Positions 1-64,000 of a stretch of DNA of 64,000 nucleotides are shown piece after piece. Made by a program: the position numbers and the translations under genes. Source of the stretch: Actinomycetales bacterium (GTDB lineage: Bacteria > Actinomycetota > Actinomycetes > Actinomycetales > Cellulomonadaceae); assembly GCA_020444245.1 (NCBI GenBank), contig JAHLLI010000024.1:1-64000 (forward strand). The letters are read 5' to 3'. Numbering within the stretch: position 1 is the first letter of the stretch; each line of letters begins with the position of its first letter. Under the pieces are notes generated by a model. It was not told the DNA's origin. It was given only the letters and a program-made list of their open reading frames with translations, and did not search any database.

Positions 1-468
1 CCAGGTCACAGGCCCGCGAGCCCCGAATCAGCCCCGAAGTGAGCAAACTCGGGTCAGGACATGACGGCCCGCCCGGCTGCACTGGTCGTGAGCCGGGCCA
101 GTCGACACGTCGCAGACAGGACAGCCGCCCGCAGGCGGCGTCAGAAGAGCCGTGAGTCAGACTCGCCCACCGGGCCATCCTGGCCCAGCGGCACCGACCG
201 CCACGTCCCTCAAGGAGTCAGACCAACCGGTCCACCCGTCCATAGTGATGAGCCGATTTGATCAGCCCGTCGGACGGTGCCCGGGTCCTGTAGGAGGTGG
301 GGGCCCGCGGCGTCGTCCTCCGCGATGCGCCTTCCGGTAGCAGACCCCCTTCGGTCTTGCGCGCCGTCACTTGGGCTCAATGGTCAGGCGCTCGGGATGT
401 GGTCGCGAACACCGGGGATCAGCGATGGCGAGCCATTAGAATCCGCCTTCCAAGTCCCTGTAGTACGA
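1..468. other. Non-coding or unassigned stretch at left edge
   Basis: No reading frame here looks like a real protein; short open frames on the plus strand are arginine- and proline-rich, as expected from random GC-rich DNA. I see no RNA gene, repeat or convincing promoter. It probably belongs to the mobile island whose integrase lies at 1662-2777. Confidence 0.4.
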
Positions 469-1308
469 CTAGATGCGTTTTAGCAGTGCGAGCCGGTTCT
501 GCGGCTCGCACCACTTCCGGAAGTGTTCTGATTTGCTTTGTGGAAGATCGCGCACTAGGCCTTTGCCTGATGTCAGCACGAGGAACTGCCGATCCGGCGA
601 CTTCGCCGTGACGCGCAGTCGCTGGTTGCGAAGGCGCATGGTTCTATCTCGCGCCCGTCTGCCGTCGTTGTAGTCGATGTCGATCCCCCACTCGAAGTAT
701 CCTTTCGCTGTATAGCATGTCACGTCAAAGACCTCGGTGTCAGATTCGCTGACCGTGAACGGAGGGAAGTCGCGTCGAAGGTACACCCAGGTCTTTTCCC
801 CAGGGCGGATGTCGTAGCCCTCGCCGGATTCTTCGAGGTAGACGCAGGGCTCAAGCTCATCAAGGTCGATCGCGAAACTGCGAATCTCTACCCCGCCGCC
901 CCGTTCAAGATATACGAACCAGCCTGACAGGGGCTCCCCTTCTCGGAGTAGCACGACTCTCATTCGCTTCACGTGCAGAGGGCGTGAATCTCTCGCGCGG
1001 AGCGTGAGCCTGACTGTCTGATGCTCCAGCGCAACGCCATTCGTCGCCGTCCAGGCCAGAAACTCGTCGCCATGTTTGCGCACTCTCTCGCGCCACCGAA
1101 TTGAATCATCGCTTGCGTGCCTTATCGGTGGCTGTGGCGAGTCCGCAGGTTCCCCATTGATGATCAGCAAGTCGCCGTCGGAGAGAGACGTGACGCGGTC
1201 AATCGACACTCGCAAAGGAGCGTGCGAGAGCCTCCACAGCCACACGGCCACTGCAATGAGCCCCGCAGAAGCGACCCCCGTCAAGATCGGGGCCACCCAC
1301 TCATCCAT
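469..1308 (-). CDS. Hypothetical membrane-anchored protein
   Basis: I do not recognise this 279-residue protein. The chosen ATG (protein begins MDEWVAP) follows a GGGGGA ribosome-binding sequence by about 5 bases; an in-frame ATG five codons upstream is an alternative. One hydrophobic segment at about residues 7-26 suggests an N-terminal membrane anchor. The rest is soluble, rich in charged and aromatic residues and beta-strand-like, with no known motif seen. The open frame continues upstream into a transposase remnant, but the two are unrelated and the longer frame should not be taken as one protein. It lies downstream of the integrase as cargo of the same island. Its function is unknown. 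Confidence 0.6.
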   Translation of the reverse strand: MDEWVAPILTGVASAGLIAVAVWLWRLSHAPLRVSIDRVTSLSDGDLLIINGEPADSPQPPIRHASDDSIRWRERVRKHGDEFLAWTATNGVALEHQTVRLTLRARDSRPLHVKRMRVVLLREGEPLSGWFVYLERGGGVEIRSFAIDLDELEPCVYLEESGEGYDIRPGEKTWVYLRRDFPPFTVSESDTEVFDVTCYTAKGYFEWGIDIDYNDGRRARDRTMRLRNQRLRVTAKSPDRQFLVLTSGKGLVRDLPQSKSEHFRKWCEPQNRLALLKRI

Positions 1309-1446
1309 CGGTTCCCCCGCCATCGCGTGGCTCGCCACTGGTTCGGTGACGAGCGTAGCGCTGCACGCCGACCCGACTCCGGGCCATGGCGCGCCATCTG
1401 CCAGGGCGCACTGGGCCCAGGAAGGTGAACCGCTGCCGTCGGGGAC

Positions 1447-1620
1447 ACCGGTGACCCGGTCGATCCCAGACAGTTGGTTAGTCTGGCAGCGCACCAACAC
1501 CGCGCGGACGGTGGACGCGGGCGTGCCTAGGTGCTCGGCGATCTGCACCGGCCCGAGCCGTTGGCGCCACCACAAGCCAGGTTGCCCGCTTGGGTTCTTC
1601 GGGCGCCCGGTCCGGGGCGG
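1447..1620 (-). pseudogene. IS481-type transposase fragment
   Basis: The translation contains RQRLGPVQIAEHLGTPASTV followed by a VRCQTNQLSGIDRVTG stretch. This resembles the second helix-turn-helix and linker of IS481-family transposases, as I know the family. Only about 58 codons remain: a stop precedes the fragment near 1623 and homology ends at about 1447, well before the DDE catalytic domain. No terminal inverted repeats were found. It is a degraded insertion sequence inside the island, between the integrase and the hypothetical membrane protein. Confidence 0.6.
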
Positions 1621-1661
1621 TCAACTCCCCGCTCGCGGCTGGAGACCGCCCCTGTGCCCTG

Positions 1662-2777
1662 CTACACGCGGGCGCGAGTCGCCTCGAAAGCCGCCAGCGC
1701 CTTGTCGTCGGCATCGGGGAGGGTGTGCAGGTACTTCTGGGTGGTCATGATTTGGGCGTGGCCCATGCGTTCCATGACGGCGGCGAGGTCGGCGCCGCCT
1801 GCGAGGAGCCATGAGGCGTGGGCGTGGCGTAGGTCGTGGACGCGGACGTTGAAGTCGATGCCGGCTCGGGCGACGGCTGGCCGCCAGTACCGGGTATTGA
1901 ACGTCGCACGCGACAGGGGCTGCCCCCCGGCGACCTCGATGGAGGGGAAGAGCAGGTGGTGCCGGCCGAGCCCGAGCGCGGCGATGCGCTGGCTGATCGC
2001 CTGCAGCAGCGAGTCGGAGATCCGCAGGGTGCGAGGTTCGTTGTCCTTGGGGTACGGCTTGACAAGGAGGCGCTCGCCGGTGGGGGAGTCCTTGCGGGAG
2101 ACCTCGACGATGGTCTCTTGGACGGTGATGGTGCGGCGCAGGAAATCGACGTGCTCGGGGCGCAGCGCGGCGAGCTCACCCCAGCGCAGGCCGGTCTCGA
2201 TCGCGGTCTGGACCAGGACGGTGAACCGCTCGGGGATCTCCGCCAGGAGTCGCTCGAACTCGGCCGGGGTCAGGATGCGGCCCTTGGTCAGCACGACCTT
2301 CGGCAGCTCGGTGGCCGCGCATGGGTTGAACGCGATCATCCGGTCGCGCACTGCTCGGGCGAAGATCGAGTGCAGCATCGTGTGGTACTTGCCGATCGAC
2401 CTCGGCGACAGTCCCTCGCCGACGGCCTCGGACACCCAGGCCTGGACCGTCGAGGGCGCGATCCGGTTCATCGGCATCTCGCCGAAGAACGGCACGAAGT
2501 GGGCCCGAAGGTTCGACACGTACCCGGCGCGAGTGGAGACCTCGATGTGGCGCGACGGCAGCCACACGTCCATCGCGTACTCGCCGAACGTGATGCGGCC
2601 GGCCGCGGGGTCGATCCAGGTGCCGTCGCCGAGCTTGACCTCCTGCCGCTTGATCGCGTCCAGGGCCTGCTTCTTGGTGTCGAACGTGCCGGCGGAGCGC
2701 ACGCGACCGGCCGCGTCGCGGTAGGAGGCGGTGTGCCGCTCCTTCCCGTTGCGCGTGCGGGTGAGCACCCAGCCCAT
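1662..2777 (-). CDS. int: Tyrosine site-specific recombinase (phage-type integrase)
   Basis: This 371-residue protein has the usual three parts: an arm-binding N-terminal region (about 1-60), a SAM-like core-binding domain (about 65-160) and a C-terminal catalytic domain. Active-site motifs are visible: Arg in ETGLRWGEL, HDLRHAHASWL (His-x-x-Arg), RMGHAQ (second His) and the Tyr nucleophile in TQKYLHTL. The length is normal and no frame damage is seen. Its start faces att1 (2934-2980), a 3' fragment of tRNA-fMet, the classical position of an integrase next to its attachment site. Two GGTATGC motifs 11 bp apart just upstream of its start are likely arm-binding sites. Remnants of close relatives lie beside att2 and att3. 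It should catalyse integration and excision at the initiator-tRNA gene. Confidence 0.93.
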   Translation of the reverse strand: MGWVLTRTRNGKERHTASYRDAAGRVRSAGTFDTKKQALDAIKRQEVKLGDGTWIDPAAGRITFGEYAMDVWLPSRHIEVSTRAGYVSNLRAHFVPFFGEMPMNRIAPSTVQAWVSEAVGEGLSPRSIGKYHTMLHSIFARAVRDRMIAFNPCAATELPKVVLTKGRILTPAEFERLLAEIPERFTVLVQTAIETGLRWGELAALRPEHVDFLRRTITVQETIVEVSRKDSPTGERLLVKPYPKDNEPRTLRISDSLLQAISQRIAALGLGRHHLLFPSIEVAGGQPLSRATFNTRYWRPAVARAGIDFNVRVHDLRHAHASWLLAGGADLAAVMERMGHAQIMTTQKYLHTLPDADDKALAAFEATRARV

Positions 2778-2798
2778 GCTCCCGGCCCCCTTGCTGTC

Positions 2799-2816
2799 GG
2801 TATGCGCTTGGTATGC
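2799..2816. promoter_or_regulatory. Paired GGTATGC arm-type sites, att1 left arm
   Basis: GGTATGC occurs at 2799 and again at 2810, a spacing of 11 bp. The pair begins 141 bp before the att1 core (2940). The same pair with the same spacing and the same 141-bp distance occurs beside att2 and att3. Integrase arm-site function is inferred from this geometry. Confidence 0.55.
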
Positions 2817-2933
2817 AGACTCTGGTGGATCCGGGTGGACGTCGGTGGATCAGCCTGGGATCCAGCAGGGCGCTGACCTGCAAGAACGCCGGTGTCGAGC
2901 CTAGTCAGCGGCCTGAGGTGTGGCAACAGGCAT

Positions 2934-2980
2934 CACTCGTAACCCAGAGGTCGCAGGTTCGAATCCTGCCCCCGCTACCA
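2934..2980 (+). repeat. att1: 3'-half copy of initiator tRNA-fMet
   Basis: The sequence matches the anticodon stem-loop through acceptor end of actinobacterial tRNA-fMet, including the T-loop and GCTACCA end. The 5' half of the tRNA is absent, so it is not a functional gene. A 39-bp core (2940-2978) recurs at 25958-25996 and 58351-58389 with only T-loop changes. It sits directly in front of the integrase start and is best read as an attachment-site junction. The anticodon-loop base has changed (CTCGTAA instead of CTCATAA). Confidence 0.85.
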
Positions 2981-2991
2981 CGTCAGTGCAG

Positions 2992-3033
2992 GTCAGAGGT
3001 CCTTTCGATCTTCGGATCGGAAGGACCTCTGAC
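2992..3033 (+). terminator. Conserved att-associated hairpin (copy 1)
   Basis: Arms starting GTCAGAGGTCC and ending GGACCTCTGAC pair over about 19 bp around a TTCG tetraloop, with one G-T wobble. No T-run follows. It probably terminates transcription of the tRNA-fMet gene from which the att site derives. Copies follow att2 and att3, with paired base changes that keep the stem. Confidence 0.5.
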
Positions 3034-3376
3034 GTGTCGGAGTGCGTTCGGTATGCAGAAGGGCCTCTCAGACGCCCTGAAGCGCCGAATCGCCGTGCGG
3101 GGTGACCTCTGGGTTGTTCGTGGGTCGGTTGCTGCGGCCGGCGTGCAGGCGCCGCCAGTTGCCGCGCACTCTGGCATCGGAACGGCCTGCGCCCCGTGCC
3201 GATCTTCTGTGCCGCCTGGCAGGATGCGCCCGTTCGGCCGTAGCTGCGGGGGCGACACATGCCGAGCGTCGGCGGCGCGCGACCGCGGAGGCGCTGGCGG
3301 CGAGATCGCTCTCGTCGGAATCCCGTCGACCGTCGCCGAGGTCGCCTCCCGGGTGCAGTCGAGGCGAACGCTTCGA
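3034..3376. other. Island left-end sequence without a gene
   Basis: This stretch carries a single GGTATGC at 3050-3056, 110 bp past the att1 core, and a GACCTCTGGGTTGTTCGTGG segment near 3101-3121. Both recur after att2 and att3, marking a conserved island left end. I see no credible protein. Confidence 0.45.
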
Positions 3377-4450
3377 TCAGGGCGATCCGCTCGGCCTCGT
3401 AGGCCCTGTCGCGCGGAACGCGTCTCCGGCTAGCGGGTCCGCTCGGGGTGCGGTGGATTCCCGGATCACGAGGTCGGGTTTGATGGGGCGAGGGGCGCTG
3501 GAGTTCTCGCCCGACAGCTGCCCGAGCAGGAGTGAGAGGCAGGTGGTGCCCAGCTCGGAGAAGTCCGGCCGTACCGTCGTGAGCGGCGGTGCGAAGTAGC
3601 CGGCTTCGGGGACGTCGTCGAAGCCGACCACGCTCACGTCCTCCGGCACGCGCTTGCGCTCGGCCGCCAGACCGCTCAGCAGGCCAAGGGCCATCTGGTC
3701 GTTCGAGACGAAGACCGCCGTCGCGTCGGGGTCCTCGGCGATCGCGGAGGCCACTCGGTGCCCCGACTCGGCCGACCAGTCCCCGACCAGGGGCTCTCGC
3801 GCTTCGAGGCCCGCCTGCGCGAGCACGGTGCGCCACCCTCGGATGCGCGCTTGCGAGTCGAGCCAGTCCAGCGGTCCGGCGATGTGGCGGATCCCGCGGT
3901 GGCCGAGGCTGACGAGGTGCCGGGTTGCCAGTCGCGCGCCCTCGGCTTGGTCGATCGCGATGGAGTGCCCGCCGCCACGTCCGGCGGAGTCCACCGTGAC
4001 GAAGGGCACGCGGGGGGCGAGCTCGGCGAAGGCGTCAAGCATCTCCGCCTGCGGTGCGATGAGCACGATCCCGTCGATGCCGTGGTCCTGCAGGTAGTCG
4101 ACAGCGTCGCGCATGGGCTCGTGCCCGACCTCGGCGAGGTTCGCCGTGCTGAGGAAGTACCCGGCGTCGCGCGCGGCCTGCTCGATCGCGCGCTGGGTCT
4201 TGGGCGGGCCGTAGCGGCCGTTGTCGGTGGAGATGATCCCGATGGTCCGCGTCCGGCTGGTCGCCAGTGCGCGCGCGACGCGGCTGGGCCGGAAGCTGAG
4301 GTGCTCCATTGCGGCTTCGACCCGGAGCCGGGTGGCGGCGCTGATGTTCGGGTGGTCGTTGATCACGCGGGAGACGGTCTGGTGCGAGACCCCGGCGGCG
4401 CGCGCCACGTCGCGGATGGTCGGCACCTTGGCACGCCCGGCGGAATCCAT
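3377..4450 (-). CDS. LacI-family transcriptional repressor (LacI-1)
   Basis: This 357-residue protein has an N-terminal helix-turn-helix (VARAAGVSHQTVSRVIN, residues about 15-31) followed by the hinge helix and a periplasmic-binding-like sensor domain (about 65-335), ending in the typical VIRESTAPR segment. It is divergent from the importer 1/GH127 operon that starts at 4744. A LacI-type palindrome at 4579-4596, just after that operon's promoter, is the likely operator. The inducer is presumably an arabinofuranosyl sugar, inferred from the neighbouring glycosidase. The C-terminal 20 residues beyond the core are proline- and glycine-rich and probably unstructured. Confidence 0.92.
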   Translation of the reverse strand: MDSAGRAKVPTIRDVARAAGVSHQTVSRVINDHPNISAATRLRVEAAMEHLSFRPSRVARALATSRTRTIGIISTDNGRYGPPKTQRAIEQAARDAGYFLSTANLAEVGHEPMRDAVDYLQDHGIDGIVLIAPQAEMLDAFAELAPRVPFVTVDSAGRGGGHSIAIDQAEGARLATRHLVSLGHRGIRHIAGPLDWLDSQARIRGWRTVLAQAGLEAREPLVGDWSAESGHRVASAIAEDPDATAVFVSNDQMALGLLSGLAAERKRVPEDVSVVGFDDVPEAGYFAPPLTTVRPDFSELGTTCLSLLLGQLSGENSSAPRPIKPDLVIRESTAPRADPLAGDAFRATGPTRPSGSP

Positions 4451-4518
4451 GCGCCCTCCCCGTCTGGGCCGGAACGGCCGTCCAGGTCCAGTGTGGCCCC
4501 ACGAGCGGTCCGATGCGA

Positions 4519-4596
4519 ATCCGTGATCTGAGTCGATTGACAGCCGGGAGCGGGCGGTCTATCTTCGTCGCATCACGGATTGTGACCGGTAACAAT
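4519..4596 (+). promoter_or_regulatory. Promoter and LacI-1 operator of importer 1 operon
   Basis: A TTGACA -35 (4537-4542) and TATCTT -10 (4560-4565) are separated by 17 bp. The palindrome ATTGTGACCGGTAACAAT at 4579-4596 lies where it would block initiation. A perfect 9-bp inverted repeat (ATCCGTGAT at 4519-4527, ATCACGGAT at 4572-4580) also brackets the promoter. Confidence 0.7.
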
Positions 4597-4743
4597 CTGG
4601 ACGCAAAGGAGCGGTTCCCAGCGCCCGAGCAACCTACAGGACGCCGGAGGGACGGCGCGTCGAGCGCTGCCCCGAGACATTCCCCCTAGCAATTCGGTCA
4701 TCTCATTCTTGCGATGTGTCACACCCTGCGAACTGGAGCAGAC

Positions 4744-6039
4744 ATGATTCGAAGGCGAGTCCTTGCATCCATCCTCGGGACGGCTGCCGCCGCCCTGGTG
4801 CTGGCGTCCTGCGCCGGCGGCGGATCGGCCGACCCGGCCTCGTCCGGCACGGGCGCGGCGGCCGACCCCGTCACGCTGACGATGTGGACCCGGTCGGTGA
4901 CCGCGACCCAGTCGCAGGCGCTCGTGGACGCGTTCAACGCGGAGCATGAGGGCACCATCAAGGTCGAGCTGACCGTGGTCCCGTTCCAGGAGTACCTGCA
5001 GAAGGTCAGCGCGGCCGCGAGCGGCAAGAACCTGCCCGACATCCTGGCCGCGAACGTCATCGACGGCCCGAACTACGCGAACCTCGGCCTCTGGGCCGAC
5101 CTGACGGACCGCATCGCCGGGCTCGACTACGCCGACGCCCTGGCCCCGGCGCACCTGGCCTCGGCCACGGTCGGCGGCAAGACCTACGCCGTGCCGCACG
5201 TGATGGACGCCTCGGCGCTCTACTACAACAAGGTCCTCTTCCGCGCCGCGGGGCTGGACCCCGAGGCCCCGCCGACCACCCTGCAGGAGGTCGCTGACGA
5301 CGCCGCCAAGATCGCTGCGCTCGGTGACGGGATCGGCGGCCTGTACCTCCCGGGCAACTGCGGCGGGTGCCTCGCGTTCACCGTGTTCCCGTCCATCTGG
5401 GCGTCCGGCGGCACCGTGATGAACGCCGAGGGCACCGAGGCGACCCTCGACTCCGCCGAGGCGAGCTCCGTGCTAGGGATCTACCACTCGATGTGGACCG
5501 ACGGGTCGATGATCCCCGAGTCCCGCAACGAGGACGGCTCGACCCAGAACACCGCGTTCGAGTCCGGTACCGCGGGCTTCGCGCTGCTCGGCTCCAAGGC
5601 CCTGGGCACGATCGCCGAGAACGACAAGCTCGAGATCGGCGTCGCGCCGATCCCCGGTGCCGACGGAGGGACCTCGACATTCGTCGGGGGCGACGTGATC
5701 GGGATCTCGTCCACCTCGAAGAACGCCGACGCCGCGTGGACGTTCCTGTCCTGGACGCTGGACGAGAAGACCCAGCTCGACATCTTCGCGAAGGCCGGGT
5801 TCATGCCCGTCCGCACCGACCTGGCGAACAACGAGTACGCCGCGGCGGACCCCCGTGTGGTGCTGTTCAACTCCCTCGTGGCCGACGGCCAGACCCCGTA
5901 CTCGGTGCGGTTCTTCCAGACCTTCAACGACCCGCAGGGCCCGTTCCTGAGCCTCGTGCGTGACGCGGTGTTCGGCGACGGCCCGTCGACCCTGCCCGAC
6001 AACAACGCGGCGGTCACCGCCTCGCTGCAGGCCTCCTGA
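4744..6039 (+). CDS. ABC sugar transporter substrate-binding lipoprotein (importer 1)
   Basis: This 431-residue family-1 extracellular solute-binding protein captures a sugar outside the cell and delivers it to the two permeases that follow. The start is the ATG giving MIRRRVLAS, preceded by GGAG at 4735. A lipoprotein signal runs to the lipobox LASC, with lipid-modified Cys23. The mature protein begins with a Gly/Ser linker and the characteristic VTLTMWTRS strand. It is the first gene of an operon with two permeases, GH127, a cysteine hydrolase and glycerate kinase. The cargo is likely an arabinofuranosyl disaccharide, inferred from the co-transcribed GH127 enzyme. Confidence 0.92.
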   Translation: MIRRRVLASILGTAAAALVLASCAGGGSADPASSGTGAAADPVTLTMWTRSVTATQSQALVDAFNAEHEGTIKVELTVVPFQEYLQKVSAAASGKNLPDILAANVIDGPNYANLGLWADLTDRIAGLDYADALAPAHLASATVGGKTYAVPHVMDASALYYNKVLFRAAGLDPEAPPTTLQEVADDAAKIAALGDGIGGLYLPGNCGGCLAFTVFPSIWASGGTVMNAEGTEATLDSAEASSVLGIYHSMWTDGSMIPESRNEDGSTQNTAFESGTAGFALLGSKALGTIAENDKLEIGVAPIPGADGGTSTFVGGDVIGISSTSKNADAAWTFLSWTLDEKTQLDIFAKAGFMPVRTDLANNEYAAADPRVVLFNSLVADGQTPYSVRFFQTFNDPQGPFLSLVRDAVFGDGPSTLPDNNAAVTASLQAS

Positions 6040-6070
6040 CCCTCCTCACACACCGTTCGAAGGACCCACG

Positions 6071-7015
6071 ATGACCACCACCGGCGCAGTCGCTCCTCCT
6101 CGGCGCTCAGCCCTCCGGTCGTCGCGTGCTTCGACCGCGCGTTCCAGGCGCGCGGCGTGGCGGGCGTGGTTGTACGCCGCGCCCGCCACGGCGGTCCTCC
6201 TCGTGCTGTTCGTGGTACCCCTCGGCCTGGCCATCTGGATGTCGCTGTTCGACTGGCCTCTGCTGGGCCGGGCGCCGGAGCTGAACTTCCCGGAGAACTA
6301 CACGTCGATCCCGGACAACGAGCTATTCATGCGGGCCGTCGGGTTCACGGTGCGGTACACGGTGATCATCGCGGTGGTGCTGCTCGTGCTCAGCCTCGGG
6401 CTCGCCCTGCTGATCCAGGAGTCCAAGCGGCGCAGCTCCGGGGTCCTGCGCACCGCCTTCTTCCTGCCGGTCGTCACCGGCCTGACCACCGCCGCCCTGC
6501 TCTTCGTGGGGCTGCTGTCGCCCAGCGCCGGCCCGATCGACGACGTGCTCGGCTGGTTCGGGGTCCAGGTCGACTTCCTCGGCGACCCGACGATGGCAAT
6601 GGTCTCGACCGTGGTGATGATGACGTGGCGGTTCGCCGGCTTCTACATGGTGATCATGCTCACCGGCCTGCAGGCCATCCCGACCGAGCTCTACGAGGCG
6701 GCGGCGCTGGACGGCGCCTCCCGCTGGCGCTCGCTGCGCTCGGTCACGATCCCGCTCCTGCGTCCCACGCTCGCGCTCAGCGCCGTCCTCATCGTGACCG
6801 GCGGCCTCGTGGCGTTCGAGCAGTTCTACGTCCTGACCCGTGGCGGCCCCGACAACTCGACGGTGACGATGGTGATGACGATCTTCCGCGAGGCGTTCAG
6901 CCAGTTCCACCTCGGCGCCGCTGCTGCGCTCAGCGTGGTCGTGCTGCTCGGGCTCGTGCTCCTCAACGTGCTCCAGCTTCGGCTGGTGCGCGAGGACGAC
7001 GGAGCGGCGTCGTGA
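6071..7015 (+). CDS. ABC sugar transporter permease, MalF-type (importer 1)
   Basis: This 314-residue inner-membrane permease has an arginine-rich N-terminus, then about six transmembrane helices starting near residue 35 (WLYAAPATAVLLVLFVVPL). The EAA loop for docking the ATPase is present (LYEAAALDGASRWRSLRSV). The ATG at 6071 begins 31 bases after the binding-protein gene and is preferred to upstream in-frame starts, which lie inside that gene. It overlaps the next permease by 4 bases. No ATPase gene lies in the operon. Confidence 0.92.
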   Translation: MTTTGAVAPPRRSALRSSRASTARSRRAAWRAWLYAAPATAVLLVLFVVPLGLAIWMSLFDWPLLGRAPELNFPENYTSIPDNELFMRAVGFTVRYTVIIAVVLLVLSLGLALLIQESKRRSSGVLRTAFFLPVVTGLTTAALLFVGLLSPSAGPIDDVLGWFGVQVDFLGDPTMAMVSTVVMMTWRFAGFYMVIMLTGLQAIPTELYEAAALDGASRWRSLRSVTIPLLRPTLALSAVLIVTGGLVAFEQFYVLTRGGPDNSTVTMVMTIFREAFSQFHLGAAAALSVVVLLGLVLLNVLQLRLVREDDGAAS

Positions 7016-7878
7016 GCGCCGTCGTCCTGACCCGCGCCGCCGCGCCGGCGCCGGAGCGGCCGGCACCGGGCCGCGGCTCGCTGCGACGGGCCCTGCGGGT
7101 GCTCGGCCTGGTCGGCGTCCTGGTGCTCGTGGTGTTCTTCGTCGGACCGGCACTGTGGGTGGTCTGGGGCTCGATCCGCAACGGTGGGAGCTTCAGCGGC
7201 ACCAACTACTCGCGCCTGGTCTCCTACGGCGAGGGCCTGGGGATCTACCTGCTCAACACCAGCGTCGTCGTCGTGGTCACCGTGGTGCTGTCGCTGCTGG
7301 TGTCGATCTTCGCGGGGTACGCGTTCGCCCGGATGAGGTTCCCCGGCTCGAAGCTCCTGTTCGTCGGGATCCTTGCGATCTTGATGGTCCCGCACACCAG
7401 CCTGCTCATCCCGCTGTACATCTGGCTGGACCGGATCGGCCTGGGCAACTCGCTGCTGGGCGTCGCCTTCGTGATGGTCATGTACCAGATGCCCTTCTCG
7501 GTCTTCATGATGCGCAACTCGTTCGAGTCCGTGCCTCGCGAGCTCGAGGAGGCAGCCCTGATCGACGGCTGCACGACCTTCTCCAGCCTGTGGCGGGTCG
7601 TCCTGCCCGCCGTGGCGCCGGGCGCGGTGACCGTCGGGCTGTTCGCCTTCCTCGCGGCCTGGAACGAGTTCGTGACGCCGCTCATCCTGCTGAGCGACGG
7701 CAACAAGTACACGCTGCCACTCGCGCTGGTGAATCTCGTTCAGGGCGACTGGGGAATGATCGATTTCGGCGCTCTGCAAGCCGGTGTCGTGGTTTCTGCG
7801 GCGCCGTGCGTGCTGCTCTTCTTTGTCCTTCAGAAAGCATTTGTCAACGGATTCACGAACGGGGCCGTCAAGGGATGA
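7012..7878 (+). CDS. ABC sugar transporter permease, MalG-type (importer 1)
   Basis: This 288-residue permease starts at a GTG overlapping the stop of the preceding gene (GTGA), so translation is coupled. It has about six membrane helices, a GYAFARMRFPG segment and the EAA loop (LEEAALIDGCTTFSSLWRVV) typical of the second CUT1 permease. The C-terminus ends FTNGAVKG, a usual ending for this family. It also overlaps the GH127 start by 4 bases (ATGA), which ties uptake to intracellular hydrolysis. Confidence 0.92.
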   Translation: MSAVVLTRAAAPAPERPAPGRGSLRRALRVLGLVGVLVLVVFFVGPALWVVWGSIRNGGSFSGTNYSRLVSYGEGLGIYLLNTSVVVVVTVVLSLLVSIFAGYAFARMRFPGSKLLFVGILAILMVPHTSLLIPLYIWLDRIGLGNSLLGVAFVMVMYQMPFSVFMMRNSFESVPRELEEAALIDGCTTFSSLWRVVLPAVAPGAVTVGLFAFLAAWNEFVTPLILLSDGNKYTLPLALVNLVQGDWGMIDFGALQAGVVVSAAPCVLLFFVLQKAFVNGFTNGAVKG

Positions 7879-9854
7879 CCGAGATCACCACCACCCGACT
7901 CGGGGCGCCCGCGCCCGTCGAGCAGGCCGGCCTCAGCCCGGTCGTCCCTTCCACCGGGCAGCAGGTGCCCGTGCCGGCAGGCGCCGTGCGGCTGGAGGAC
8001 GGCTTCTGGTTCGAGCGCCAGCGGCTCAACACCGACACCCTCCTGGACCACTGCGACACCTGGATCGACCGGATGGGCTGGTATGACACCTTCCGGGTCG
8101 CCGCCGGCGAGGAGCCCCACAAGCCCCTCCAGGGCAAGCTGTTCACCGACGCCGACGTGTACAAGCTGCTCGAGGCCTTCGCCTGGGAGCTCGCCCAACG
8201 CCCCGACCCAGACCGGGAGGCGCGCTTCGCCGAGCTGGCCCGGCTCGTGGCGGCCGCCCAGGGCGACGACGGCTACCTCAACACCTACTTCGGTCCCAAG
8301 GGCGAGGAGACGCGGTACACCAACCTCGCCCACGGGCACGAGCTGTACTGCGCCGGCCACCTGTTCCAGGCCGCCGTCGCGCGGCTGCGCAGCGGCAAGG
8401 AGGACGACCTCACCCGGGCCGCGCTGCGGCTGGCGGACCGGATCTGCGAGGACTTCGGCGTGGGCGGGCGCGAGGGGTCCGACGGCCATCCCGAGGTCGA
8501 GATGGGGCTGATGGAGCTCTACCGTGCGACCGGTCGAGTGCGGTACCTCGAGCAGGCGCGGCGGTTCATCGACCAGCGCGGCCACCGGACGTTCCAGCAC
8601 CACCCGATCGGTCACGAGTACTACCTGGACGACATGCCCGTGCGGGACGCGACAGTGCTGCGCGGCCACGTCGTGCGAGCCATGTACCTGACCGCGGGCG
8701 CCGTCGATGTGGCGGTCGAGACCGGTGACGACCAGCTGCTGGGAGCCCTGGCGACCCAGTGGGAGAACACCTGGGCGCGGCGCACCTACCTCACCGGAGG
8801 GATGGGTTCGCGGCACCTGGGCGAGTCCTTCGGCCGCGACTTCGAGCTCCCGCCCGACCGGGCGTACACCGAGACCTGTGGTGCCGTCGGCTCGGTCATG
8901 GCGGCGTGGCGCCTGCTGCTCGCCACCGGCGAGGCGCAGTACGCCGACGCGATCGAGCGGCTGCTCTACAACATGATCGCGACCTCTCCCAACGCCGAGG
9001 GCGACCGGTTCTTCTACGTCAACCCCCTCCTGCAGCGCGAGCCTGGCATCGCGACCGAGCCGGGCGAGGCGCCCTTCCGCAAGGACACGCTGCGGGCCAA
9101 CTGGTTCTGGGTCTCGTGCTGTCCCACGAACGTGGTGCGCACCCTCGCCTCGCTCACCGGCTACTTCGCCACCGTGTCCGACGGCTCACTGACCGTCCAG
9201 CAGTACTTCGACGGGACGATCGACACCCGGCTGGAGGACGGCCGTCCGGTCGCCCTGCGGGTGCGCACCGAGTACCCATGGCAGGGCAGGGTCGAGGTCA
9301 CGGTGGCCTCGAGCCCCGGGCGGTTCCGGCTGCGGCTCCGCGTCCCGTCGTGGGCGGGTGCGGCCACGGTCACCGTGGGTGGCGTCACCACGCCGGTCCA
9401 GGGGCCCTACGCCGAGCTCGAGCGTGTGTGGTCCGACGGCGACGTCGTGGTGCTCGACCTGCCGATGCCGGCGGTGGTGCTCCAGCCCGATGCGCGCATC
9501 GACGCGCTACGGGACACCGTCGCCGTGCAGCGTGGCCCACTGGTCTACTGCGCGGAGTCCGTGGTCGAGGCGGCCGACGCCGTGGACCTGGACCGGTTCC
9601 GCCTCGACGTGGCCGGCGACCTCGAGGTCCGCGAGGCCGCGGGCCCCAGCGACGTGCGAGCGACGGTCCGCGCGACGGGCGTGATCGCCCCGGCCGAGCC
9701 CGACGGCGCCTGGCCCTACCGCCCGGTCACGGCCGCGGCATCGAGCCCCGCCGACGAGAAGGTCGCGATCGACCTCATCCCCTACTACGCGTGGTCCAAC
9801 CGAGGCCCGTCGACCATGCGCGTGTGGATCCCCAGCGCCTCAGCCGAGCGCTGA
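7875..9854 (+). CDS. GH127 beta-L-arabinofuranosidase
   Basis: This 659-residue protein matches glycoside hydrolase family 127, zinc-thiolate retaining beta-L-arabinofuranosidases such as Bifidobacterium HypBA1. Key residues are present: Glu317 (acid/base position), Glu333 and Cys335 in ETC, and the Cys415-Cys416 pair in SCCPTN. The Glu-to-Glu spacing of 16 equals that of HypBA1 (E322/E338). An (alpha/alpha)6 barrel fills about residues 35-440 and beta domains follow. No signal peptide is seen, so it acts in the cytoplasm on imported oligosaccharides. It overlaps the permease stop by 4 bases. The likely product is L-arabinose, with beta linkages as in extensin or arabinan ends; the exact linkage is an inference. 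Confidence 0.9.
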   Translation: MTEITTTRLGAPAPVEQAGLSPVVPSTGQQVPVPAGAVRLEDGFWFERQRLNTDTLLDHCDTWIDRMGWYDTFRVAAGEEPHKPLQGKLFTDADVYKLLEAFAWELAQRPDPDREARFAELARLVAAAQGDDGYLNTYFGPKGEETRYTNLAHGHELYCAGHLFQAAVARLRSGKEDDLTRAALRLADRICEDFGVGGREGSDGHPEVEMGLMELYRATGRVRYLEQARRFIDQRGHRTFQHHPIGHEYYLDDMPVRDATVLRGHVVRAMYLTAGAVDVAVETGDDQLLGALATQWENTWARRTYLTGGMGSRHLGESFGRDFELPPDRAYTETCGAVGSVMAAWRLLLATGEAQYADAIERLLYNMIATSPNAEGDRFFYVNPLLQREPGIATEPGEAPFRKDTLRANWFWVSCCPTNVVRTLASLTGYFATVSDGSLTVQQYFDGTIDTRLEDGRPVALRVRTEYPWQGRVEVTVASSPGRFRLRLRVPSWAGAATVTVGGVTTPVQGPYAELERVWSDGDVVVLDLPMPAVVLQPDARIDALRDTVAVQRGPLVYCAESVVEAADAVDLDRFRLDVAGDLEVREAAGPSDVRATVRATGVIAPAEPDGAWPYRPVTAAASSPADEKVAIDLIPYYAWSNRGPSTMRVWIPSASAER

Positions 9855-9876
9855 CCGCCCCTCAGGAAGGAACGGC

Positions 9877-10512
9877 ATGACCATCCCCGCTGACTCGACC
9901 GCCATCGTCCTCATCGAGCCGCAGAACGACTTCCTGTCCCCGGGCGGGACGATGTACACCTACATCGCCGAGCAGCTGGCGAGCCGGGGTGTGATCGGCA
10001 ACCTCCAAAGGCTCCTCGCGGCAGCTCGCGAGAAGGGCATCCGGATCATGTACGTGCCCTTCCACCCCTTCGACGTCGGCTTCCCCGAGCTCAAGCCCGG
10101 AGGCCCGGCCGTCGAGGGCCTGCGCGGCGTGGAGATGGACATGAAGGCCGACTGGGGCACCGGCGCGTGGCTGCGCGGCACGCCCGGGCCCGAGATCATC
10201 CCCGAGCTCACGCCGCAGCCCGGCGACATCGTGATCGAGGGCAAGAAGACGCTCGACGCGTTCCACTCGACAGCCCTGGACTACCTGCTGCGCGCGAACC
10301 AGATCGAGCACGTCGCCTTCACCGGCTTCCACACCAACTGGTGCGTGGAGTCCAGCGCCCGTTCCGCCTACGACAAGGGCTACCGGGTGACCGTCCTGGC
10401 CGACTGCACCGCCACCGACACCGAAGAGGAGCAGTCCTACGCCGAGCGGATCATCTTCCCCAAGATCGGCAAGGTCACCACGTCGGAGGACTTCCTCGCC
10501 GGTGTCGCCTGA
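9877..10512 (+). CDS. Isochorismatase-family cysteine hydrolase
   Basis: This 211-residue protein shows the isochorismatase-like triad: Asp18 in PQNDF, Lys123/Lys124 in EGKKTLDAF, and Cys156 in NWCVES, with the FTGFHTNWCVE signature of cysteine hydrolases (amidases, nicotinamidases). It lies 22 bases after GH127 and overlaps the glycerate kinase by 11 bases, so it belongs to the same operon. The substrate cannot be read from sequence. A role on an amide or ester released with the sugar is only a guess, and its presence in an arabinofuranosidase operon is unusual. Confidence 0.85.
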   Translation: MTIPADSTAIVLIEPQNDFLSPGGTMYTYIAEQLASRGVIGNLQRLLAAAREKGIRIMYVPFHPFDVGFPELKPGGPAVEGLRGVEMDMKADWGTGAWLRGTPGPEIIPELTPQPGDIVIEGKKTLDAFHSTALDYLLRANQIEHVAFTGFHTNWCVESSARSAYDKGYRVTVLADCTATDTEEEQSYAERIIFPKIGKVTTSEDFLAGVA

Positions 10513-11638
10513 GGCTCCACAGGTCCTGATCGCCCCGGACAAGTTCAAGGCGTGCGCGACCGCTGACGAGGTCGCGCACGCCTTGGCGTCCGGGGTGCGG
10601 CGGGCCGCCCCGCACCTCACGGTGGAGGAGCTGCCCATCGCAGACGGTGGTGACGGCACCCTCGAGGCCTACCTCCGCGCCGGATACCGCTCGACCGTCG
10701 TGGAGTCGGCGACCGCGCTGCGCGAGCCGTCGACCACCCTCGCGGCCGTGCGGGGCGACCACGCCGTGGTCGAGCTGGCGAGCACGTGCGGCCTTGCCCA
10801 GCTCGCGGGGGCACGGGAGCCACTGCGCGCGTCCTCGTACGGGCTGGGCGTAGCGCTGCGACGACTCGTGGAGCACCGGTTCCGCCGGATCACTCTCGCG
10901 CTCGGCGGGAGTGCATCGACGGACGGCGGCCTCGGCCTCCTGGACGCGCTCGGTGCTCGCGGCATCGACGCGGACGGCCGGGTGGTGACGCCGGATGGTG
11001 CCGGCCTGCTCCGTCTGGCCCACCTCGACATGGCGAGCCTGCGCTGGCCGGCGGACGTCAGCCTCGAGGTGCTCACGGACGTGGCAGCCCCCCTGACCGG
11101 ACCCGACGGAGCGGCGCAGGCGTACGGGCCGCAGAAGGGTGCCGGTCCGGCGACCGTCGAAGCCCTCGACGCCGCGCTCGGACGGTGGGCACGGCAGCTC
11201 GAACGCCGTCGCGGGATCGAACCGTCGGCCACCGCCGGGGCCGGTGCCGCAGGCGGAGTCGGCGCGGCCGCGATGGCGCTCGGTGCCCGCGTGACCCCGG
11301 GCTCGGACGCGATCCTCGAGCTCCTGGGCTTCGATGCCGCGCTGAGCCAGTCCCACCTGGTCGTCACTGGCGAAGGCTCATGGGACCGGCAGAGCCTGGA
11401 CGGCAAGGGCCCCGGCGAGGTCGTCCGCCGCGCACAGGCCGCCGGGCGTCGCGCCGTCGTGGTGGCTGGCGTCGTGGAGTCCGGCTGCCTGCCCGACGGT
11501 GTGGAGGGGCACGAACTCAGCGAGCTAGTCGGATCGCGTCAGGCGGCGATCGAGCACGCGCAGGAACTCCTCGTTGCGGTAGGCGAGACCATCGGGGCGG
11601 AAGCGGCACGCGCCAAGGATGGGCAGCCGGGACGGTGA
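10502..11638 (+). CDS. Glycerate kinase, type 1 (GlxK/GckA family)
   Basis: This 378-residue protein matches the glycerate kinase type-1 family: an N-terminal PDKFKACATADEVAHAL segment, ADGGDGT near residue 50, and the ALGGSASTDGG and GEGSWDRQSLDGKGP motifs of the family. It phosphorylates D-glycerate to a phosphoglycerate with ATP in the cytosol. The GTG at 10502 overlaps the preceding gene by 11 bases. It is the last gene of the importer 1 operon. Why arabinofuranoside use needs glycerate phosphorylation is not clear; a two- or three-carbon aldehyde/acid branch of sugar breakdown is one possibility. Confidence 0.88.
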   Translation: MSPEAPQVLIAPDKFKACATADEVAHALASGVRRAAPHLTVEELPIADGGDGTLEAYLRAGYRSTVVESATALREPSTTLAAVRGDHAVVELASTCGLAQLAGAREPLRASSYGLGVALRRLVEHRFRRITLALGGSASTDGGLGLLDALGARGIDADGRVVTPDGAGLLRLAHLDMASLRWPADVSLEVLTDVAAPLTGPDGAAQAYGPQKGAGPATVEALDAALGRWARQLERRRGIEPSATAGAGAAGGVGAAAMALGARVTPGSDAILELLGFDAALSQSHLVVTGEGSWDRQSLDGKGPGEVVRRAQAAGRRAVVVAGVVESGCLPDGVEGHELSELVGSRQAAIEHAQELLVAVGETIGAEAARAKDGQPGR

Positions 11639-11828
11639 ACGCCCCTACCCCCTCGTTGTGCGAGACCGCCACGACAGCTCCTAGACACCGCGGACAGTAC
11701 CGGGCCTAGCGAGGCGGAGGGACTTGGCCGGCGCGGTGGCGGTGAGCTGGCCACCGGAAGGCGACGTCAAGCAGTTCGGCCTGTCCGGGGCCATGCCCCT
11801 CGGCCATCGGAGACTGGCGAGCCTCGGC

Positions 11829-12860
11829 CTAGGCCCCTGCGACCGTCGACCCGCGCACCATCACGCGAACCGGCACCGCCTCGACGCCGTGCGCCGGGTT
11901 GCCGCCGATGGCGTCGACGAGGCGCTGGGCTGCGACCCGGCCGAGCAGCTCGAAGTTCATGTCGACGCTGGTCAGCGGGGGTCGCGCAGCGGAGGTCAGG
12001 ACGTCCCAGTTGTCGAATCCGATCACGGCGACGTCCTCCGGGACGCGCACGCCGCGATCGCGCAGGGTGTCCAGCGCGCCGCGGGCGATCTGGTCGCTGC
12101 CGCAGACGAGAGCGTCGAGGTCGGGGTTCTGGTCGAGCGCCGCGTGGGTCGCGGCACGGCCCCAGGCCTCGCTCCAGCTGCCGTAGCGAACCGGGCCGAC
12201 GAGCTCGAGCCCGGCGGCGGCGAGTGCCGCCTCGGCCCCGGTGGCGCGGTCGCGGGCCGCCGAGTACCCGACGTCGCCGGTGATGTGCGCGACCCGGGCG
12301 CGTCCCAGGCCAAGGAGGTGCTCGACCGCGAGACGTCCCGCGCTCACGTTGTCGACGATGATCGAGCAGTCCGCGTCGTCGGCCGACGGCGCGTACGCGT
12401 ACACGACCGGTACCGGCAGCTCGCGGCCGAGGGAGGTCCGCGGATCGGTGCGACTGCCCACCACGATCAGGCCGTCGACCCGGCGGCTGAGCAGTGCCCT
12501 GAGGTGGTACTGCTCGCGGATCGCGTCCTCGCGCGCGTCGCACAGCAGGACGGACATCTTGCCCGCACCGAAGGCGTCCTCGGCGCCCATGAGGATCGGC
12601 AGGCTGAACCGGCCGTCGAGGTCGTTGGTGAGCAGCCCGACCGTACCGGTCTGCCCGGCGAGGATGGCCTGGGCGAGCGTGTTGGGCGTGAAGGAGATCT
12701 GCTCGGCGGCGTCCTGGACCCGTCGGCGGGTGTCCGGGTGGACGTCTGCACGCCCGTTGAGCGCCTTGGACGCGGTCGGGACCGAGACGCCGGCGATCCG
12801 GGCGACGTCGCGCAACGTAGGCGTCCTCGCACGAGGGCCTGTGTGCCCGCTCGTGGACAT
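11829..12860 (-). CDS. LacI-family transcriptional repressor (LacI-2)
   Basis: This 343-residue repressor has the HTH VARIAGVSVPTASKALNG near residues 19-36 and a full sensor domain ending RVMVRGSTVAGA. The ATG at 12860 is preceded by AAAGGAGAAG, an excellent ribosome-binding site; a longer frame upstream would run through the divergent promoter. It faces importer 2 and a second GH127 gene. A palindrome at 12946-12959 downstream of that operon's promoter is its likely operator. Confidence 0.92.
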   Translation of the reverse strand: MSTSGHTGPRARTPTLRDVARIAGVSVPTASKALNGRADVHPDTRRRVQDAAEQISFTPNTLAQAILAGQTGTVGLLTNDLDGRFSLPILMGAEDAFGAGKMSVLLCDAREDAIREQYHLRALLSRRVDGLIVVGSRTDPRTSLGRELPVPVVYAYAPSADDADCSIIVDNVSAGRLAVEHLLGLGRARVAHITGDVGYSAARDRATGAEAALAAAGLELVGPVRYGSWSEAWGRAATHAALDQNPDLDALVCGSDQIARGALDTLRDRGVRVPEDVAVIGFDNWDVLTSAARPPLTSVDMNFELLGRVAAQRLVDAIGGNPAHGVEAVPVRVMVRGSTVAGA

Positions 12861-12914
12861 CGCTTCTCCTTTGCTCGGCGGTGACGGCCGAAAACCATGT
12901 CGATAGTAGGGGTG

Positions 12915-12959
12915 TTGACCTGTCGTGTCGAGCATGCTAGCGTCCCGAAAAGGGTTTCG
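12915..12959 (+). promoter_or_regulatory. Promoter and LacI-2 operator of importer 2 operon
   Basis: TTGACC (12915-12920) and TAGCGT (12938-12943) are 17 bp apart. The imperfect palindrome CGAAAAGGGTTTCG at 12946-12959 follows at once and would overlap the transcription start. It lies in the divergent gap between LacI-2 and importer 2. Confidence 0.6.
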
Positions 12960-13091
12960 TGGAGTTTCGCCAGTGTCGACGAACGGTCGGCGTCGGACGC
13001 CCCAGTAGCCCAAGACCAGCACGTCATCTCCATCGACGAGGACGGACACCGTGCGCGGGGCGTCCCCGTCCGAACCAGAGGAGTCGTTCGG

Positions 13092-14374
13092 ATGCAGACC
13101 ATCAGGTCGATGCGGCAGCGGGGCCGCGTCATGACCATGACAGCCATCGCCGCGGTAGGGGTGCTCGGCCTCGCCGCGTGCAGCAGCTCGGGCAGCGACA
13201 CGGGCTCGAGCAGCAGTGCCGCGGGTGGCGACCAGACCATCACCGTCTGGCACTACTTCAGCGCCGACAACCAGGTCGCGCTGATGGACAAGTACGCGTC
13301 GATGTTCGAGGACGCGCATCCCGGTGTCACGGTCGACAACGTGTACGTCCCCTACGACCAGATGAACTCCAAGCTGGTGTCCTCGGCGGGGGCCAAGACC
13401 GGTCCGGATGTGGTCGTGTTCAACGGCGCCGAGACCGCCACGATCGCGCTCGGTGGTGCGCTCGCCCCGCTCGACGACCAGCTGAGCTCCTTCCAGGACG
13501 CTGGCCAGCTCCCGGACTCGGTGATCCACAAGGTCGACGGCACGACCTACGCGGTGCAGGGCTACGTGAACCTGCTCGGCCTCTGGTACAACGCCGACAT
13601 CCTCGACAAGATCGGCGTCCAGCCGCCGACGACGATCGACGAGCTCGAGGCCGCGATGGCCAAGGCGAAGGACGCCGGGTACCGCGGCATCACGCTCTCC
13701 GCCCTGCCCAACTCCCAGGGTGAGTGGCAGGCATACCCGTGGCTGACCTCGGAGGGCTTCTCCTACGACTCGCCGGACGCGACGGCGATGGCCGCCGGTC
13801 TGTCCCGGGTGCGCAGCTGGGTCGAGAAGGGGTGCTCTCCCAGGAGGCGGTGACCTGGGATCAGACCGTTCCGTTCCAGGAGTTCACCTCCGGTGACGTC
13901 GCGTTCGCGGAGAACGGCAACTGGCAGATGGGGACGGCGAAGGCCGACGCGAGCTTCAAGTACGGCGTCGTGCCGCTGCCGCTGAGCGCGGACGGCAAGG
14001 TCTACCTCGGCGGCGAGGGCGAGGGCATCGGCGCCTACTCGAAGAACCCCGACCTCGCGTGGGAGTACCTCACCACGACCTACCTGTCGGTGGACGGTCA
14101 GGTGGCGGCCGCCGACCTGGTCGGCTCCATCCCGTCGCGCAGCGACGCCGCGCAGGACCCGTCGGTCACCGGCAACGAGCTGCTCGCGCCGTTCGCCACG
14201 ACCATCGCGAAGTTCGGGGCCAACTACCCGGCGGCGGTCATCCCGCCGGCGTCCGTCGCGGACGTCCAGCTCAACGTCGGCCAGACGTGGAGCGCGGTGC
14301 TCGGCGGTCAGCAGGACGCCACCTCGGCGGCCGAGACCACGGTCTCGACCCTGAAGGGTCTGCTCGCCAAGTGA
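13092..14374 (+). pseudogene. ABC sugar-binding lipoprotein (importer 2), frameshifted
   Basis: The first part (ATG 13092) encodes a lipoprotein signal with lipobox LAAC (Cys30) and a family-1 solute-binding domain through SRVRSWVEKG. At about 13826-13834 the frame is lost; the protein continues as VLSQEAVTWDQTV to TLKGLLAK in another plus-strand frame. Inserting one base there would restore a normal protein of about 427 residues. All else looks well conserved, so this is either a recent single-base deletion or a sequencing error. If real, importer 2 lacks a binding protein although its permeases, GH127 and repressor are intact. A long hairpin follows the stop. Confidence 0.85.
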
Positions 14375-14379
14375 GCCCC

Positions 14380-14420
14380 GTCGGTGGCCGCCCCGACCTC
14401 CTCGCGGGGCGGCCACCGAC
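14380..14420 (+). terminator. Intra-operon hairpin after binding protein 2
   Basis: Arms GTCGGTGGCCGCCCCG (14380-14395) and CGGGGCGGCCACCGAC (14405-14420) pair perfectly over 16 bp. There is no T-run, and the permease genes continue in the same direction. It likely attenuates read-through or stabilises the upstream mRNA, so that binding protein exceeds permease. Confidence 0.6.
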
Positions 14421-14456
14421 GTTCACCACCGTCCGGGACCGATGAAGGGCACCACG

Positions 14457-15407
14457 ATGACGTCCCACGCACCCTCGCTGGACAGCGGCTCTCGGGTCGG
14501 CGCCGCACGGCGGTCACCGACCCCGGCGCGCCGCACCCGGCGCCAGACCCGCAAGCTCTTCCTCCTGCCCGCGGGCATCTTTCTGGCGCTGCTCAGCTTC
14601 TACCCGCTGGTGCAGCTGCTGCGGATGAGCGTGAGCGCTGTGACGTCGGCGACCCTCAACAGCCCCTGGGCGTTCGTGGGTCTGGAGAACTTCGCCGCCG
14701 GCTTCCGCTCCGGGCAGACCACGGCCGGCCTGGAGCGCACCCTCGTGTTCGTCGTGGTGGTCACGGCGCTCGGGATGGGCCTGGGGCTCGCGGCGGCGAT
14801 CGCGCTGCGTACCAAGGGTCGGTGGTCCGGCGCACTGCTCGCCCTCATGGTTTTCACCTGGGCTCTGCCGCCGGTCGTCAACGGCTCGGTGTGGAAGTTC
14901 CTCCTCGGTGACGCCGGTCTGGTCAACACCGTGCTCCAGGCGACCGGCCTGCGGGAGGCACCGGTCCCGTTCCTCTACGACCAGTACTGGGCACTGCTGT
15001 CGGTCGCCTTCGTCAACTCCTTCGCGGTGATCCCGTTCAACGCCCTCGTCTTCCGCGCGGCGCTGATGAACATCGAGCCGGAGGTGTTCGAGGCGGCCGC
15101 TCTCGACGGCGCGAACCGCTGGCACGAGATCCGCCACATCATGCTGCCGTCGGTCCGCCCGACCACCCTCGTGCTCCTGGTGCTGACGATCGTCTACGGG
15201 TTCCGGTCGTTCGACTTCATCTACGTCATGACCTACGGCGGTCCCGGCACCGCCACCAACACGCTGCCGTTCCTCGGCTACCTGCAGGCCTTCGTCCGCT
15301 ACGACTTCGGCCTCGGCGCCGCGACGTCGGTCGTGACGGTGCTCGGCGTGCTGGTGCTGGCCGCGGTGTACGCGCGCAGCATCCGGCGTGAGGAGGCCGA
15401 GTCGTGA
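14457..15407 (+). CDS. ABC sugar transporter permease, MalF-type (importer 2)
   Basis: This 316-residue permease begins MTSHAPSL; the ATG at 14457 has AAGGG seven bases upstream and is preferred to one 15 bases earlier. About six membrane helices start near residue 35 (LFLLPAGIFLALLSFYPLV). The EAA loop is VFEAAALDGANRWHEIRHI. It follows a hairpin after the frameshifted binding protein and overlaps the next permease by 4 bases. Confidence 0.92.
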   Translation: MTSHAPSLDSGSRVGAARRSPTPARRTRRQTRKLFLLPAGIFLALLSFYPLVQLLRMSVSAVTSATLNSPWAFVGLENFAAGFRSGQTTAGLERTLVFVVVVTALGMGLGLAAAIALRTKGRWSGALLALMVFTWALPPVVNGSVWKFLLGDAGLVNTVLQATGLREAPVPFLYDQYWALLSVAFVNSFAVIPFNALVFRAALMNIEPEVFEAAALDGANRWHEIRHIMLPSVRPTTLVLLVLTIVYGFRSFDFIYVMTYGGPGTATNTLPFLGYLQAFVRYDFGLGAATSVVTVLGVLVLAAVYARSIRREEAES

Positions 15408-16219
15408 ACCGCCGCTCCGGGCCCGTCGTCGCGGGCGTGAAGGTCCTGCTGACGTTGATGTACGGGTTGCCGATCCTGTGGATCGTCCTGACCTCGTTCA
15501 AGAGCAGCGCCGACGTGGTCGGGACCCAGTCGTCGATCTTCTTCCGGCCGGTGCTGACCGCCTACGTCGACGCCCTGGACGGCGCCCTGGTCGACGCGCT
15601 GCGCCAGTCAGTCATCGTCGCGACCGGCACCACTGCGCTCGTCCTCCTGCTCGCGATCCCGGCGGCCTACGGCCTGGCGAGGACCACGGGCTGGCTGCCG
15701 ACCCTGGGCCTCGGCCTGCTCATCGTCCTGCAGATGATGCCGCAGACCGCCACGGTCATCCCGCTCTTTCAGGTGTTCGCCTCCTGGGGTCTGCTCGATT
15801 CGGCCCTTGGCGTGATCTTCGCCGACGCCGCGCTGCTCATCCCCTTCGCGACCCTGCTGCTCCGGCCGTTCTTCCGGTCGGTGCCGCCGCAGCTGGAAGA
15901 GGCCGGTGCCCTCGACGGAGCGTCGGTGCTGCGCACCTTCTGGTCGATCGTCCTGCCGGTCGCCCGCAACGGCGTCTACACCGTCGGCACGCTCATCTTC
16001 CTGCTCGCGTGGGGCGAGTTCCTGTACGCGGTGAACTTCTTCCTCTCGCCGGGGAGCTACCCGCTGTCCGCGCTCCTGGCCCAGCAGGTGTCCGCCTTCG
16101 GCATCGACTGGCCCGGCCTCATGGCGCTCGCGGTGCTCACCTCGATCCCGATCCTGATCGTCTTCGCCGCGACCTACCGGCGGCTGCGCGACGGCCTGAC
16201 CGTCGGCGCGGTGAAGTGA
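15404..16219 (+). CDS. ABC sugar transporter permease, MalG-type (importer 2)
   Basis: This 271-residue permease starts at GTG within the preceding stop (GTGA). It carries about six membrane segments, the AAYGLARTTGW segment and an EAA loop (LEEAGALDGASVLRTFWSI), in which Ala is replaced by Gly in the core motif. It ends LRDGLTVGAVK, the common MalG-type ending. GH127 follows after 52 bases. Confidence 0.92.
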   Translation: MNRRSGPVVAGVKVLLTLMYGLPILWIVLTSFKSSADVVGTQSSIFFRPVLTAYVDALDGALVDALRQSVIVATGTTALVLLLAIPAAYGLARTTGWLPTLGLGLLIVLQMMPQTATVIPLFQVFASWGLLDSALGVIFADAALLIPFATLLLRPFFRSVPPQLEEAGALDGASVLRTFWSIVLPVARNGVYTVGTLIFLLAWGEFLYAVNFFLSPGSYPLSALLAQQVSAFGIDWPGLMALAVLTSIPILIVFAATYRRLRDGLTVGAVK

Positions 16220-16271
16220 CCTCTCTCCCACCCTCGTCCACCCCCTGCACACCCTGCTGAGGAGACCTCGC

Positions 16272-18188
16272 ATGCCCGTCAACGTCATCGCCCCGTCGGC
16301 CGCCCACGGGCGCCCCGTGGTCCCGTCGCGTGGCCGGCTGCGGCCGCTGGGCCTGGACGACGTCCAGATCACCGACGGCTTCTGGGCCGACCTGCAGCGC
16401 CTCAACGCCTCGACGATGATCGAGCACGCCCAGGCCTGGATGGAGCGGCTCGGCTGGATCGGCAACTTCGACGCGGCGGTCGAGGGCCGCCTCCCGCAGG
16501 ACCGACGTGGCCGGGAGTTCTCCGACTCGGAGATCTACAAGCTCCTCGAGGCCATGGCGTGGGAGGTCGGACGCACCGGGGACGAGCAGATGGACGCGCG
16601 GCTGCGCGCCCTGGCCGCGCGCGTGGCGCGGGCCCAGGAACCGGACGGTTACCTCAACACCATGTTCGGACGCCCCGGCCAGGGCGAGCGCTACTCCGAC
16701 CTGCACTGGGGACACGAGCTGTACTGCTTCGGCCACCTCATCCAGGCGGGCGTGGCCCGGGCCCGCACCCACGGCGACGACGAGATCGTGCAGGTCGCGG
16801 TGCGTGCCGCGAACCACGTGTGCGACGTGTTCGGGCCCGAGGGCCGGCAGGGCGTGGATGGCCACCCGGAGATCGAGGTGGCGCTCGCCGAGCTCTACCG
16901 GGTCACCGGGGACCGGCGCTATCTCGAGCAGGCCAAGCTGTTCGTCGACCGGCGTGGTCACGGCGTGCTGGGCGACATCGAGCTGGGCGCGCAGTACTTC
17001 CAGGACGACGTCCCCGTGCGCGAGGCCACCGTGTTCGACGGCCACGCGGTCCGTGCCGTGTACCTCGCGGCGGGCGCCGCCGACGTCGCGATCGAGGCCG
17101 ACGACGACGAGCTGCTCGCGGCGGTCGCCACCCAGACCGTGACGACGCTGGCCAGGCGGACCTACCTGACCGGTGGCATGGGCGCGCACCACGAGGGCGA
17201 GTCCTTCGGCCGCGACTTCGAGCTCCCCTCGGACCGGGCCTACTCCGAGACGTGCGCCGGGGTCGGCTCGATCATGGTCAACTACCGCCTTCTGCTCGCC
17301 ACCGGCGACGTCGCGCACGCCGACGCCGTCGAGCGGACGATGTACAACGTGCTGGCGACCTCGCCCGCCGAGGACGGCCGCAGCTTCTTCTACACGAACA
17401 CGCTGCACCAGCGCGTCCCGGGCAAGGTGCCTGACGAGGACGAGGTCAGCCCGCGCGCCGCGTCGAGCCTCCGTGCGCCCTGGTTTGCGGTGTCGTGCTG
17501 CCCGAACAACATCACCCGCACCGTCGCCTCCCTCGCGGCGTACTTCGCCACGACCGACGACGACGGGGTCCAGCTGCACCAGTACGCGCAGTCCACGATC
17601 CGGGCCGAGATCCCGGCGGGCGTGGTCCACCTCGCGGTTCGGACCACCTACCCGGTCAGCGGCCGGATCGAGGTCGAGGTGCTCGCGGCGCCGCCGGGGG
17701 AGTGGACCCTGAGCCTGCGCGTGCCGGCTTGGGCCGCCGGCGCCACGGTGACCGACGGGGGCGCGCGGGGCGTCGAGCCCGGCTACGCCGCGGTGCGCCG
17801 AACGTTCGCTCCCGGCGACGTGGTGGTACTCGAGCTGCCGATGGCTCCGCGATGGACCTGGGCCGACCCGCGCGTCGACGCCGTGCGCGGCCAGGTCGCG
17901 GTCGAGCGGGGCCCCGAGGTCATGTGCCTGGAGTCGGTCGACCTGGGCGCGGACGTGGCCGGGGTTCGCGTGCACACCGACGCGGCGCCGGTGGAGCGCG
18001 ACGGTCAGGTGCTGGTCCCCGCCACGACGCTCGACCTGGCGGACGGGACATGGCCGTTCGGCACCGAGCCGGGAGCCGGAGCGGTCACGGGCAGCGCCGA
18101 GCGCGGGCTCGTGCCGCTCGTGCCCTACCACCGGTGGGCGAACCGTGGGCCGGCGACCATGCGGGTGTGGCTCCCAACCGTCGACTGA
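16272..18188 (+). CDS. GH127 beta-L-arabinofuranosidase (second copy)
   Basis: This 638-residue protein is a paralogue of the GH127 at 7875-9854. It keeps Glu310, Glu326 and Cys328 (ETC) and Cys409-Cys410 (SCCPNN), with the same 16-residue Glu spacing as HypBA1. No signal peptide is seen, so it is cytoplasmic. The start ATG follows GAGGAGACC. The two paralogues differ in the C-terminal beta domain and in loops before the Cys pair, so they may prefer different linkages or aglycones. It closes the importer 2 operon under LacI-2. Confidence 0.9.
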   Translation: MPVNVIAPSAAHGRPVVPSRGRLRPLGLDDVQITDGFWADLQRLNASTMIEHAQAWMERLGWIGNFDAAVEGRLPQDRRGREFSDSEIYKLLEAMAWEVGRTGDEQMDARLRALAARVARAQEPDGYLNTMFGRPGQGERYSDLHWGHELYCFGHLIQAGVARARTHGDDEIVQVAVRAANHVCDVFGPEGRQGVDGHPEIEVALAELYRVTGDRRYLEQAKLFVDRRGHGVLGDIELGAQYFQDDVPVREATVFDGHAVRAVYLAAGAADVAIEADDDELLAAVATQTVTTLARRTYLTGGMGAHHEGESFGRDFELPSDRAYSETCAGVGSIMVNYRLLLATGDVAHADAVERTMYNVLATSPAEDGRSFFYTNTLHQRVPGKVPDEDEVSPRAASSLRAPWFAVSCCPNNITRTVASLAAYFATTDDDGVQLHQYAQSTIRAEIPAGVVHLAVRTTYPVSGRIEVEVLAAPPGEWTLSLRVPAWAAGATVTDGGARGVEPGYAAVRRTFAPGDVVVLELPMAPRWTWADPRVDAVRGQVAVERGPEVMCLESVDLGADVAGVRVHTDAAPVERDGQVLVPATTLDLADGTWPFGTEPGAGAVTGSAERGLVPLVPYHRWANRGPATMRVWLPTVD

Positions 18189-18389
18189 GTGTCTGTTGCT
18201 CGCGGTGGCGCTTCGACAACGCGCGCTCGGCCCAAGCCGCGCGCGCGCGGTCCTGCCTGCGCGAACCTGCCGAGAGCGTTCCCCGAGCGGGTCGAAGCGG
18301 TTGTCGCCTTCGCGGTCCCCTATGCGAGCGGGGGCCGGCCCGGCGCTCGCACGTGGGCGCGAGTGGGGTGCCTCCGTCCCGCAGTCACC

Positions 18390-18401
18390 TACAACGATGT
18401 A
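18390..18401. promoter_or_regulatory. LacI-3 operator upstream of its own gene
   Basis: TACAACGATGTA lies 28 bases before the LacI-3 start. Its reverse complement, TACATCGTTGTA, occurs in the promoter of the downstream importer 3 operon. This indicates autoregulation. Confidence 0.6.
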
Positions 18402-18429
18402 CGATCGCCGCGACGCGAGGAGGGGTGAG

Positions 18430-19464
18430 ATGTCTGTGCGGCGATATTCGGGGGGCGTCACCATGCACGACGTCGCTGCGATGGCGGGCGTGTCGATCAA
18501 GACCGTCTCGAACGTGGTGAACGGGTACCCGTACATCCGCCCCGAGACGAAGCGGCGGGTCGAGGAGGCGATCGACCACCTCGGCTACCAGCTCAACATC
18601 ACCGCGCGGAACCTGAGGCAGGGTCGCACCGGCATGATCGGGCTCGCACTGCCGGAGCTGAGCCTGCCCTACTTCGCCGAGCTCGCCGACTCGGTGATCG
18701 CTGCGGCCGAAGACGTCGGGCTCACGGTGCTCGTCGAGCTCACCGGCGCCGTCCGGCAGCGCGAGATCGATGTTCTGAAGAGCGAGCGGCGCCGGCTGAG
18801 CGACGGACTTCTGTTCTCGCCCCTCGCCCTGGGGCAGGAGGATGCCGGCCTGCTCGACGTCGGCTACCCGCTGGTGCTGCTCGGCGAGCGGATCTTCGAC
18901 GGGCCGGCGGACCACGTGACGATGGCGAACGTCGATGCGGCCCGCGCCGCGACGGAGTACTTGATCGCCAGCGGCCGGAGGCGCATCGCCCTGATCGGCG
19001 CCCATCCCGGCGAGCGGATCGGCACCGCGGGCCTGCGCGAGACTGGCTACCGGCGGGCGATAGAGGCGGCGGGGCTGGCGGTGGACCCGGCGCTCATCGT
19101 CGAGGCGGGGCTGTGGCACCGCTCGACGGGCGCCGAGGCGATGCACCGGCTGCTGGACTCGGGAGCGCCCGTCGACGCGGTGTTCGCCCTCAACGACGCG
19201 ATGGCTCTCGGCGCTCTGCACGCGTTGCACGACCGACGCCTGGCGGTGCCGGACGACGTCGCGGTGATCGGCTTCGACGACATCGACGAAGCCAAGTACT
19301 CCACGCCGACTCTGACCACCGTTTCGCCAGGTCGTGAGCAGATCGCTCGGACCGCCGTCGACCTCTTGCACGGCCGGATCGACGGCACAGCGGACGGCCC
19401 TTTCGAGCAGGTCGTAGCCGACTTCTCGATCGTGGTCCGTGAGTCGACAGCCCCGCCACGCTGA
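18430..19464 (+). CDS. LacI-family transcriptional repressor (LacI-3)
   Basis: This 344-residue repressor begins MSVRRYSGGV with HTH VAAMAGVSIKTVSNVVNGY (about residues 15-33) and a complete sensor domain ending VVRESTAPPR. The ATG follows GAGGGGTGAG; longer upstream frames lack LacI similarity. Unlike the other two repressors of this island it is co-directional with its target operon. TACATCGTTGTA-type sites occur before its own gene and, twice, before the importer 3 gene. Confidence 0.92.
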   Translation: MSVRRYSGGVTMHDVAAMAGVSIKTVSNVVNGYPYIRPETKRRVEEAIDHLGYQLNITARNLRQGRTGMIGLALPELSLPYFAELADSVIAAAEDVGLTVLVELTGAVRQREIDVLKSERRRLSDGLLFSPLALGQEDAGLLDVGYPLVLLGERIFDGPADHVTMANVDAARAATEYLIASGRRRIALIGAHPGERIGTAGLRETGYRRAIEAAGLAVDPALIVEAGLWHRSTGAEAMHRLLDSGAPVDAVFALNDAMALGALHALHDRRLAVPDDVAVIGFDDIDEAKYSTPTLTTVSPGREQIARTAVDLLHGRIDGTADGPFEQVVADFSIVVRESTAPPR

Positions 19465-19481
19465 CCCCGCCCGCCGTGTCG

Positions 19482-19539
19482 TTGACGGTCCGGTCCTGCG
19501 CGACGTACACTCCCTACATCGTTGCATTACATCGTTGTA
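19482..19539 (+). promoter_or_regulatory. Promoter with tandem LacI-3 operators, importer 3 operon
   Basis: TTGACG (19482-19487) and TACACT (19506-19511) are 18 bp apart. Two operator copies follow at once: TACATCGTTGCA (19515-19526) and TACATCGTTGTA (19528-19539). Their starts are 13 bp apart. Confidence 0.7.
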
Positions 19540-19582
19540 GAACGTATCGGGATCGCGTCCCACCTGTCCAGAAAGGCGTTCA

Positions 19583-20869
19583 ATGAAGAAGGTCATCCCC
19601 CCAGTCGCGGCCCTCGCGGGTCTCGCGCTCGTCCTGACCGGCTGCTCGTCCGGCGGCAGCAGCGCCTCGTCCAGCAGCGACGCGTCCGGGTCGACATCGG
19701 GCCACGTCACCCTGGAGTTCTGGCACGGCTACACCGAGGCCGATGGCAAGGTCCTGGACCAGATCGTCGCGGACTTCAACGCCTCGCAGAGCGACATCAC
19801 CATCAACGACACCACGAAGACCTGGGCGGACATCGGCGACCAGCTGCTCACCGCGCTGTCCGCCGAGCAGGGCCCCGACCTCGTGGCGCTTCCTGCAGAG
19901 AACCTGCCGATCTACGCCTCGAAGGGCGCGTTCGCCTCGCTGGACGACTGGTACTCGAGCTCGGAGGCCGCCGCGTCCCTGAAAGAGAACGCGGTCTCGA
20001 TGGAGAAGATCAACGAGTCGTACGCAGGGGTGCCGTGGGGCTTCGTGCCGCTCTCGGTGGTCTACAACAAGGCGCTCTTCGAGAAGGCCGGGATCACCGA
20101 GTTCCCGACCACCTGGGACGAGTGGGTCGCGGCGGCGAAGAGGCTCACGATCGACCAGAACGGTGACGGCACGCCCGAGCAGTACGGCCTGGTCCTGCCG
20201 GACCACGCCACGGTCGGCAACGGCGTATGGGCGAGCCTGTTCTACGAGGGAGGCGGCGAACTCGTCGACAAGGACGGCAAGGCCGTCGTGAACTCCGACG
20301 CGAACGTCCAGACACTCACCTACTGGGCCGACGCAGTGATCAACGACAAGATCTCGCCCACCGGCGTGGACGGGGTCGGCGCCGACAAGCTCTTCACGGC
20401 GGGGACGGTGGCGATGGAGGTCGGTGGTCCGTGGATGGCCAGCGTCGCCGAAGGCGCGAACATCGACTACGGCCTCGCGCCGATCCCCGCGGGTCCCGCG
20501 GGACAGGCGTCCTCGGCGATCGGCATCTCCGTGGCCGTGACGAACCAGGCCGACGCCGCCAAGAAGGCTGCCGCCGAGAAGTTCTTCGACTACTTCTACT
20601 CCACTGAGGTCGCCACGAAGTGGTCCCTCGGTTCTGGGTGGCCCCCGCTGCGGACGGACACCCCCGCGTCCGCGGTCTCGAGCAACCCGGTGGTCGCCGC
20701 ACTGACCCCGATGGCCAGCACGGCACGCCCCCTCCTGCCCGGCATCGCCAACAGCGTCGACGTCCTGGCCGCCGTGGACGAGGCTACCCAGAAGGCGCTC
20801 GCCGGCGGCGACCCGGCGTCGCTCCTCGACGCCGCGAACTCCGCAGTGTCGGACGCCCTCGCGCCGTAG
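19583..20869 (+). CDS. ABC sugar transporter substrate-binding lipoprotein (importer 3)
   Basis: This 428-residue family-1 solute-binding protein has a short signal peptide ending in lipobox LTGC (Cys21), a Ser-rich linker and the mature strand HVTLEFWHGYTEADG. The ATG has GAAAGG upstream. It is the first gene of importer 3, followed by a 14-bp perfect hairpin, two permeases and two glycosidases including GH51. An alpha-linked arabino-oligosaccharide is the probable cargo by context. Confidence 0.92.
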   Translation: MKKVIPPVAALAGLALVLTGCSSGGSSASSSSDASGSTSGHVTLEFWHGYTEADGKVLDQIVADFNASQSDITINDTTKTWADIGDQLLTALSAEQGPDLVALPAENLPIYASKGAFASLDDWYSSSEAAASLKENAVSMEKINESYAGVPWGFVPLSVVYNKALFEKAGITEFPTTWDEWVAAAKRLTIDQNGDGTPEQYGLVLPDHATVGNGVWASLFYEGGGELVDKDGKAVVNSDANVQTLTYWADAVINDKISPTGVDGVGADKLFTAGTVAMEVGGPWMASVAEGANIDYGLAPIPAGPAGQASSAIGISVAVTNQADAAKKAAAEKFFDYFYSTEVATKWSLGSGWPPLRTDTPASAVSSNPVVAALTPMASTARPLLPGIANSVDVLAAVDEATQKALAGGDPASLLDAANSAVSDALAP

Positions 20870-20883
20870 CCGGCCCCACCCCT

Positions 20884-20922
20884 GCGGTGGCCGCCACCTC
20901 CTCCTCGAGTGGCGGCCACCGC
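20884..20922 (+). terminator. Intra-operon hairpin after binding protein 3
   Basis: Arms GCGGTGGCCGCCAC (20884-20897) and GTGGCGGCCACCGC (20909-20922) pair perfectly over 14 bp without a T-run. It lies between the binding-protein and permease genes, like the hairpins in importers 2, 4 and 5. Confidence 0.6.
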
Positions 20923-20942
20923 ACTATCCGGAGATCTCAGAC

Positions 20943-21896
20943 ATGTCAGCGACAGCACAGGCCCGGCGCGCGTACCGAGCACCGGCCCAGCTCGGAGGCC
21001 GACCGCGACGACGACGTGGCGGGCCCAGGACCGCGAGGCTGGCTTCTGCCTTCCTGCTCCCGGCGCTGGTGATCCTCGCAGCGTTCGTCTTCTGGCCCGT
21101 GCTCTCGGCACTGCGGCTGTCATTCACGGACAGCAGCGGCTTCGGCGCCGAGCACTTCGTCGGGCTCGCGAACTACGTGGAGATCTTCACCACCCCACGC
21201 ATCCTTCGCACGCTCGGGGTGACCACGATGTACGCCGCGATGTTCACGCCACTCACCATCGCCGCGGCCCTCGCGCTCGCCCTGCTGCTCAACCGCAAGA
21301 CCCTGTGGGGTCGCGGGTTCTTCCGGACCGCGTTCTTCCTTCCCTTCATCATCTCGATGGCCGTGGCAGCCTTCGCGTGGGAGTTCCTGCTAGACCCGCA
21401 GATCGGCCTGCTCAACTACTGGTTGCAGTCGGCGGGGATCCATCTCGGCAATGTGCTCCAGGACCCGAACCTCGCGCTGCCGACGGTCGTGCTGGTCGCC
21501 GTCTGGAAGAGCTTCGGGTTCTACATGGTGATCTTCATCGCAGGCCTCCAGGACATCCCCGGCGAGCTCTACGAGGCAGCGACAATCGACGGCGCGAACG
21601 CGTGGCAGAGGTTCACCAACGTCACGTTGCCCCAGCTGAGCACCACGCTCGCGTTCGTCACGATCTTCGCGCTCATCGCCGCCTTCCAGGCCTTCGACCA
21701 GATCTACGTGCTCACCGGCGGCGGGCCGTACCGGACCACCCAGACCGTCGTCATGGAGATCTACCAGGAAGGCTTCAAGAAGCTCGACATCGGTCTGGCC
21801 TCGGCGCTCTCGTACGTGCTGCTGGTCATCACGCTCGTCCTGAGCCTCATCCAGTTCCGGTTCTTCAACCGCCGAGAGGAGGCGATCGCCGGATGA
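20943..21896 (+). CDS. ABC sugar transporter permease, MalF-type (importer 3)
   Basis: This 317-residue permease has a long basic N-terminus (Arg-rich, residues 8-32), then about six helices starting ASAFLLPALVILAAFVFWP. The EAA loop reads LYEAATIDGANAWQRFTNV. It overlaps the next permease by 4 bases (ATGA). It lies 20 bases after the hairpin that separates it from the binding-protein gene. Confidence 0.92.
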   Translation: MSATAQARRAYRAPAQLGGRPRRRRGGPRTARLASAFLLPALVILAAFVFWPVLSALRLSFTDSSGFGAEHFVGLANYVEIFTTPRILRTLGVTTMYAAMFTPLTIAAALALALLLNRKTLWGRGFFRTAFFLPFIISMAVAAFAWEFLLDPQIGLLNYWLQSAGIHLGNVLQDPNLALPTVVLVAVWKSFGFYMVIFIAGLQDIPGELYEAATIDGANAWQRFTNVTLPQLSTTLAFVTIFALIAAFQAFDQIYVLTGGGPYRTTQTVVMEIYQEGFKKLDIGLASALSYVLLVITLVLSLIQFRFFNRREEAIAG

Positions 21897-22756
21897 GCGC
21901 CGTCACGGTTCGGTCAGCTGCCCGTACGTCTGCGCGTCCGGTCGTGGGTCGCGCCCTCGCCTTCCTCATCGCGCTCGCCCTTGCGTTCGCGGTGCTGCTC
22001 CCGGTGCTGATCATCGCGGTCACCGCGTTCAAGCCCCCGGCCGAGATCAACGCCTTCCCTCCGGGCCTCGTGCCGACGTCCTGGACGCTGGGCAACTTCA
22101 CCCGGATCTTCACCGACCTGCCGTTCGCGAGGCTCCTGGGGAACAGCTTCCTGTTCGCGGGAGGGGTGACCGCGTGCGCGCTCGTCTTCGACTCGCTCGC
22201 CGCCTACGCCCTGGCCCGGCTCGACTTCCGTGGTCGCGGCCTGCTCCTGGTGGTCATCGTCTCGAGCCTGATGATCCCGTTCCAGGCAACCCTGATCCCC
22301 GTCTACCAGCTCGTCGCGCACCTCGGCTGGGTCAACACCTTCCAGGGCATGATCGCGCCCCGCGCCGCGGACGCCTTCGGGATCTTCCTGCTGCGGCAGT
22401 TCTTCGTCTCCCTGCCGCGCGACCTGGACAACGCCGCCCGGATCGACGGCGCCTCCGAGTTCCGGGTGTTCTGGAGCATCGTGCTGCCGAACGTCAAGCC
22501 GGCGCTGCTGACCCTGGGCATCTTCACGTTCGTCAACAACTGGAACGATCTGCTCTGGCCGCTCATCTTCACCACCGACCCCGAGATGGGCACGATCACC
22601 TCCGGCCTGACGCTGCTCACGGGGCCGAGCGGGATCCTGCCCTACGGCACGATGATGGCCGGCTCACTCATCGCCGTGCTGCCGCTGGGCCTGCTGTTCC
22701 TGGCCCTGCAGGGGCGGTTCATCGAGAGCGTCGCGACGACGGGGCTCAAGGGATGA
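21893..22756 (+). CDS. ABC sugar transporter permease, MalG-type (importer 3)
   Basis: This 287-residue permease starts at the ATG overlapping the previous stop. It has about six membrane segments, a LAAYALARLDFRG segment and an EAA-like loop (LDNAARIDGASEFRVFWSI) in which Asn replaces Glu. It ends RFIESVATTGLKG, a usual ending for this family. It overlaps the next glycosidase by 4 bases. Confidence 0.92.
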   Translation: MSAVTVRSAARTSARPVVGRALAFLIALALAFAVLLPVLIIAVTAFKPPAEINAFPPGLVPTSWTLGNFTRIFTDLPFARLLGNSFLFAGGVTACALVFDSLAAYALARLDFRGRGLLLVVIVSSLMIPFQATLIPVYQLVAHLGWVNTFQGMIAPRAADAFGIFLLRQFFVSLPRDLDNAARIDGASEFRVFWSIVLPNVKPALLTLGIFTFVNNWNDLLWPLIFTTDPEMGTITSGLTLLTGPSGILPYGTMMAGSLIAVLPLGLLFLALQGRFIESVATTGLKG

Positions 22757-24033
22757 GCGGCCGCTGGTTCGAGGACGGCGCCCTGCACTTCGGTCTGGGC
22801 ATCGAGGACACGTTCGTGCCCCAGGCGAGGCCCGGGGAGCGCGCGATCGACGAGTACGAGCTGACCGAGCACGACGTGCGCTTCGCCGACGACTTCGCCC
22901 TCGCTGCGGACGTCGGGGCCGAGCTCCTGCGGTGGGGCGTGCCCTGGTACCGGGTCGAGCCTGCCGCCGGGCGCTGGGACTGGTCGTGGACCGACCGTGC
23001 CATGGGCGCGTTGCACGGCAGCGGGCTCCGGCCCGTCGTCGACCTCGTGCACTACGGGACGCCGCTGTGGCTCACGGGAGAGTTCGTCAACCCCGACTAC
23101 CCGCTGCGGGTCGCCGAGTACGCGGCACGGTTCGCCGAGCGCTACGCGGACGTGGCCGTCGACTACACCCCGGTCAACGAACCCGTCATCCACGCACTGT
23201 TCGCGGGCCAGTACGGCTACTGGCCGCCCTACCTCATCGGGATCGACGGGTTCACCACGATCGCCGTGGCAGTGGCGCGCGGACTGGTGCGCACGCAGCA
23301 CGCCGTGGCGGACGTCCTCGGTGACGCGGCGACCTTCGTCCACGTCGACGCCGCTATGGCATTCGTCGGCGACGACGTGGCACCCGAGCACCGCATCGAG
23401 GCAGAGCGGATGCGCATGCAGGTCCATCTGGTGGAGGACCTCGTCACCGGTCGGGTCGACTCCGGGCACCCGGCGGTGCCCCAGCTCCGTTCCGCCGGGC
23501 TCGAGGACGGCGACCTGGCCTGGTTCGTCGAGTCGGCGGTCCGGCCCGACGTCATGGGCGTCAACTACTACCCCCGCCACTCCACGGAGCGGTACGAGGT
23601 GGGCGTCACGCATGCCGGCGGCTTCGCCGATCCGCGACCCACCGTCGACCTCGGGGGCGACGGCCTGCGCGAGGCGCTCACCCGCTATGCCGACCGGTAC
23701 CAGGTGCCCGTCATGGTGTCCGAGACCTGCGTCACCGCGTCCGCCGCCGAGCGGATCGACTGGCTCGACGAGTCGGTCATGGTCGTCGACGAGCTCCGGG
23801 CCGCCGGGGTTGCGGTCGTTGGGTACACGTGGTGGCCGCTGTTCGACATGTACGAGTGGACCTGGCGCCACTCCCGGGCTCCGCGTCGCGACCACCTGCT
23901 GGCCATGGGCCTGTTCGACCTGGTCGAGACGTCGGGCGGGCTCGCTCGCCGCCGCAACGCGGTCGCCGACCGCTTCGAGACCCTCGCGCGACGCGCGAAC
24001 CGCACGAGCAACGGAAGTGACGAGAAGAACTGA
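22753..24033 (+). CDS. GH1-like glycoside hydrolase (clan GH-A)
   Basis: This 426-residue cytoplasmic protein resembles family-1 glycosidases and relatives. The acid/base is Glu143 in TPVNEPV and the likely nucleophile is Glu324 in MVSETC, at the ends of strands 4 and 7 of a (beta/alpha)8 barrel. The N-terminal stretch RWGVPWYRVEP is typical of the group. It lacks several GH1 glucose-binding motifs I would expect, so substrate preference is open; a galactoside, glucoside or arabinoside is possible. It is coupled by 4-base overlap to importer 3 and by a 1-base overlap (TGATG) to GH51. Confidence 0.8.
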   Translation: MSGRWFEDGALHFGLGIEDTFVPQARPGERAIDEYELTEHDVRFADDFALAADVGAELLRWGVPWYRVEPAAGRWDWSWTDRAMGALHGSGLRPVVDLVHYGTPLWLTGEFVNPDYPLRVAEYAARFAERYADVAVDYTPVNEPVIHALFAGQYGYWPPYLIGIDGFTTIAVAVARGLVRTQHAVADVLGDAATFVHVDAAMAFVGDDVAPEHRIEAERMRMQVHLVEDLVTGRVDSGHPAVPQLRSAGLEDGDLAWFVESAVRPDVMGVNYYPRHSTERYEVGVTHAGGFADPRPTVDLGGDGLREALTRYADRYQVPVMVSETCVTASAAERIDWLDESVMVVDELRAAGVAVVGYTWWPLFDMYEWTWRHSRAPRRDHLLAMGLFDLVETSGGLARRRNAVADRFETLARRANRTSNGSDEKN

Positions 24034-25553
24034 TGGCCTCCGCACGCATCGTCCTCAACCCGGGCGCCGTCATCGGCGCGATCAACCCACGGATCTTCGG
24101 CTCGTTCATCGAGCACCTGGGACGCGCGGTGTATGGCGGGATCTACGAGCCCGGCCACCCCGACGCCGACGACAAGGGCTTCCGCCGCGACGTCGTGGCC
24201 CTGGTCAAGGAGCTCGGTGTGTCCGCGATCCGTTACCCGGGCGGCAACTTCGTGTCGGGGTTCCGGTGGGAGGACTCGGTCGGCCCCCGCGACCAGCGCC
24301 CACGTCGGCTCGACCTGGCCTGGCACAGCACGGAGACGAACGAGATCGGGCTGCACGAGTTCCAGGACTGGCTGGACCTGGTCGGCAGCGAGCTCATGCT
24401 CGCGGTGAATCTCGGTACGCGCGGGACGGCCGAGGCGCTCGACCTGCTCGAGTACGCCAACCTCGGTCGCGGCAGTACCCGGAGCGACGAGCGCGCGGCC
24501 AACGGCCGGCCCGACCCGTTCGACGTCCGGATCTGGTGCCTGGGCAACGAGATGGACGGGCCTTGGCAGCTGGGGCACCGCTCCGCTGAGGACTACGGGA
24601 AGCTCGCGGCGCGGACCGCCCGTGCGATGAAGGCCTTCGACCCCGATCTCGAGCTGGTTGCGTGCGGCTCCTCTGGCTCGGGCATGCCGACGTTCCTGGA
24701 GTGGGAACGCACGGTCCTGCGGGAGTCCTACGACGCGGTGGATTACATCTCCTGCCACGCGTATTACGAGAACGACGGCGACCTGGGCAGCTTCCTCGCC
24801 TCAGGCGTCGACATGGACGGCTTCATCCGCCAGGTCGCCGGCGTGGCCGACGCTGTGCAGCTGGAGCGCGGATCGGACAAGCGGATCGACATCTCGTTCG
24901 ACGAATGGAACATCTGGTACAACTCCCGCTTCGAGAACGTCGACAAGATCGCCGGGGTCGACAACTGGCCCGTCGCGCCGCGCCTGCTCGAGGACGTGTA
25001 CTCGGTCACCGACGCAGTGGTGTTCGGCAGCCTGCTCATCACGCTGCTCAGCCACGCGGACCGGGTCGCCAGCGCCTCGCTCGCCCAGCTGGTCAACGTC
25101 ATCGCGCCGATCATGACCGAGCCCGGCGGGCCGGCATGGCGGCAGACGACGTTCTTCCCGTTCGCCGAGACCTCGCGCCACGCCGGGCCGATCGCCCTGG
25201 ACGTCTCGCTGACCTCGGACACCTACGAGACCGAGCGGTACGGCGAGGTCGATGCCGTCGCGGCCGTCGCGACGCACGACGAGGCGTCCGGTTCGACGGC
25301 CGTGTTCGTGGTCAACCGCCGGGTCGACGGCCCAACGACTCTGGAGCTCGACGTCTCGGCCCTGCCGGGAACGCTGCGCGTCGACGCGGTCTCGCTGTAC
25401 GACGACGACCTCGAGGCCACGAACACGGCCACCGCCCCAGGCCGGGTCGGGTTGAGGCCCAACGTCGACGTCTCCAGTGACGGCAACCACCGGATCCGCA
25501 TCGAGCTGCCCGCAGTGTCCTGGACTCGGGTGCTCCTCGTGCCGGGGCACTGA
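24033..25553 (+). CDS. abfA: GH51 alpha-L-arabinofuranosidase
   Basis: This 506-residue enzyme matches intracellular GH51 arabinofuranosidases and has their usual length. It removes terminal alpha-L-arabinofuranosyl units from arabinan or arabinoxylan oligosaccharides with retention. The acid/base is Glu173 in CLGNEMDGPWQ and the nucleophile Glu291 in SFDEWN, close to positions 175 and 294 of the Geobacillus enzyme. The N-terminal FGSFIEHLGRAVYGGIYEP and the C-terminal beta-sandwich are present. No signal peptide is seen. It ends the importer 3 operon and is followed by a 12-bp hairpin. Confidence 0.95.
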   Translation: MASARIVLNPGAVIGAINPRIFGSFIEHLGRAVYGGIYEPGHPDADDKGFRRDVVALVKELGVSAIRYPGGNFVSGFRWEDSVGPRDQRPRRLDLAWHSTETNEIGLHEFQDWLDLVGSELMLAVNLGTRGTAEALDLLEYANLGRGSTRSDERAANGRPDPFDVRIWCLGNEMDGPWQLGHRSAEDYGKLAARTARAMKAFDPDLELVACGSSGSGMPTFLEWERTVLRESYDAVDYISCHAYYENDGDLGSFLASGVDMDGFIRQVAGVADAVQLERGSDKRIDISFDEWNIWYNSRFENVDKIAGVDNWPVAPRLLEDVYSVTDAVVFGSLLITLLSHADRVASASLAQLVNVIAPIMTEPGGPAWRQTTFFPFAETSRHAGPIALDVSLTSDTYETERYGEVDAVAAVATHDEASGSTAVFVVNRRVDGPTTLELDVSALPGTLRVDAVSLYDDDLEATNTATAPGRVGLRPNVDVSSDGNHRIRIELPAVSWTRVLLVPGH

Positions 25554-25576
25554 CCCGCGGGGGTGAGTGGGGAGCA

Positions 25577-25609
25577 GTCGACACCCGCGGCGAAGGAGCG
25601 GGTGTCGAC
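25577..25609 (+). terminator. Hairpin after GH51 operon
   Basis: Arms GTCGACACCCGC (25577-25588) and GCGGGTGTCGAC (25598-25609) pair perfectly over 12 bp. No T-run follows. It starts 24 bases after the GH51 stop and probably ends the operon. Confidence 0.55.
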
Positions 25610-25774
25610 CGCCTCGCTCAACCCGTCGATGACCGTCGGCGACATCGTCGACGAACCCCCGCGAGCAGCCGGAGTCCTCCGACTGCGTTCGTGGGTGAAC
25701 GGCCACTCCGGCGAGTGTCTGGTTGACCATCTCCCGCGTCGGGGGTCCTCCGCCCTGCGGGTGCCCTTGGCTGG

Positions 25775-25800
25775 TCACCGTGAGCGCCCAGCCCACGAGG
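25775..25800 (-). pseudogene. Vestige of integrase start (island B)
   Basis: The first nine or so codons, read on the minus strand as VGWALTVTS, align with MGWVLTRTR of the intact integrase, with ATG changed to GTG. Similarity stops there, so the rest of this island's integrase gene has been deleted. The upstream arm-site region (25817-25834) remains. Confidence 0.45.
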
Positions 25801-25816
25801 TGGTCTGCAACTCTGC

Positions 25817-25834
25817 GGTATGCACCTGGTGTGC
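25817..25834. promoter_or_regulatory. Paired GGTATGC arm-type sites, att2 left arm
   Basis: GGTATGC at 25817 and GGTGTGC at 25828 are 11 bp apart. The pair starts 141 bp before the att2 core (25958), exactly as at att1 and att3. Confidence 0.5.
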
Positions 25835-25951
25835 AGACGCCAGCGGATGCCAGTGGACGGGCGGAGACGCCGATGCGAGTCCGCGAGCCTCTGACCTGCG
25901 ACAACGTTGGCGTTCGCCCTGGTCAGGGGCCTGAGGTCCTGCAACAGCCGG

Positions 25952-25996
25952 CACTCGTAACCCAGAGGTCGCAGGTTCAGATCCTGCCCCCGCTAC
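25952..25996 (+). repeat. att2: 3'-half copy of tRNA-fMet
   Basis: This is the second copy of the tRNA-fMet anticodon-loop-to-acceptor segment, with a CTCGTAA loop as in att1 and T-loop TTCAGAT. The terminal CCA is replaced by TTG. It marks the junction between the arabinofuranoside and rhamnose/uronate islands. Confidence 0.85.
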
Positions 25997-26012
25997 TTGT
26001 GAAAGTGCAGGT

Positions 26013-26050
26013 CAGAGGCCCTTTCGATCTTCGGATCGGGAGGGCCTCTG
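26013..26050 (+). terminator. Conserved att-associated hairpin (copy 2)
   Basis: Arms CAGAGGCCC and GGGCCTCTG plus the inner GATC pairing close a TTCG loop. Relative to copy 1, both arms changed together (GTCC/GGAC to GCCC/GGGC), so the structure is maintained. Confidence 0.5.
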
Positions 26051-26290
26051 GCGTTGCGAGGCGCGTTCGGTATGCACGTGCAGCCCAGATGGCCCGAGGG
26101 GCGACCTCTGGGTTGTTCGTGGGTGCGTCTGCAATCGGCGTGCGGGCGCTCAGCTGGTCGAACTTCCGGGACTGCGTCTGTCGAGGCGTCGCCAAGATCG
26201 CAACGGGTGCGCGCACGGGTCGCCCGCGAGGCCCTCCTGAGCCTCGGTTGATGTTGCTGCCGGGAGAGCTGCTGTGTCTCGCCAAACCCA
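26051..26290. other. Island C left end, no gene seen
   Basis: This stretch holds the downstream GGTATGC at 26069-26075 and the GACCTCTGGGTTGTTCGTGG segment at about 26103-26122, both shared with att1 and att3. No credible protein is seen. Confidence 0.4.
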
Positions 26291-26339
26291 TTGACACGAT
26301 TCATAGCGAAGGCATAGATTCGCGAGAAAGCGGTTTCAC
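26291..26339 (+). promoter_or_regulatory. Promoter and LacI-5-type operator of CE15 gene
   Basis: TTGACA (26291-26296) and TAGATT (26315-26320) are 18 bp apart. GAGAAAGCGGTTTCAC at 26324-26339 closely matches palindromes in front of the GH5, binding-protein-4 and permease-4 genes. It links this gene to LacI-5, encoded 18 kb away. Confidence 0.7.
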
Positions 26340-26461
26340 GACCGGGTCGAGGACCGGCCGTCCACAGACGGCCTCCCGTCCCGGCGCAAGCCAGACCTGC
26401 CACCTCAACGTCGAGGCGTTGGCCAAGAGTGGCAAGCGGACATGTAGAGACGGAGTGCAAC

Positions 26462-29400
26462 ATGAGGGCGCGTTCCCGTTCGGCAGCCGGCGCCACCTCC
26501 TTGAGCCTTGCGGTGGTCCTCCTTGCCACACCCGCGGTGGCAGCGTCGGACGGCGCTGGGTATCCCTACGACCAGCCCGGCGACAAGGACTACGTCAGCA
26601 ACACGAACGTCCTCGAGCGATACACGCCCGACGGCGCGGGCAACAACCAGAGCTATAAGGTGACGTCCCCCCGAGCACAGGCCGATGCGACGTTCACCGC
26701 CAGTCCCATCTCGGTCGACGGCGTGGCCGAGCCCGCATGGAGCGCGGCTACGGTGTACCCAATCGCGAACAAGTTCACCGCCGACATGAGTGCCGCAGCG
26801 CCTGACGCGACGACGCAGGGCACGTTGCGGCTCCTGTGGGACGGCCCCGTGCTCTACGGCCTCGTCGAAGTGACCGGGGACACCACCGAGTCGGACACCG
26901 GCACGCCGGTCTGGTCCAGCGCGAGCTACCAGCCGAGCACTGACGGGCTGTTCGTGAGCATGGACGTGTTCAACGACCAGTGGGGGATGGAGACCGACAC
27001 CCAGGGGGTGTTCTTCCTCGGGGCGAACCCGAGCCTCGCGTCGGTGACATCGTTCGACAACGCGGGCATCCCATCGCTGGGCTCGTTCTTCAACCCGAGT
27101 GCGCAGGATTACTCGCCTCGGCTCAAGGCATTCAAGTCGTCCGGATACACGCCGGGCGACGGCGTCAACTACACCTACGAGTTCGCACTCCAGATCGAGG
27201 GCTGGGGCGACGCGTGGGACCGCCAGCTGACCAACGGGACCGAGGTCGGGCTCGAGCTCGGTGTCTTCGATCAGGGGCAGTCCTTCACCTACTGGAGCAA
27301 GACGCAGAGCTTCGCGGGCCGCGAGGGTGGCTCGAACCTGCCCAACTCCGAGCGGGTGCGAAACCGCGACTGGGGCGTCGTGACGCTCGCCGGCTGGGAT
27401 GGATCGACTCCGTTCAGCTACAGCGGCTGGCGTGCTGATGAGGACGTGCGGTTCTGGGACTCGGCCAGCAATCCGGGTGGTTCGGGCAACGGCACGGAGC
27501 CGGGCGCCGACGGCGACGGCAGTCTGGTGTGGACACCGGCGTCGAAGGCGCGGATGGTCGCCGCGAAGGCGGCCTACCTGGCAGTACGAGATGACGTGGG
27601 CGCGACGCGAGCGCAGAAGGAGGCGGCGGTGCTCGAGGTGTGTCGCGCGTTCGCTGCGCTGCGGTGGGGGGACACGACGTACCCCGATCCGCACGACCTC
27701 CCATCGCTGCAGACCATTCCGAGCCCGCTCCGGTTCTTCGACCCCACCAAGGGCACGGACGGGATGGTCACCGACTCCGCCGAGTGGGCGCTGCGCAAGA
27801 AGGAGCTGCTCGATCTGGCACAGTTCTACGAGTACGGCTACAAGCCGCAGCTCGGGACGGACTACTCCGTCAGCATCGTGAGCAATGACTACAGCGGCGG
27901 CGCCACCGCTACGGTCACGGCCCACGTGGTGCCGACCAACGTCAACTTCTCTGGCGGCGTCCCGCAGGACGTGACCATCAGGGTCGCGGTCCCGACGGCG
28001 GTTCCGGGGGACCAGAAGGCCGTGATCGGGTTCGGGACGGGGTTCTCGGCGAACGGGATCGCGGACGTCTCCTTCCCCTCGTGGGCGTTCGATGTCCGGT
28101 CCGATCCCTACGTGTGGGGAACCGATCGATCCGACGTCGCGTTCGGGACCTTCCACTTCCCATCCACCTTCTACACGCTGTTCCCGTACACGCGTAACAG
28201 CGCCTCCGCGGACTCGAGCATCTTGATCGCCAATGCCACGGCGGTGTCCGTGTACCTGGACGCACTGCAGCTGGCCGTGGCGCAGAACCCCGCGCTCGAC
28301 GCCAAGATCGACCCTTCGAGGGCCGTCACCAAGGGCTTCTCGATCGGCGGGAAGAACGCCTTCGTCGCCGCGATCTTCGACGACCGGGTCAAGGCGGTCG
28401 TGGCGGGTGGGGCAGGTGCGACCGGCCCGGCGAACTGGCGCTACAACGCCCAGGGCCAGGAGTTCGACTTCAGCGGCACCGACTACTACAACCCCGGCGC
28501 CGAGTCGATCGTTGCGTTCGGCACCGAAGGACCGGGCAACAGCTACCGCCACAACCGTGTGCGCGAGACCGAGCTGTTCCGCCACTTCCTGCCGTACGGC
28601 CACATGTACGAGCATCAGGACGGCTCGTACGGATACGGCAGCTTCGCTCAGCTCCCCTTCGACCAGGCCGACCTGGTGGCGACGCTGGCGCCGGACCGCG
28701 CAATCGTCATCGACACCAATCTCAACGACTACAACGACGGCGCAGTCACCGACAACATGAGTCTTGAGATCGCCAAGAGCGTGTACGACAACCTGGGCGT
28801 CGACGGCGCGGACTACGTGAAGTTCAACAGTGGGGACTACCAGTCCTCGGGTGACCCGCACGGTGCGGCGAGCGCGGTCGTGGAGGGGAAGTTCCTCAGC
28901 GACTTCCTCTACGGATCGTCCACCGTGTCCGCGGGCGAGGCGGCGCGCATTTCAACGGACCCGTACGCGCTCGACGTGTCAGCCGGCCAGACGCAGAGCC
29001 CGTACGACTACTACTGGGGCGGCTACAACACCATCACCGGTGGTCAAGGAGGGGTGACCGGCGTCGACGGCTGGTACTTCTCCGGGTTCGACGCCGAGAT
29101 GGCCGGGCTGCGGCAGGGCGTCGCAGGCTCTGGCCTGAACAAGGGCCAGCAGAACGCGCTGACGGCCAACCTCGACCAGGTCGTCAAGCTCCTGGCGAAG
29201 GGCAACCCGGGAAGCGCCGCCACCATCGTCGAGAATGCCTTCATCGGGAAGCTGAAGGGCTTCGAGACGGCGGGCAAGCTGTCGCACGACCGAGCGAGCG
29301 CCCTCATCGGCGCCGCGGGACAGCTGATCCTCTTCATCAACTCGGCGGACGACGTGCGGCCCGCATGGTCAGGTGCGCTCCAGTACGACGGCGGCGACGA

Positions 29401-29806
29401 GGTGACCCGCGACGGTGCCCTCTGGAGGGCGACGTACTGGACCAAGGGTCAGGAGCCAGGCGATGCCAACGGCCCGTGGCAGGAGATCGCCACGGATGAG
29501 CAGGGCGTCGCGATCTGGACCCCGTCGCGCATCTTCAAGGGTGGCGCGGTGGTCAGCTACGAGGGCAGCTCGTACCGCGCCCAGTGGTACACCCGGAATC
29601 AGGAGCCCGGGGACCCGAACGGGCCCTGGGCGGAGGTGGCCGCGCCGCCGTCCGGTGGCGGCGCGGCCACCTGGGCCCCGACGACCGTGTACGTCTCGGG
29701 GGACAAGGTCACGTACGAGGGGCTCGAGTACGTGTCGCAGTGGTGGAACCGTAACAAGCCACCCGGCGCGGCGTACGGTCCGTGGAGGCCGGCCGGCGAG
29801 CTGTAG
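26462..29806 (+). CDS. Secreted modular CE15-like glucuronoyl esterase with CBM9-like, FIMAH and CBM5/12 domains
   Basis: This 1114-residue protein has a signal peptide (residues 1 to about 27, ending ATPAVAA). A CBM9/DOMON-like carbohydrate-binding region (about 76-313) comes next. A CE15-like alpha/beta hydrolase domain (about 350-860) has nucleophile Ser627 and Lys631 in KGFSIGGKNA and a candidate His800 in GDPHG. The motif aligns with GCSRxGK of known glucuronoyl esterases but departs from it (Phe for Cys, Ile for Arg). A FIMAH-like helical domain (about 876-961) and three CBM5/12-like repeats with EPGD.NGPW motifs follow. Glucuronoyl esterases cleave ester links between lignin and glucuronoxylan. 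It has its own promoter with a LacI-5-type operator. Confidence 0.8.
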   Translation: MRARSRSAAGATSLSLAVVLLATPAVAASDGAGYPYDQPGDKDYVSNTNVLERYTPDGAGNNQSYKVTSPRAQADATFTASPISVDGVAEPAWSAATVYPIANKFTADMSAAAPDATTQGTLRLLWDGPVLYGLVEVTGDTTESDTGTPVWSSASYQPSTDGLFVSMDVFNDQWGMETDTQGVFFLGANPSLASVTSFDNAGIPSLGSFFNPSAQDYSPRLKAFKSSGYTPGDGVNYTYEFALQIEGWGDAWDRQLTNGTEVGLELGVFDQGQSFTYWSKTQSFAGREGGSNLPNSERVRNRDWGVVTLAGWDGSTPFSYSGWRADEDVRFWDSASNPGGSGNGTEPGADGDGSLVWTPASKARMVAAKAAYLAVRDDVGATRAQKEAAVLEVCRAFAALRWGDTTYPDPHDLPSLQTIPSPLRFFDPTKGTDGMVTDSAEWALRKKELLDLAQFYEYGYKPQLGTDYSVSIVSNDYSGGATATVTAHVVPTNVNFSGGVPQDVTIRVAVPTAVPGDQKAVIGFGTGFSANGIADVSFPSWAFDVRSDPYVWGTDRSDVAFGTFHFPSTFYTLFPYTRNSASADSSILIANATAVSVYLDALQLAVAQNPALDAKIDPSRAVTKGFSIGGKNAFVAAIFDDRVKAVVAGGAGATGPANWRYNAQGQEFDFSGTDYYNPGAESIVAFGTEGPGNSYRHNRVRETELFRHFLPYGHMYEHQDGSYGYGSFAQLPFDQADLVATLAPDRAIVIDTNLNDYNDGAVTDNMSLEIAKSVYDNLGVDGADYVKFNSGDYQSSGDPHGAASAVVEGKFLSDFLYGSSTVSAGEAARISTDPYALDVSAGQTQSPYDYYWGGYNTITGGQGGVTGVDGWYFSGFDAEMAGLRQGVAGSGLNKGQQNALTANLDQVVKLLAKGNPGSAATIVENAFIGKLKGFETAGKLSHDRASALIGAAGQLILFINSADDVRPAWSGALQYDGGDEVTRDGALWRATYWTKGQEPGDANGPWQEIATDEQGVAIWTPSRIFKGGAVVSYEGSSYRAQWYTRNQEPGDPNGPWAEVAAPPSGGGAATWAPTTVYVSGDKVTYEGLEYVSQWWNRNKPPGAAYGPWRPAGEL

Positions 29807-30221
29807 TTCCCAGGGACGTTGTGATCAGCGTGGTGTGAGTGGGGAGGCGAGGACTTCAGATGTCGGACGGGAAGCTCGGCATGGAATCGATCGCACACAC
29901 GGCGCAGGCGTCCGTCCCGACCTGGTCGATGCCGGCAAGGGTCCCGGCGACCGGGCTCCCCGACGCCTCGCACCTCCACCACGCGGGCTCGTTCGCGATG
30001 ATGCTCGGCCGCCAGCTGGACATCGGCGTGCTGGGGGCCCACCAGGGGGCGGCTGGAGCGATCCCGGCGGTGGGTGGCTGACCCGGGAAGCCGCAGCACG
30101 CGCGTCCCCGAGTGCACCTACCCGCTCACCTGGGTGCGCTGCGTGAGCCGGGGTTCCCAGGACCTCACTGTGCCGGTGCCGATACGCGCCGCCCCACGAC
30201 GTCCATGAGACGATTCACGCC
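29807..30221. other. Intergenic region without a clear gene
   Basis: A 73-residue open frame near 29860-30081 has no recognisable motif and composition like random GC-rich DNA, so I do not call it. The TGAGACGATTCA element at 30206-30217 is described separately. Confidence 0.4.
30206..30217. promoter_or_regulatory. Possible LacI-4 operator at its own start
   Basis: TGAGACGATTCA lies four bases before the LacI-4 GTG start. It resembles the perfect palindrome TGAATCGATTCA in front of the rhamnose isomerase gene, suggesting autoregulation. Confidence 0.4.
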
Positions 30222-31259
30222 GTGAGCGACCGTCCCCAGCGCCGCGCCTCGGTGGTCGACGTCGCGCGCCGCGCCGGCGTCGCCGTCGGGACCGTCTCCA
30301 ACGTGCTCAACCGCCCGGAGGTCGTCGCCCCGGCCACGCGAGCCAGAGTGCTGGCCGCGATCGAGGAGCTCGACTTCGTCCGCAACGGGCGGGCGCGTGA
30401 GCTGCGCGCCGGTCAGATCTCCACGGTCGGCGCGCTCGTCCTGGACATCCGCAACCCGTTCTTCACCGATGTCGCACGCGGAGTCGAGGACCGGCTGGCC
30501 GAGGCGGACTACACGCTCATGCTCGCAAGCTCCGACGACGACCCGGAGCGCGAGCGCAAGTACCTGAGGCTGTTCGAGGAGCACGGCGTCCATGGGCTCC
30601 TGGTGGTGCCGACCGGGCCGGACCTCATGCCGTTGCTGGCCAGCCAGTCCCGCGGTGTTCGCGTCGTCGTGCTCGATGCACCGTCATCGGTCGACGAGCT
30701 CTCCTCGGTCGCCGTTGACGACGTGGCCGGCGGTCGGCTGGCCGCGCAGCACCTGCTGGACCAGGGCCACCGCCGCCTGGTGTTCCTCAATGGTCCGCAC
30801 ACGATCCGCCAGTGCGCGGACCGTCGCGCCGGGGTGGACGCAGCGGTCCGCGACGCCGGCCTCGATCCGCGCGACGTGGTCTCCGAGGTGCCGCTGTCCA
30901 CGCTCGACGCCGCGGGCGGCGACGCAGCGATGACTGCGCTCCTCGCCGAGCAGGGCCCACCCCCTGCTGTGTTCTGCGTCAACGACCTCGTCGCGGTGGG
31001 CGTCCAGCGAGCGCTCAGGCGGGCCGGCGGAACGGCGCTGCTGTCCCGTGTCGCGATCGTGGGGTACGACGACATCGACGTCGCGGCGGAGCTGGCGGTC
31101 CCGCTCACCACCGTTCGGCAGCCGACCCACGAGATGGGCTGGACGGCTGCCGACCTCTTGCTGCGCGACCGGCACGCGGTGGAGCGAGTCATCTTCGAGC
31201 CCACACTCGTGGTGCGGGCATCGAGCCAGGTCGCCGGCGCGGGCGCGGCGCCCGGGTGA
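30222..31259 (+). CDS. LacI-family repressor of rhamnose operon (LacI-4)
   Basis: This 345-residue regulator has HTH VARRAGVAVGTVSNVLNRPE (about residues 14-33) and a normal sensor domain. The GTG start is chosen because the HTH sits at the usual distance from the N-terminus; no strong ribosome-binding site precedes it. It is co-directional with the rhamnose genes starting 146 bases downstream. A perfect TGAATCGATTCA palindrome lies in that gap. Rhamnose or a derivative is the probable inducer by context. Confidence 0.9.
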   Translation: MSDRPQRRASVVDVARRAGVAVGTVSNVLNRPEVVAPATRARVLAAIEELDFVRNGRARELRAGQISTVGALVLDIRNPFFTDVARGVEDRLAEADYTLMLASSDDDPERERKYLRLFEEHGVHGLLVVPTGPDLMPLLASQSRGVRVVVLDAPSSVDELSSVAVDDVAGGRLAAQHLLDQGHRRLVFLNGPHTIRQCADRRAGVDAAVRDAGLDPRDVVSEVPLSTLDAAGGDAAMTALLAEQGPPPAVFCVNDLVAVGVQRALRRAGGTALLSRVAIVGYDDIDVAAELAVPLTTVRQPTHEMGWTAADLLLRDRHAVERVIFEPTLVVRASSQVAGAGAAPG

Positions 31260-31357
31260 ACGCGCCACCGCGACTGTGGATGCCTGCGGCGCTGCCCGGT
31301 CGCTCTTCAGGCGGCGTGCCCCACACCCGACCAGTGGCACGTGGAAGGCCAGACTGG

Positions 31358-31374
31358 TACTGTGAATCGATTCA
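31358..31374 (+). promoter_or_regulatory. LacI-4 operator and -10 of rhamnose operon
   Basis: A TACTGT -10-like element (31358-31363) overlaps the perfect 12-bp palindrome TGAATCGATTCA (31363-31374). No good -35 was found. It lies 31 bases before the rhamnose isomerase start. Confidence 0.6.
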
Positions 31375-31405
31375 GCGAGACGCCTCACCGTCGAAGGACG
31401 TCACA

Positions 31406-32572
31406 GTGACCATCGACCAGCACACCCTCGACCTGCTCGCACAGCAGGAGATCGAGCTGCCCTCGTGGGCGTTCGGCAACTCGGGCACGCGCTTCAAGGT
31501 GTTCGCGAGTCCTGGCACGCCCCGGACGGTGGAGGAGAAGCTCGCCGACGCCGCACAGGTGCACCGGTACACCGGGCTCGCGCCCAGCGTCGCGCTGCAC
31601 ATCCCGTGGGACCTGGTCGACGACTTCGGCGCGCTCGCCGCGTACGCGAAGGACCTCGGGGTCCGCCTGGGCACGATCAACTCCAACACCTTCCAGGACG
31701 ACGACTACAGGCTCGGTTCGCTCACCCACCACGACGACCGGATCCGCCGCAAGGCGATCGACCACCACTTCCAGTGCATCGACGTGATGAACGTCACCGG
31801 CTCGCGCGACCTGAAGATCTGGCTGCCGGACGGCACGAACTACGCGGGTCAGGCCGACATCCGCTCCCGTCAGGAGCGGCTCGCCGAGTCGCTCGCGGCG
31901 ATCTACGACAGGCTCGGACCCGACCAACGCCTGGTGCTGGAGTACAAGATCTTCGAGCCGTACTTCTACACGATGGACGTGCCCGACTGGGGCACCGCCT
32001 ACACCCACGTCGCCGCGCTCGGCGACCGCGCGGTGGTGTGCCTGGACACCGGCCACCACGCGCCGAGCACCAACATCGAGTTCATCGTCGCCCAGCTGCT
32101 CCGGCTCGGGAAGCTGGGATCCTTCGACTTCAACTCGCGCAACTACGCCGACGACGACCTCATCGTGGGCGCCGCCGACCCCTTCCAGCTGTTCCGCATC
32201 ATCCACGAGTTGGTGCGCGGAGGCGGGTACGGCGAGGGCTCGGGCGTGGCGTTCATGCTCGACCAGTGCCACAACATCGAGGACAAGATCCCCGGTCAGA
32301 TCCGCTCGGTGCTCAACGTCCAGGAGATGACGGCGCGGGCCCTGCTCGTGGACCGCGACGCACTCGCGGCCGCGCAGCGGGCCGGCGACGTGCTCGGCGC
32401 CAACGACGTGCTGATGGACGCGTTCTACACGGACGTGCGGCCGGACCTCGCGGCCTGGCGCGAGTCGCGCGGACTGCCGGGCGACCCGATGGCGGCGTTC
32501 AAGGCCTCGGGCTACCTCGAGCAGATCGCCGCCGACCGGGTAGGGGGCACCCAGGCCGGCTGGGGCGCCTGA
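31406..32572 (+). CDS. rhaI: L-rhamnose isomerase (RhaI type)
   Basis: This 388-residue xylose-isomerase-like TIM barrel resembles the Pseudomonas/actinobacterial L-rhamnose isomerase (RhaI) rather than E. coli RhaA. It converts L-rhamnose to L-rhamnulose in the cytosol. Metal- and substrate-binding acidic and His residues appear in LEYKIFEPYFY, CLDTGHHAPSTN, FDFNSRNYADDD and MLDQCHNIEDK. The start is a GTG with GAAGGA eight bases upstream. It is first in an operon with a bifunctional aldolase/dehydrogenase, rhamnulokinase, a second aldolase and LutABC. Confidence 0.93.
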   Translation: MTIDQHTLDLLAQQEIELPSWAFGNSGTRFKVFASPGTPRTVEEKLADAAQVHRYTGLAPSVALHIPWDLVDDFGALAAYAKDLGVRLGTINSNTFQDDDYRLGSLTHHDDRIRRKAIDHHFQCIDVMNVTGSRDLKIWLPDGTNYAGQADIRSRQERLAESLAAIYDRLGPDQRLVLEYKIFEPYFYTMDVPDWGTAYTHVAALGDRAVVCLDTGHHAPSTNIEFIVAQLLRLGKLGSFDFNSRNYADDDLIVGAADPFQLFRIIHELVRGGGYGEGSGVAFMLDQCHNIEDKIPGQIRSVLNVQEMTARALLVDRDALAAAQRAGDVLGANDVLMDAFYTDVRPDLAAWRESRGLPGDPMAAFKASGYLEQIAADRVGGTQAGWGA

Positions 32573-32636
32573 CCACGCGCGTCCACCAGCACCCACCCCG
32601 AGCCGAGCCCGTCCGCCGGCCGGACGAGAGGACGTC

Positions 32637-34691
32637 ATGACTCACCCCATCGCCGCCGAGCTGCTCGACCGCTCCCACCGTATGGGGGCGGACCCGCGGT
32701 ACACCAACTACGCCGGGGGCAACACGTCCGCCAAGGGCACCGACACCGACCCGGTGACCGGCGATCCTGTCGAGCTGGTCTGGGTCAAGGGCTCGGGCGG
32801 TGACCTGGGCACGCTGCGCGAGCAGGGCCTGGCCGTGCTGCGCCTGGACCGGGCGCAGGCGCTCGTCGGGGTGTACCCCGGCGTCGACCGCGAGGACGAG
32901 ATGGTCGCGGCCTTCGACTACTGCCTGCACGGCAAGGGCGGTGCGGCGCCGAGCATCGACACCGCGATGCACGCCCTGGTCGACGCGGCGCACGTGGACC
33001 ACCTGCACCCGGACGCCGGCATCGCGTTCGCGACCGCCGCCGACGGCGAGGCGCTGACCCGCGAGGTGTTCGGTGACCGGGTGGTGTGGGTCCCGTGGCG
33101 TCGGCCGGGCTTCCAGCTCGGCCTGGACATCGCCGCGATCAAGGCGGCCAAGCCGCAGGCGATCGGCTGCGTCCTCGGCGGGCACGGCATCACCGCGTGG
33201 GGCGACACGTCCGACGAGTGCGAGTCCCGCTCGCTGGAGATCATCCACACCGCAAAGGCCTTCATCGAGGCGCGCACGGCCGAGCTCGCCGGCCGCGGCG
33301 AGCACCCGTTCGGCGCGGTGCGCCCGGGCTTCGGGTCTCTGCCCGAGGCGGAGCGCCGCGCTCGGGCCGCTGCCCTCGCGCCGGTGATCCGCGGCCTGGC
33401 GAGCACGGACAAGCCCCAGGTCGGGCACCTGACGGACACCGAGGTCGTGCTGGACTTCGTGTCAAGGGAGCGTCTGGACGCGCTCGCCGCCCTCGGCACG
33501 TCGTGCCCGGACCACTTCCTGCGCACCAAGGTGCGCCCGCTCGTGCTGGACCTGCCGGCCGACGCCCCGCTGGACGAGGTGATCGCCAGGCTCCGCGAGC
33601 TGCACGTCACCTACCGCGCCGAGTACGCGGCCTACTACGACCGGCACGCGAGCCCGGACAGCCCGGCGATGCGGGGTGCGGACCCCGCGATCGTCCTGGT
33701 GCCCGGCGTGGGGATGTTCTCGTTCGGCAAGGACAAGCAGACCGCGCGCGTCGCGGGGGAGTTCTACGTCAACGCGATCAACGTGATGCGCGGCGCGGAG
33801 GCGATCAGCAGCTACGCGCCGATCGACGAGGCCGAGAAGTTCCGCATCGAGTACTGGGCGCTCGAGGAGGCCAAGCTCGCGCGGATGCCCAAGCCCAAGC
33901 CGCTCGCCACCCGCGTCGCACTGGTGACCGGGGCCGGGTCGGGCATCGGCAAGGCGATCGCCCAGCGGCTTGCCGCCGAGGGCGCCTGCGTGGTGGTCGC
34001 GGACCTGAACCTGGACGCGGCGCAGGAGGTGGCCACCGGGATCGGGGGTCCGGACGTCGCGGTCGCGGTGCGCGCCGACGTGACGGACGAGGACGCGGTC
34101 GCGGCCCTGGTCCGCGAGACGGTCCTGGCATTCGGCGGGGTCGACCTGGTGGTCAACAACGCGGGCCTGTCGATCTCCAAGCCACTGCTGGAGACCACGA
34201 CGCGGGACTGGGACGTTCAGCACGACGTGATGGCTCGCGGATCGTTCCTGATCTCCCGCGAGGCCGCGCGGGCGATGATCGCCCAGCAGATGGGCGGTGA
34301 CATCGTCTACATCGCGTCGAAGAACTCGTTGTTCGCCGGGCCGAACAACATCGCGTACTCCGCGACCAAGGCCGACCAGGCCCACCAGGTACGGCTGTTG
34401 GCCGCCGAGCTCGGTGAGCACGGCATCCGGGTCAACGGCGTGAACCCCGACGGCGTCGTGCGCGGATCGGGCATCTTCGCCGGGGGCTGGGGCGCCAAGC
34501 GCGCGGCGGTCTACGGCGTGCCGGAGGACAAGCTCGGCGAGTATTACGCCGGGCGCACCCTGCTCAAGCGCGAGGTCCTGCCCGAGCACGTCGCGGCGGC
34601 GGTCTTCGCGCTGACCGGGCCGGACCTGGGCCAGACCACCGGCCTGCACATCCCGGTGGACTCCGGCGTCGCGGCCGCGTTCCTGCGCTGA
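32637..34691 (+). CDS. Bifunctional rhamnulose-1-phosphate aldolase/lactaldehyde dehydrogenase
   Basis: This 684-residue fusion has a class II aldolase domain (about 1-400; GNTSAKGT, HLHPDAGIAFA and GGHGITAWGDT provide phosphate- and metal-binding residues) and a short-chain dehydrogenase domain (about 420-684; VTGAGSGIGKA cofactor loop and YSATK active site). Homologues (RhaEW/YuxG) split L-rhamnulose-1-phosphate to DHAP and L-lactaldehyde and oxidise the latter to L-lactate. The length is normal. The downstream LutABC genes then handle the lactate, which supports this assignment. Confidence 0.92.
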   Translation: MTHPIAAELLDRSHRMGADPRYTNYAGGNTSAKGTDTDPVTGDPVELVWVKGSGGDLGTLREQGLAVLRLDRAQALVGVYPGVDREDEMVAAFDYCLHGKGGAAPSIDTAMHALVDAAHVDHLHPDAGIAFATAADGEALTREVFGDRVVWVPWRRPGFQLGLDIAAIKAAKPQAIGCVLGGHGITAWGDTSDECESRSLEIIHTAKAFIEARTAELAGRGEHPFGAVRPGFGSLPEAERRARAAALAPVIRGLASTDKPQVGHLTDTEVVLDFVSRERLDALAALGTSCPDHFLRTKVRPLVLDLPADAPLDEVIARLRELHVTYRAEYAAYYDRHASPDSPAMRGADPAIVLVPGVGMFSFGKDKQTARVAGEFYVNAINVMRGAEAISSYAPIDEAEKFRIEYWALEEAKLARMPKPKPLATRVALVTGAGSGIGKAIAQRLAAEGACVVVADLNLDAAQEVATGIGGPDVAVAVRADVTDEDAVAALVRETVLAFGGVDLVVNNAGLSISKPLLETTTRDWDVQHDVMARGSFLISREAARAMIAQQMGGDIVYIASKNSLFAGPNNIAYSATKADQAHQVRLLAAELGEHGIRVNGVNPDGVVRGSGIFAGGWGAKRAAVYGVPEDKLGEYYAGRTLLKREVLPEHVAAAVFALTGPDLGQTTGLHIPVDSGVAAAFLR

Positions 34692-34701
34692 GAGGCCGGG
34701 A

Positions 34702-36225
34702 GTGACCACCTTCGCCGCGGTCGACCTGGGCGCCTCGAGCGGCCGGGTGATCACCGGTCGGCTCGAGCATGGCCGACTGGCCACCCAGGAGGTCGCGCGC
34801 TTCGGCAACGCGCCGGTGGCCGTGACCGAGGGCGGACGTCGCACGCTGTACACCGACGTCCTGGGGTTGTGGGCCGGGGCGCGCGAGGGCCTACGGGCCG
34901 CAGGCCGGGCCGCGGCGCTCACCTCGGTGGGGGTCGACGCGTGGGCCGTGGACCACGGCCTGCTGGACTCCGACGGTGTGCTGCTGGGCAACCCCGTGCA
35001 CTATCGCGACGCTCGGACTGATGGTGTGCCCCAGCGGCTCTTCGCGGCGATGCCGGCCGAGGAGCACTACCGGCGTACCGGGCTGCAGGTGCAGCCGTTC
35101 AACACGGTGTTCCAGCTCATCGCCGCGGGCGGCACCCAGCGGCTCGTCGCGGCACGCGGGATGCTCCTGCTGCCGGACCTGCTCGGCTACTGGCTGACCG
35201 GCGGCCGGGTCGCCGAAGTGACCAACGCCTCCACCACCGGCCTGCTGGACCCCACCACGCGGGAGTGGAGCACGGCAGTCGTCGCCGCGGCCTCCGGGGT
35301 CGCGGGCAAGGACCTGTCGTGGCTCCTGGCACCGTTGGTCGAGCCCGGGACGGTCGTCGGCCCGCTGCTCAGTGACGTGGCCGGCGACCTGGGCCTGGCG
35401 GGCACGCACGTGGTCGCGGTCGGCAGCCACGACACCGCCTCGGCGGTGGCGGCCGTGCCGATGGGCGACCCGGACCGGTCGGTGTACATCTCGTCGGGCA
35501 CCTGGTCCCTGGTGGGTCTAGAGCTGGGCAGCCCGGTGCTGACCGAGGCAAGCCGGGCGGCCAACGTCTCCAACGAGCTGGGTGTCGCCAGGACCGTCCG
35601 TTACCTGCGCAACGTCGCAGGCCTGTGGCTGCTGCAGGAGTCGCTGCGGACGTGGTCCGACCGCGGCACCCCGCAGGATCTCGGCGAGCTGTTGCGGGCC
35701 GCGCGGGACGTGCCTGCCCTCCGGACGGTGCTCGACGTGGACGCCGCCGTGTTCGCCCCGCCCGGCGACATGCCCGCCCGGATCGTCGAAGCGGCCAGGA
35801 TGAGCGGCCAGCCGGTGCCCGAGAGCCCGGCGGAGGTGGTCCGCTGCGTACTCGACTCGCTCGCCCTGGCCTACCGGCGCGCCGTGCGTGCGGTCGCCTG
35901 CCTCGCGGGCCGCGAGGTCGACGTCGTGCACGTGGTCGGCGGCGGGTCGCGGAACGAGCTGCTCTGCCGGCTGACTGCCGACGCGACCGGCCTGCCGGTG
36001 GTCGCCGGACCGGCCGAGGGCAGCGCCGAGGGCAGCCTCCTGGTCCAGGCCTGGTCGGCTGGGGCGCTCGATGGCGCCCCGGCGCACGACCCGGCCGCGG
36101 GCCTGGCCCGGATCCGCGAGGTCGTGGCGGCCTCGCACGAGCTGCGCCGGTGGGAACCCGCCGGTGACGACGTGGCCTGGCAACGGGCCGAGGAGCGGCT
36201 GCGGGACACCGCGGCCCTGAGCTGA
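34702..36225 (+). CDS. rhaB: Rhamnulokinase (FGGY family)
   Basis: This 507-residue FGGY kinase phosphorylates L-rhamnulose to L-rhamnulose-1-phosphate with ATP. The N-terminal VDLGASSGRVITG and the HDTASAVAAVP and SSGTWSLVG motifs match rhamnulokinases. VGGGSRNELLCRLTADATGL is the C-terminal ATP-binding region. The start is a GTG 10 bases after the aldolase/dehydrogenase, preceded by a purine-rich stretch. Its position between the isomerase and aldolase genes fits the pathway. Confidence 0.95.
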   Translation: MTTFAAVDLGASSGRVITGRLEHGRLATQEVARFGNAPVAVTEGGRRTLYTDVLGLWAGAREGLRAAGRAAALTSVGVDAWAVDHGLLDSDGVLLGNPVHYRDARTDGVPQRLFAAMPAEEHYRRTGLQVQPFNTVFQLIAAGGTQRLVAARGMLLLPDLLGYWLTGGRVAEVTNASTTGLLDPTTREWSTAVVAAASGVAGKDLSWLLAPLVEPGTVVGPLLSDVAGDLGLAGTHVVAVGSHDTASAVAAVPMGDPDRSVYISSGTWSLVGLELGSPVLTEASRAANVSNELGVARTVRYLRNVAGLWLLQESLRTWSDRGTPQDLGELLRAARDVPALRTVLDVDAAVFAPPGDMPARIVEAARMSGQPVPESPAEVVRCVLDSLALAYRRAVRAVACLAGREVDVVHVVGGGSRNELLCRLTADATGLPVVAGPAEGSAEGSLLVQAWSAGALDGAPAHDPAAGLARIREVVAASHELRRWEPAGDDVAWQRAEERLRDTAALS

Positions 36226-36235
36226 AGGACGGACC

Positions 36236-37060
36236 ATGCCGATCGCCGAGCCCTACCCGGAGCTGGACGAGCTGCTGCGCTCGATGGGTGCCGGTGGCCA
36301 CCGGATCAGCGAGATCGACGCCTCCGAGGCGGGAGCGGGCAACATCTCGGTGCTCGTGGGCTGGGACCTGGAGCTGCGGCGCCGGTTCCCGGTCCAGAGC
36401 GAGATCGACCTTCCGCTGCCCGCACCCGCGCTCGCGGGCAAGACGCTGCTGGTCACCGGCTCGGGGCGCCGGCTCCGTCAGCTGCACGAGGACCCCGAGG
36501 CCGCGATCGCCGGCGTCAAGGTCCACGACGACGGGACCACGGCGACGATGTACACCTCGCCGCGGCGGCTGTTCCAGAAGCTGACCAGCGAGTTCAACTC
36601 CCACCTGGCAGTGCACGAGGACCAGGTCGCCCGGCGCGGGATCGAGTTCCAGGCCGTCGTGCACGCCCAGCCGATGCACCTGACCTACCTGTCGCACATC
36701 CCGGCCTACCGCGACACCGCAGCGTTCAACGCCAGGGTGCTGCGCTGGGAGCCGGAGTCGATCGTGGCGCTCTCCGAGGGCATCGGGGTGCTGCCGTTCC
36801 TCGTGCCCGGTTCGCAGGGGATGATGCAGGCGAACGTCGAGGGCCTTCGCGAGCACCAGATCGTCGTCTGGTCCAAGCACGGCGTGATGGCACGCTCGGA
36901 CCTGTCGGTGACCCGGGCCACCGACCGGATCGAGTACGCCGAGACCGGCGCGCGGTACGAGTACATGAACCTGGTCGCCGGCGGCGCAGCCGAGGGCCTG
37001 ACCCGCGAGGAGATCCGCGCGGTGGCCACCGAGTTCCAGATCGACTCGCGCTGGGCCTGA
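36236..37060 (+). CDS. rhaD: Class II aldolase, RhaD-type rhamnulose-1-phosphate aldolase
   Basis: This 274-residue protein has exactly the length of E. coli RhaD. It belongs to the class II aldolase/adducin family: GAGNISVL binds phosphate, and HAQPMHLTYLSH and SKHGVMAR carry likely zinc ligands. It would cleave L-rhamnulose-1-phosphate into DHAP and L-lactaldehyde, the same reaction as the N-terminal half of the fusion two genes upstream. Two aldolases in one operon is unusual. It may serve a related substrate or be redundant. Confidence 0.85.
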   Translation: MPIAEPYPELDELLRSMGAGGHRISEIDASEAGAGNISVLVGWDLELRRRFPVQSEIDLPLPAPALAGKTLLVTGSGRRLRQLHEDPEAAIAGVKVHDDGTTATMYTSPRRLFQKLTSEFNSHLAVHEDQVARRGIEFQAVVHAQPMHLTYLSHIPAYRDTAAFNARVLRWEPESIVALSEGIGVLPFLVPGSQGMMQANVEGLREHQIVVWSKHGVMARSDLSVTRATDRIEYAETGARYEYMNLVAGGAAEGLTREEIRAVATEFQIDSRWA

Positions 37061-37094
37061 CGGCGGCGGGACGGGCCGCGGAGGAGGGGGCGGC

Positions 37095-37865
37095 ATGCGG
37101 ATCGCGGTGTTCGCGACGTGTCTGGTGGGCACGGTGATGCCGCGCGCCGCGACGGCCACCGTGCGGTTGCTGGAGCGGCTCGGGCACACCGTCGACCTCC
37201 CGGCCGGCCAGGCGTGCTGTGGGCAGATGCACGTCAACACCGGCTACGGGCCCGAGGCCATGGGCGTGATCCGCAACCACGTGCGCGCCTTCGCGCCGGT
37301 GCTCGACGGCCGGTGGGACGCGATCGTCGCGCCGTCGGGGTCGTGCGTGGCCTCGGCCAGGCACCAGCAGGCTGACGTGGCGCGGCGGCACGGCGACGGC
37401 CCCCTGGCGCACACCGCCGAGCAGGTGGCGGCGCGCACCTACGAGCTGTCCGAGCTGTTGGTGGACGTGCTGGGGGTGACGGACGTCGGGGCCTGGTTCC
37501 CGCACACCGTGACCTACCACCCGACGTGCCACTCGATGCGCCTGCTGCGGGTCGGGGACCGACCGGGGCTGCTGCTGGGCGCTGTCGAGGGGCTGGAGCT
37601 GCGGGAGCTGGGCGAGGCGGAGCAGTGCTGCGGGTTCGGCGGCACGTTCGCGCTGAAGAACGCCGAGACGTCCGCGGCGATGGTCGCCGACAAGGCCGAC
37701 GAGATCGTGGCGACCGGGGCAGAGGTCGTCACGGCGGGGGACTGGTCCTGCCTGCTGAACATCGCCGGTGCGTTGGACCGACGACGGACCGGGGTGCGCG
37801 CGGCCCACCTCGCCGAGATCCTCGCCTCGACCCGCGACGAGCCCTGGCAGGGGGCGGCGCTGTGA
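37095..37865 (+). CDS. lutA: L-lactate oxidation iron-sulfur protein LutA
   Basis: This 256-residue protein has the two Cys-rich CCG domains of LutA (QACCGQM and QCCGFGG, each with an upstream Cys). It is part of the LutABC complex that oxidises L-lactate to pyruvate and passes electrons to the chain. It overlaps lutB by 4 bases (GTGA). Its place in the rhamnose operon fits disposal of lactate made from lactaldehyde. Confidence 0.93.
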   Translation: MRIAVFATCLVGTVMPRAATATVRLLERLGHTVDLPAGQACCGQMHVNTGYGPEAMGVIRNHVRAFAPVLDGRWDAIVAPSGSCVASARHQQADVARRHGDGPLAHTAEQVAARTYELSELLVDVLGVTDVGAWFPHTVTYHPTCHSMRLLRVGDRPGLLLGAVEGLELRELGEAEQCCGFGGTFALKNAETSAAMVADKADEIVATGAEVVTAGDWSCLLNIAGALDRRRTGVRAAHLAEILASTRDEPWQGAAL

Positions 37866-39364
37866 GCACGTATCTGGGCATGCCGACCGTGCGACCTCAC
37901 CCGGACACCCCGCCCGCAGCGCCGCTGCGGTGGGGGCCGTCCTTCCCGCAGGCCGCCCGCCAGACCCTGCGTGATGAGCAGCTGCGTGCGAACCTGCGCA
38001 CCGCGACCCGCACCATCCGCGACAAGCGTCGCCGGGTGACCGCGGAGCTGGGCGACTGGGAGCAGCTGCGCGACGCCGGGGCTGCGATCAAGGCCGACGT
38101 GATGTCCCGCCTGCCCGAGCTGCTGATCGAGCTCGAGGCGAACGTCACCGCCCGCGGCGGGGTGGTGCACTGGGCGCGGGACGCCGCGGAGGCGAACGCG
38201 ATCGTGACCGGGATCGTGCGCGCGGCCGGGGCGCGCGAGGTGGTCAAGGTCAAGTCGATGGCCACCCAGGAGATCGGCCTGAACGACGCGCTGGCCGCGG
38301 TGGGTGTCGACGCGGTGGAGACCGACCTGGCCGAGCGGATCGTCCAGCTCGCCGGGGACATGCCGAGCCACATCCTGGTGCCCGCGATCCACCGCAATCG
38401 GGCGGAGATCCAGGAGATCTTCGCCCACCGGATGGGCGACGCCCCGCCGGGCCTGTCCGACGAGCCGCGTGCGCTCGCGATGGCCGCCCGGGCGCACCTG
38501 CGGGCCCGGTTCCTGCGCGCCGAGGTGGCGATCAGCGGGGCGAACCTGGCGATCGCCGAGACCGGCACGGTCGCCGTCGTGGAGTCCGAGGGCAACGGCC
38601 GGATGTGCCTGACCCTGCCCCGGGTGCTGGTCACGGCGATGGGCATCGAGAAGGTCCTGCCCACGTTCGCCGACCTGGAGGTGTTCCTCCAGCTGCTGCC
38701 GCGGTCCTCGACCGGTGAGCGGATGAATCCCTACACCTCGATGTGGACGGGCGTGACCCCCGGTGACGGACCATCCGAGTTCCACCTGGTGCTGCTGGAC
38801 AACGGGCGCACCCGCGCGCTCGCGGATGAGCTGGGCCGTCAGGCGCTGCACTGCATCCGCTGCTCGGCGTGCCTGAACGTCTGCCCGGTCTACGAGCACA
38901 CCGGCGGGCACGCGTACGGGTCGGTGTATCCGGGGCCGATCGGCGCGATCCTGACCCCGCAGCTGCTCGGGCTGGGGGACGAGGGCGGTCCCTTCGGGGC
39001 GCACGACCCGACCGGGTCGCTGCCGTTCGCGTCCACCCTGTGCGGGGCCTGCTACGAGGCGTGCCCGGTCAAGATCGACATTCCGTCGGCGTTGATCCAC
39101 CTGCGCGAACGCGCCCTGCACCCCGACGGGGGCCACCCGCCGACCGCGACCGACCTCGCGATGGGCGCGGCCGCGCGGGTGCTGGCCTCGGGCCGGCTGC
39201 TGCGCCTGGCCGGGCGTGCGGCGGCACTGGTGGGCCGGGTCACCGGCGGGCGTCCCATCCACCGGCTGCCCTGGCCGGGCTCGCTGTGGACCCGGGTGCG
39301 CGACGTGCCCGGCCTGCCGCGCCGCTCGCTGTCGGCCTGGTGGCGCGACCGGGGGTCACGATGA
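37862..39364 (+). CDS. lutB: L-lactate oxidation iron-sulfur protein LutB
   Basis: This 500-residue protein has the LutB layout: a large LUD domain with AETGTVAVVESEGN near residue 230, then two 4Fe-4S cluster motifs, CIRCSACLNVCPVY and CGACYEACPVKID, near residues 339-409. A C-terminal conserved helix region follows. The GTG start is within the lutA stop, and it overlaps lutC by 4 bases. It is the membrane-associated electron-carrying subunit of lactate oxidation. Confidence 0.94.
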   Translation: MSTYLGMPTVRPHPDTPPAAPLRWGPSFPQAARQTLRDEQLRANLRTATRTIRDKRRRVTAELGDWEQLRDAGAAIKADVMSRLPELLIELEANVTARGGVVHWARDAAEANAIVTGIVRAAGAREVVKVKSMATQEIGLNDALAAVGVDAVETDLAERIVQLAGDMPSHILVPAIHRNRAEIQEIFAHRMGDAPPGLSDEPRALAMAARAHLRARFLRAEVAISGANLAIAETGTVAVVESEGNGRMCLTLPRVLVTAMGIEKVLPTFADLEVFLQLLPRSSTGERMNPYTSMWTGVTPGDGPSEFHLVLLDNGRTRALADELGRQALHCIRCSACLNVCPVYEHTGGHAYGSVYPGPIGAILTPQLLGLGDEGGPFGAHDPTGSLPFASTLCGACYEACPVKIDIPSALIHLRERALHPDGGHPPTATDLAMGAAARVLASGRLLRLAGRAAALVGRVTGGRPIHRLPWPGSLWTRVRDVPGLPRRSLSAWWRDRGSR

Positions 39365-40014
39365 CCGACCCCACCGCCCGCGAGGAGATGCTCGCCCGGA
39401 TCCGCGCTGCCCTCGGCGCCCGTCCGCCCGCTGCGACCGCGGTGCCACGCGACTACCAGCGCGTCGGTTCCCTGGGCCGGGGCTCGGCCGAGGTGCTCGA
39501 CCTGCTCGCCGACCGGCTCGAGGACTACCGGGCCACCGTGGTGCGGGTGGCCGGGCCGGACGGGGTACCCGCAGCAGTCGGCGCGTTGCTGGCCGAGGTC
39601 GGGTCCGTCGTCGCACCGGAGGGCGTGCCCGACGCGTGGCTCGGCGCCATCACCGCGGACGTGCGGCGGGACGAGCCGGCCCTGACCCACGCCGAGCTCG
39701 ACGCCGTCCCCGCCGTGCTCACCGGCTGCCGCGTGGCCGTCGCCGAGACGGGCACCGTGGTGCTCGACGGCAGCGCCGGCCAGGGGCGTCGTGCCCTCAC
39801 GCTGGTGCCGGACCGCCACGTGGTCGTGGTCCTGGCCGACCAGGTGGTGCACGCGGTCCCCGACGCGGTCGCGGTGCTCGCGGCGCACCCGGAGCGGCCG
39901 CTGACCTGGATCTCCGGGCCCAGCGCGACGAGTGACATCGAGCTCGTCCGCGTCGAGGGCGTGCACGGTCCGCGCGACCTGCGCGTGGTTATCGTCGGCC
40001 GCACGTCCTCCTGA
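39361..40014 (+). CDS. lutC: L-lactate oxidation protein LutC
   Basis: This 217-residue LUD-domain protein carries VAVAETGTVVLDGS, the LutC signature, and ends with the conserved SDIELVRVEGVHGPRDLRVVI segment. The ATG overlaps the lutB stop by 4 bases. It is the third subunit of the lactate utilisation complex and the last gene of the rhamnose operon. Confidence 0.94.
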   Translation: MTDPTAREEMLARIRAALGARPPAATAVPRDYQRVGSLGRGSAEVLDLLADRLEDYRATVVRVAGPDGVPAAVGALLAEVGSVVAPEGVPDAWLGAITADVRRDEPALTHAELDAVPAVLTGCRVAVAETGTVVLDGSAGQGRRALTLVPDRHVVVVLADQVVHAVPDAVAVLAAHPERPLTWISGPSATSDIELVRVEGVHGPRDLRVVIVGRTSS

Positions 40015-40052
40015 GCGTCGGCGAGGGCTCGCGTCCGCTGGCGCCCCGGTAG

Positions 40053-40072
40053 GCGAGAAAGCGATTTCTCGC
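40053..40072. promoter_or_regulatory. LacI-5-type operator upstream of GH5 gene
   Basis: GCGAGAAAGCGATTTCTCGC is a near-perfect 20-bp palindrome 55 bases before the GH5 start. It shares GAGAAAGCGnTTTCTC with sites at 26324, 44691 and (as the reverse complement) 45857. Confidence 0.7.
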
Positions 40073-40126
40073 TACGGTGGATACGCGGGCACCCGCCGCC
40101 CGCGACGACGAGGGAGACGACGCAGC

Positions 40127-41530
40127 GTGGATCGGATGTCGTGGGTCCGGGTGGCCGGCCATCGGCTGGTCGACGAGTCCGGCGCCGAGGTACGCCTGCA
40201 CGGCGTCGGCCTCGGTGGCTGGATGAACATGGAGAACTTCATCACCGGCTACCCGGGCAACGAGGAGAACATCCGGCGCCTCCTGCTAGACCGGATGGGA
40301 CGGGAGTCGTACGACGCCTTCTTCGAGGCGTTCCTCACCGACTTCTTCGGTGACGACGACGCGGCGCACCTGGCGGGCCTGGGCATCGACTCGGTCCGGA
40401 TCCCGTTCAACTACCGCCACTTCGAGGACGACGCCCGCCCCTTCGGGCTCAAGGAGGAGGGGTTCGCGCAGCTCGACCGCGTCGTCACGCTCCTGGGCCG
40501 GCACGGGATCCGCGCCATCCTCGACCTGCACGCGTTGCCCGGCCGCCAGAACCAGCACTGGCACTCCGACAACCCGACGCACCAGGCGCAGCTGTGGCAG
40601 CACCCGCACTTCCAGGACCGCGTCGTGCACCTGTGGGAGGCGCTCGCGGACCGCTTCCGCGACCGGCCGGAGGTGGCGGGCTACAACCCGATCAACGAGC
40701 CGAGCGACGAGTCGGGCGAGGTGCTGCCGGTCTTCTACGAGCGCCTCGAGGCGGCGATCCGCGCGGTCGACCCGCGCCACGTCCTGTTCCTCGACGGCAA
40801 CAAGTACTCGACGGACTTCAGCTGCTTCGACGCCCGTGCCGAGCCCCTGCCCAACACGGTCTACACCGCCCACGACTACGCGCTCCCCGGCATCGGACGC
40901 GCGACTCAGTACCCCGGCGAGACCCGCGGCGAGTACTTCGACCGGGACGTGGTCGAGCAGACCTTCCTGCGGCGCACCGAGTACATGCGTCGCACCGGCA
41001 CCCCGATCTGGATCGGCGAGTTCGGGCCGGTCTACACCGCGGACCGCTCGCAGGACCCCTGGCGTCTCCAGCTGCTGCGCGACCAGCTGGAGATCTACGC
41101 CGAGCACGGCGCGAGCTGGGCCCTGTGGACGTACAAGGACATCGGGCTGCAGGGCCTGGTCCACGCGGACCCGGACAGCGAGTACCTGCGGCTCATCGCC
41201 CCCGAGCTCGCGACCAAGCAGCGCCTGGGCGTCGACTCGTGGGGCGGCACGGACGAGCACGTGCGCGACGTCCTCGACCCGATCGACGCGCTGTTCGACC
41301 GGGAGTTCCCCGGGTACGCCCCGTGGCCGTGGGGCCGCCAGCCGCACATCGCGGTGCTGGTCCGCCACATCCTGCTCGCCGAGCCGCTGGCCGAGCGGTT
41401 CGCCGACCTGTTCCGGGGCGTAACGCCGGACCAGGCGCGGCTGCTGGCGGCGGCGTTCCGTTTCGACCGTTGCCTGGAGCGTCGCGGGCTCAGCGAGGTG
41501 CTCCGCTCCCACCTGCGCCCCGAGGGCTGA
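40127..41530 (+). CDS. GH5-like cellulase-superfamily glycosidase
   Basis: This 467-residue (beta/alpha)8 protein belongs to the GH5 cellulase superfamily (clan GH-A). Acid/base Glu lies in GYNPINEPSDES and the nucleophile Glu in PIWIGEFGPVY. HGVGLGGWMNMENF at the N-terminus resembles exo-beta-glucanase relatives. No signal peptide is seen, so it is probably cytoplasmic and acts on imported oligosaccharides. The GTG at 40127 is preferred because GGGAG is 10 bases upstream; the ATG three codons later is too far from it. It is separated from lutC by a LacI-5-type operator. The exact substrate is unknown. Confidence 0.85.
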   Translation: MDRMSWVRVAGHRLVDESGAEVRLHGVGLGGWMNMENFITGYPGNEENIRRLLLDRMGRESYDAFFEAFLTDFFGDDDAAHLAGLGIDSVRIPFNYRHFEDDARPFGLKEEGFAQLDRVVTLLGRHGIRAILDLHALPGRQNQHWHSDNPTHQAQLWQHPHFQDRVVHLWEALADRFRDRPEVAGYNPINEPSDESGEVLPVFYERLEAAIRAVDPRHVLFLDGNKYSTDFSCFDARAEPLPNTVYTAHDYALPGIGRATQYPGETRGEYFDRDVVEQTFLRRTEYMRRTGTPIWIGEFGPVYTADRSQDPWRLQLLRDQLEIYAEHGASWALWTYKDIGLQGLVHADPDSEYLRLIAPELATKQRLGVDSWGGTDEHVRDVLDPIDALFDREFPGYAPWPWGRQPHIAVLVRHILLAEPLAERFADLFRGVTPDQARLLAAAFRFDRCLERRGLSEVLRSHLRPEG

Positions 41531-41545
41531 GACCGGCGCCGCCGC

Positions 41546-43159
41546 TCAGCTGTGCGGGGCGACGAATCCGATGCGCACCACGTCGCCGGGGGTGCCGTCG
41601 CGGAGCTCGACCCGGTCGTTCGGACCGAGCTCGAGCGGCACCGTGCCGGTCGGCGTGGCGAGGAGTCCCGCCACGGGCCGGGCCGCGAGGCCGACCGCGG
41701 CGACCGCTGCCCCGGCCCGATCGGCCTCGACCCGCCATCCGCGCGGGAAGGTGAGCCAGGTCTGCCCGTCCCGACGGACCTCGACGCGCTCGTCGTCCCC
41801 GGCCAGCTCGAACCGGTGCGCGTCGACGACGCGGGACCAGGCCACCGCCCGGGCCGCGACGTCGTGCCCGAGGCGCGTCGGTGTCAGACCGTTGAACCAG
41901 AGCCGACCGTCCGGCGTGGGCAGGATGCCGCAGAGCCGCTCCAGCGCGTCGACGAACCACAGGATCGCCGGTGAGTAGCTCTCGGCGTACCCCGGCTCCC
42001 CGCTCCACGGGTCCAGGCACTGCGCGAACCGATCCGCCGCGGCCACGGCCTCGAGCAGCGGCAGGGCGACCGTCGCAAGCTCGGCGGCCCGGCCGTGGCT
42101 CTCGAACGCGCGCGGTGCGCGGATCTGGCTCAGCAGGTTCACCGGGCCCGCCCATGAGTTGCGCCGGTGGTCGGGGTCGAACCTCGGGTCGTCGAACGCA
42201 ACGGACGTGAAGCCAGCGGCGGACAGGAACCGGCCGGTGTGCATGAGATCGCGCTCCAGGGCGTCGGCGAAGAACGCGTCGTCGCCCACGCCGCACGCGA
42301 GCACGCGGAGCAGGACGTCGGAGTCCACCCGCACCATCCGCCCGCGGGCGTCGACGTCGTAGAACATCGCGCGATCTGGGTCGAAGCAGCGATCCCACAG
42401 CACGTCGAGCGCGCGCTGTGCGCCACGGAGCCACGGCTCGGGGTCCTGGCCGAGCACCGGCGCCGCGGCGGCGAGCGCGGTGCGCTGCGCGTAGGCGTTG
42501 GCCGTCAGGTCCGGAGCGAGGTACGGCAGCGTCGGGTGGTGCGGGTCGAACCGCGCGGCGTCGCCGTCCGGGCAGCGGTCCGGGACGCCCCAGAACCGCG
42601 GCGAGCCGTCGTGCCCGGTGTCGAACGTGCAGAACGCCTCGACAGCGCCCGTGCCGCGGGTGTCGCGGCGCCGCCGCAGCCAGGCGTCGAAGCCGGTCGC
42701 CGCCTCGACCATCTCCCGCAGGTACTCGCGCGACCCAGTGGTCAGGTAGTGCTCCCACACGGTCCGGGCCAGCGGCGTGACGATCTGGATCTGCGCGTAC
42801 GCCGGGCCGTCCGCGGTCACCTTGTACGGCAGGAGCCCGTCGGGCCGGCGATGGGCGGCGAACCGCAGGTGGGTGGCCGTCACGACGTCCGGGGCGAAGC
42901 GGCCGAGCACCTCGGTGCTGATCGTCGCGGTGCTCTCGACCCAGCACCCCGGGTACGGGCCGCCTTCGGTGAGGATCGGGGTCTCGTCGTCCACCGGCCG
43001 GATGCAGCCGGCAAGCTCGCGCAGGGCGTCGTCCCAGCGCGCCTCGAGCCGGCCGTTGAGGGCGGCGAACGCCACGTCCGACGCCGCCGAGCCCAGGACC
43101 GGCGCTCCGGGCAGCCGGCGCCGGGTGGCCAGGCGGTCGAACGCCTCGTCGAGGATCAC
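41546..43159 (-). CDS. (alpha/alpha)6-barrel glycoside hydrolase, family uncertain
   Basis: This 537-residue protein looks like a six-hairpin glycosidase of the GH63/MGH1-like group. Recognisable segments are RRPDGLLPYKVTADGPAYAQ, SWAGPVNLLSQIRAPRAFES and WSGEPGYAESYSPAILWFVD. A small C-terminal beta region follows. The GTG at 43159 has GGAGGG about 9 bases upstream; a longer frame starting at 43231 would run across the hairpin that separates it from the binding-protein gene. It has no signal peptide. It is co-transcribed with binding protein 4 and probably degrades the imported oligosaccharide. The substrate is not evident. Confidence 0.7.
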   Translation of the reverse strand: MILDEAFDRLATRRRLPGAPVLGSAASDVAFAALNGRLEARWDDALRELAGCIRPVDDETPILTEGGPYPGCWVESTATISTEVLGRFAPDVVTATHLRFAAHRRPDGLLPYKVTADGPAYAQIQIVTPLARTVWEHYLTTGSREYLREMVEAATGFDAWLRRRRDTRGTGAVEAFCTFDTGHDGSPRFWGVPDRCPDGDAARFDPHHPTLPYLAPDLTANAYAQRTALAAAAPVLGQDPEPWLRGAQRALDVLWDRCFDPDRAMFYDVDARGRMVRVDSDVLLRVLACGVGDDAFFADALERDLMHTGRFLSAAGFTSVAFDDPRFDPDHRRNSWAGPVNLLSQIRAPRAFESHGRAAELATVALPLLEAVAAADRFAQCLDPWSGEPGYAESYSPAILWFVDALERLCGILPTPDGRLWFNGLTPTRLGHDVAARAVAWSRVVDAHRFELAGDDERVEVRRDGQTWLTFPRGWRVEADRAGAAVAAVGLAARPVAGLLATPTGTVPLELGPNDRVELRDGTPGDVVRIGFVAPHS

Positions 43160-43201
43160 GCTCCGGTCCCTCCTGCGGTCTGGCGCCGTGCGGCACATGG
43201 G

Positions 43202-43241
43202 GCACGGGGCGGCGCCACCAGGAGGTGGCACCGCCCCGTGC
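43202..43241 (-). terminator. Intra-operon hairpin after binding protein 4
   Basis: Arms GCACGGGGCGG (43202-43212) and CCGCCCCGTGC (43231-43241), continued by GCCACC/GGTGGC (43214-43219 and 43224-43229), form a 17-bp stem with one mismatch and a 4-base loop. It lies just after the binding-protein stop, before the glycosidase gene. Confidence 0.6.
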
Positions 43242-43256
43242 TCACGGGTCGTGCGG

Positions 43257-44603
43257 TCAGCCGGCGGCGAGGTCGGCGGAGAGCTGGTCGACCCAGGTCT
43301 TCGCGGCCTGCTCGGGCGTTGCCTGTCCGAACAGGACGTTCGCCTCCCCGTCCTGGGTGTACTTGTTCATGTTCCCACCGCCGTTCGGCTGCGGGGGAGC
43401 GACCGTGCCCGAGTCGAGGATCGACTGGACGTACTCGGCCGCATCCTTGCTGTTGCCCTCGAGCAGCGGCGTCACGACCGCAGCGGCGGAGGGGTTGAAC
43501 GGCACGCCACGGGTGTCCTTGATCAGCTCGAGCGCCGAGGGCTCCGTGAGGAACCAGTTCATCAGCATGGCCGCCTCCTGGGGGTGCTTGCTGGCGGCGT
43601 TGATCGACCAGAACGCGGACGGGAGCAGCGAGACGCCGGTCGTCTTCGTGTCGGTCGGCGGGGTCATGAGCTTGGTGGTCCCGCCCTGGGAGTACGTGCC
43701 GATGAGGTTCGAGTACCCGAACGTGACCGCTGCCTGGCCGAGCGTGTAGAGCTGCTGGTCCGGTGGGAGCGCGACGCCGTCGGTCACGATCGACGGGTCG
43801 GGCAGGCCACCTGCGGCCTGGAGGTCCTTCTCCATCGTGTAGAACTTCGCGATCGTGTCCGTGCCGACCCCGAGCTTGCCGTCCGGCGTGTAGAGGCCGT
43901 ACTGGGTCTCCTGGGCGGCGAACGTGCCGATGATGTCGGCCGAGCGCATGTCGACCCCGTAGATCGGCTTGCCCTGGTCGTTGGTCAGACCCTTCTTGCC
44001 GATCTCACCGGCGACCTTGATCAGGTCGTCCCAGGTCCATCCGTCGGCGGGGACGGTGACCCCGGCCTTGTCGAAGATGTCGGTGTTGACGAACGCGGCC
44101 GTCGCGTTGCCGCCGGTCGGCAGGCCGTAGACCTTGCCGTCCACGGTGGCGCTGGTCAGCGAGAACTCCGGGTAGTCCGAGACGTGGGCGATGTCGGCAA
44201 CCGTCGACAGGTCCAGCAGGGCGCCGGCGGAGCCGTACTCCTGGGGCTTGGCGCCGCCGAGGGCGAAGAGGTCGGGAGCCGTCTCCCCGCCACCGCCGAA
44301 GTCGGTGGCCAGGCGGTTGAAGAGGTCGTCCGGGCTGCCGACAGGCGTCTGCTTGACGGTGATGTACGGGTACTTCGCCTCGAAGTCGCTGATCACCTGG
44401 CCGAACAGCGCAGCTCGCGCGTCGTCGCCCCACCAGGAGGCCTCGATGGTGACGGGCTCCTGCGTACCCGAGCCTGACTGGTCCGAGCCGGGGCTGCTGC
44501 TGCCTCCGGTGTCACCGGCCGAGGCGCATCCGGCCAGAGCCAGGGTCGCCGCGGCCGTGAGGACGGTCGCCAAGCGCGCTGCGGAGCGATGCGGTCGCGT
44601 CAT
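43257..44603 (-). CDS. ABC sugar transporter substrate-binding lipoprotein (importer 4)
   Basis: This 448-residue family-1 solute-binding protein has a lipoprotein signal with lipobox LAGC (Cys26), a Gly/Ser-rich linker and a mature strand VTIEASWWGDDAR. The ATG has GAGG upstream. Its permeases lie on the opposite strand at 45913-47782, with LacI-5 between them, so importer 4 is split into two divergent transcripts under one operator type. Confidence 0.92.
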   Translation of the reverse strand: MTRPHRSAARLATVLTAAATLALAGCASAGDTGGSSSPGSDQSGSGTQEPVTIEASWWGDDARAALFGQVISDFEAKYPYITVKQTPVGSPDDLFNRLATDFGGGGETAPDLFALGGAKPQEYGSAGALLDLSTVADIAHVSDYPEFSLTSATVDGKVYGLPTGGNATAAFVNTDIFDKAGVTVPADGWTWDDLIKVAGEIGKKGLTNDQGKPIYGVDMRSADIIGTFAAQETQYGLYTPDGKLGVGTDTIAKFYTMEKDLQAAGGLPDPSIVTDGVALPPDQQLYTLGQAAVTFGYSNLIGTYSQGGTTKLMTPPTDTKTTGVSLLPSAFWSINAASKHPQEAAMLMNWFLTEPSALELIKDTRGVPFNPSAAAVVTPLLEGNSKDAAEYVQSILDSGTVAPPQPNGGGNMNKYTQDGEANVLFGQATPEQAAKTWVDQLSADLAAG

Positions 44604-44690
44604 TGCGCCTCGTTTCTCTAGGGGTGGAGGGGCCCGCCACGGCGTGCACGGACCCGGTCGTGAGGGACTCGTCGATGTGGTCCCGCTGAT

Positions 44691-44738
44691 TGAGAAAGCG
44701 ATTTCTCAGAACGTAGCACCGGGCCTGTGAGGCGTCAA
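44691..44738 (-). promoter_or_regulatory. Promoter and LacI-5 operator of binding protein 4
   Basis: On the minus strand TTGACG (44733-44738) and TACGTT (44710-44715) are 17 bp apart. The palindrome TGAGAAAGCGATTTCTCA (44691-44708) follows directly. Confidence 0.75.
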
Positions 44739-44747
44739 TGGTTCGTT

Positions 44748-45779
44748 TCAATCCGTAATGCGACCGCGCCCCCGCGCGGGCGGCGCGGTCGAGTCGCGGA
44801 GCTCGACCCGCGGCTCGAAGACCAGGTTGTGGTCGGGCTCCTCGCCCCTCAGCAGGGCGCGCATCCGGTGCCAGGCCTGCGTCCCGAGCTCGGTGTTGGG
44901 CACCGACGCGGTGGTCAGCGGTGGCGTCGTGTACTTGGCGAACGGGATGTCGTCGAAGCCGCTCACCGAGATGTCCTGCGGCACGCGGGCGCCGAGGCGG
45001 TGCAGGCCGTCGAGCAGGCCGATCGCGACGAGGTCGTTGAAGGCGAGCACGGCCGTGGCCCCTGTCGCCATCACGCGCTCCGCCGTGGCGACGCCGTCCT
45101 CCGTGCTCACGCCGCCGGGCCGGCGCTCGAGCCGGACGTCCCCGACCTGGTGGGCGAACGCGGCCAGCCCGTCGAGCCGCTGGCGGTTCGAGAGGCTTCC
45201 GGGCGGGCCCTCGAGGAACACGATGTGCCGGTGGCCCAGCTCGTACAGGTGCTGGGCCAGGTCGCGGATTCCGGAGCCGTAGTCGATCGAGAGCGACGGG
45301 GCGTCGATCCGTGGGGAGGGGCGGTTGATGAGCACGAGCGGCTCGAGGCGCGCTGCGACACTCAGCAGGTCGGCGTCGGGCATGCGTGGTGCGCACAGGA
45401 CGACCGCGTCGCACCGCCGGCGCACCTCGTCGACCAGCAGTGGCTCGTCCACAGCCGACTCCTCCGAGTCGGCGACCAGGACCCGGTACCCGTCCCGGGA
45501 GGCGGCCTTGGACAGGCTCGACAGGATGGCCTGGAAGGCCGGGTTCGCGAGGTCGGGGACGACCAGGGCGACCGCCCGGGTCTTGCCGAGTGCGAGGCTG
45601 CGCGCCGTGTGGTTGGGCGTGTAGGCCAGCTCACCCGCGACACGTCGCACGCGTTCGGCAACCGTCGGGTCGCCGACGAACCGGTTGTTGAACACCCGCG
45701 AGACGGTGGCCGCGGACACCTCGGCCGCGCGGGCCACCTCGGTGATGGTGGCTGCCGACGACCGCCTCCCCATGTGCAT
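44748..45779 (-). CDS. LacI-family transcriptional repressor (LacI-5)
   Basis: This 343-residue repressor has HTH VARAAEVSAATVSRVFNNR and a full sensor domain, ending VELRDSTAPPARGRGRITD. The ATG at 45779 follows GGAGAAGGG; a second ATG two codons later is also possible. Palindromes of the form GAGAAAGCGnTTTCTC flank its locus on both sides and also precede the GH5 and CE15 genes. This makes it the best candidate for the regulator of a dispersed four-site regulon. Confidence 0.92.
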   Translation of the reverse strand: MHMGRRSSAATITEVARAAEVSAATVSRVFNNRFVGDPTVAERVRRVAGELAYTPNHTARSLALGKTRAVALVVPDLANPAFQAILSSLSKAASRDGYRVLVADSEESAVDEPLLVDEVRRRCDAVVLCAPRMPDADLLSVAARLEPLVLINRPSPRIDAPSLSIDYGSGIRDLAQHLYELGHRHIVFLEGPPGSLSNRQRLDGLAAFAHQVGDVRLERRPGGVSTEDGVATAERVMATGATAVLAFNDLVAIGLLDGLHRLGARVPQDISVSGFDDIPFAKYTTPPLTTASVPNTELGTQAWHRMRALLRGEEPDHNLVFEPRVELRDSTAPPARGRGRITD

Positions 45780-45823
45780 CCCTTCTCCGAACCAGCCGTG
45801 GATCGGGCTGGCTCCGCCGGTGG

Positions 45824-45872
45824 TTGACGTGCAGACTTCGCTCTGTATGCTATACCGAGAAACCGCTTTCTC
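45824..45872 (+). promoter_or_regulatory. Promoter and LacI-5 operator of importer 4 permeases
   Basis: TTGACG (45824-45829) and TATGCT (45846-45851) are 16 bp apart. GAGAAACCGCTTTCTC (45857-45872) follows. It lies in the divergent gap with LacI-5. Confidence 0.7.
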
Positions 45873-45912
45873 CTAGCCTTTCAGCAGGGTGTGCCCCGAC
45901 GAGGAGGTCGAC

Positions 45913-46869
45913 ATGAGCAGCCTTGAAGAGCTGCGCTCCATCGCCCTCAGCGCGCGGAGGTCGGGGCGGAAGGTGAAGGCGAAGGCGCCGGACAACCGGA
46001 TCGCGTTCCTGTTCCTGGCGCCGTGGCTCATCGGCCTCATCGGGTTCACATTGGGGCCGATGCTGGCGTCGCTCTACCTGTCGTTCACGCACTACAACCT
46101 GTTGAAGTCCCCGCTGGCCGACCCGCCCCCGTGGATCGGTCTGGGCAACTACAGCAAGATGTTCGCCGACCCGCGGTTCTGGAACTCGCTGCGGGTGACG
46201 GTCGAGTACGTGGTCGTCTCGGTGCCGATCCTGTTGGCCCTGGCGCTCGGGCTGGCGGTGCTCCTGGACCGCGGACTGCGCGGGCTGGCGTTCTACCGCT
46301 CGGTGCTCTACCTGCCCAGCCTGCTCGGCGGGTCGGTGGCCGTCGCGATCCTGTGGCGGCAGGTCTTCGGCAAGGACGGCATCGTCAACGCGGTCCTGGG
46401 CCTGTTCGGGATCGACGGTCCCGGCTGGATCGGCGACCCGCACTACGCGCTGGGCACGATCATGGTCCTGCACATCTGGACGTTCGGGTCGCCGATGGTG
46501 ATCTTCCTGGCGGGGCTGCGCCAGATCCCGGACATGTACTACGAGGCGGCGCAGGTCGACGGGGCGAGCCGGTGGCGGCGCTTCCGGTCCATCACTCTGC
46601 CCCTGCTGACGCCGATCATCTTCTTCAACCTGGTGCTACAGGTCATCTTCGCGTTCCAGACGTTCACGCAGGCGTACGTGGTCTCGGGGGGCAGCGGCGG
46701 TCCCGCCAACTCGACGATGTTCCTCACGCTCTTCCTGTACCGGATCGGCTTCCTGCAGTACGACATGGGCTACGCCTCGGCCATCGCCTGGTTCCTGCTC
46801 ATGGTGATCGCGATCTTCACAGCCGTGAACTTCCTGCTCTCGAGATTCTGGGTGTTCTATGACGACTGA
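45913..46869 (+). CDS. ABC sugar transporter permease, MalF-type (importer 4)
   Basis: This 318-residue permease begins MSSLEELRS; the ATG has GAGGAGG five bases upstream and is preferred to one 24 bases earlier. About six helices start near residue 35 (AFLFLAPWLIGLIGFTLGP). The EAA loop is YYEAAQVDGASRWRRFRSI. It overlaps the next permease by 11 bases. Its binding protein is encoded on the opposite strand at 43257-44603. Confidence 0.92.
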   Translation: MSSLEELRSIALSARRSGRKVKAKAPDNRIAFLFLAPWLIGLIGFTLGPMLASLYLSFTHYNLLKSPLADPPPWIGLGNYSKMFADPRFWNSLRVTVEYVVVSVPILLALALGLAVLLDRGLRGLAFYRSVLYLPSLLGGSVAVAILWRQVFGKDGIVNAVLGLFGIDGPGWIGDPHYALGTIMVLHIWTFGSPMVIFLAGLRQIPDMYYEAAQVDGASRWRRFRSITLPLLTPIIFFNLVLQVIFAFQTFTQAYVVSGGSGGPANSTMFLTLFLYRIGFLQYDMGYASAIAWFLLMVIAIFTAVNFLLSRFWVFYDD

Positions 46870-47782
46870 GCGCCTCCAGGACCCCGGGACGGCTGACCCC
46901 GTGGACCGCCCCTCGGCCCCGCGGCCGATCCGGTCGCGGGAATCCCTCCTGCGACGCCAGCGCGCAGCGACCGCGGGCAAGCATCTCGGGCTGATCGCCC
47001 TGTCGCTCGTGATGATCTACCCGCTCGTGTGGCTCGTCGTGTCCAGCTTCAAGCCCAACGACGAGATCTTCCGCAACCTGAGCATCTTCACGACCAACCT
47101 GACCGTGGAGAACTACGTCAACGGGTGGAACGACCTGCAGTTCCCGTTCGGGGTGTTCCTCCTGAACTCCACGATCATCTCGGTCGGCGCGATCCTGGGG
47201 AACCTGATCTCCTGCTCGCTCGCGGCGTACGCGTTCGCGCGGCTCCGGTTCCGGGGCAGGTCGCTGCTGTTCGCGACGATGCTCGCGACGATCATGCTGC
47301 CGGTCCAGGTGGTGCTCGTTCCGCAGTTCACGATCTTCAAGGAGCTCGGCTGGCTCAACACGTTCCTGCCGCTGATCGTCCCGAAGTTCCTGGCCACCGA
47401 CGCGTTCTTCGTGTTCCTCATGGTGCAGTTCCTGCGGGCGCTGCCCAATGAGCTGTTCGAGGCCGCGCGGATCGACGGCGCCGGGCACTTCCGCAGCTAT
47501 GGCCAGATCGCCCTGCCGCTCATGCTGCCGGCGCTGGCGACCACGGCGATCTTCACGTTCATCTGGACGTGGTCGGACTTCTTCGGCCCGCTGATCTACC
47601 TCCGGGTGCCCGACAAGTTCCCGGTGTCGGTCGCGCTGAAGGGCTTCCTCGACGCGCAGTCGAGCTCGGACTACGGGTCGATGTTCGCCATGTCCGTGGT
47701 GTCGCTGCTCCCGCTGTTCATCATCTTCCTGGTGGGCCAGCGATACCTGGTCAAGGGCATCGCGACGACCGGCATCAAGTAG
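46859..47782 (+). CDS. ABC sugar transporter permease, MalG-type (importer 4)
   Basis: This 307-residue permease overlaps the preceding gene by 11 bases. It has a polar N-terminus, about six helices beginning LGLIALSLVMIYPLVWLVV, the LAAYAFARLRFRG segment and EAA loop LFEAARIDGAGHFRSYGQI. It ends RYLVKGIATTGIK. It is the last gene of this transcript; the next gene is convergent. Confidence 0.92.
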   Translation: MTTERLQDPGTADPVDRPSAPRPIRSRESLLRRQRAATAGKHLGLIALSLVMIYPLVWLVVSSFKPNDEIFRNLSIFTTNLTVENYVNGWNDLQFPFGVFLLNSTIISVGAILGNLISCSLAAYAFARLRFRGRSLLFATMLATIMLPVQVVLVPQFTIFKELGWLNTFLPLIVPKFLATDAFFVFLMVQFLRALPNELFEAARIDGAGHFRSYGQIALPLMLPALATTAIFTFIWTWSDFFGPLIYLRVPDKFPVSVALKGFLDAQSSSDYGSMFAMSVVSLLPLFIIFLVGQRYLVKGIATTGIK

Positions 47783-47952
47783 CCGCCGCTCGACGACCGC
47801 ACCTGTGCCGCGTCAGGTCGCTTGCAGGGCTCTCGCGGCGGCCGACGCGGCGAAGATGGCGGTCGCAGGAACGGGGCGGCATCCACAGGGTGGCCGGTCC
47901 CGAACCCTCTTCTCGCGCAAGGGGGCCGGTGGGTCGTAGCGCGGCCGGCACC

Positions 47953-49128
47953 TCAGGTGCGCAGGGGGCGCGGCGCGCGGTCGGGCCCGGGTCCTGCGAC
48001 CCGGGGCAGGCCCAGGGACGCGAACCGCTGCGCGATCACCCGGTGGCCACGCTCGTCGGGGTGCAGGCCGTCGGGCAGGAGATCCAGGTCGGCCGGGCCG
48101 AAGAGGTCGGTCCCTTCGACCAGGACGGTCGGCTCGCCGTCGCGGCGACGGTCGTCGACGACCTCGCGGAGCAGCCGGCGCGAGTCGCCCAGGGTCAGAC
48201 GGTTCGCGGCGACGGCGTCGTCGACCGCCACGCGACCGTCCTGGCCGCGATGGATCGGCCCGGGGTGGTCCTCGAGCGCGGGGCACGCGAACGCGGTGAG
48301 GACGACGACCGGCGTGGCCGGATGCCGCTCGCGCACGCGGTCGAGGAAGCCGTGCACGGCCGGCACGAAGGCGCGCTCGCGCATCGCGTCAGCCGCAACG
48401 ACGTTGATGCCCAGCTCGAGGGAGACGACGTCCGCCTCCGCGTCGCGGATCGCGGCGGCGGTCATCGGGTCGAGCATGGCGTTTCCGCCGAAGCCCAGGT
48501 TCGTCAGGTCGAGGTTGAGCGCGCGGGCGGCCAGGACCGGCCAGGTGGCCGCCGGCGACCACACCGTGCCCCCGTGGCTGATCGAGCTGCCGTGGTGGAG
48601 CCAGCGCCGGCGCCCGCCGGGCGCGGCCGCCTGGACCGCGGTGGTGCGGCCCTCGCGCTGACCCGTCACGGTGTGTAGCACGACAGCCGAGTCGTGCGGC
48701 AGCCATACGACGACCTCGCGCTGGGCTTCGCACGGACCGAGCGCGAGCGCGACCCGGGTCCGAGTCGCTTCACCGCGCCGGAAGCTCCCGTCCGCGAGCT
48801 CGTGGACCAGTCCGGTGCTCTCCACCGCGGCCGTGGCGACCGCCTCCCCGCCGAGCTCCGCGACGACCACCGACGGCTGCGCGGGCGCGTCCTGGCCGCG
48901 CTGGACCAGGCGCAGGAGGTCCAGGTCGATCTCCACCACGTCGGCGTCTGTGCTCAGCCGGAGCCTCACGCCCGCCGCGAACTCGGCCATCAGGCGCAGT
49001 GCCGGCGGGGCGTACCGGCGGTGCCGCGCGGGCAGGCGCCACGGCCGAAGCCCACCGTCCACGTGCTCCACGTCCAGGTGGCCGGCGAGCGCGCGCGCCA
49101 GGACCAGCGCCGGCGCCACGCCCGTCAC
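47953..49128 (-). CDS. SGNH/GDSL-family hydrolase, likely carbohydrate esterase
   Basis: This 391-residue protein has an N-terminal beta-rich region (about 1-165) and a C-terminal SGNH hydrolase domain. Block I is HHGSSISHG (Ser in GSSI instead of the usual GDS), block II has LGFGGNA, block III ELGIN, and block V DGLHPDERGH with the Asp-x-x-His pair. This layout occurs in carbohydrate deacetylases. No signal peptide is seen. The ATG overlaps the stop of the altronate dehydratase gene by 4 bases, so it may remove acetyl groups from imported uronate-containing oligosaccharides. That role is inferred. Confidence 0.8.
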   Translation of the reverse strand: MTGVAPALVLARALAGHLDVEHVDGGLRPWRLPARHRRYAPPALRLMAEFAAGVRLRLSTDADVVEIDLDLLRLVQRGQDAPAQPSVVVAELGGEAVATAAVESTGLVHELADGSFRRGEATRTRVALALGPCEAQREVVVWLPHDSAVVLHTVTGQREGRTTAVQAAAPGGRRRWLHHGSSISHGGTVWSPAATWPVLAARALNLDLTNLGFGGNAMLDPMTAAAIRDAEADVVSLELGINVVAADAMRERAFVPAVHGFLDRVRERHPATPVVVLTAFACPALEDHPGPIHRGQDGRVAVDDAVAANRLTLGDSRRLLREVVDDRRRDGEPTVLVEGTDLFGPADLDLLPDGLHPDERGHRVIAQRFASLGLPRVAGPGPDRAPRPLRT

Positions 49129-50672
49129 GTCACGACGCCGAGCTGCCAGGGCACGAACTCGTCGGCGCCCAGGTCAAGCTCCTCTGACACCGTCTGCCGA
49201 CCGGAGGCGACGGCCAGGACGAGGTCGAAGATCTCCTCGCCGACCGCCTCGAGGGTCGCCGTCCCGGTGACGATCCGGCCGGCGTCAAGGTCCATGTCCT
49301 CGCGCATCCTCGCGAACATCTCGGAGTTGGTCGCGACCTTGATCGACGGGGCCGGCTTGCAGCCGAGCACCGAGCCGCGTCCGGTGGTGAAGACCACCAC
49401 GGTGGCCCCGCCGGCGACGATCCCGGTCACGGAGACCGGGTCGTACCCCGGGGTGTCCATGAACACCAGGCCGTGCTCGGTCACGCGCTCGGCGTACTCG
49501 TGCACGGCGACGAGGTCGGCCGAGCCCGCTTTGGCGACCGCTCCGAGCGACTTCTCCAGGATGGTCGTGAGACCGCCGGCCTTGTTGCCGGGGGAGGGGT
49601 TGTTGTCCATCGATCCGCCGCCCGACGCGGCGTAGGCCTTCCACCACTCGAGCCGGTCGAGCAGCTGCCGGCCGACCTCGGGCGAGACCGCTCGGCGCAG
49701 CAGCAGGTGCTCGGCCCCGAAGATCTCGGGCGTCTCGGCGAGGATCGACGTGCCGCCGTGAGCGACCAGCAGGTCGGACGCGTGGCCGAGGGCGGGGTTC
49801 GCCGTGATCCCGGAGTAGCCGTCCGACCCGCCACAGTTGAGCCCGAGGACCAGGGCGGAAGCCGGAGCAGGCTGGCGGCGCAGCGCGTCGATCCCGGGCA
49901 GCATCTCCTCGATCGCGGCCACGCCCGCGCGCACGGTGGCGCGGATACCGCCGGCCTCCTGGATGGTCAGGGTGCGGACCGGCAGGTCCTCGCGCAGCGC
50001 GACCCCGGCGACGACGGCGCCGGCGGGCAGCATCTCGCAGCCCAGGCCCAGCACGAGCAGCCCCGCCATGTTCGGGTGCGAGGCGTAGCCGCGCAGCGTG
50101 CGCAGGGTGATCCGCGCGCCCTCCGACGTGGGGACGAGGCCGCATCCCGTGTCGTGGGTGAGGGCGACGACGCCGTCCACGTTCGGGTAGGAGTCGAGCA
50201 CGCGGCCGCGGAACTGGTCGGCGATCAGGCGCGCGGTCGACGCGGAGCAGTTCACCGAGGTGAGGATGCCGACGTAGTTCCGCGTCGCCCAGCGACCGTC
50301 CGAGCGCCGGTACCCGTCGAACGTGCGGGGCCCACCCACCTGCGGTAGGGCGCGCCGGCCGGTGCCGATCTCGTGCGAACGGTCCTCGTCGTCCATCCCG
50401 AGGTTGTGGGTGTGCACGTGCTCGCCGGCCCGGATCGCCGCCGTTGAGCGGCCGATCGACTGGCCGTACTTGTGTACCGCGCCGCCTGGCGCCACGTCGC
50501 GGATCGCGATCTTGTGACCCCGCGAGATCGCGGCGGGCACCTCGAGCTCGGTGCCGTCCGGCAGGCGGACCCGGGTCCCGGCGGCGACGTCCGCGGTGAC
50601 GACGGCGACATCGTCCGTGGGGCGCAGCACCAGGGCCACGTCCGCCGGCTCAACCTGGCTCTCAGGGCTCAT
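49125..50672 (-). CDS. uxaA: Altronate dehydratase (UxaA family)
   Basis: This 515-residue protein has an N-terminal SAF-like domain (about 10-105, with SRGHKIAIRDVAPGGAVHKYG) and the large UxaA domain (about 115-510). Signature segments include NYVGILTSVNCS, LTHDTGCGL and GLNCGGSDGYSGITANPA, with conserved Cys and acidic residues for metal binding. UxaA dehydrates D-altronate to 2-keto-3-deoxygluconate. It overlaps the oxidoreductase gene (50669) and the SGNH gene by 4 bases each. KdgK and Eda, which use its product, are encoded nearby on the other strand. Confidence 0.92.
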   Translation of the reverse strand: MSPESQVEPADVALVLRPTDDVAVVTADVAAGTRVRLPDGTELEVPAAISRGHKIAIRDVAPGGAVHKYGQSIGRSTAAIRAGEHVHTHNLGMDDEDRSHEIGTGRRALPQVGGPRTFDGYRRSDGRWATRNYVGILTSVNCSASTARLIADQFRGRVLDSYPNVDGVVALTHDTGCGLVPTSEGARITLRTLRGYASHPNMAGLLVLGLGCEMLPAGAVVAGVALREDLPVRTLTIQEAGGIRATVRAGVAAIEEMLPGIDALRRQPAPASALVLGLNCGGSDGYSGITANPALGHASDLLVAHGGTSILAETPEIFGAEHLLLRRAVSPEVGRQLLDRLEWWKAYAASGGGSMDNNPSPGNKAGGLTTILEKSLGAVAKAGSADLVAVHEYAERVTEHGLVFMDTPGYDPVSVTGIVAGGATVVVFTTGRGSVLGCKPAPSIKVATNSEMFARMREDMDLDAGRIVTGTATLEAVGEEIFDLVLAVASGRQTVSEELDLGADEFVPWQLGVVT

Positions 50673-52171
50673 GGCTCTCCTCGGTCGAAGGCGTCACGTA
50701 CCGCGGCGCGCCAGCCGTCGTCGTCGCTGAGGTCACCGAACACTGCCGTGAGGTCCAGCACGCGGTCGACGAGTCCCGCTGGCGAGCCGGCGACCGCGGC
50801 GGCGAGCGCATCCGCGTTCGGATCCTCGAGCGGTACAGCCCGCCCTGCGACCTCGAGGGTGCCTTGTGCGGCAGCGGCGACGAAGTGGATCCAGGCGGCC
50901 ACGGCACGGGCGGAGGCCGCCGGGTTGGCGCCGGCCGCCAGCCGGTCGCGCACGGTCCCGAGCAGCCGGATCGGCAGCTTCTCCGTGCCGTCCATCGCGA
51001 CCTGGAGCGTGGTGTGCCCGGTGGCCGGGTTGGCGAACCGCTCAAGCACCTCCTCCCGGTACTGCGCGAGGTCCAGGCCCTCGGGGGCGACCAGGGTGGG
51101 CAGGACGTCCTCGTCCACCAGGGCGCGGGCGAGGGCGGCCAGGTCGGGGTCGAGCACCGCCTCGGCGATCGTCGCGTGACCGCGCAAGGCCCCGGCGTAG
51201 GCCAGTGTCGAGTGGGTCGCGTTGAGCACGCGCAGCTTGGCACGCTCGTAGGGCGTGACGTCGTCCGTGAGCGTCGCCCCGGCGCGCTCCCAGGCCGGGC
51301 GCGGTCCCGCGAAGTCGTCCTGGATGACCCACTGGAGGTACGGCTCGGCCACGACGAGGCCCTCGTCCACCAGGCCGAGCAGCCCCCGTGCCGTGGACCG
51401 GTGCTCCGTCGTGGTGGCCGGGACGATGCGGTCGACCATCGTCGCCGGGAAGGTGACCTGCTCGTCGACCCAGCGCCGCAGGCCGGCGGCGCCGGGTGTG
51501 GCGGCAAGCACCTCGGTGACGAGCCCGGCCAGTGCGGGTCCGTTGCCGACGAGGTTGTCGCAGGACATCACAGTGAGCGGGCCGGCGTCGGCGAGGCGTC
51601 GGCGCGCCAGCCCGCGCACCAGGAGGCCGATCGGGGAGCGGGCGGCGCGTGGGTCTCGTGGCGCCCGGAGGAGCTCCTCGGGGAGTACGGCGAGATCGGC
51701 GGCGAGGTCCGAGTCGGCGAGGTCTGCGCGTCCGTCGGCCGTGCGCCGGTAGCCCTTCTCCGTCACGGTGAGGGTGACGACGTGGGTGGTCGGCGCGGCG
51801 AGCGCGGCGAGCACTCGGGCGGTGTCCACGCCGGGGTAGGACGCCTCCTGGACGGCCCCGACCACTCGGAGCAAGGGTGCCGCCGGGCCGTCAGTTCCGC
51901 CGCCGAGCGAGAGCACGCCGTACAGCCCGTCCTGGGGCGCCAGCTGGGCGACCACGCGAGCCGACCGCTGCGTGACGCCGTGGATGCCCCAGCGGTCGTC
52001 GCCGGTGGCCTCGGCCGCGTCCTCGGTGAGCACCGCCTGGTGGGCGCGGTGGAACGCGCCGAGGCCCAGGTGCACGATGCCGGTCGCGGCGGGACGGGCC
52101 ACGGGCACCCGGACCCCGGGCATCGCGCGCGTGGAATCCAGCGTTCGCGCCGTCAGCCTGTCGATGATCAC
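50669..52171 (-). CDS. Tagaturonate/fructuronate reductase (mannitol dehydrogenase family)
   Basis: This 500-residue protein belongs to the long-chain mannitol dehydrogenase family. GIVHLGLGAFHRAHQ is the NAD-binding N-terminus, followed by TLTVTEKGY, SCDNLVGNG, VTFPATMVDRIVP and KLRVLNATHSTLAYAG. It is NAD-dependent and reduces a keto-uronate to an aldonate. Because uxaA is directly downstream, tagaturonate reduction to altronate (UxaB function) fits best. The sequence alone does not exclude fructuronate reductase (UxuB). The GTG at 52171 overlaps the LacI-6 stop by 4 bases. Confidence 0.88.
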   Translation of the reverse strand: MIIDRLTARTLDSTRAMPGVRVPVARPAATGIVHLGLGAFHRAHQAVLTEDAAEATGDDRWGIHGVTQRSARVVAQLAPQDGLYGVLSLGGGTDGPAAPLLRVVGAVQEASYPGVDTARVLAALAAPTTHVVTLTVTEKGYRRTADGRADLADSDLAADLAVLPEELLRAPRDPRAARSPIGLLVRGLARRRLADAGPLTVMSCDNLVGNGPALAGLVTEVLAATPGAAGLRRWVDEQVTFPATMVDRIVPATTTEHRSTARGLLGLVDEGLVVAEPYLQWVIQDDFAGPRPAWERAGATLTDDVTPYERAKLRVLNATHSTLAYAGALRGHATIAEAVLDPDLAALARALVDEDVLPTLVAPEGLDLAQYREEVLERFANPATGHTTLQVAMDGTEKLPIRLLGTVRDRLAAGANPAASARAVAAWIHFVAAAAQGTLEVAGRAVPLEDPNADALAAAVAGSPAGLVDRVLDLTAVFGDLSDDDGWRAAVRDAFDRGEP

Positions 52172-53181
52172 TCCCGTCCCCGGGCGGCCGGGGACGCGTG
52201 GGCGGTGGAGCCGCGCACGACCAGCTCGACGCCGAGCTGCTCGCGGGCCGGAGGCGTCGGCCCGGCGGGTGCGGCGCCCGGCTGGATCGCGGCCTCGGCA
52301 GCGACCATGAGGTCGACTGCGCGCCGGCCCACCGCGCGCAGCGGCAGCGCCACGGTGGTGAGCGGCGGGTTCACCAGGGCCGCCGCGGGTACGTCGTCGA
52401 AGCCGATCACGGACATCTGCTCGGGCACCCGCACCCCCCGGGTGCGGAGCTGCTCGAGGACTCCCATCGCGACGAGGTCGTTGTAGGCCACCACAGCCGT
52501 CGCCGACGAGCCGAGGGCGAGGTCTGCCGCCGCCACGCCCCTGGCGGCCACCGGCCGTCCCGGTCCCAGGTCGACGACGGTGAGGCCGTCGACGGCCCCG
52601 AACGCGTCCCGGCGGCGCGCGTCGGACCACGACGACGCGGGTCCGCCCGCGTAGGCGACGGTCCGGTGGCCGAGCGCGCGAAGGTGCTCGAGCGCCTGGC
52701 GAACCCCGTCCGCGTTGTCCACGCTCACCGACGGGACGCCGTCGAGCTCCCGGTTGACCAGGACCCCGCGGCCGGCGCCCACCTCGGTCCGCAGGTGCTC
52801 CGCCGGCATGCGGGGCGAGCAGAGGATCACCCCGTCGACCTGCTCTCGCAGCTGGGTGACGACGTCCAGCTCGATGAGCGGGTCCTCCTCGGTGTCCGCG
52901 ACCAGGACGTTGCGGCCGAGCTCGCGGGCCCGCGCCTGCACGCCCTTGGCGATGCTCGCGAAGAAGGGGTTGGCGAGGTCAGGCAGGACCAGGCCGAGGT
53001 GTCCGGAGCGGCCGCTGCGCAACGCTCGGGCAACGGGGTTCACCCGGTACCCGAGCTGGGCCGCGGCCCGCAGCACGCGCTCCCGGCCGACGGTCGCGAC
53101 CGACGTCGGACCGGAAAGCGCACGTGACGCGGTCGCCGGGGAGACGCCCGCCGCCGCGGCGACATCCTTCAGCGTGACCAT
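52168..53181 (-). CDS. LacI-family repressor of uronate genes (LacI-6)
   Basis: This 337-residue repressor begins MVTLKDVAAAAGVSPATASRAL, the usual LacI N-terminus. GGAGG lies 7 bases before the ATG; a GTG two codons earlier is an alternative. It heads the leftward operon with the reductase, UxaA and SGNH hydrolase and is divergent from uxaC. The shared intergenic region probably holds its operator. Confidence 0.9.
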   Translation of the reverse strand: MVTLKDVAAAAGVSPATASRALSGPTSVATVGRERVLRAAAQLGYRVNPVARALRSGRSGHLGLVLPDLANPFFASIAKGVQARARELGRNVLVADTEEDPLIELDVVTQLREQVDGVILCSPRMPAEHLRTEVGAGRGVLVNRELDGVPSVSVDNADGVRQALEHLRALGHRTVAYAGGPASSWSDARRRDAFGAVDGLTVVDLGPGRPVAARGVAAADLALGSSATAVVAYNDLVAMGVLEQLRTRGVRVPEQMSVIGFDDVPAAALVNPPLTTVALPLRAVGRRAVDLMVAAEAAIQPGAAPAGPTPPAREQLGVELVVRGSTAHASPAARGRE

Positions 53182-53202
53182 CGACACCCCTCCCGGCTCA
53201 TG

Positions 53203-53239
53203 ATTCTAGAGGAAGATGATATCGATTGCACCCGGTGCA
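53203..53239. promoter_or_regulatory. Divergent control region between LacI-6 and uxaC
   Basis: On the minus strand TAGAAT (53203-53208) is a plausible -10 for LacI-6. Beside it are GATATCGAT and a perfect odd-centred palindrome TGCACCCGGTGCA (53227-53239). Which of these is the LacI-6 operator is unclear. Confidence 0.35.
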
Positions 53240-53378
53240 GGCACTGGCGTTTCGGCGCGGCCCTACTGGCCATATGCCCTTTGCGCGGCACCATCCGCTG
53301 TGCGAGGATGTCGATACCCGTGATTGCGGTGAAATCGAATGCATCACGTGGCCGCCCGACCGAGGAGGACGAGGCCTC

Positions 53379-54809
53379 ATGCGCCGGTGGGAGCTGCACC
53401 CGGATCGCGCCCTCCCGGCCGAGGAGCGGGTCCGGGAGCTTGCAAGGGCGATCCTCGAGACCACGGTGGGCCTGCCGGTCGTCTCGATGCACGGGCACGT
53501 CGAGGCTGAGGTCTTCGCCCGCGACGAGCCGTTCAGCGACCCGGCGCGGCTCCTTGTCGTGCCGGACCACTACGTCGTCCGGATGCTCGTGTCCCAAGGC
53601 GTCCCGCACGACGCGCTGGGTGTGCCGCGCAGCGACGGAGTCGCGGTCGAGAGCGACCCGCGCGAGATCTGGCGCACGTTCGCGGCGCACTGGCACCTGT
53701 TCCGGGGGACCCCGAGCAGGTTCTGGCTCGAGCACGTGCTGATCGAGATCTTCGGTGTCGAGCAGCGGCTCTCCGCCGAGACCGCCGACGCCGCCTACGA
53801 CACCATCGCCGGACGGCTCGCCACGCCTGAGTTCAGGCCGCTCGCGCTGCTCAACAGGTTCGACATCGAGCTCATCGCGACCACCGACTCTGCGGAGTCG
53901 GACCTCGGCCACCACGCCTCGCTCGCCTCGCGCGGCTGGGGCGATCGGATCGTGCCAACTTTCCGGCCGGACGGTCTGGTGCACCTCGACCGCCCGTCGT
54001 GGACCGACGACGTGGCGCTGCTCGGGCGTCGGTCGGGCGTCGAGGTGAACTCCTACAGGACTTTCCTCGACGCGCTCCGGGAGCGGCGGGCGGCGTTCGT
54101 CGCAGCCGGGGCTCGCGCGACGGACCACGGGCACGTCACCGCGGCCACCGCACCCCTCGAGGACGCTGAGGCCGAGGCGATCTTCGCGACCGCGCTGCGC
54201 GGCGAGGTCACCGCGGCGCAGGCGGCGGCGTTCTCCGGCCACATGCTGCTCCAGATGGCCCGGATGTCGTGCGACGACGGCCTCGTGATGCAGCTGCACA
54301 CCGGGGTCCTCCGCGACTACGACCCGGCGGTGCTGGCCGCCAGGGGCCCGGACGTGGGCTACGACATCCCGCTCGCTACCGAGTACACCCGGGCACTGCG
54401 GCCCCTGCTGGAACGCCTCGGGCACCATCCCGCCCTGACGCTCGTGCTCTTCACCGTGGACGAGGACGCCTACAGCCGTGAGCTCGCGCCTCTGGCGGGC
54501 GTGTACCCGGCGGTCCGGCTCGGCGCACCGTGGTGGTTCCTGGACACACCTGACGCGATGCGGCGATTCCGTGAGGCGGTCACCGACACGGCCGGCTTCT
54601 ACAATACGACGGGCTTCGTCGACGACACGCGTGCCTTCCTGTCCATCCCGGCGCGGCACGACCTGGCGCGCCGGGTCGACGCCGGGCACCTGGCCCGGCT
54701 CGTCGCCGAGCATCGGCTCGACCTGGACGAGGCTCACGAGCTCGCCCGCGAGCTCGCCTACGACCTGCCCCGGCAAACCTACCCGGCGAAGGTGAGGGTG
54801 CACGCGTGA
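53379..54809 (+). CDS. uxaC: Uronate isomerase (glucuronate/galacturonate isomerase)
   Basis: This 476-residue amidohydrolase-fold protein matches UxaC. It interconverts D-glucuronate/D-fructuronate and D-galacturonate/D-tagaturonate. The metal-binding His38-x-His40 lies in SMHGHVEA; RFWLEHVLIEIFG, GLVMQLHTGVLRDY and GAPWWFLDTPDAMRRF are conserved family segments. The ATG follows GAGGAGGACGAGG and puts the HxH motif at the usual distance. It overlaps the next gene by 4 bases and heads the rightward uronate operon. Confidence 0.95.
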   Translation: MRRWELHPDRALPAEERVRELARAILETTVGLPVVSMHGHVEAEVFARDEPFSDPARLLVVPDHYVVRMLVSQGVPHDALGVPRSDGVAVESDPREIWRTFAAHWHLFRGTPSRFWLEHVLIEIFGVEQRLSAETADAAYDTIAGRLATPEFRPLALLNRFDIELIATTDSAESDLGHHASLASRGWGDRIVPTFRPDGLVHLDRPSWTDDVALLGRRSGVEVNSYRTFLDALRERRAAFVAAGARATDHGHVTAATAPLEDAEAEAIFATALRGEVTAAQAAAFSGHMLLQMARMSCDDGLVMQLHTGVLRDYDPAVLAARGPDVGYDIPLATEYTRALRPLLERLGHHPALTLVLFTVDEDAYSRELAPLAGVYPAVRLGAPWWFLDTPDAMRRFREAVTDTAGFYNTTGFVDDTRAFLSIPARHDLARRVDAGHLARLVAEHRLDLDEAHELARELAYDLPRQTYPAKVRVHA

Positions 54810-56248
54810 GTGGCGCCGACCAGAACCCGACCGCACCCCCGTCGCGGCACACCACGCCCGACGCGGGGGTGATCCCTCGGTTCGCCGATCCCGCGCCCGA
54901 CCGGCCACGCCGCCGCTATGCGGTGGTCGGCACCGGCCACCGGGCCGGGATGTACGTCGCGGCCCTGGAGGGCGACCACGCCGACGTCGGTGAGCTGGTG
55001 GCCTGGTGCGAGCCCAACCCGGGTCGCATCGACGTCTACGACGCCGAGGTCGGGCGGGCCCGCGGGCTGCCGGGCACCGCCGGTCTGCCGCGGTACGGCC
55101 CCGATGGGCTCGAGGCGATGGTCGCCGAGCAGGACGTCGACGTCGTCGTCGTCACCCTCCTGGACCGCCTGCACGCGGAGATGGTCGACCGCGCGCTGCG
55201 GGCGGGTGCGGACGTCGTCGTGGAGAAGCCGCTCACCATCGACGCGGACGGCTGCCGGCGGATCGTGCGGGCGCTGGCCGACACCGGCCGTGACCTCGTG
55301 ATGACGTTCAACTACCGCTACGCCCCGCGGAACTCGACCCTGCGTCAGGTGATCGCGTCCGGGGCGATCGGCGACGTCACGAGCGTGCACTTCGAGTGGG
55401 CGCTCGACACGGTGCACGGGGCCGACTACTTCCGGCGCTGGCACCGGCAGAAGGCGAACTCGGGCGGCCTGATCGTCCACAAGTCCAGCCACCACTTCGA
55501 CCTGGTCAACTGGTGGATCGACGACGTGCCGGAGCGGGTGTACGCGCGTGGCGGCCTGAAGTTCTACGGCGCCGACAACGCCAGGGCGCGCGGCCTGTGG
55601 CCACGCCCGGAGCGCGGCACGGGGGCGGTGGACGACCCATTCTCGCTCGACCTGCGCGACGACCCCCGCCTCGAGGCGCTGTACCTGGACGCCGAGCAGC
55701 ACGACGGCTATCGGCGCGACGGCGACCCGTTCGCCGAGGGCATCACGATCGAGGACAACCTCGGCTTGGTGGTCGACTACCGCCGCGGCGCACTGCTGAC
55801 CTACTCGCTCAACGCGCACAGCCCGTGGGAGGGCTACCGGGTCACGGTCAACGGCACGCGGGGCCGGGCGGAGCTCGAGGTGGTCGAGCGCGGCGCGGTC
55901 ATCCCCGACGAGCACGGCAAGGTCGTGCTCGACCCGTCGGCCACGCCAGGGGCCGACGCGGGGGCCCACGTGCGGCCCGAGGGCGAGCGCCTGCTCGTGC
56001 AGCAGCACTGGCGGGAGGCCGAGGAGGTCGCGATCCCGTCGGGCATCGGCGGGCACGGCGGTGGCGACGCCATCCTGCTCATGGACGTCTTCCGCCGCGA
56101 CCTGCGCGTCGGCGACGACCCGCTGGGGCGTGCCGCGGGGTACCGGGACGGTCTGCGGGCGGTCGCGGTGGGTATCGCGGCGAACCGCTCCCTGGCGACC
56201 GGGCAGCCGGTGGACATCGCCGACCTGGAACTCGGCGAGGAGCTCTGA
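54806..56248 (+). CDS. Gfo/Idh/MocA-family oxidoreductase
   Basis: This 480-residue protein has an N-terminal Rossmann domain (YAVVGTGHRAGMYVAAL; catalytic Lys in VEKPLT) and a C-terminal alpha/beta domain with SSHHFDLVNWWIDD. It starts at a GTG overlapping uxaC by 4 bases. The family includes NAD(P)-dependent sugar and uronate dehydrogenases and glycosidase-like enzymes. It lies between uxaC and KDPG aldolase, so it probably acts on a uronate or its derivative. The reaction is unknown. Confidence 0.85.
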   Translation: MSGADQNPTAPPSRHTTPDAGVIPRFADPAPDRPRRRYAVVGTGHRAGMYVAALEGDHADVGELVAWCEPNPGRIDVYDAEVGRARGLPGTAGLPRYGPDGLEAMVAEQDVDVVVVTLLDRLHAEMVDRALRAGADVVVEKPLTIDADGCRRIVRALADTGRDLVMTFNYRYAPRNSTLRQVIASGAIGDVTSVHFEWALDTVHGADYFRRWHRQKANSGGLIVHKSSHHFDLVNWWIDDVPERVYARGGLKFYGADNARARGLWPRPERGTGAVDDPFSLDLRDDPRLEALYLDAEQHDGYRRDGDPFAEGITIEDNLGLVVDYRRGALLTYSLNAHSPWEGYRVTVNGTRGRAELEVVERGAVIPDEHGKVVLDPSATPGADAGAHVRPEGERLLVQQHWREAEEVAIPSGIGGHGGGDAILLMDVFRRDLRVGDDPLGRAAGYRDGLRAVAVGIAANRSLATGQPVDIADLELGEEL

Positions 56249-56256
56249 GCGACTTC

Positions 56257-56904
56257 GTGGCGCAGGACGCGATCGAGCAGCTCGGCACCCACCGGCTGGT
56301 GCCCGTCCTGGTGCTGGACGACGCCGCGCGCGCCGACGGCCTGGCGGGGGCCCTCGTCGACGGCGGCCTGCCGGTCGCGGAGGTGACCTTCCGCACCGCC
56401 GCGGCCGAGGAGTCGATCCGGGTCATGGCGGCGCGCGGCGACGTGCTCGTGGGCGCCGGAACGGTGGTCAGCGTGGACCAGGTCGAACGCGCAGTGGCTG
56501 CCGGCGCCCGCTTCGTCGTGTCGCCGGGTCTGTCGCGCGCCGTGGTCGAGAGGTGCCACGAGCGCGGGATCCCGGTGCTGCCCGGGGCGGTGACCGCCAC
56601 TGAGGTGCAGCAATCGCTCGAGCTCGGCGTGTCGACCGTCAAGTTCTTCCCCGCGGGCACCGCCGGGGGTGCGCCGGCGATCGCCGCGCTGTCCGCCCCG
56701 TTCGGCGGCGTGCGATTCGTCCCCACGGGCGGGGTCGGGCCGAGCGATCTCGCCGCGTATCTCGCGTTGCCGTGCGTGCACGCGGTCGGCGGTTCCTGGA
56801 TGGCGCCTCGGGACCTGGTCGCGGCCGGCGACTGGGCGACGCTGCGCGCAGCCGTTGCGGACGCGGTCCGCCTCGTGAACGGACGCCGTCGCGATGAGCC
56901 ATGA
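56257..56904 (+). CDS. eda: KDPG/KHG aldolase
   Basis: This 215-residue class I aldolase splits 2-keto-3-deoxy-6-phosphogluconate to pyruvate and glyceraldehyde-3-phosphate. Glu42 and Arg46 in AEVTFRT and the Schiff-base Lys129 in STVKFFPAG match E. coli Eda positions 45 and 133. The GTG at 56257 is chosen as the only ordinary start near the N-terminus, although GAGGAG lies rather far upstream (about 15 bases). It overlaps the sugar kinase by 11 bases. Confidence 0.92.
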   Translation: MAQDAIEQLGTHRLVPVLVLDDAARADGLAGALVDGGLPVAEVTFRTAAAEESIRVMAARGDVLVGAGTVVSVDQVERAVAAGARFVVSPGLSRAVVERCHERGIPVLPGAVTATEVQQSLELGVSTVKFFPAGTAGGAPAIAALSAPFGGVRFVPTGGVGPSDLAAYLALPCVHAVGGSWMAPRDLVAAGDWATLRAAVADAVRLVNGRRRDEP

Positions 56905-58006
56905 CCCGCCGGTCCGGCCGCGTGCCGCGTCCGAGTGCCGGTTCGATGAGATCTCCCTGGGCGAGGTGATGCTCCGCCTCGACCCCGGGGAAGGGCGCAT
57001 CCGCACCGCCCGGGAGTTCCGCGTCTGGGAGGGCGGCGGCGAATACAACGTCGCCCGTGGGCTGAGCCGTGCCTTTGGCCTGCGGACCGGCGTGATCACC
57101 GCGCTCGCAGACAACGAGATCGGCCGGTTGGTCGAGGGACTCATTCTGGCGGGTGGCGTGGACAGCTCGTTCGTGTCCTGGTCGCCCTACGACGGTGTAG
57201 GCCGCGAGGCGCGTAACGGCCTCAACTTCACAGAGCGCGGGTTCGGGGTGCGTGGTGCGCTCGGGGTCTCCGACCGCGGCCTCACGGCCGCGTCGCAGCT
57301 GCGCGCACAGGACGTCGACCTGGACCACCTCTTCGGCGAGCTCGGCGTGCGCTGGCTGCACACCGGCGGGATTTTCGCCGCGCTCTCCGACACTGCCGCG
57401 GAGACGACGCTGGCCGCGGTACGGACCGCGCGGCGCCACGGGACCGTGGTCTCTTACGACCTCAACTACCGGGCGAGCCTGTGGCGGGCGACCGGGGGGC
57501 GTCCGCGCGCCCAGGAGGTCAACCGCGAGATCGCGCCGTACGTCGACGTCATGATCGGCAACGAGGAGGACTTCACCGCCGCACTCGGCTTCGAGGTGCC
57601 GGGGACCGACGCGTCGTTTGCCGAGCTCGACGTGCGCGGCTTCACATCCATGATCGACTCGGTCGCGGCGGCCTACCCGAACCTGATCGTGATCGCGACC
57701 ACGCTGCGCGCGGTGCGCAGCGCCACGATCAACGACTGGGGCGCGCTGGCCTGGTCGCCAGGCGCCGGCGTGGTACGGGCGACGCAGCGCGACAGGCTGG
57801 AGATCTGCGACCGCGTCGGCGGCGGGGACTCCTTCGCATCGGGGCTGATCGCCGCGCTCCTGGAGGGGGAAGGACTCGACACTGCTGTGGAGTGGGGTGC
57901 CGCGCACGGGGCGCTCGCGATGACCACGCCGGGGGACACCTCCATGGCCAGCCGCGCCGAGATCGTCAGGCTGGCCGGTGGGGGTGGCGCGCGGGTCGAC
58001 CGGTGA
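56894..58006 (+). CDS. kdgK: 2-keto-3-deoxygluconate kinase (PfkB family)
   Basis: This 370-residue PfkB-family kinase has an N-terminal GEVMLRLDPGEG segment, GGGEYNVARGLSRAFG substrate-binding loop and catalytic Asp312 in VGGGDSFASGL (the family's usual GAGD appears as GGGD). It would phosphorylate KDG made by UxaA, feeding Eda next door. It overlaps eda by 11 bases and closes the uronate operon. The N-terminal 17 residues extend beyond the family norm. Confidence 0.88.
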   Translation: MSHDPPVRPRAASECRFDEISLGEVMLRLDPGEGRIRTAREFRVWEGGGEYNVARGLSRAFGLRTGVITALADNEIGRLVEGLILAGGVDSSFVSWSPYDGVGREARNGLNFTERGFGVRGALGVSDRGLTAASQLRAQDVDLDHLFGELGVRWLHTGGIFAALSDTAAETTLAAVRTARRHGTVVSYDLNYRASLWRATGGRPRAQEVNREIAPYVDVMIGNEEDFTAALGFEVPGTDASFAELDVRGFTSMIDSVAAAYPNLIVIATTLRAVRSATINDWGALAWSPGAGVVRATQRDRLEICDRVGGGDSFASGLIAALLEGEGLDTAVEWGAAHGALAMTTPGDTSMASRAEIVRLAGGGGARVDR

Positions 58007-58077
58007 CGGGATGGTGGGCTCGGCCGGGGGCGACTGCGTCGCCTCGGCCCTGACGGGCTCGGTCAGGGGTCGGGCTG

Positions 58078-58192
58078 CGAAGGTTTGGGGCAAACCCCGC
58101 GCGGGTGGAGACCTCGATGTGCCGCGGGCGTCGCGGTAGGAGGCGGTGTGCCGCTCCTTGCCGTCGCGTGCGGATGAGCACCCAGCTCGTGC
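58078..58192 (-). pseudogene. Deleted integrase remnant (island C)
   Basis: The minus strand reads DGKERHTASYRDA, matching integrase residues about 10-23. It then jumps to HIEVSTRAG in another frame, matching about residues 77-85 of the intact integrase. An internal segment of roughly 55 codons and everything after about residue 90 are missing. DNA upstream of the start, including both GGTATGC motifs, is well conserved. Confidence 0.75.
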
Positions 58193-58209
58193 TCGCCGTG
58201 CCCGCTGGC

Positions 58210-58227
58210 GGTATGCGTTTGGTATGC
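58210..58227. promoter_or_regulatory. Paired GGTATGC arm-type sites, att3 left arm
   Basis: GGTATGC occurs at 58210 and 58221, 11 bp apart. The pair starts 141 bp before the att3 core (58351), as at att1 and att2. Confidence 0.55.
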
Positions 58228-58345
58228 AGACGCGGGTGGACCCGGGTGGACTCCTACGTATCAGTCTGGAGACTCTCGACGCGCTGACCTGCACGAATGC
58301 TGGTATCGCCGCTGGTCAGCGGGCTGCGATCGGGCGACCGCCACG

Positions 58346-58389
58346 TCTTATAACCCAGAGGTCGCAGGTTCAAATCCTGCCCCCGCTAC
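58346..58389 (+). repeat. att3: 3'-half copy of tRNA-fMet
   Basis: This is the third copy of the tRNA-fMet 3' segment. Here the anticodon loop reads CTTATAA and the T-loop TTCAAAT, as in native tRNA-fMet. The 5' half is missing and the acceptor end reads GCTACTTG. It marks the right junction of island C. Confidence 0.85.
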
Positions 58390-58405
58390 TTGTGAAGGTG
58401 CAGGT

Positions 58406-58443
58406 CAGAGGCCCTTTCGATCTTCGGATCGGGAGGGCCTCTG
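58406..58443 (+). terminator. Conserved att-associated hairpin (copy 3)
   Basis: This is the same 17-bp stem and TTCG loop as copy 2, located 17 bases past the att3 core. No T-run follows. Confidence 0.5.
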
Positions 58444-59098
58444 GCGTGTAGGAGTGCGTTCGGTATGCAGTTCCTCCCAGATTTCCCCGGGTTGCGCACG
58501 AGGCGACCTCTGGGTTGTTCGTGGGTTGGGCGAGGCGGTACTCGTCCTGGCAAGGCCCACGCGCGCGGTGGGTCAGGGAGGTGAGGGAGACCGGGTGCGG
58601 CGCCCGTCCGGACGGGCCCGGGTATCTCAACGTCCTAGCGTCTCGCGCGCCACGCCTCCCGCGGCTGGCCTGGTTGGCCGAGCTTGGTGCCGGTTGTCAG
58701 CTCGGGCAACCGTGACGCAGTCGCTTGCGGACCAGCCGCGAACGCCGAAGGCGAAGGCGACACAGCACTCCGGCGCCCAGGAGACGCGCCCTCGAGGTTG
58801 GCTCAGGAGGTGCCGTCCCGCGGAGTGACACCACCGTCCGGGTAGCCAAGGAGCTAGCGGTCGGGCGTCGACGGGGCCGGCCCCATCCTCGGGGCCGCTG
58901 AGGGCCAGGAGCAGGGCATCACCGGCGGGCGGACGGCGGGTCACGAAACGGCACCGAAGTCAGCTCCTGGACCGTGGTCACCGATACCGACGCCGCGATA
59001 GGTGACGGTGGGACGGGGTGCGACGCCGCTGCGACGGGGGCCGTGCCGAGCTCGTCGCTTAGCGAGGCGCACCTACGGCTGGGTCGAAATGGTCTTCG
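58444..59098. other. Left end of a further island segment, no clear gene
   Basis: GGTATGC at 58462-58468 and the GACCTCTGGGTTGTTCGTGG segment near 58505-58524 repeat the conserved left end seen after att1 and att2. Several short open frames have no recognisable features. Most of this 650-base stretch appears non-coding. Confidence 0.45.
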
Positions 59099-59099
59099 T

Positions 59100-59117
59100 A
59101 CTGGACTAACTGGTCTA
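59100..59117 (+). promoter_or_regulatory. Possible operator upstream of oxidoreductase operon
   Basis: ACTGGACTA and ACTGGTCTA are tandem 9-mers differing at one base, about 50 bases before the gene. The spot suits a regulator site. No regulator gene for it is in the window. Confidence 0.3.
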
Positions 59118-59168
59118 CTCCATGCCAGGATGCGTGAAGTCCACCGCATCGCAGAGGGAGACAACGGC

Positions 59169-60293
59169 GTGTTCCAGAAGCCTCCGGCCATCCGCGTTGG
59201 CGTGATCGGAGCCGGCACGATCTCGCAGTCGGTACACCTGACGAGTCTGCGCAGAGCCGGGTTCGAGATCCCCGTGGTGTGCGACCTGTCTCCCTCGCGG
59301 GCGGCTGGCGCTGCTTCGGCGGTCGGCGCCCAGCCGTTGAGCGACCCGGCCGCCGTGCTGGCCGCGGACGTCGATGCGGTGCTGCTGGCCACCCCGGGGT
59401 CGCACGCCCAGCTCGCGGAGGCGGCGATCCTCGCCGGCAAGCACGTGCTGGCCGAGAAACCCCTCGCCTTCACGGTCCGCGAGGTCGACGCCCTCGACCG
59501 GCTCGCCGACGAGGCCGGGGTGATCGCCCAGGTCGGCTACATGAAGATGTTCGACCCGCTCGTCGACGTCGCCGCGGCCCGCATCGCCGAGTTGCGCGAG
59601 ACGCGCCTGGTCCGCGTGACCGTTGCCCACCCGGCCGACGATCCTCAGGTCTCCCACCTGCGCATGGGCCCGCCCCCGGAGGACGCCGACCCAGCCGTGA
59701 TCGCCGACGCAATCGAGTACGACCGGGCTCGCGCGGCAGCGGCGCTCCCCGGTGCGAGCCCTGAGCTGCTCAGCTACTACACCGACGTCTTGAACGGTTC
59801 GGTCATCCACGAGATCAGCTTGTTGCGCGCCCTGAACCTGCCGCTGCCGCAGCAGTGGTCAGCGCGCACCGTCACCCCGCTGGGGGGCGCAGAGCCCGCA
59901 TCGCTGCTCGCAACGGCCCAGGTCGCTCACGCCGCCTATGCGCTGAGCTGGAACTGGCTGCCGCAGTACCCCGAGTACGACGAGGAGCTCACCGTGCTCG
60001 CCGCCAATGGTCGCATCGAGTTCCATCTGGCGAAGCCCTACGTGCTCGAGGCGCGCAGTCGGCTGCGCAGCATGCGGCACGAGGGTGAGCTGCGTCAGGA
60101 CACCGACTTCACCGCGGGCCACGAGACGGGGTTCCTGCGTCAGCTCGACGCGTTCGGCGAGGCCATCCGGACCGGCACATCCAACCGGGCCGCGTTCGCC
60201 GGGGCCCGTGACGACATCGTCCAGCTCCAGCTCATTGCCCAAGCCGTCGCCGCGGCGGCCGGGTCGCCCGTCTCGACGGAGGTCCGATCATGA
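59169..60293 (+). CDS. Gfo/Idh/MocA-family oxidoreductase
   Basis: This 374-residue protein starts at a GTG with GGGAG about 8 bases upstream, placing the Rossmann motif (IRVGVIGAGTIS) near the N-terminus. The catalytic Lys is in LAEKPLAF. The C-terminal domain has an SVIHEISLLRALNLP helix. The family oxidises or reduces sugars and cyclitols with NAD(P). It overlaps the isomerase gene by 4 bases and precedes importer 5. The substrate is unknown. Confidence 0.87.
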   Translation: MFQKPPAIRVGVIGAGTISQSVHLTSLRRAGFEIPVVCDLSPSRAAGAASAVGAQPLSDPAAVLAADVDAVLLATPGSHAQLAEAAILAGKHVLAEKPLAFTVREVDALDRLADEAGVIAQVGYMKMFDPLVDVAAARIAELRETRLVRVTVAHPADDPQVSHLRMGPPPEDADPAVIADAIEYDRARAAAALPGASPELLSYYTDVLNGSVIHEISLLRALNLPLPQQWSARTVTPLGGAEPASLLATAQVAHAAYALSWNWLPQYPEYDEELTVLAANGRIEFHLAKPYVLEARSRLRSMRHEGELRQDTDFTAGHETGFLRQLDAFGEAIRTGTSNRAAFAGARDDIVQLQLIAQAVAAAAGSPVSTEVRS

Positions 60294-61192
60294 GGTTCGC
60301 GAACGCTCCGGTGTCGTACGGCGTCTTCGGCGACCTGACGGTGGAGGGCGTGACGACGACACACGGGCTGCTTCAGACGATGGCGTCGGCCGGCTACCGG
60401 GGATCGGAGATAGGCCCGCCGGGCTTCTTCGGGCCGGTCGATGAGTTGGTCTCCTCGTTCGCCGATGCGGGCCTGGAAGCCGTCGGAGCCTACGTCCCGT
60501 TGCACACCCAGCTGCCCGGCCCGGTCCTGGACCGCGATCTGGCGCGCATGCAGCAGACCCTCGACGAGCTCGCCGCTGTCAACCCCCGCGCACTGGTGAT
60601 CCTCGCTGATGAGGGCAACGAGGAGCTGCTGGCCAACCCGCGCAAGGATCGCTCGATGCAGCTCGACACCGAGGGCTGGGACCAGTTGGTCGACTCCGTG
60701 CGGCGGGCCGCCGGCAAGGCACGAGAGCGCGGCTTCGAGGTCTCGTTCCACCCGCACATCGCGACATTCGTCGAGGTGCCCGAGGAGATCGAGCGTTTCC
60801 TCGCGGACACCGACCTCGGCCTGACGTTCGACATCGGCCACGTCGTTCTCGGTGGCGGGGATGGGGTCGAGCTGTTCCGCCGCTGGCGCGAGCGGGTGAA
60901 CCACGTCCACATCAAGGACGTACGTCGCGGCGTGCTCGAGGACGCCCGATCCGCCCACCGCACTGACTTCGACGAGTGGTGGTCAGGTGTTGCCACGCCC
61001 CTGGGGGCTGGCGATGTCGACCTCGAGGGCTTCGCCCGGGCCCTGGCCGACACCGACTACGACCGCTGGGTCGTCGTCGAGCAGGACCGGGAACCTCTGA
61101 CCGCCGAGTCCTTGGCCTCGGTCGTCGCCGACCAGGACGCCAACCTGCGCTGGCTCGCCACCCACCTGGTGAGCTCCGAACCGACTGCCTGA
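60290..61192 (+). CDS. Sugar phosphate isomerase/epimerase, IolE-like TIM barrel
   Basis: This 300-residue protein belongs to the xylose-isomerase-like TIM-barrel family (IolE/IolI/hydroxypyruvate isomerase relatives). Metal-ligand positions are visible in VSFHPHIATFVE, LTFDIGHVVLGG, NHVHIKDV and VVVEQDR. It starts at an ATG overlapping the oxidoreductase stop. Pairs of Gfo/Idh oxidoreductase and IolE-like isomerase often handle inositols or keto-sugars, so a similar two-step conversion is likely. The substrate is not evident. Confidence 0.87.
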   Translation: MRFANAPVSYGVFGDLTVEGVTTTHGLLQTMASAGYRGSEIGPPGFFGPVDELVSSFADAGLEAVGAYVPLHTQLPGPVLDRDLARMQQTLDELAAVNPRALVILADEGNEELLANPRKDRSMQLDTEGWDQLVDSVRRAAGKARERGFEVSFHPHIATFVEVPEEIERFLADTDLGLTFDIGHVVLGGGDGVELFRRWRERVNHVHIKDVRRGVLEDARSAHRTDFDEWWSGVATPLGAGDVDLEGFARALADTDYDRWVVVEQDREPLTAESLASVVADQDANLRWLATHLVSSEPTA

Positions 61193-61227
61193 GCCCGACC
61201 GATCCGACCCCCTCGAAAGGACGACCA

Positions 61228-62583
61228 ATGCACCCTCAACGACGATTCGGTGTCATGGCCATCGGGGCTGCCGCAGCGGCGGCCCTCGCACTCGCCGGCT
61301 GTAGCGCGCCGGGCGGCTCGTCCGAGACGGCATCGGACTCGGCCAGCACGAGCGACCAGATCACAGCCCCGGTCACCGCCGACCAGGTTGCAGGGCTCGG
61401 CGACACCACGCTGAGCGTGTGGGCCGACCAGGGTGAGCAGGACTTCATGGAGGCGCTGATCCCGGCGTACGAGGCCAAGTACCCCAACGTCACGGTCGAC
61501 ATCCAGTACAAGAGCTTCAACGACCTGATGGCCACGGTCCTCAACGCGATGAACTCGAGCGACGCGCCCGATGTCACCCAGGGCAACCAGGGCTGGGCGA
61601 CCGACGGCGCGCTGGTGTCCGCGGGCCTGCTCCGGCCGCTCGACGACGTCGCCGCCGCCTACGACTACGAGTCCGCCGCGGGCGACTCGATCACGCAGCT
61701 GCAGTGGTCCAGCGACGGGGCCCAGTTCGGCACCGGCAGCATCTACGGGATGTCGCCCGACAACCAGATGGTCGGGATCTTCTACAACAAGACCAAGCTC
61801 GCCGCGCTGGGCCTGGACGTCCCGCGGACCCTGGCTGACCTCGACGCGGCCCTGAAGGCGGCGAAGGCCGCCGGCGAGACCCCGCTCGTGCTCGGCAACT
61901 CCGACAAGGCTTCGGCCATGCAGGCGCTCTCGTTGATCCAGGGCGCGCTGACCCCGGCCGCGGACACCCGCGCCTGGATCACCGGTGCCGAGGGCGCGAC
62001 GTTCGATGTGCCGAGCAACGGCGAGGCCATCGACCACCTGGCCGGCTGGGTTGCCGACGGCCTGGTCTCCCCCGGCTACGACGGCACCAGCCCCGATGAC
62101 GCCGCCGCGGCATTCGCCGGAGGTGAGGGCGTGTTCTTCATCGGCGGGAACTGGTACGCCGGGACGATCGCCGATGGCTCGCAGTTCGGCTTCACCGCGG
62201 GCCTGAAGGACGGTGACTACGCGTCGAGCGGCTCCTTCGGTCTGCCGTGGCACGTCAGCGCCAAGTCCGACGCGACGATCGCCGCGTTGGCCTTCGTCGG
62301 CATGGTCAACAGCGCCGACACCGCCTCGACCCTGGCCTCAGTGAATCGGGTCCCGATCCACGCAGTCGACGCCGGTCAGCCCGGTTCGATCTTCCCCGAC
62401 CTGCTCACCGCTTCGGCCGAGCAGCTCGACAACGGTGGACCGCTCTACTGGTACGACTGGGCCACCGACACGATGTTCGACACCTTCACCTCCGGGCTCC
62501 AGTCGGTCCTTGCCGGTCAGTCGTCGTCCTCGGAGCTGCTGAAGCAGATCCAGGACGACTGGACCACCTTCCACACCAAGTGA
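61228..62583 (+). CDS. ABC sugar transporter substrate-binding lipoprotein (importer 5)
   Basis: This 451-residue family-1 solute-binding protein has an alanine-rich signal with lipobox LAGC (Cys25), a Ser/Thr linker and mature strand TTLSVWADQGEQDF. The ATG has GAAAGGACG upstream. It follows the oxidoreductase and isomerase genes by 35 bases and is followed by a 16-bp hairpin and two permeases. Confidence 0.92.
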   Translation: MHPQRRFGVMAIGAAAAAALALAGCSAPGGSSETASDSASTSDQITAPVTADQVAGLGDTTLSVWADQGEQDFMEALIPAYEAKYPNVTVDIQYKSFNDLMATVLNAMNSSDAPDVTQGNQGWATDGALVSAGLLRPLDDVAAAYDYESAAGDSITQLQWSSDGAQFGTGSIYGMSPDNQMVGIFYNKTKLAALGLDVPRTLADLDAALKAAKAAGETPLVLGNSDKASAMQALSLIQGALTPAADTRAWITGAEGATFDVPSNGEAIDHLAGWVADGLVSPGYDGTSPDDAAAAFAGGEGVFFIGGNWYAGTIADGSQFGFTAGLKDGDYASSGSFGLPWHVSAKSDATIAALAFVGMVNSADTASTLASVNRVPIHAVDAGQPGSIFPDLLTASAEQLDNGGPLYWYDWATDTMFDTFTSGLQSVLAGQSSSSELLKQIQDDWTTFHTK

Positions 62584-62587
62584 CCGC

Positions 62588-62626
62588 CTCGCGGTGGTGG
62601 GCCGAAGGCCGGCCCACCACCGCGAG
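62588..62626 (+). terminator. Intra-operon hairpin after binding protein 5
   Basis: Arms CTCGCGGTGGTGGGCC (62588-62603) and GGCCCACCACCGCGAG (62611-62626) pair perfectly over 16 bp with a 7-base loop. No T-run follows, and permease genes continue 13 bases on. Confidence 0.6.
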
Positions 62627-62639
62627 CACCCGGAGAGCC

Positions 62640-63545
62640 ATGCGAACCGTGAACCCGCACCGCCCCGGGCGGCGGCGCTACGACTGGGGCGCCTACCTCT
62701 ACCTGGTCCCCGCCTTCGCCTTCTACCTGGTCTTCCTGCTTCGCCCGGTGCTCGAGTCGGTCTGGATCTCGCTGTTCGAGTGGAACGGGATCACCGCGAG
62801 CACCTGGGTGGGCACGCAGAACCTCGTCGACGTGCTGACGTCCACCGAGATCTGGCGCGCCGTGGGCCACTCGCTTGTCTTCATCGTCTTCTACGCCGTG
62901 ATACCCACAGTGCTCGCCCTTGTCTTCATCGGGGTGATCTCCCGGTTCCGGGTGCGCGGGCTGGCCTTCTTTCGTGCCGCACTGTTCGTGCCATACATCC
63001 TCTCGACAGTGGTCGTCGCCATCGCGTGGCGGTGGATCTTCGCCGAGGGCGGCCCACTCAACGCGGTGCTGCGCGGGGTCGGCCTGGGCGGCTTCGCGCG
63101 CGCCTGGCTCGGCGACTTCGACACCGCGCTGCCCTCGGTCGGCGTGATCGGCACCTGGGTGATGTTCGGCCTAGCGTTCGTGCTGTTCGTCTCCGGACTG
63201 CAGTCGATCCCCGGCGATCTGTTCGAGGCCGCTCGGATCGACGGCGCGGGGCCGGTCCGCGAGTTCTTCGCCGTCACCCTGCCGGGCCTGCGCGGCGAGA
63301 TCCAGGTCGCTCTGGTGCTCATGATCACCGCGGCGCTGCGCAACTTCGACATCGTGTGGAACACCACATCGGGCGGGCCCGGCACGTCCACGACCGTGCC
63401 GTCCTACTACATCTACCGCGAAGCGTTCGTCACCCATCACGTGGGTCGGGCCTCAGCCATCGCCGTGATGCTCACCGTGATCATCTTTGTTGCCGTCGGG
63501 CTGACCATGCGCCTGACTCGAGACCCTGAGGCCGGTGACAGGTGA
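62640..63545 (+). CDS. ABC sugar transporter permease, MalF-type (importer 5)
   Basis: This 301-residue permease has about six helices starting near residue 17 (GAYLYLVPAFAFYLVFLLRP) and an EAA loop LFEAARIDGAGPVREFFAV. The ATG has CGGAGAG just upstream, in the 3' flank of the hairpin. It overlaps the next permease by 4 bases (GTGA). Confidence 0.92.
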   Translation: MRTVNPHRPGRRRYDWGAYLYLVPAFAFYLVFLLRPVLESVWISLFEWNGITASTWVGTQNLVDVLTSTEIWRAVGHSLVFIVFYAVIPTVLALVFIGVISRFRVRGLAFFRAALFVPYILSTVVVAIAWRWIFAEGGPLNAVLRGVGLGGFARAWLGDFDTALPSVGVIGTWVMFGLAFVLFVSGLQSIPGDLFEAARIDGAGPVREFFAVTLPGLRGEIQVALVLMITAALRNFDIVWNTTSGGPGTSTTVPSYYIYREAFVTHHVGRASAIAVMLTVIIFVAVGLTMRLTRDPEAGDR

Positions 63546-64000
63546 ACGGGCGGCGCAGCGAGCAGCTGCTCGGCTACGGCCTCCTCACGCTCGGGACACT
63601 GATTGCTCTGTACCCGTTCGCCTCGATCGCCATGCTCGCCCTGACCCCCGGCGACCAGCGCACCGGCGGGCTGGGCATCCCGAAGACGATCACGTTCGAC
63701 AACTTCGTCATCGCCTGGACCCGCGGCGGCTTCGGTCAGGCGCTGTGGTCCTCGCTGATCGTCGCCATCGCCGTGGTCGTCGGAGCGAGCCTGGTCTCGC
63801 TCCTGGCGGCGTACGCGTTCCAGACCATGCGGTTCCCGGGTCGCGGCGCGCTGCTGGCCATCCTGCTGGTCGGCCTGATCATGCCGTACGAGGGCTTGAT
63901 CATCCCGCTGTACTACCTGCTGGACGGTATGGGGCTGCTCAACACCTACTGGGCGCTGATCCTCCCGCAGATCGCCACGTCGGTCTCGCTGGGCGTGCTG
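63542..64000 (+). CDS. ABC sugar transporter permease, MalG-type (importer 5), 3'-partial
   Basis: The first 153 codons are present; the gene runs off the right edge. It starts at a GTG inside the preceding stop. It has an N-terminal membrane helix (LLGYGLLTLGTLIALYPFA), the LAAYAFQTMRFPGRG segment and further hydrophobic segments typical of MalG-type permeases. The EAA loop lies beyond the window. Confidence 0.9.
   Translation, partial: MNGRRSEQLLGYGLLTLGTLIALYPFASIAMLALTPGDQRTGGLGIPKTITFDNFVIAWTRGGFGQALWSSLIVAIAVVVGASLVSLLAAYAFQTMRFPGRGALLAILLVGLIMPYEGLIIPLYYLLDGMGLLNTYWALILPQIATSVSLGVL

What the first reader, a model, noticed from the sequence alone, without database searches (positions are those of the whole stretch)
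2934..58389. Three tRNA-fMet 3' fragments mark a tandem array of catabolic islands
A 39-bp segment of the initiator tRNA 3' half occurs at 2940, 25958 and 58351, always in the same orientation and always without its 5' half. Each copy has integrase-gene DNA on its left and a conserved left-end sequence on its right. The spacers are large and filled with unrelated sugar-catabolism modules. The simplest reading is successive integration of related elements at one initiator-tRNA gene, building a modular polysaccharide-use region. The intact tRNA would lie to the left of the window.
Basis: partly seen in the sequence, partly recalled or inferred. Interest (0 to 1): 0.85.

Follow-up and report, generated by a model that had tools for sequence, protein, structure and literature searches.

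The report
Tandem gene islands at initiator tRNA
A bacterium related to Cellulomonas appears to have stacked several mobile gene islands, some of them for sugar use, one behind another at its single start-tRNA gene, and related genomes show a comparable island present or absent with sharp edges at the tRNA-derived repeats.

Summary
Three initiator-tRNA 3' fragments lie in one orientation (0 expected by chance), each followed by the same element-type hairpin. The assembly contains the intact tRNA-fMet, on another contig, and four more fragments; the last is followed by a native-type hairpin, as at an empty site. Summed contig parts reach 197 kb; contig joins are inferred. An empty site (G012) aligns with both flanks of a 126-kb array in G013. 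A 13.85-kb att-to-att element is 99.78% identical in three species whose tRNA flanks are 80-88% identical. G015 shares the preceding 40 kb with G011 but lacks it.

Corrections: the array is not purely catabolic (conjugative, metal-resistance and Kdp cargo outside the window). Only 2 of 7 fragments have an intact integrase beside them. One operon each in islands B and C is a 90-91% copy of an operon elsewhere in the assembly.

Kind: site-specific accretion at a tRNA gene, already known. New here: a Cellulomonadaceae tRNA-fMet family that I did not find reported in the rows my paper searches listed, and evidence that one element lineage loads onto displaced tRNA fragments rather than the tRNA. 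Excision and transfer are inferred.

The parts
1..55 (.). End of an insertion sequence; 100% identical to the left end of contig C4. Its opposite end closes contigs C41 and C3 on the right.
1662..2777 (-). Intact tyrosine recombinase (371 aa), start codon 158 nt from the att core; probably the integrase of the conjugative unit whose other end is at tRNA-fMet on contig C41 (join inferred)
   Evidence: Pfam Phage_integrase 4.4e-26 and Phage_int_SAM_3 1.3e-8; 67% identical to a second intact integrase, C4:48858-50039
2799..2817 (+). Paired GGTATGC repeats, candidate arm-type integrase sites (further copies at 3050, 25817, 26069, 58210, 58221, 58462)
   Evidence: role inferred
2936..2978 (+). att core 1: initiator-tRNA 3' half, 41/43 to the intact tRNA (anticodon CGT, A57G)
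2986..3036 (+). Element left-end hairpin (terminator-like, no U tract), -38.6 kcal/mol, z -9.6
2979..25953 (.). Island B (core-to-core 23,018 bp): three sugar ABC importers, three LacI regulators, two GH127, a GH1-like and a GH51-like enzyme, isochorismatase, glycerate kinase
   Evidence: 'GH51-like' rests on an Alpha-L-AF_C match
18387..25545 (+). Operon of island B, 91.1% identical and colinear to C21:182559-189712 of the same assembly
21753..23073 (+). 1,321-bp exact identity to the C21 copy inside the 91% background (gene conversion or assembly artefact)
25954..25996 (+). att core 2, 41/43 (anticodon CGT, A58G)
26005..26056 (+). Element left-end hairpin, -37.6 kcal/mol
25997..58346 (.). 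Island C (core-to-core 32,393 bp): glucuronoyl-esterase-like protein with carbohydrate-binding modules, rhamnose operon, LutABC, GH5, uronate and 2-keto-3-deoxy-gluconate pathway, one ABC importer, three LacI regulators
31391..39995 (+). Rhamnose plus LutABC operon, 90.4% identical and colinear to C12:104042-112642 of the same assembly
   Evidence: its 3' part also
58074..58180 (-). Integrase N-terminal remnant
58347..58389 (+). att core 3, 42/43 (C34T in the anticodon)
58398..58449 (+). Element left-end hairpin, -41.7 kcal/mol
58390..64000 (.). Start of island D (core-to-core 8,575 bp, ending at C3:66922): GFO/IDH/MocA oxidoreductase, xylose-isomerase-like TIM-barrel protein, ABC importer; sugar-phosphate isomerase and ROK protein beyond the window

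Best explanation
The window is an interior part of an att-bounded array that starts at the only full initiator tRNA gene found (C41:39397-39471) in a Cellulomonadaceae assembly. A tyrosine integrase exchanges strands within the first 24 nt of the 43-nt core, a stretch that begins with the anticodon loop. Integration gives the gene the element's own copy of the 3' half plus an element-borne hairpin, and moves the old 3' half and the native hairpin to the far end. Repeated integration of related elements leaves one 3' fragment per boundary. The first unit looks conjugative (TrwC relaxase, TraG coupling protein). Several later units have no integrase and are CIME-like cargo modules that an integrase in trans or a neighbour in cis could still move. 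Shown by sequence: the fragments, the intact tRNA, the two kinds of hairpin, an empty site in a relative, near-identity of a 13.85-kb att-to-att unit in three species, and remnants of integrases. Inferred: the C41-C3-C4-C11 order, function of the arm sites and hairpins, excision, and conjugative or cis-mobilised transfer.
For: Seven fragments and one intact tRNA, all on the + strand of their contigs. Shared IS ends link C41-C3-C4. Element hairpin after the tRNA in 13 of 13 genomes for which I read both a tRNA and a fragment, and native-type hairpin after the last fragment read in 11 of 13 (exceptions G017 and G023). Empty site G012 against filled G013. 13.85-kb unit 99.78% identical in G011, G013 and G016. 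Integrase-att linkage: 12 of 15 examined integrase relatives have the core 149-163 nt from the integrase start. Conjugation genes on C41.
Against: Contig joins are inferred, and a circular C3-IS molecule is not excluded. The assembly has 3.34% contamination. The C4-C11 gap is unseen. Islands B to D have no full integrase gene beside their right-hand core, so their mobility rests on analogy. No island of the window was found att-bounded in another genome: no match of at least 80% and 700 bp between C3 and the eleven relative loci compared, eight of them arrays. In G017 and G023 the far end with the native hairpin was not found.
Confidence: 0.9

Rival explanations
1. Elements integrate only at the intact tRNA, so the order from distal to proximal is simply old to new; the distal 13.85-kb unit is older in each host than everything between it and the tRNA.
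For: Default model for tRNA-targeting islands. G011, G013 and G016 could each have acquired proximal units later from diverged donors; one 8.3-kb proximal stretch of G011 and G016 is itself 99.0% identical.
Against: The unit's lineage carries A instead of C at tRNA position 56 in its left core in 4 of 4 genomes (G011, G013, G016, G220), each time at a fragment. Each of these genomes shows one full tRNA-fMet, which such an insertion would have damaged. The unit is 99.78% identical across three species, while shared proximal stretches are about 90-99%. G015 shows the same 40.4-kb upstream stretch without it.
Confidence: 0.3
2. Contig C3 (the window) comes from a co-assembled relative or is a separate replicon, so its islands are not part of this genome's array.
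For: 3.34% contamination; two operons 90-91% identical to other contigs; exact 1.3-kb stretch; C3's two ends carry the two ends of one IS, so a circle is possible.
Against: The IS ends are 100% identical to those of C41 and C4. Only one full tRNA-fMet was found in the assembly. Three of the four boundaries on C3 match the left end beside the tRNA on C41 at 91-95% over about 100-124 nt, core included.
Confidence: 0.1
3. The fragments are a dispersed repeat or decayed tRNA genes unrelated to islands.
For: The fragments in the window carry changes that should spoil an initiator tRNA (anticodon, position 58).
Against: The copies start at the anticodon loop, share arms and hairpins on both sides, lie in one orientation downstream of the tRNA, and mark presence/absence junctions in relatives.
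Confidence: 0.01
4. The 90-91% operons of islands B and C are internal duplications of this genome's own operons rather than imports.
For: 90-91% identity to C12 and C21, closer than any hit of two gene probes in 150 family genomes (best other hits 77% and 85%); exact runs suggesting recombination between copies.
Against: Both operons show about the same divergence, as expected for one donor species. The LacI gene beside the rhamnose operon is only 73% identical. In the two 20-kb stretches searched (3000-22999 and 38400-58340), nothing else in the assembly exceeds 80% over 500 bp.
Confidence: 0.25

Closest known systems
Dehalococcoides ssrA genomic islands (PMC3146451; passages seen)
   Same: Multiple tandem islands downstream of one RNA gene, delimited by 3'-end direct repeats, respiration cargo (rdhA), 15 units without an integration module, CIME/accretion proposed there.
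   Different: Serine recombinase at tmRNA with a 20-bp repeat there; tyrosine integrase at initiator tRNA with a 43-nt core here. Element-borne hairpin, sugar and metal cargo and a conjugative first unit here.
ICE/IME/CIME accretion (review PMC5704250; passages seen)
   Same: Decay to att-bounded CIMEs and later integration of an incoming element at a resident att site; cis-mobilisation.
   Different: Seven fragments in one inferred array; integration at a displaced fragment inferred from a core that should spoil the tRNA.
Additive flexible genomic islands and tycheposons of Methylophilaceae (PMC10872708; passages seen)
   Same: [quoted passage not shown] a tRNA-Met island with a tyrosine recombinase.
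   Different: Different organisms, target sequence and cargo; no conjugative unit mentioned in the passages seen.
Actinomycete ICEs (PMC3218068; passages seen)
   Same: Tyrosine integrases at tRNA 3' ends; tandem pairs; one tRNA-Met target noted in Frankia.
   Different: A TrwC relaxase and TraG coupling protein on C41 here; longer arrays; no occurrence of 'Cellulomonas' in that paper's main text.

Membership tests
tRNA-targeted tyrosine-integrase genomic island | Target tRNA regenerated intact at one end, 3' fragment displaced to the other | tested here: met
   both on one contig in G008, G011, G013, G015, G016, G030, G220; on separate contigs in this assembly
tRNA-targeted tyrosine-integrase genomic island | Tyrosine integrase gene next to an att site | tested here: met
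   Intact at 2 of 7 fragments in this genome; 12 of 15 relatives examined
tRNA-targeted tyrosine-integrase genomic island | Empty site in relatives | tested here: met
   G012 versus G013; G002 also has a native-type hairpin directly after the tRNA
CIME / accretion composite | att-bounded units lacking integrase and transfer genes | tested here: met
   Islands B and C: no integrase or transfer domain among their called proteins (all 49 called window genes scanned with Pfam; count checked; the integrase at 1662-2777 belongs to the unit to the left); only a vestige or remnant
CIME / accretion composite | Excision and cis-mobilised transfer | not testable with these tools
   Needs circle PCR and mating
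ICE (unit 1, C41 into C3) | Relaxase, coupling protein and integrase in one element | tested here: inconclusive
   TrwC 2.2e-80 and TraG-D_C 2e-27 on C41, integrase at C3:1662-2777; in one element only if the C41-IS-C3 join is right
ICE (unit 1, C41 into C3) | Complete mating-pair formation system | tested here: inconclusive
   10 proteins of C41 scanned and 1; 4 of the 10 had no Pfam match
AICE | Single FtsK-like translocase instead of relaxase and coupling protein (definition recalled) | tested here: not met
   TrwC relaxase and TraG present on C41; absence of an FtsK-like protein not exhaustively tested
Integron | attC sites and one IntI at the array head (definition recalled) | tested here: not met
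   Sites are tRNA 3' halves; integrases lie at unit ends. The top PDB sequence hit is IntI4, E 2e-10, over residues 168-355, which is not membership. No attC search was run.

The most novel reading that the evidence does not exclude
The array is an open-ended cassette platform in which displaced tRNA fragments, not the essential tRNA, are the landing sites for some elements. An element lineage whose att core would spoil the sole initiator tRNA (A56) has spread between species while living only at fragments, so earlier islands create the niche for later ones and shield the tRNA.
Probability: 0.4. Interest if true: 0.65.

Novelty: new member of a known kind. Interest (0 to 1): 0.5.

Why it matters
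It gives a natural record of how tRNA-targeted islands accumulate: empty site, one unit, several units, loss of integrases, and near-identical single units in different species with edges at the att cores. It links part of the sugar-use repertoire in this family to one integration hotspot. The A56 lineage offers a sequence-level test of whether displaced att fragments, rather than the tRNA gene, take new elements.

Tried and rejected
Rejected: chance repeats; dispersed repeat; the ARAGORN tRNA-Ala at 9581-9673 as a target gene, since it lies inside the GH127 reading frame; integron membership; a known phage or plasmid integrase, since the best places in all matched records are under 60% identical (670 plasmid and 2,194 phage records). 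I suspected a core gene inside the last unit because C11 starts in a pyruvate-dehydrogenase E1 gene; it is a second copy (the other is on C12), and its closest relative, in G008, lies on another contig than that genome's array.

Led nowhere or limited: Rfam at gathering threshold found nothing in the window. One gene probe each from islands B and C across 150 family genomes found only diverged homologues, apart from second copies in this assembly. Paper searches for Cellulomonas islands, initiator tRNA, tRNA-fMet, Actinotalea and polysaccharide-use ICEs showed no report of these arrays in the rows listed: 4 of 4, 20 of 57, 15 of 793, 12 of 50,195 and 8 of 26. Four more searches on accretion, tycheposons and tRNA sublocations were used for comparison. 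For PMC4057263 I saw the outline and abstract only. Structure prediction was not used.

Rows dropped or not followed: 3 of 18 integrase loci had no usable upstream DNA, and L108 had only 84 nt yet is counted as a miss; L107 and L112 are true misses. Alignments under the length or identity limits set in each script were not shown. Counts ignore gapped copies (one in G014 is missed) and use the per-genome tables, because the match lists were cut; the reversed-pattern control was 0 in every row. Fragments listed or counted but never read: G009:C374, G014:C34, and those of G024, G033, G054, G085 and G160; G024, G033 and G054 are shorter or poorer matches in other genera and were not tested against my reading.
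Full report
WHAT WAS CHECKED. The window is bases 1-64,000 of contig C3 (74,946 bp) in a 4.41-Mb, 44-contig assembly, 99.4% complete with 3.3% contamination. The three tRNA fragments are present, in one orientation, with zero expected by chance.

THE REST OF THE ARRAY. Searching the own assembly gave the intact tRNA-fMet at C41:39397-39471 and four more fragments, at C3:66922, C4:23028, C4:50189 and C11:2994. A pattern count shows one full tRNA-fMet in it. C41 and C3 end on the right with the same IS end, and C3 and C4 begin with the other end of that IS, each at 100%; four other contig ends carry a 94% version. The simplest order is C41-IS-C3-IS-C4, with C11 carrying the last fragment and what follows the array. 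Summed contig parts from the tRNA to the C11 fragment come to 197.4 kb; the C4-C11 gap is unseen. Core-to-core unit lengths are 23,018 and 32,393 bp in the window, and 8,575 bp for the unit that runs out of it.

ANATOMY OF A BOUNDARY. Left of the cores lie related attP-arm sequences; in 5 of 7 they include GGTATGC repeats. The 43-nt core runs from the 7-nt anticodon loop CTCATAA to just past the acceptor stem. To the right is a strong hairpin without a U tract (-37.6 to -41.7 kcal/mol for the three in the window). The tRNA in this assembly is followed by that same element hairpin. C11:2994 is followed instead by a different, native-type hairpin (-33.0 kcal/mol), and a related one follows the tRNA directly in G002. 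C4:23028 is the exception inside the array: an insertion sits directly against it. Integration therefore appears to swap the tRNA's 3' half and its terminator-like hairpin for the element's, and to move the native ones to the far end.

INTEGRASES. Two intact tyrosine integrases, 67% identical, sit at C3:1662-2777 and C4:48858-50039, reading away from the core. Beside the seven fragments, 2 have an intact gene, 1 has a clear remnant (C3:58347), and 4 have no detectable gene-length remnant; at 25954 only arm DNA and a 16-nt vestige remain. Two further remnants, at C4:27175-27333 and C4:68504-68698, are not beside a full core. Among 18 relatives of the integrase in named records, 15 had upstream DNA to examine, and 12 of these have the tRNA-fMet core at 41-43 of 43 positions, 149-163 nt from the integrase start.

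EMPTY AND FILLED SITES. G012 has the tRNA followed directly by a native-type hairpin. Its left flank aligns with the left flank of G013 (77% over 4.9 kb), and its right flank with the DNA beyond G013's last fragment (78% over 1.4 kb), with 125.8 kb of array between them in G013. Among the 16 same-genus genomes whose tRNA locus was printed, 13 have an element hairpin and 3 a native-type one (G002, G010, G012). Among 200 family genomes, 15 have more cores than full tRNAs: 8 of 19 in this genus and 7 of 181 outside it; the reversed-pattern control is 0 throughout (gapped copies missed). This assembly has the most surplus cores of the 200.

UNITS CAN MOVE ONE AT A TIME. A 13.85-kb att-to-att unit is 99.78% identical between G016 and each of G011 and G013 (5-6 substitutions plus small gaps), while the chromosomal left flanks of the three are about 80-88% identical. 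Between G011 and G013 the match starts one base before the core and stops at the core end; in the two comparisons with G016 it differs from that by 1-3 bases, except that G011-G016 runs 43 bases on into their similar native hairpins. The upstream neighbour in G013 has no match of at least 80% and 700 bp in G011 or G016. G015 shares the preceding 40.4 kb with G011 at 97.3%, ending at the core end, and then goes straight into the native hairpin: a clean absence. G220 carries a 92-96% version with about 20 kb inserted. Ten of the unit's 13 called proteins in G016 were scanned: efflux, redox and regulator genes and the integrase, no transfer domain. A metal-resistance module in this assembly (C4:27382-48858) is 92-99% identical to array DNA in G011, G015 and G016.

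LANDING ON FRAGMENTS. In all four carriers the left core of this unit reads GGTTAAAATCC instead of GGTTCAAATCC, a C-to-A change at tRNA position 56. The 14 intact tRNAs in the list, and that of G030, keep C. C56 pairs with G19 in tRNA folding (established knowledge, recalled). Because the distal core of the unit has C, the crossover lies 5' of this position, so integration into the tRNA would have put A56 into the only full tRNA-fMet found in G011, G013, G016 and G220. The simplest reading is that the unit entered at displaced fragments. The rival, insertion at the tRNA followed by a second insertion that restored it, needs a damaged intermediate in each lineage. Integration of an incoming element at a resident att site is already described for streptococcal elements (PMC5704250, passages).

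CARGO OF THE WINDOW. All 49 called window genes were scanned against Pfam (gene calls, count checked). Island B holds three ABC sugar importers, two GH127, a GH1-like and a GH51-like enzyme. Island C holds a glucuronoyl-esterase-like protein with carbohydrate-binding modules, a rhamnose operon, LutABC, GH5, and a uronate/2-keto-3-deoxy-gluconate pathway. Island D holds an importer and sugar-phosphate enzymes. Outside the window the array has conjugation genes (TrwC, TraG), what looks like inositol catabolism, metal resistance and Kdp. 'Catabolic' is right for the window, not for the array.

SECOND COPIES. Island B 18387-25545 is 91.1% identical and colinear with C21:182559-189712; island C 31391-39995 is 90.4% identical and colinear with C12:104042-112642. 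In 150 family genomes the best other hits to one gene probe from each were 77% and 85%. dN/dS is 0.05-0.33 for 13 of 14 gene pairs; the remaining pair is identical. A 1,321-bp exact run in B and three runs of 167-364 bp in C suggest recent exchange between copies, or assembly error. Similar divergence of both operons favours import from one unsampled sister species over two separate duplications (inference).

COMPARISON AND VERDICT. The nearest known systems are the Dehalococcoides ssrA islands (passages), ICE/CIME accretion (passages), and additive islands with repeated tRNA-Lys ends (passages). This is the same kind: a new member, with an integrase family and target for Cellulomonadaceae that I did not find described in the rows listed by my searches. 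The evidence for fragment loading is its most interesting part.

Noticed in passing
window 21753-23073: 1,321 bp exactly identical to contig C21 inside a 91% background: recent gene conversion or an assembly artefact.
   Followed up: partly
window 13092-14374: A solute-binding protein gene is split into two overlapping reading frames (13092-13853 and 13832-14374), as if frameshifted.
   Followed up: no
window 9581-9673: ARAGORN reports a 93-nt tRNA-Ala inside the GH127 gene; probably spurious (no Rfam match).
   Followed up: partly
L022 (C10:~261202-261276) and L023 (C15:44926): A parallel case: intact tRNA-Pro(GGG) followed by a similar CAGGTCAGAGGCCC stretch, and a tRNA-Pro-like 3' fragment near a distant integrase (27% identity) on another contig.
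   Followed up: no
L019:8504-8865 (C4:~68504-68865): Integrase N-terminal remnant and attP arm, but the core is cut after CTCAT: a scar that starts near the presumed crossover.
   Followed up: partly
C4:~23076-24362: A transposase-bearing insertion sits directly against the att core at C4:23028, with an 18-bp repeat of the core end on each side (C4:23058-23075 and 24363-24380).
   Followed up: partly
C4:22636-23075 and C11:2602-3041: 440 bp up to and including the att core are 99.5% identical at two different unit ends in the same assembly.
   Followed up: no
L020:5144-7854 (C11): A RimK-like module 93-94% identical in G001 and G008, more than their tRNA left flanks (77-86%), so possibly mobile too.
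   Followed up: partly
L158:1520 (G013:C168): A second native-flanked att with its own integrase on a small contig of G013; mixed strains or a second copy.
   Followed up: no
G024:C34:349785, G033:C1:3000828, G054:C1:1930: Shorter tRNA-fMet 3' matches in other genera that were not read; G024's lies about 15 kb from its tRNA.
   Followed up: no
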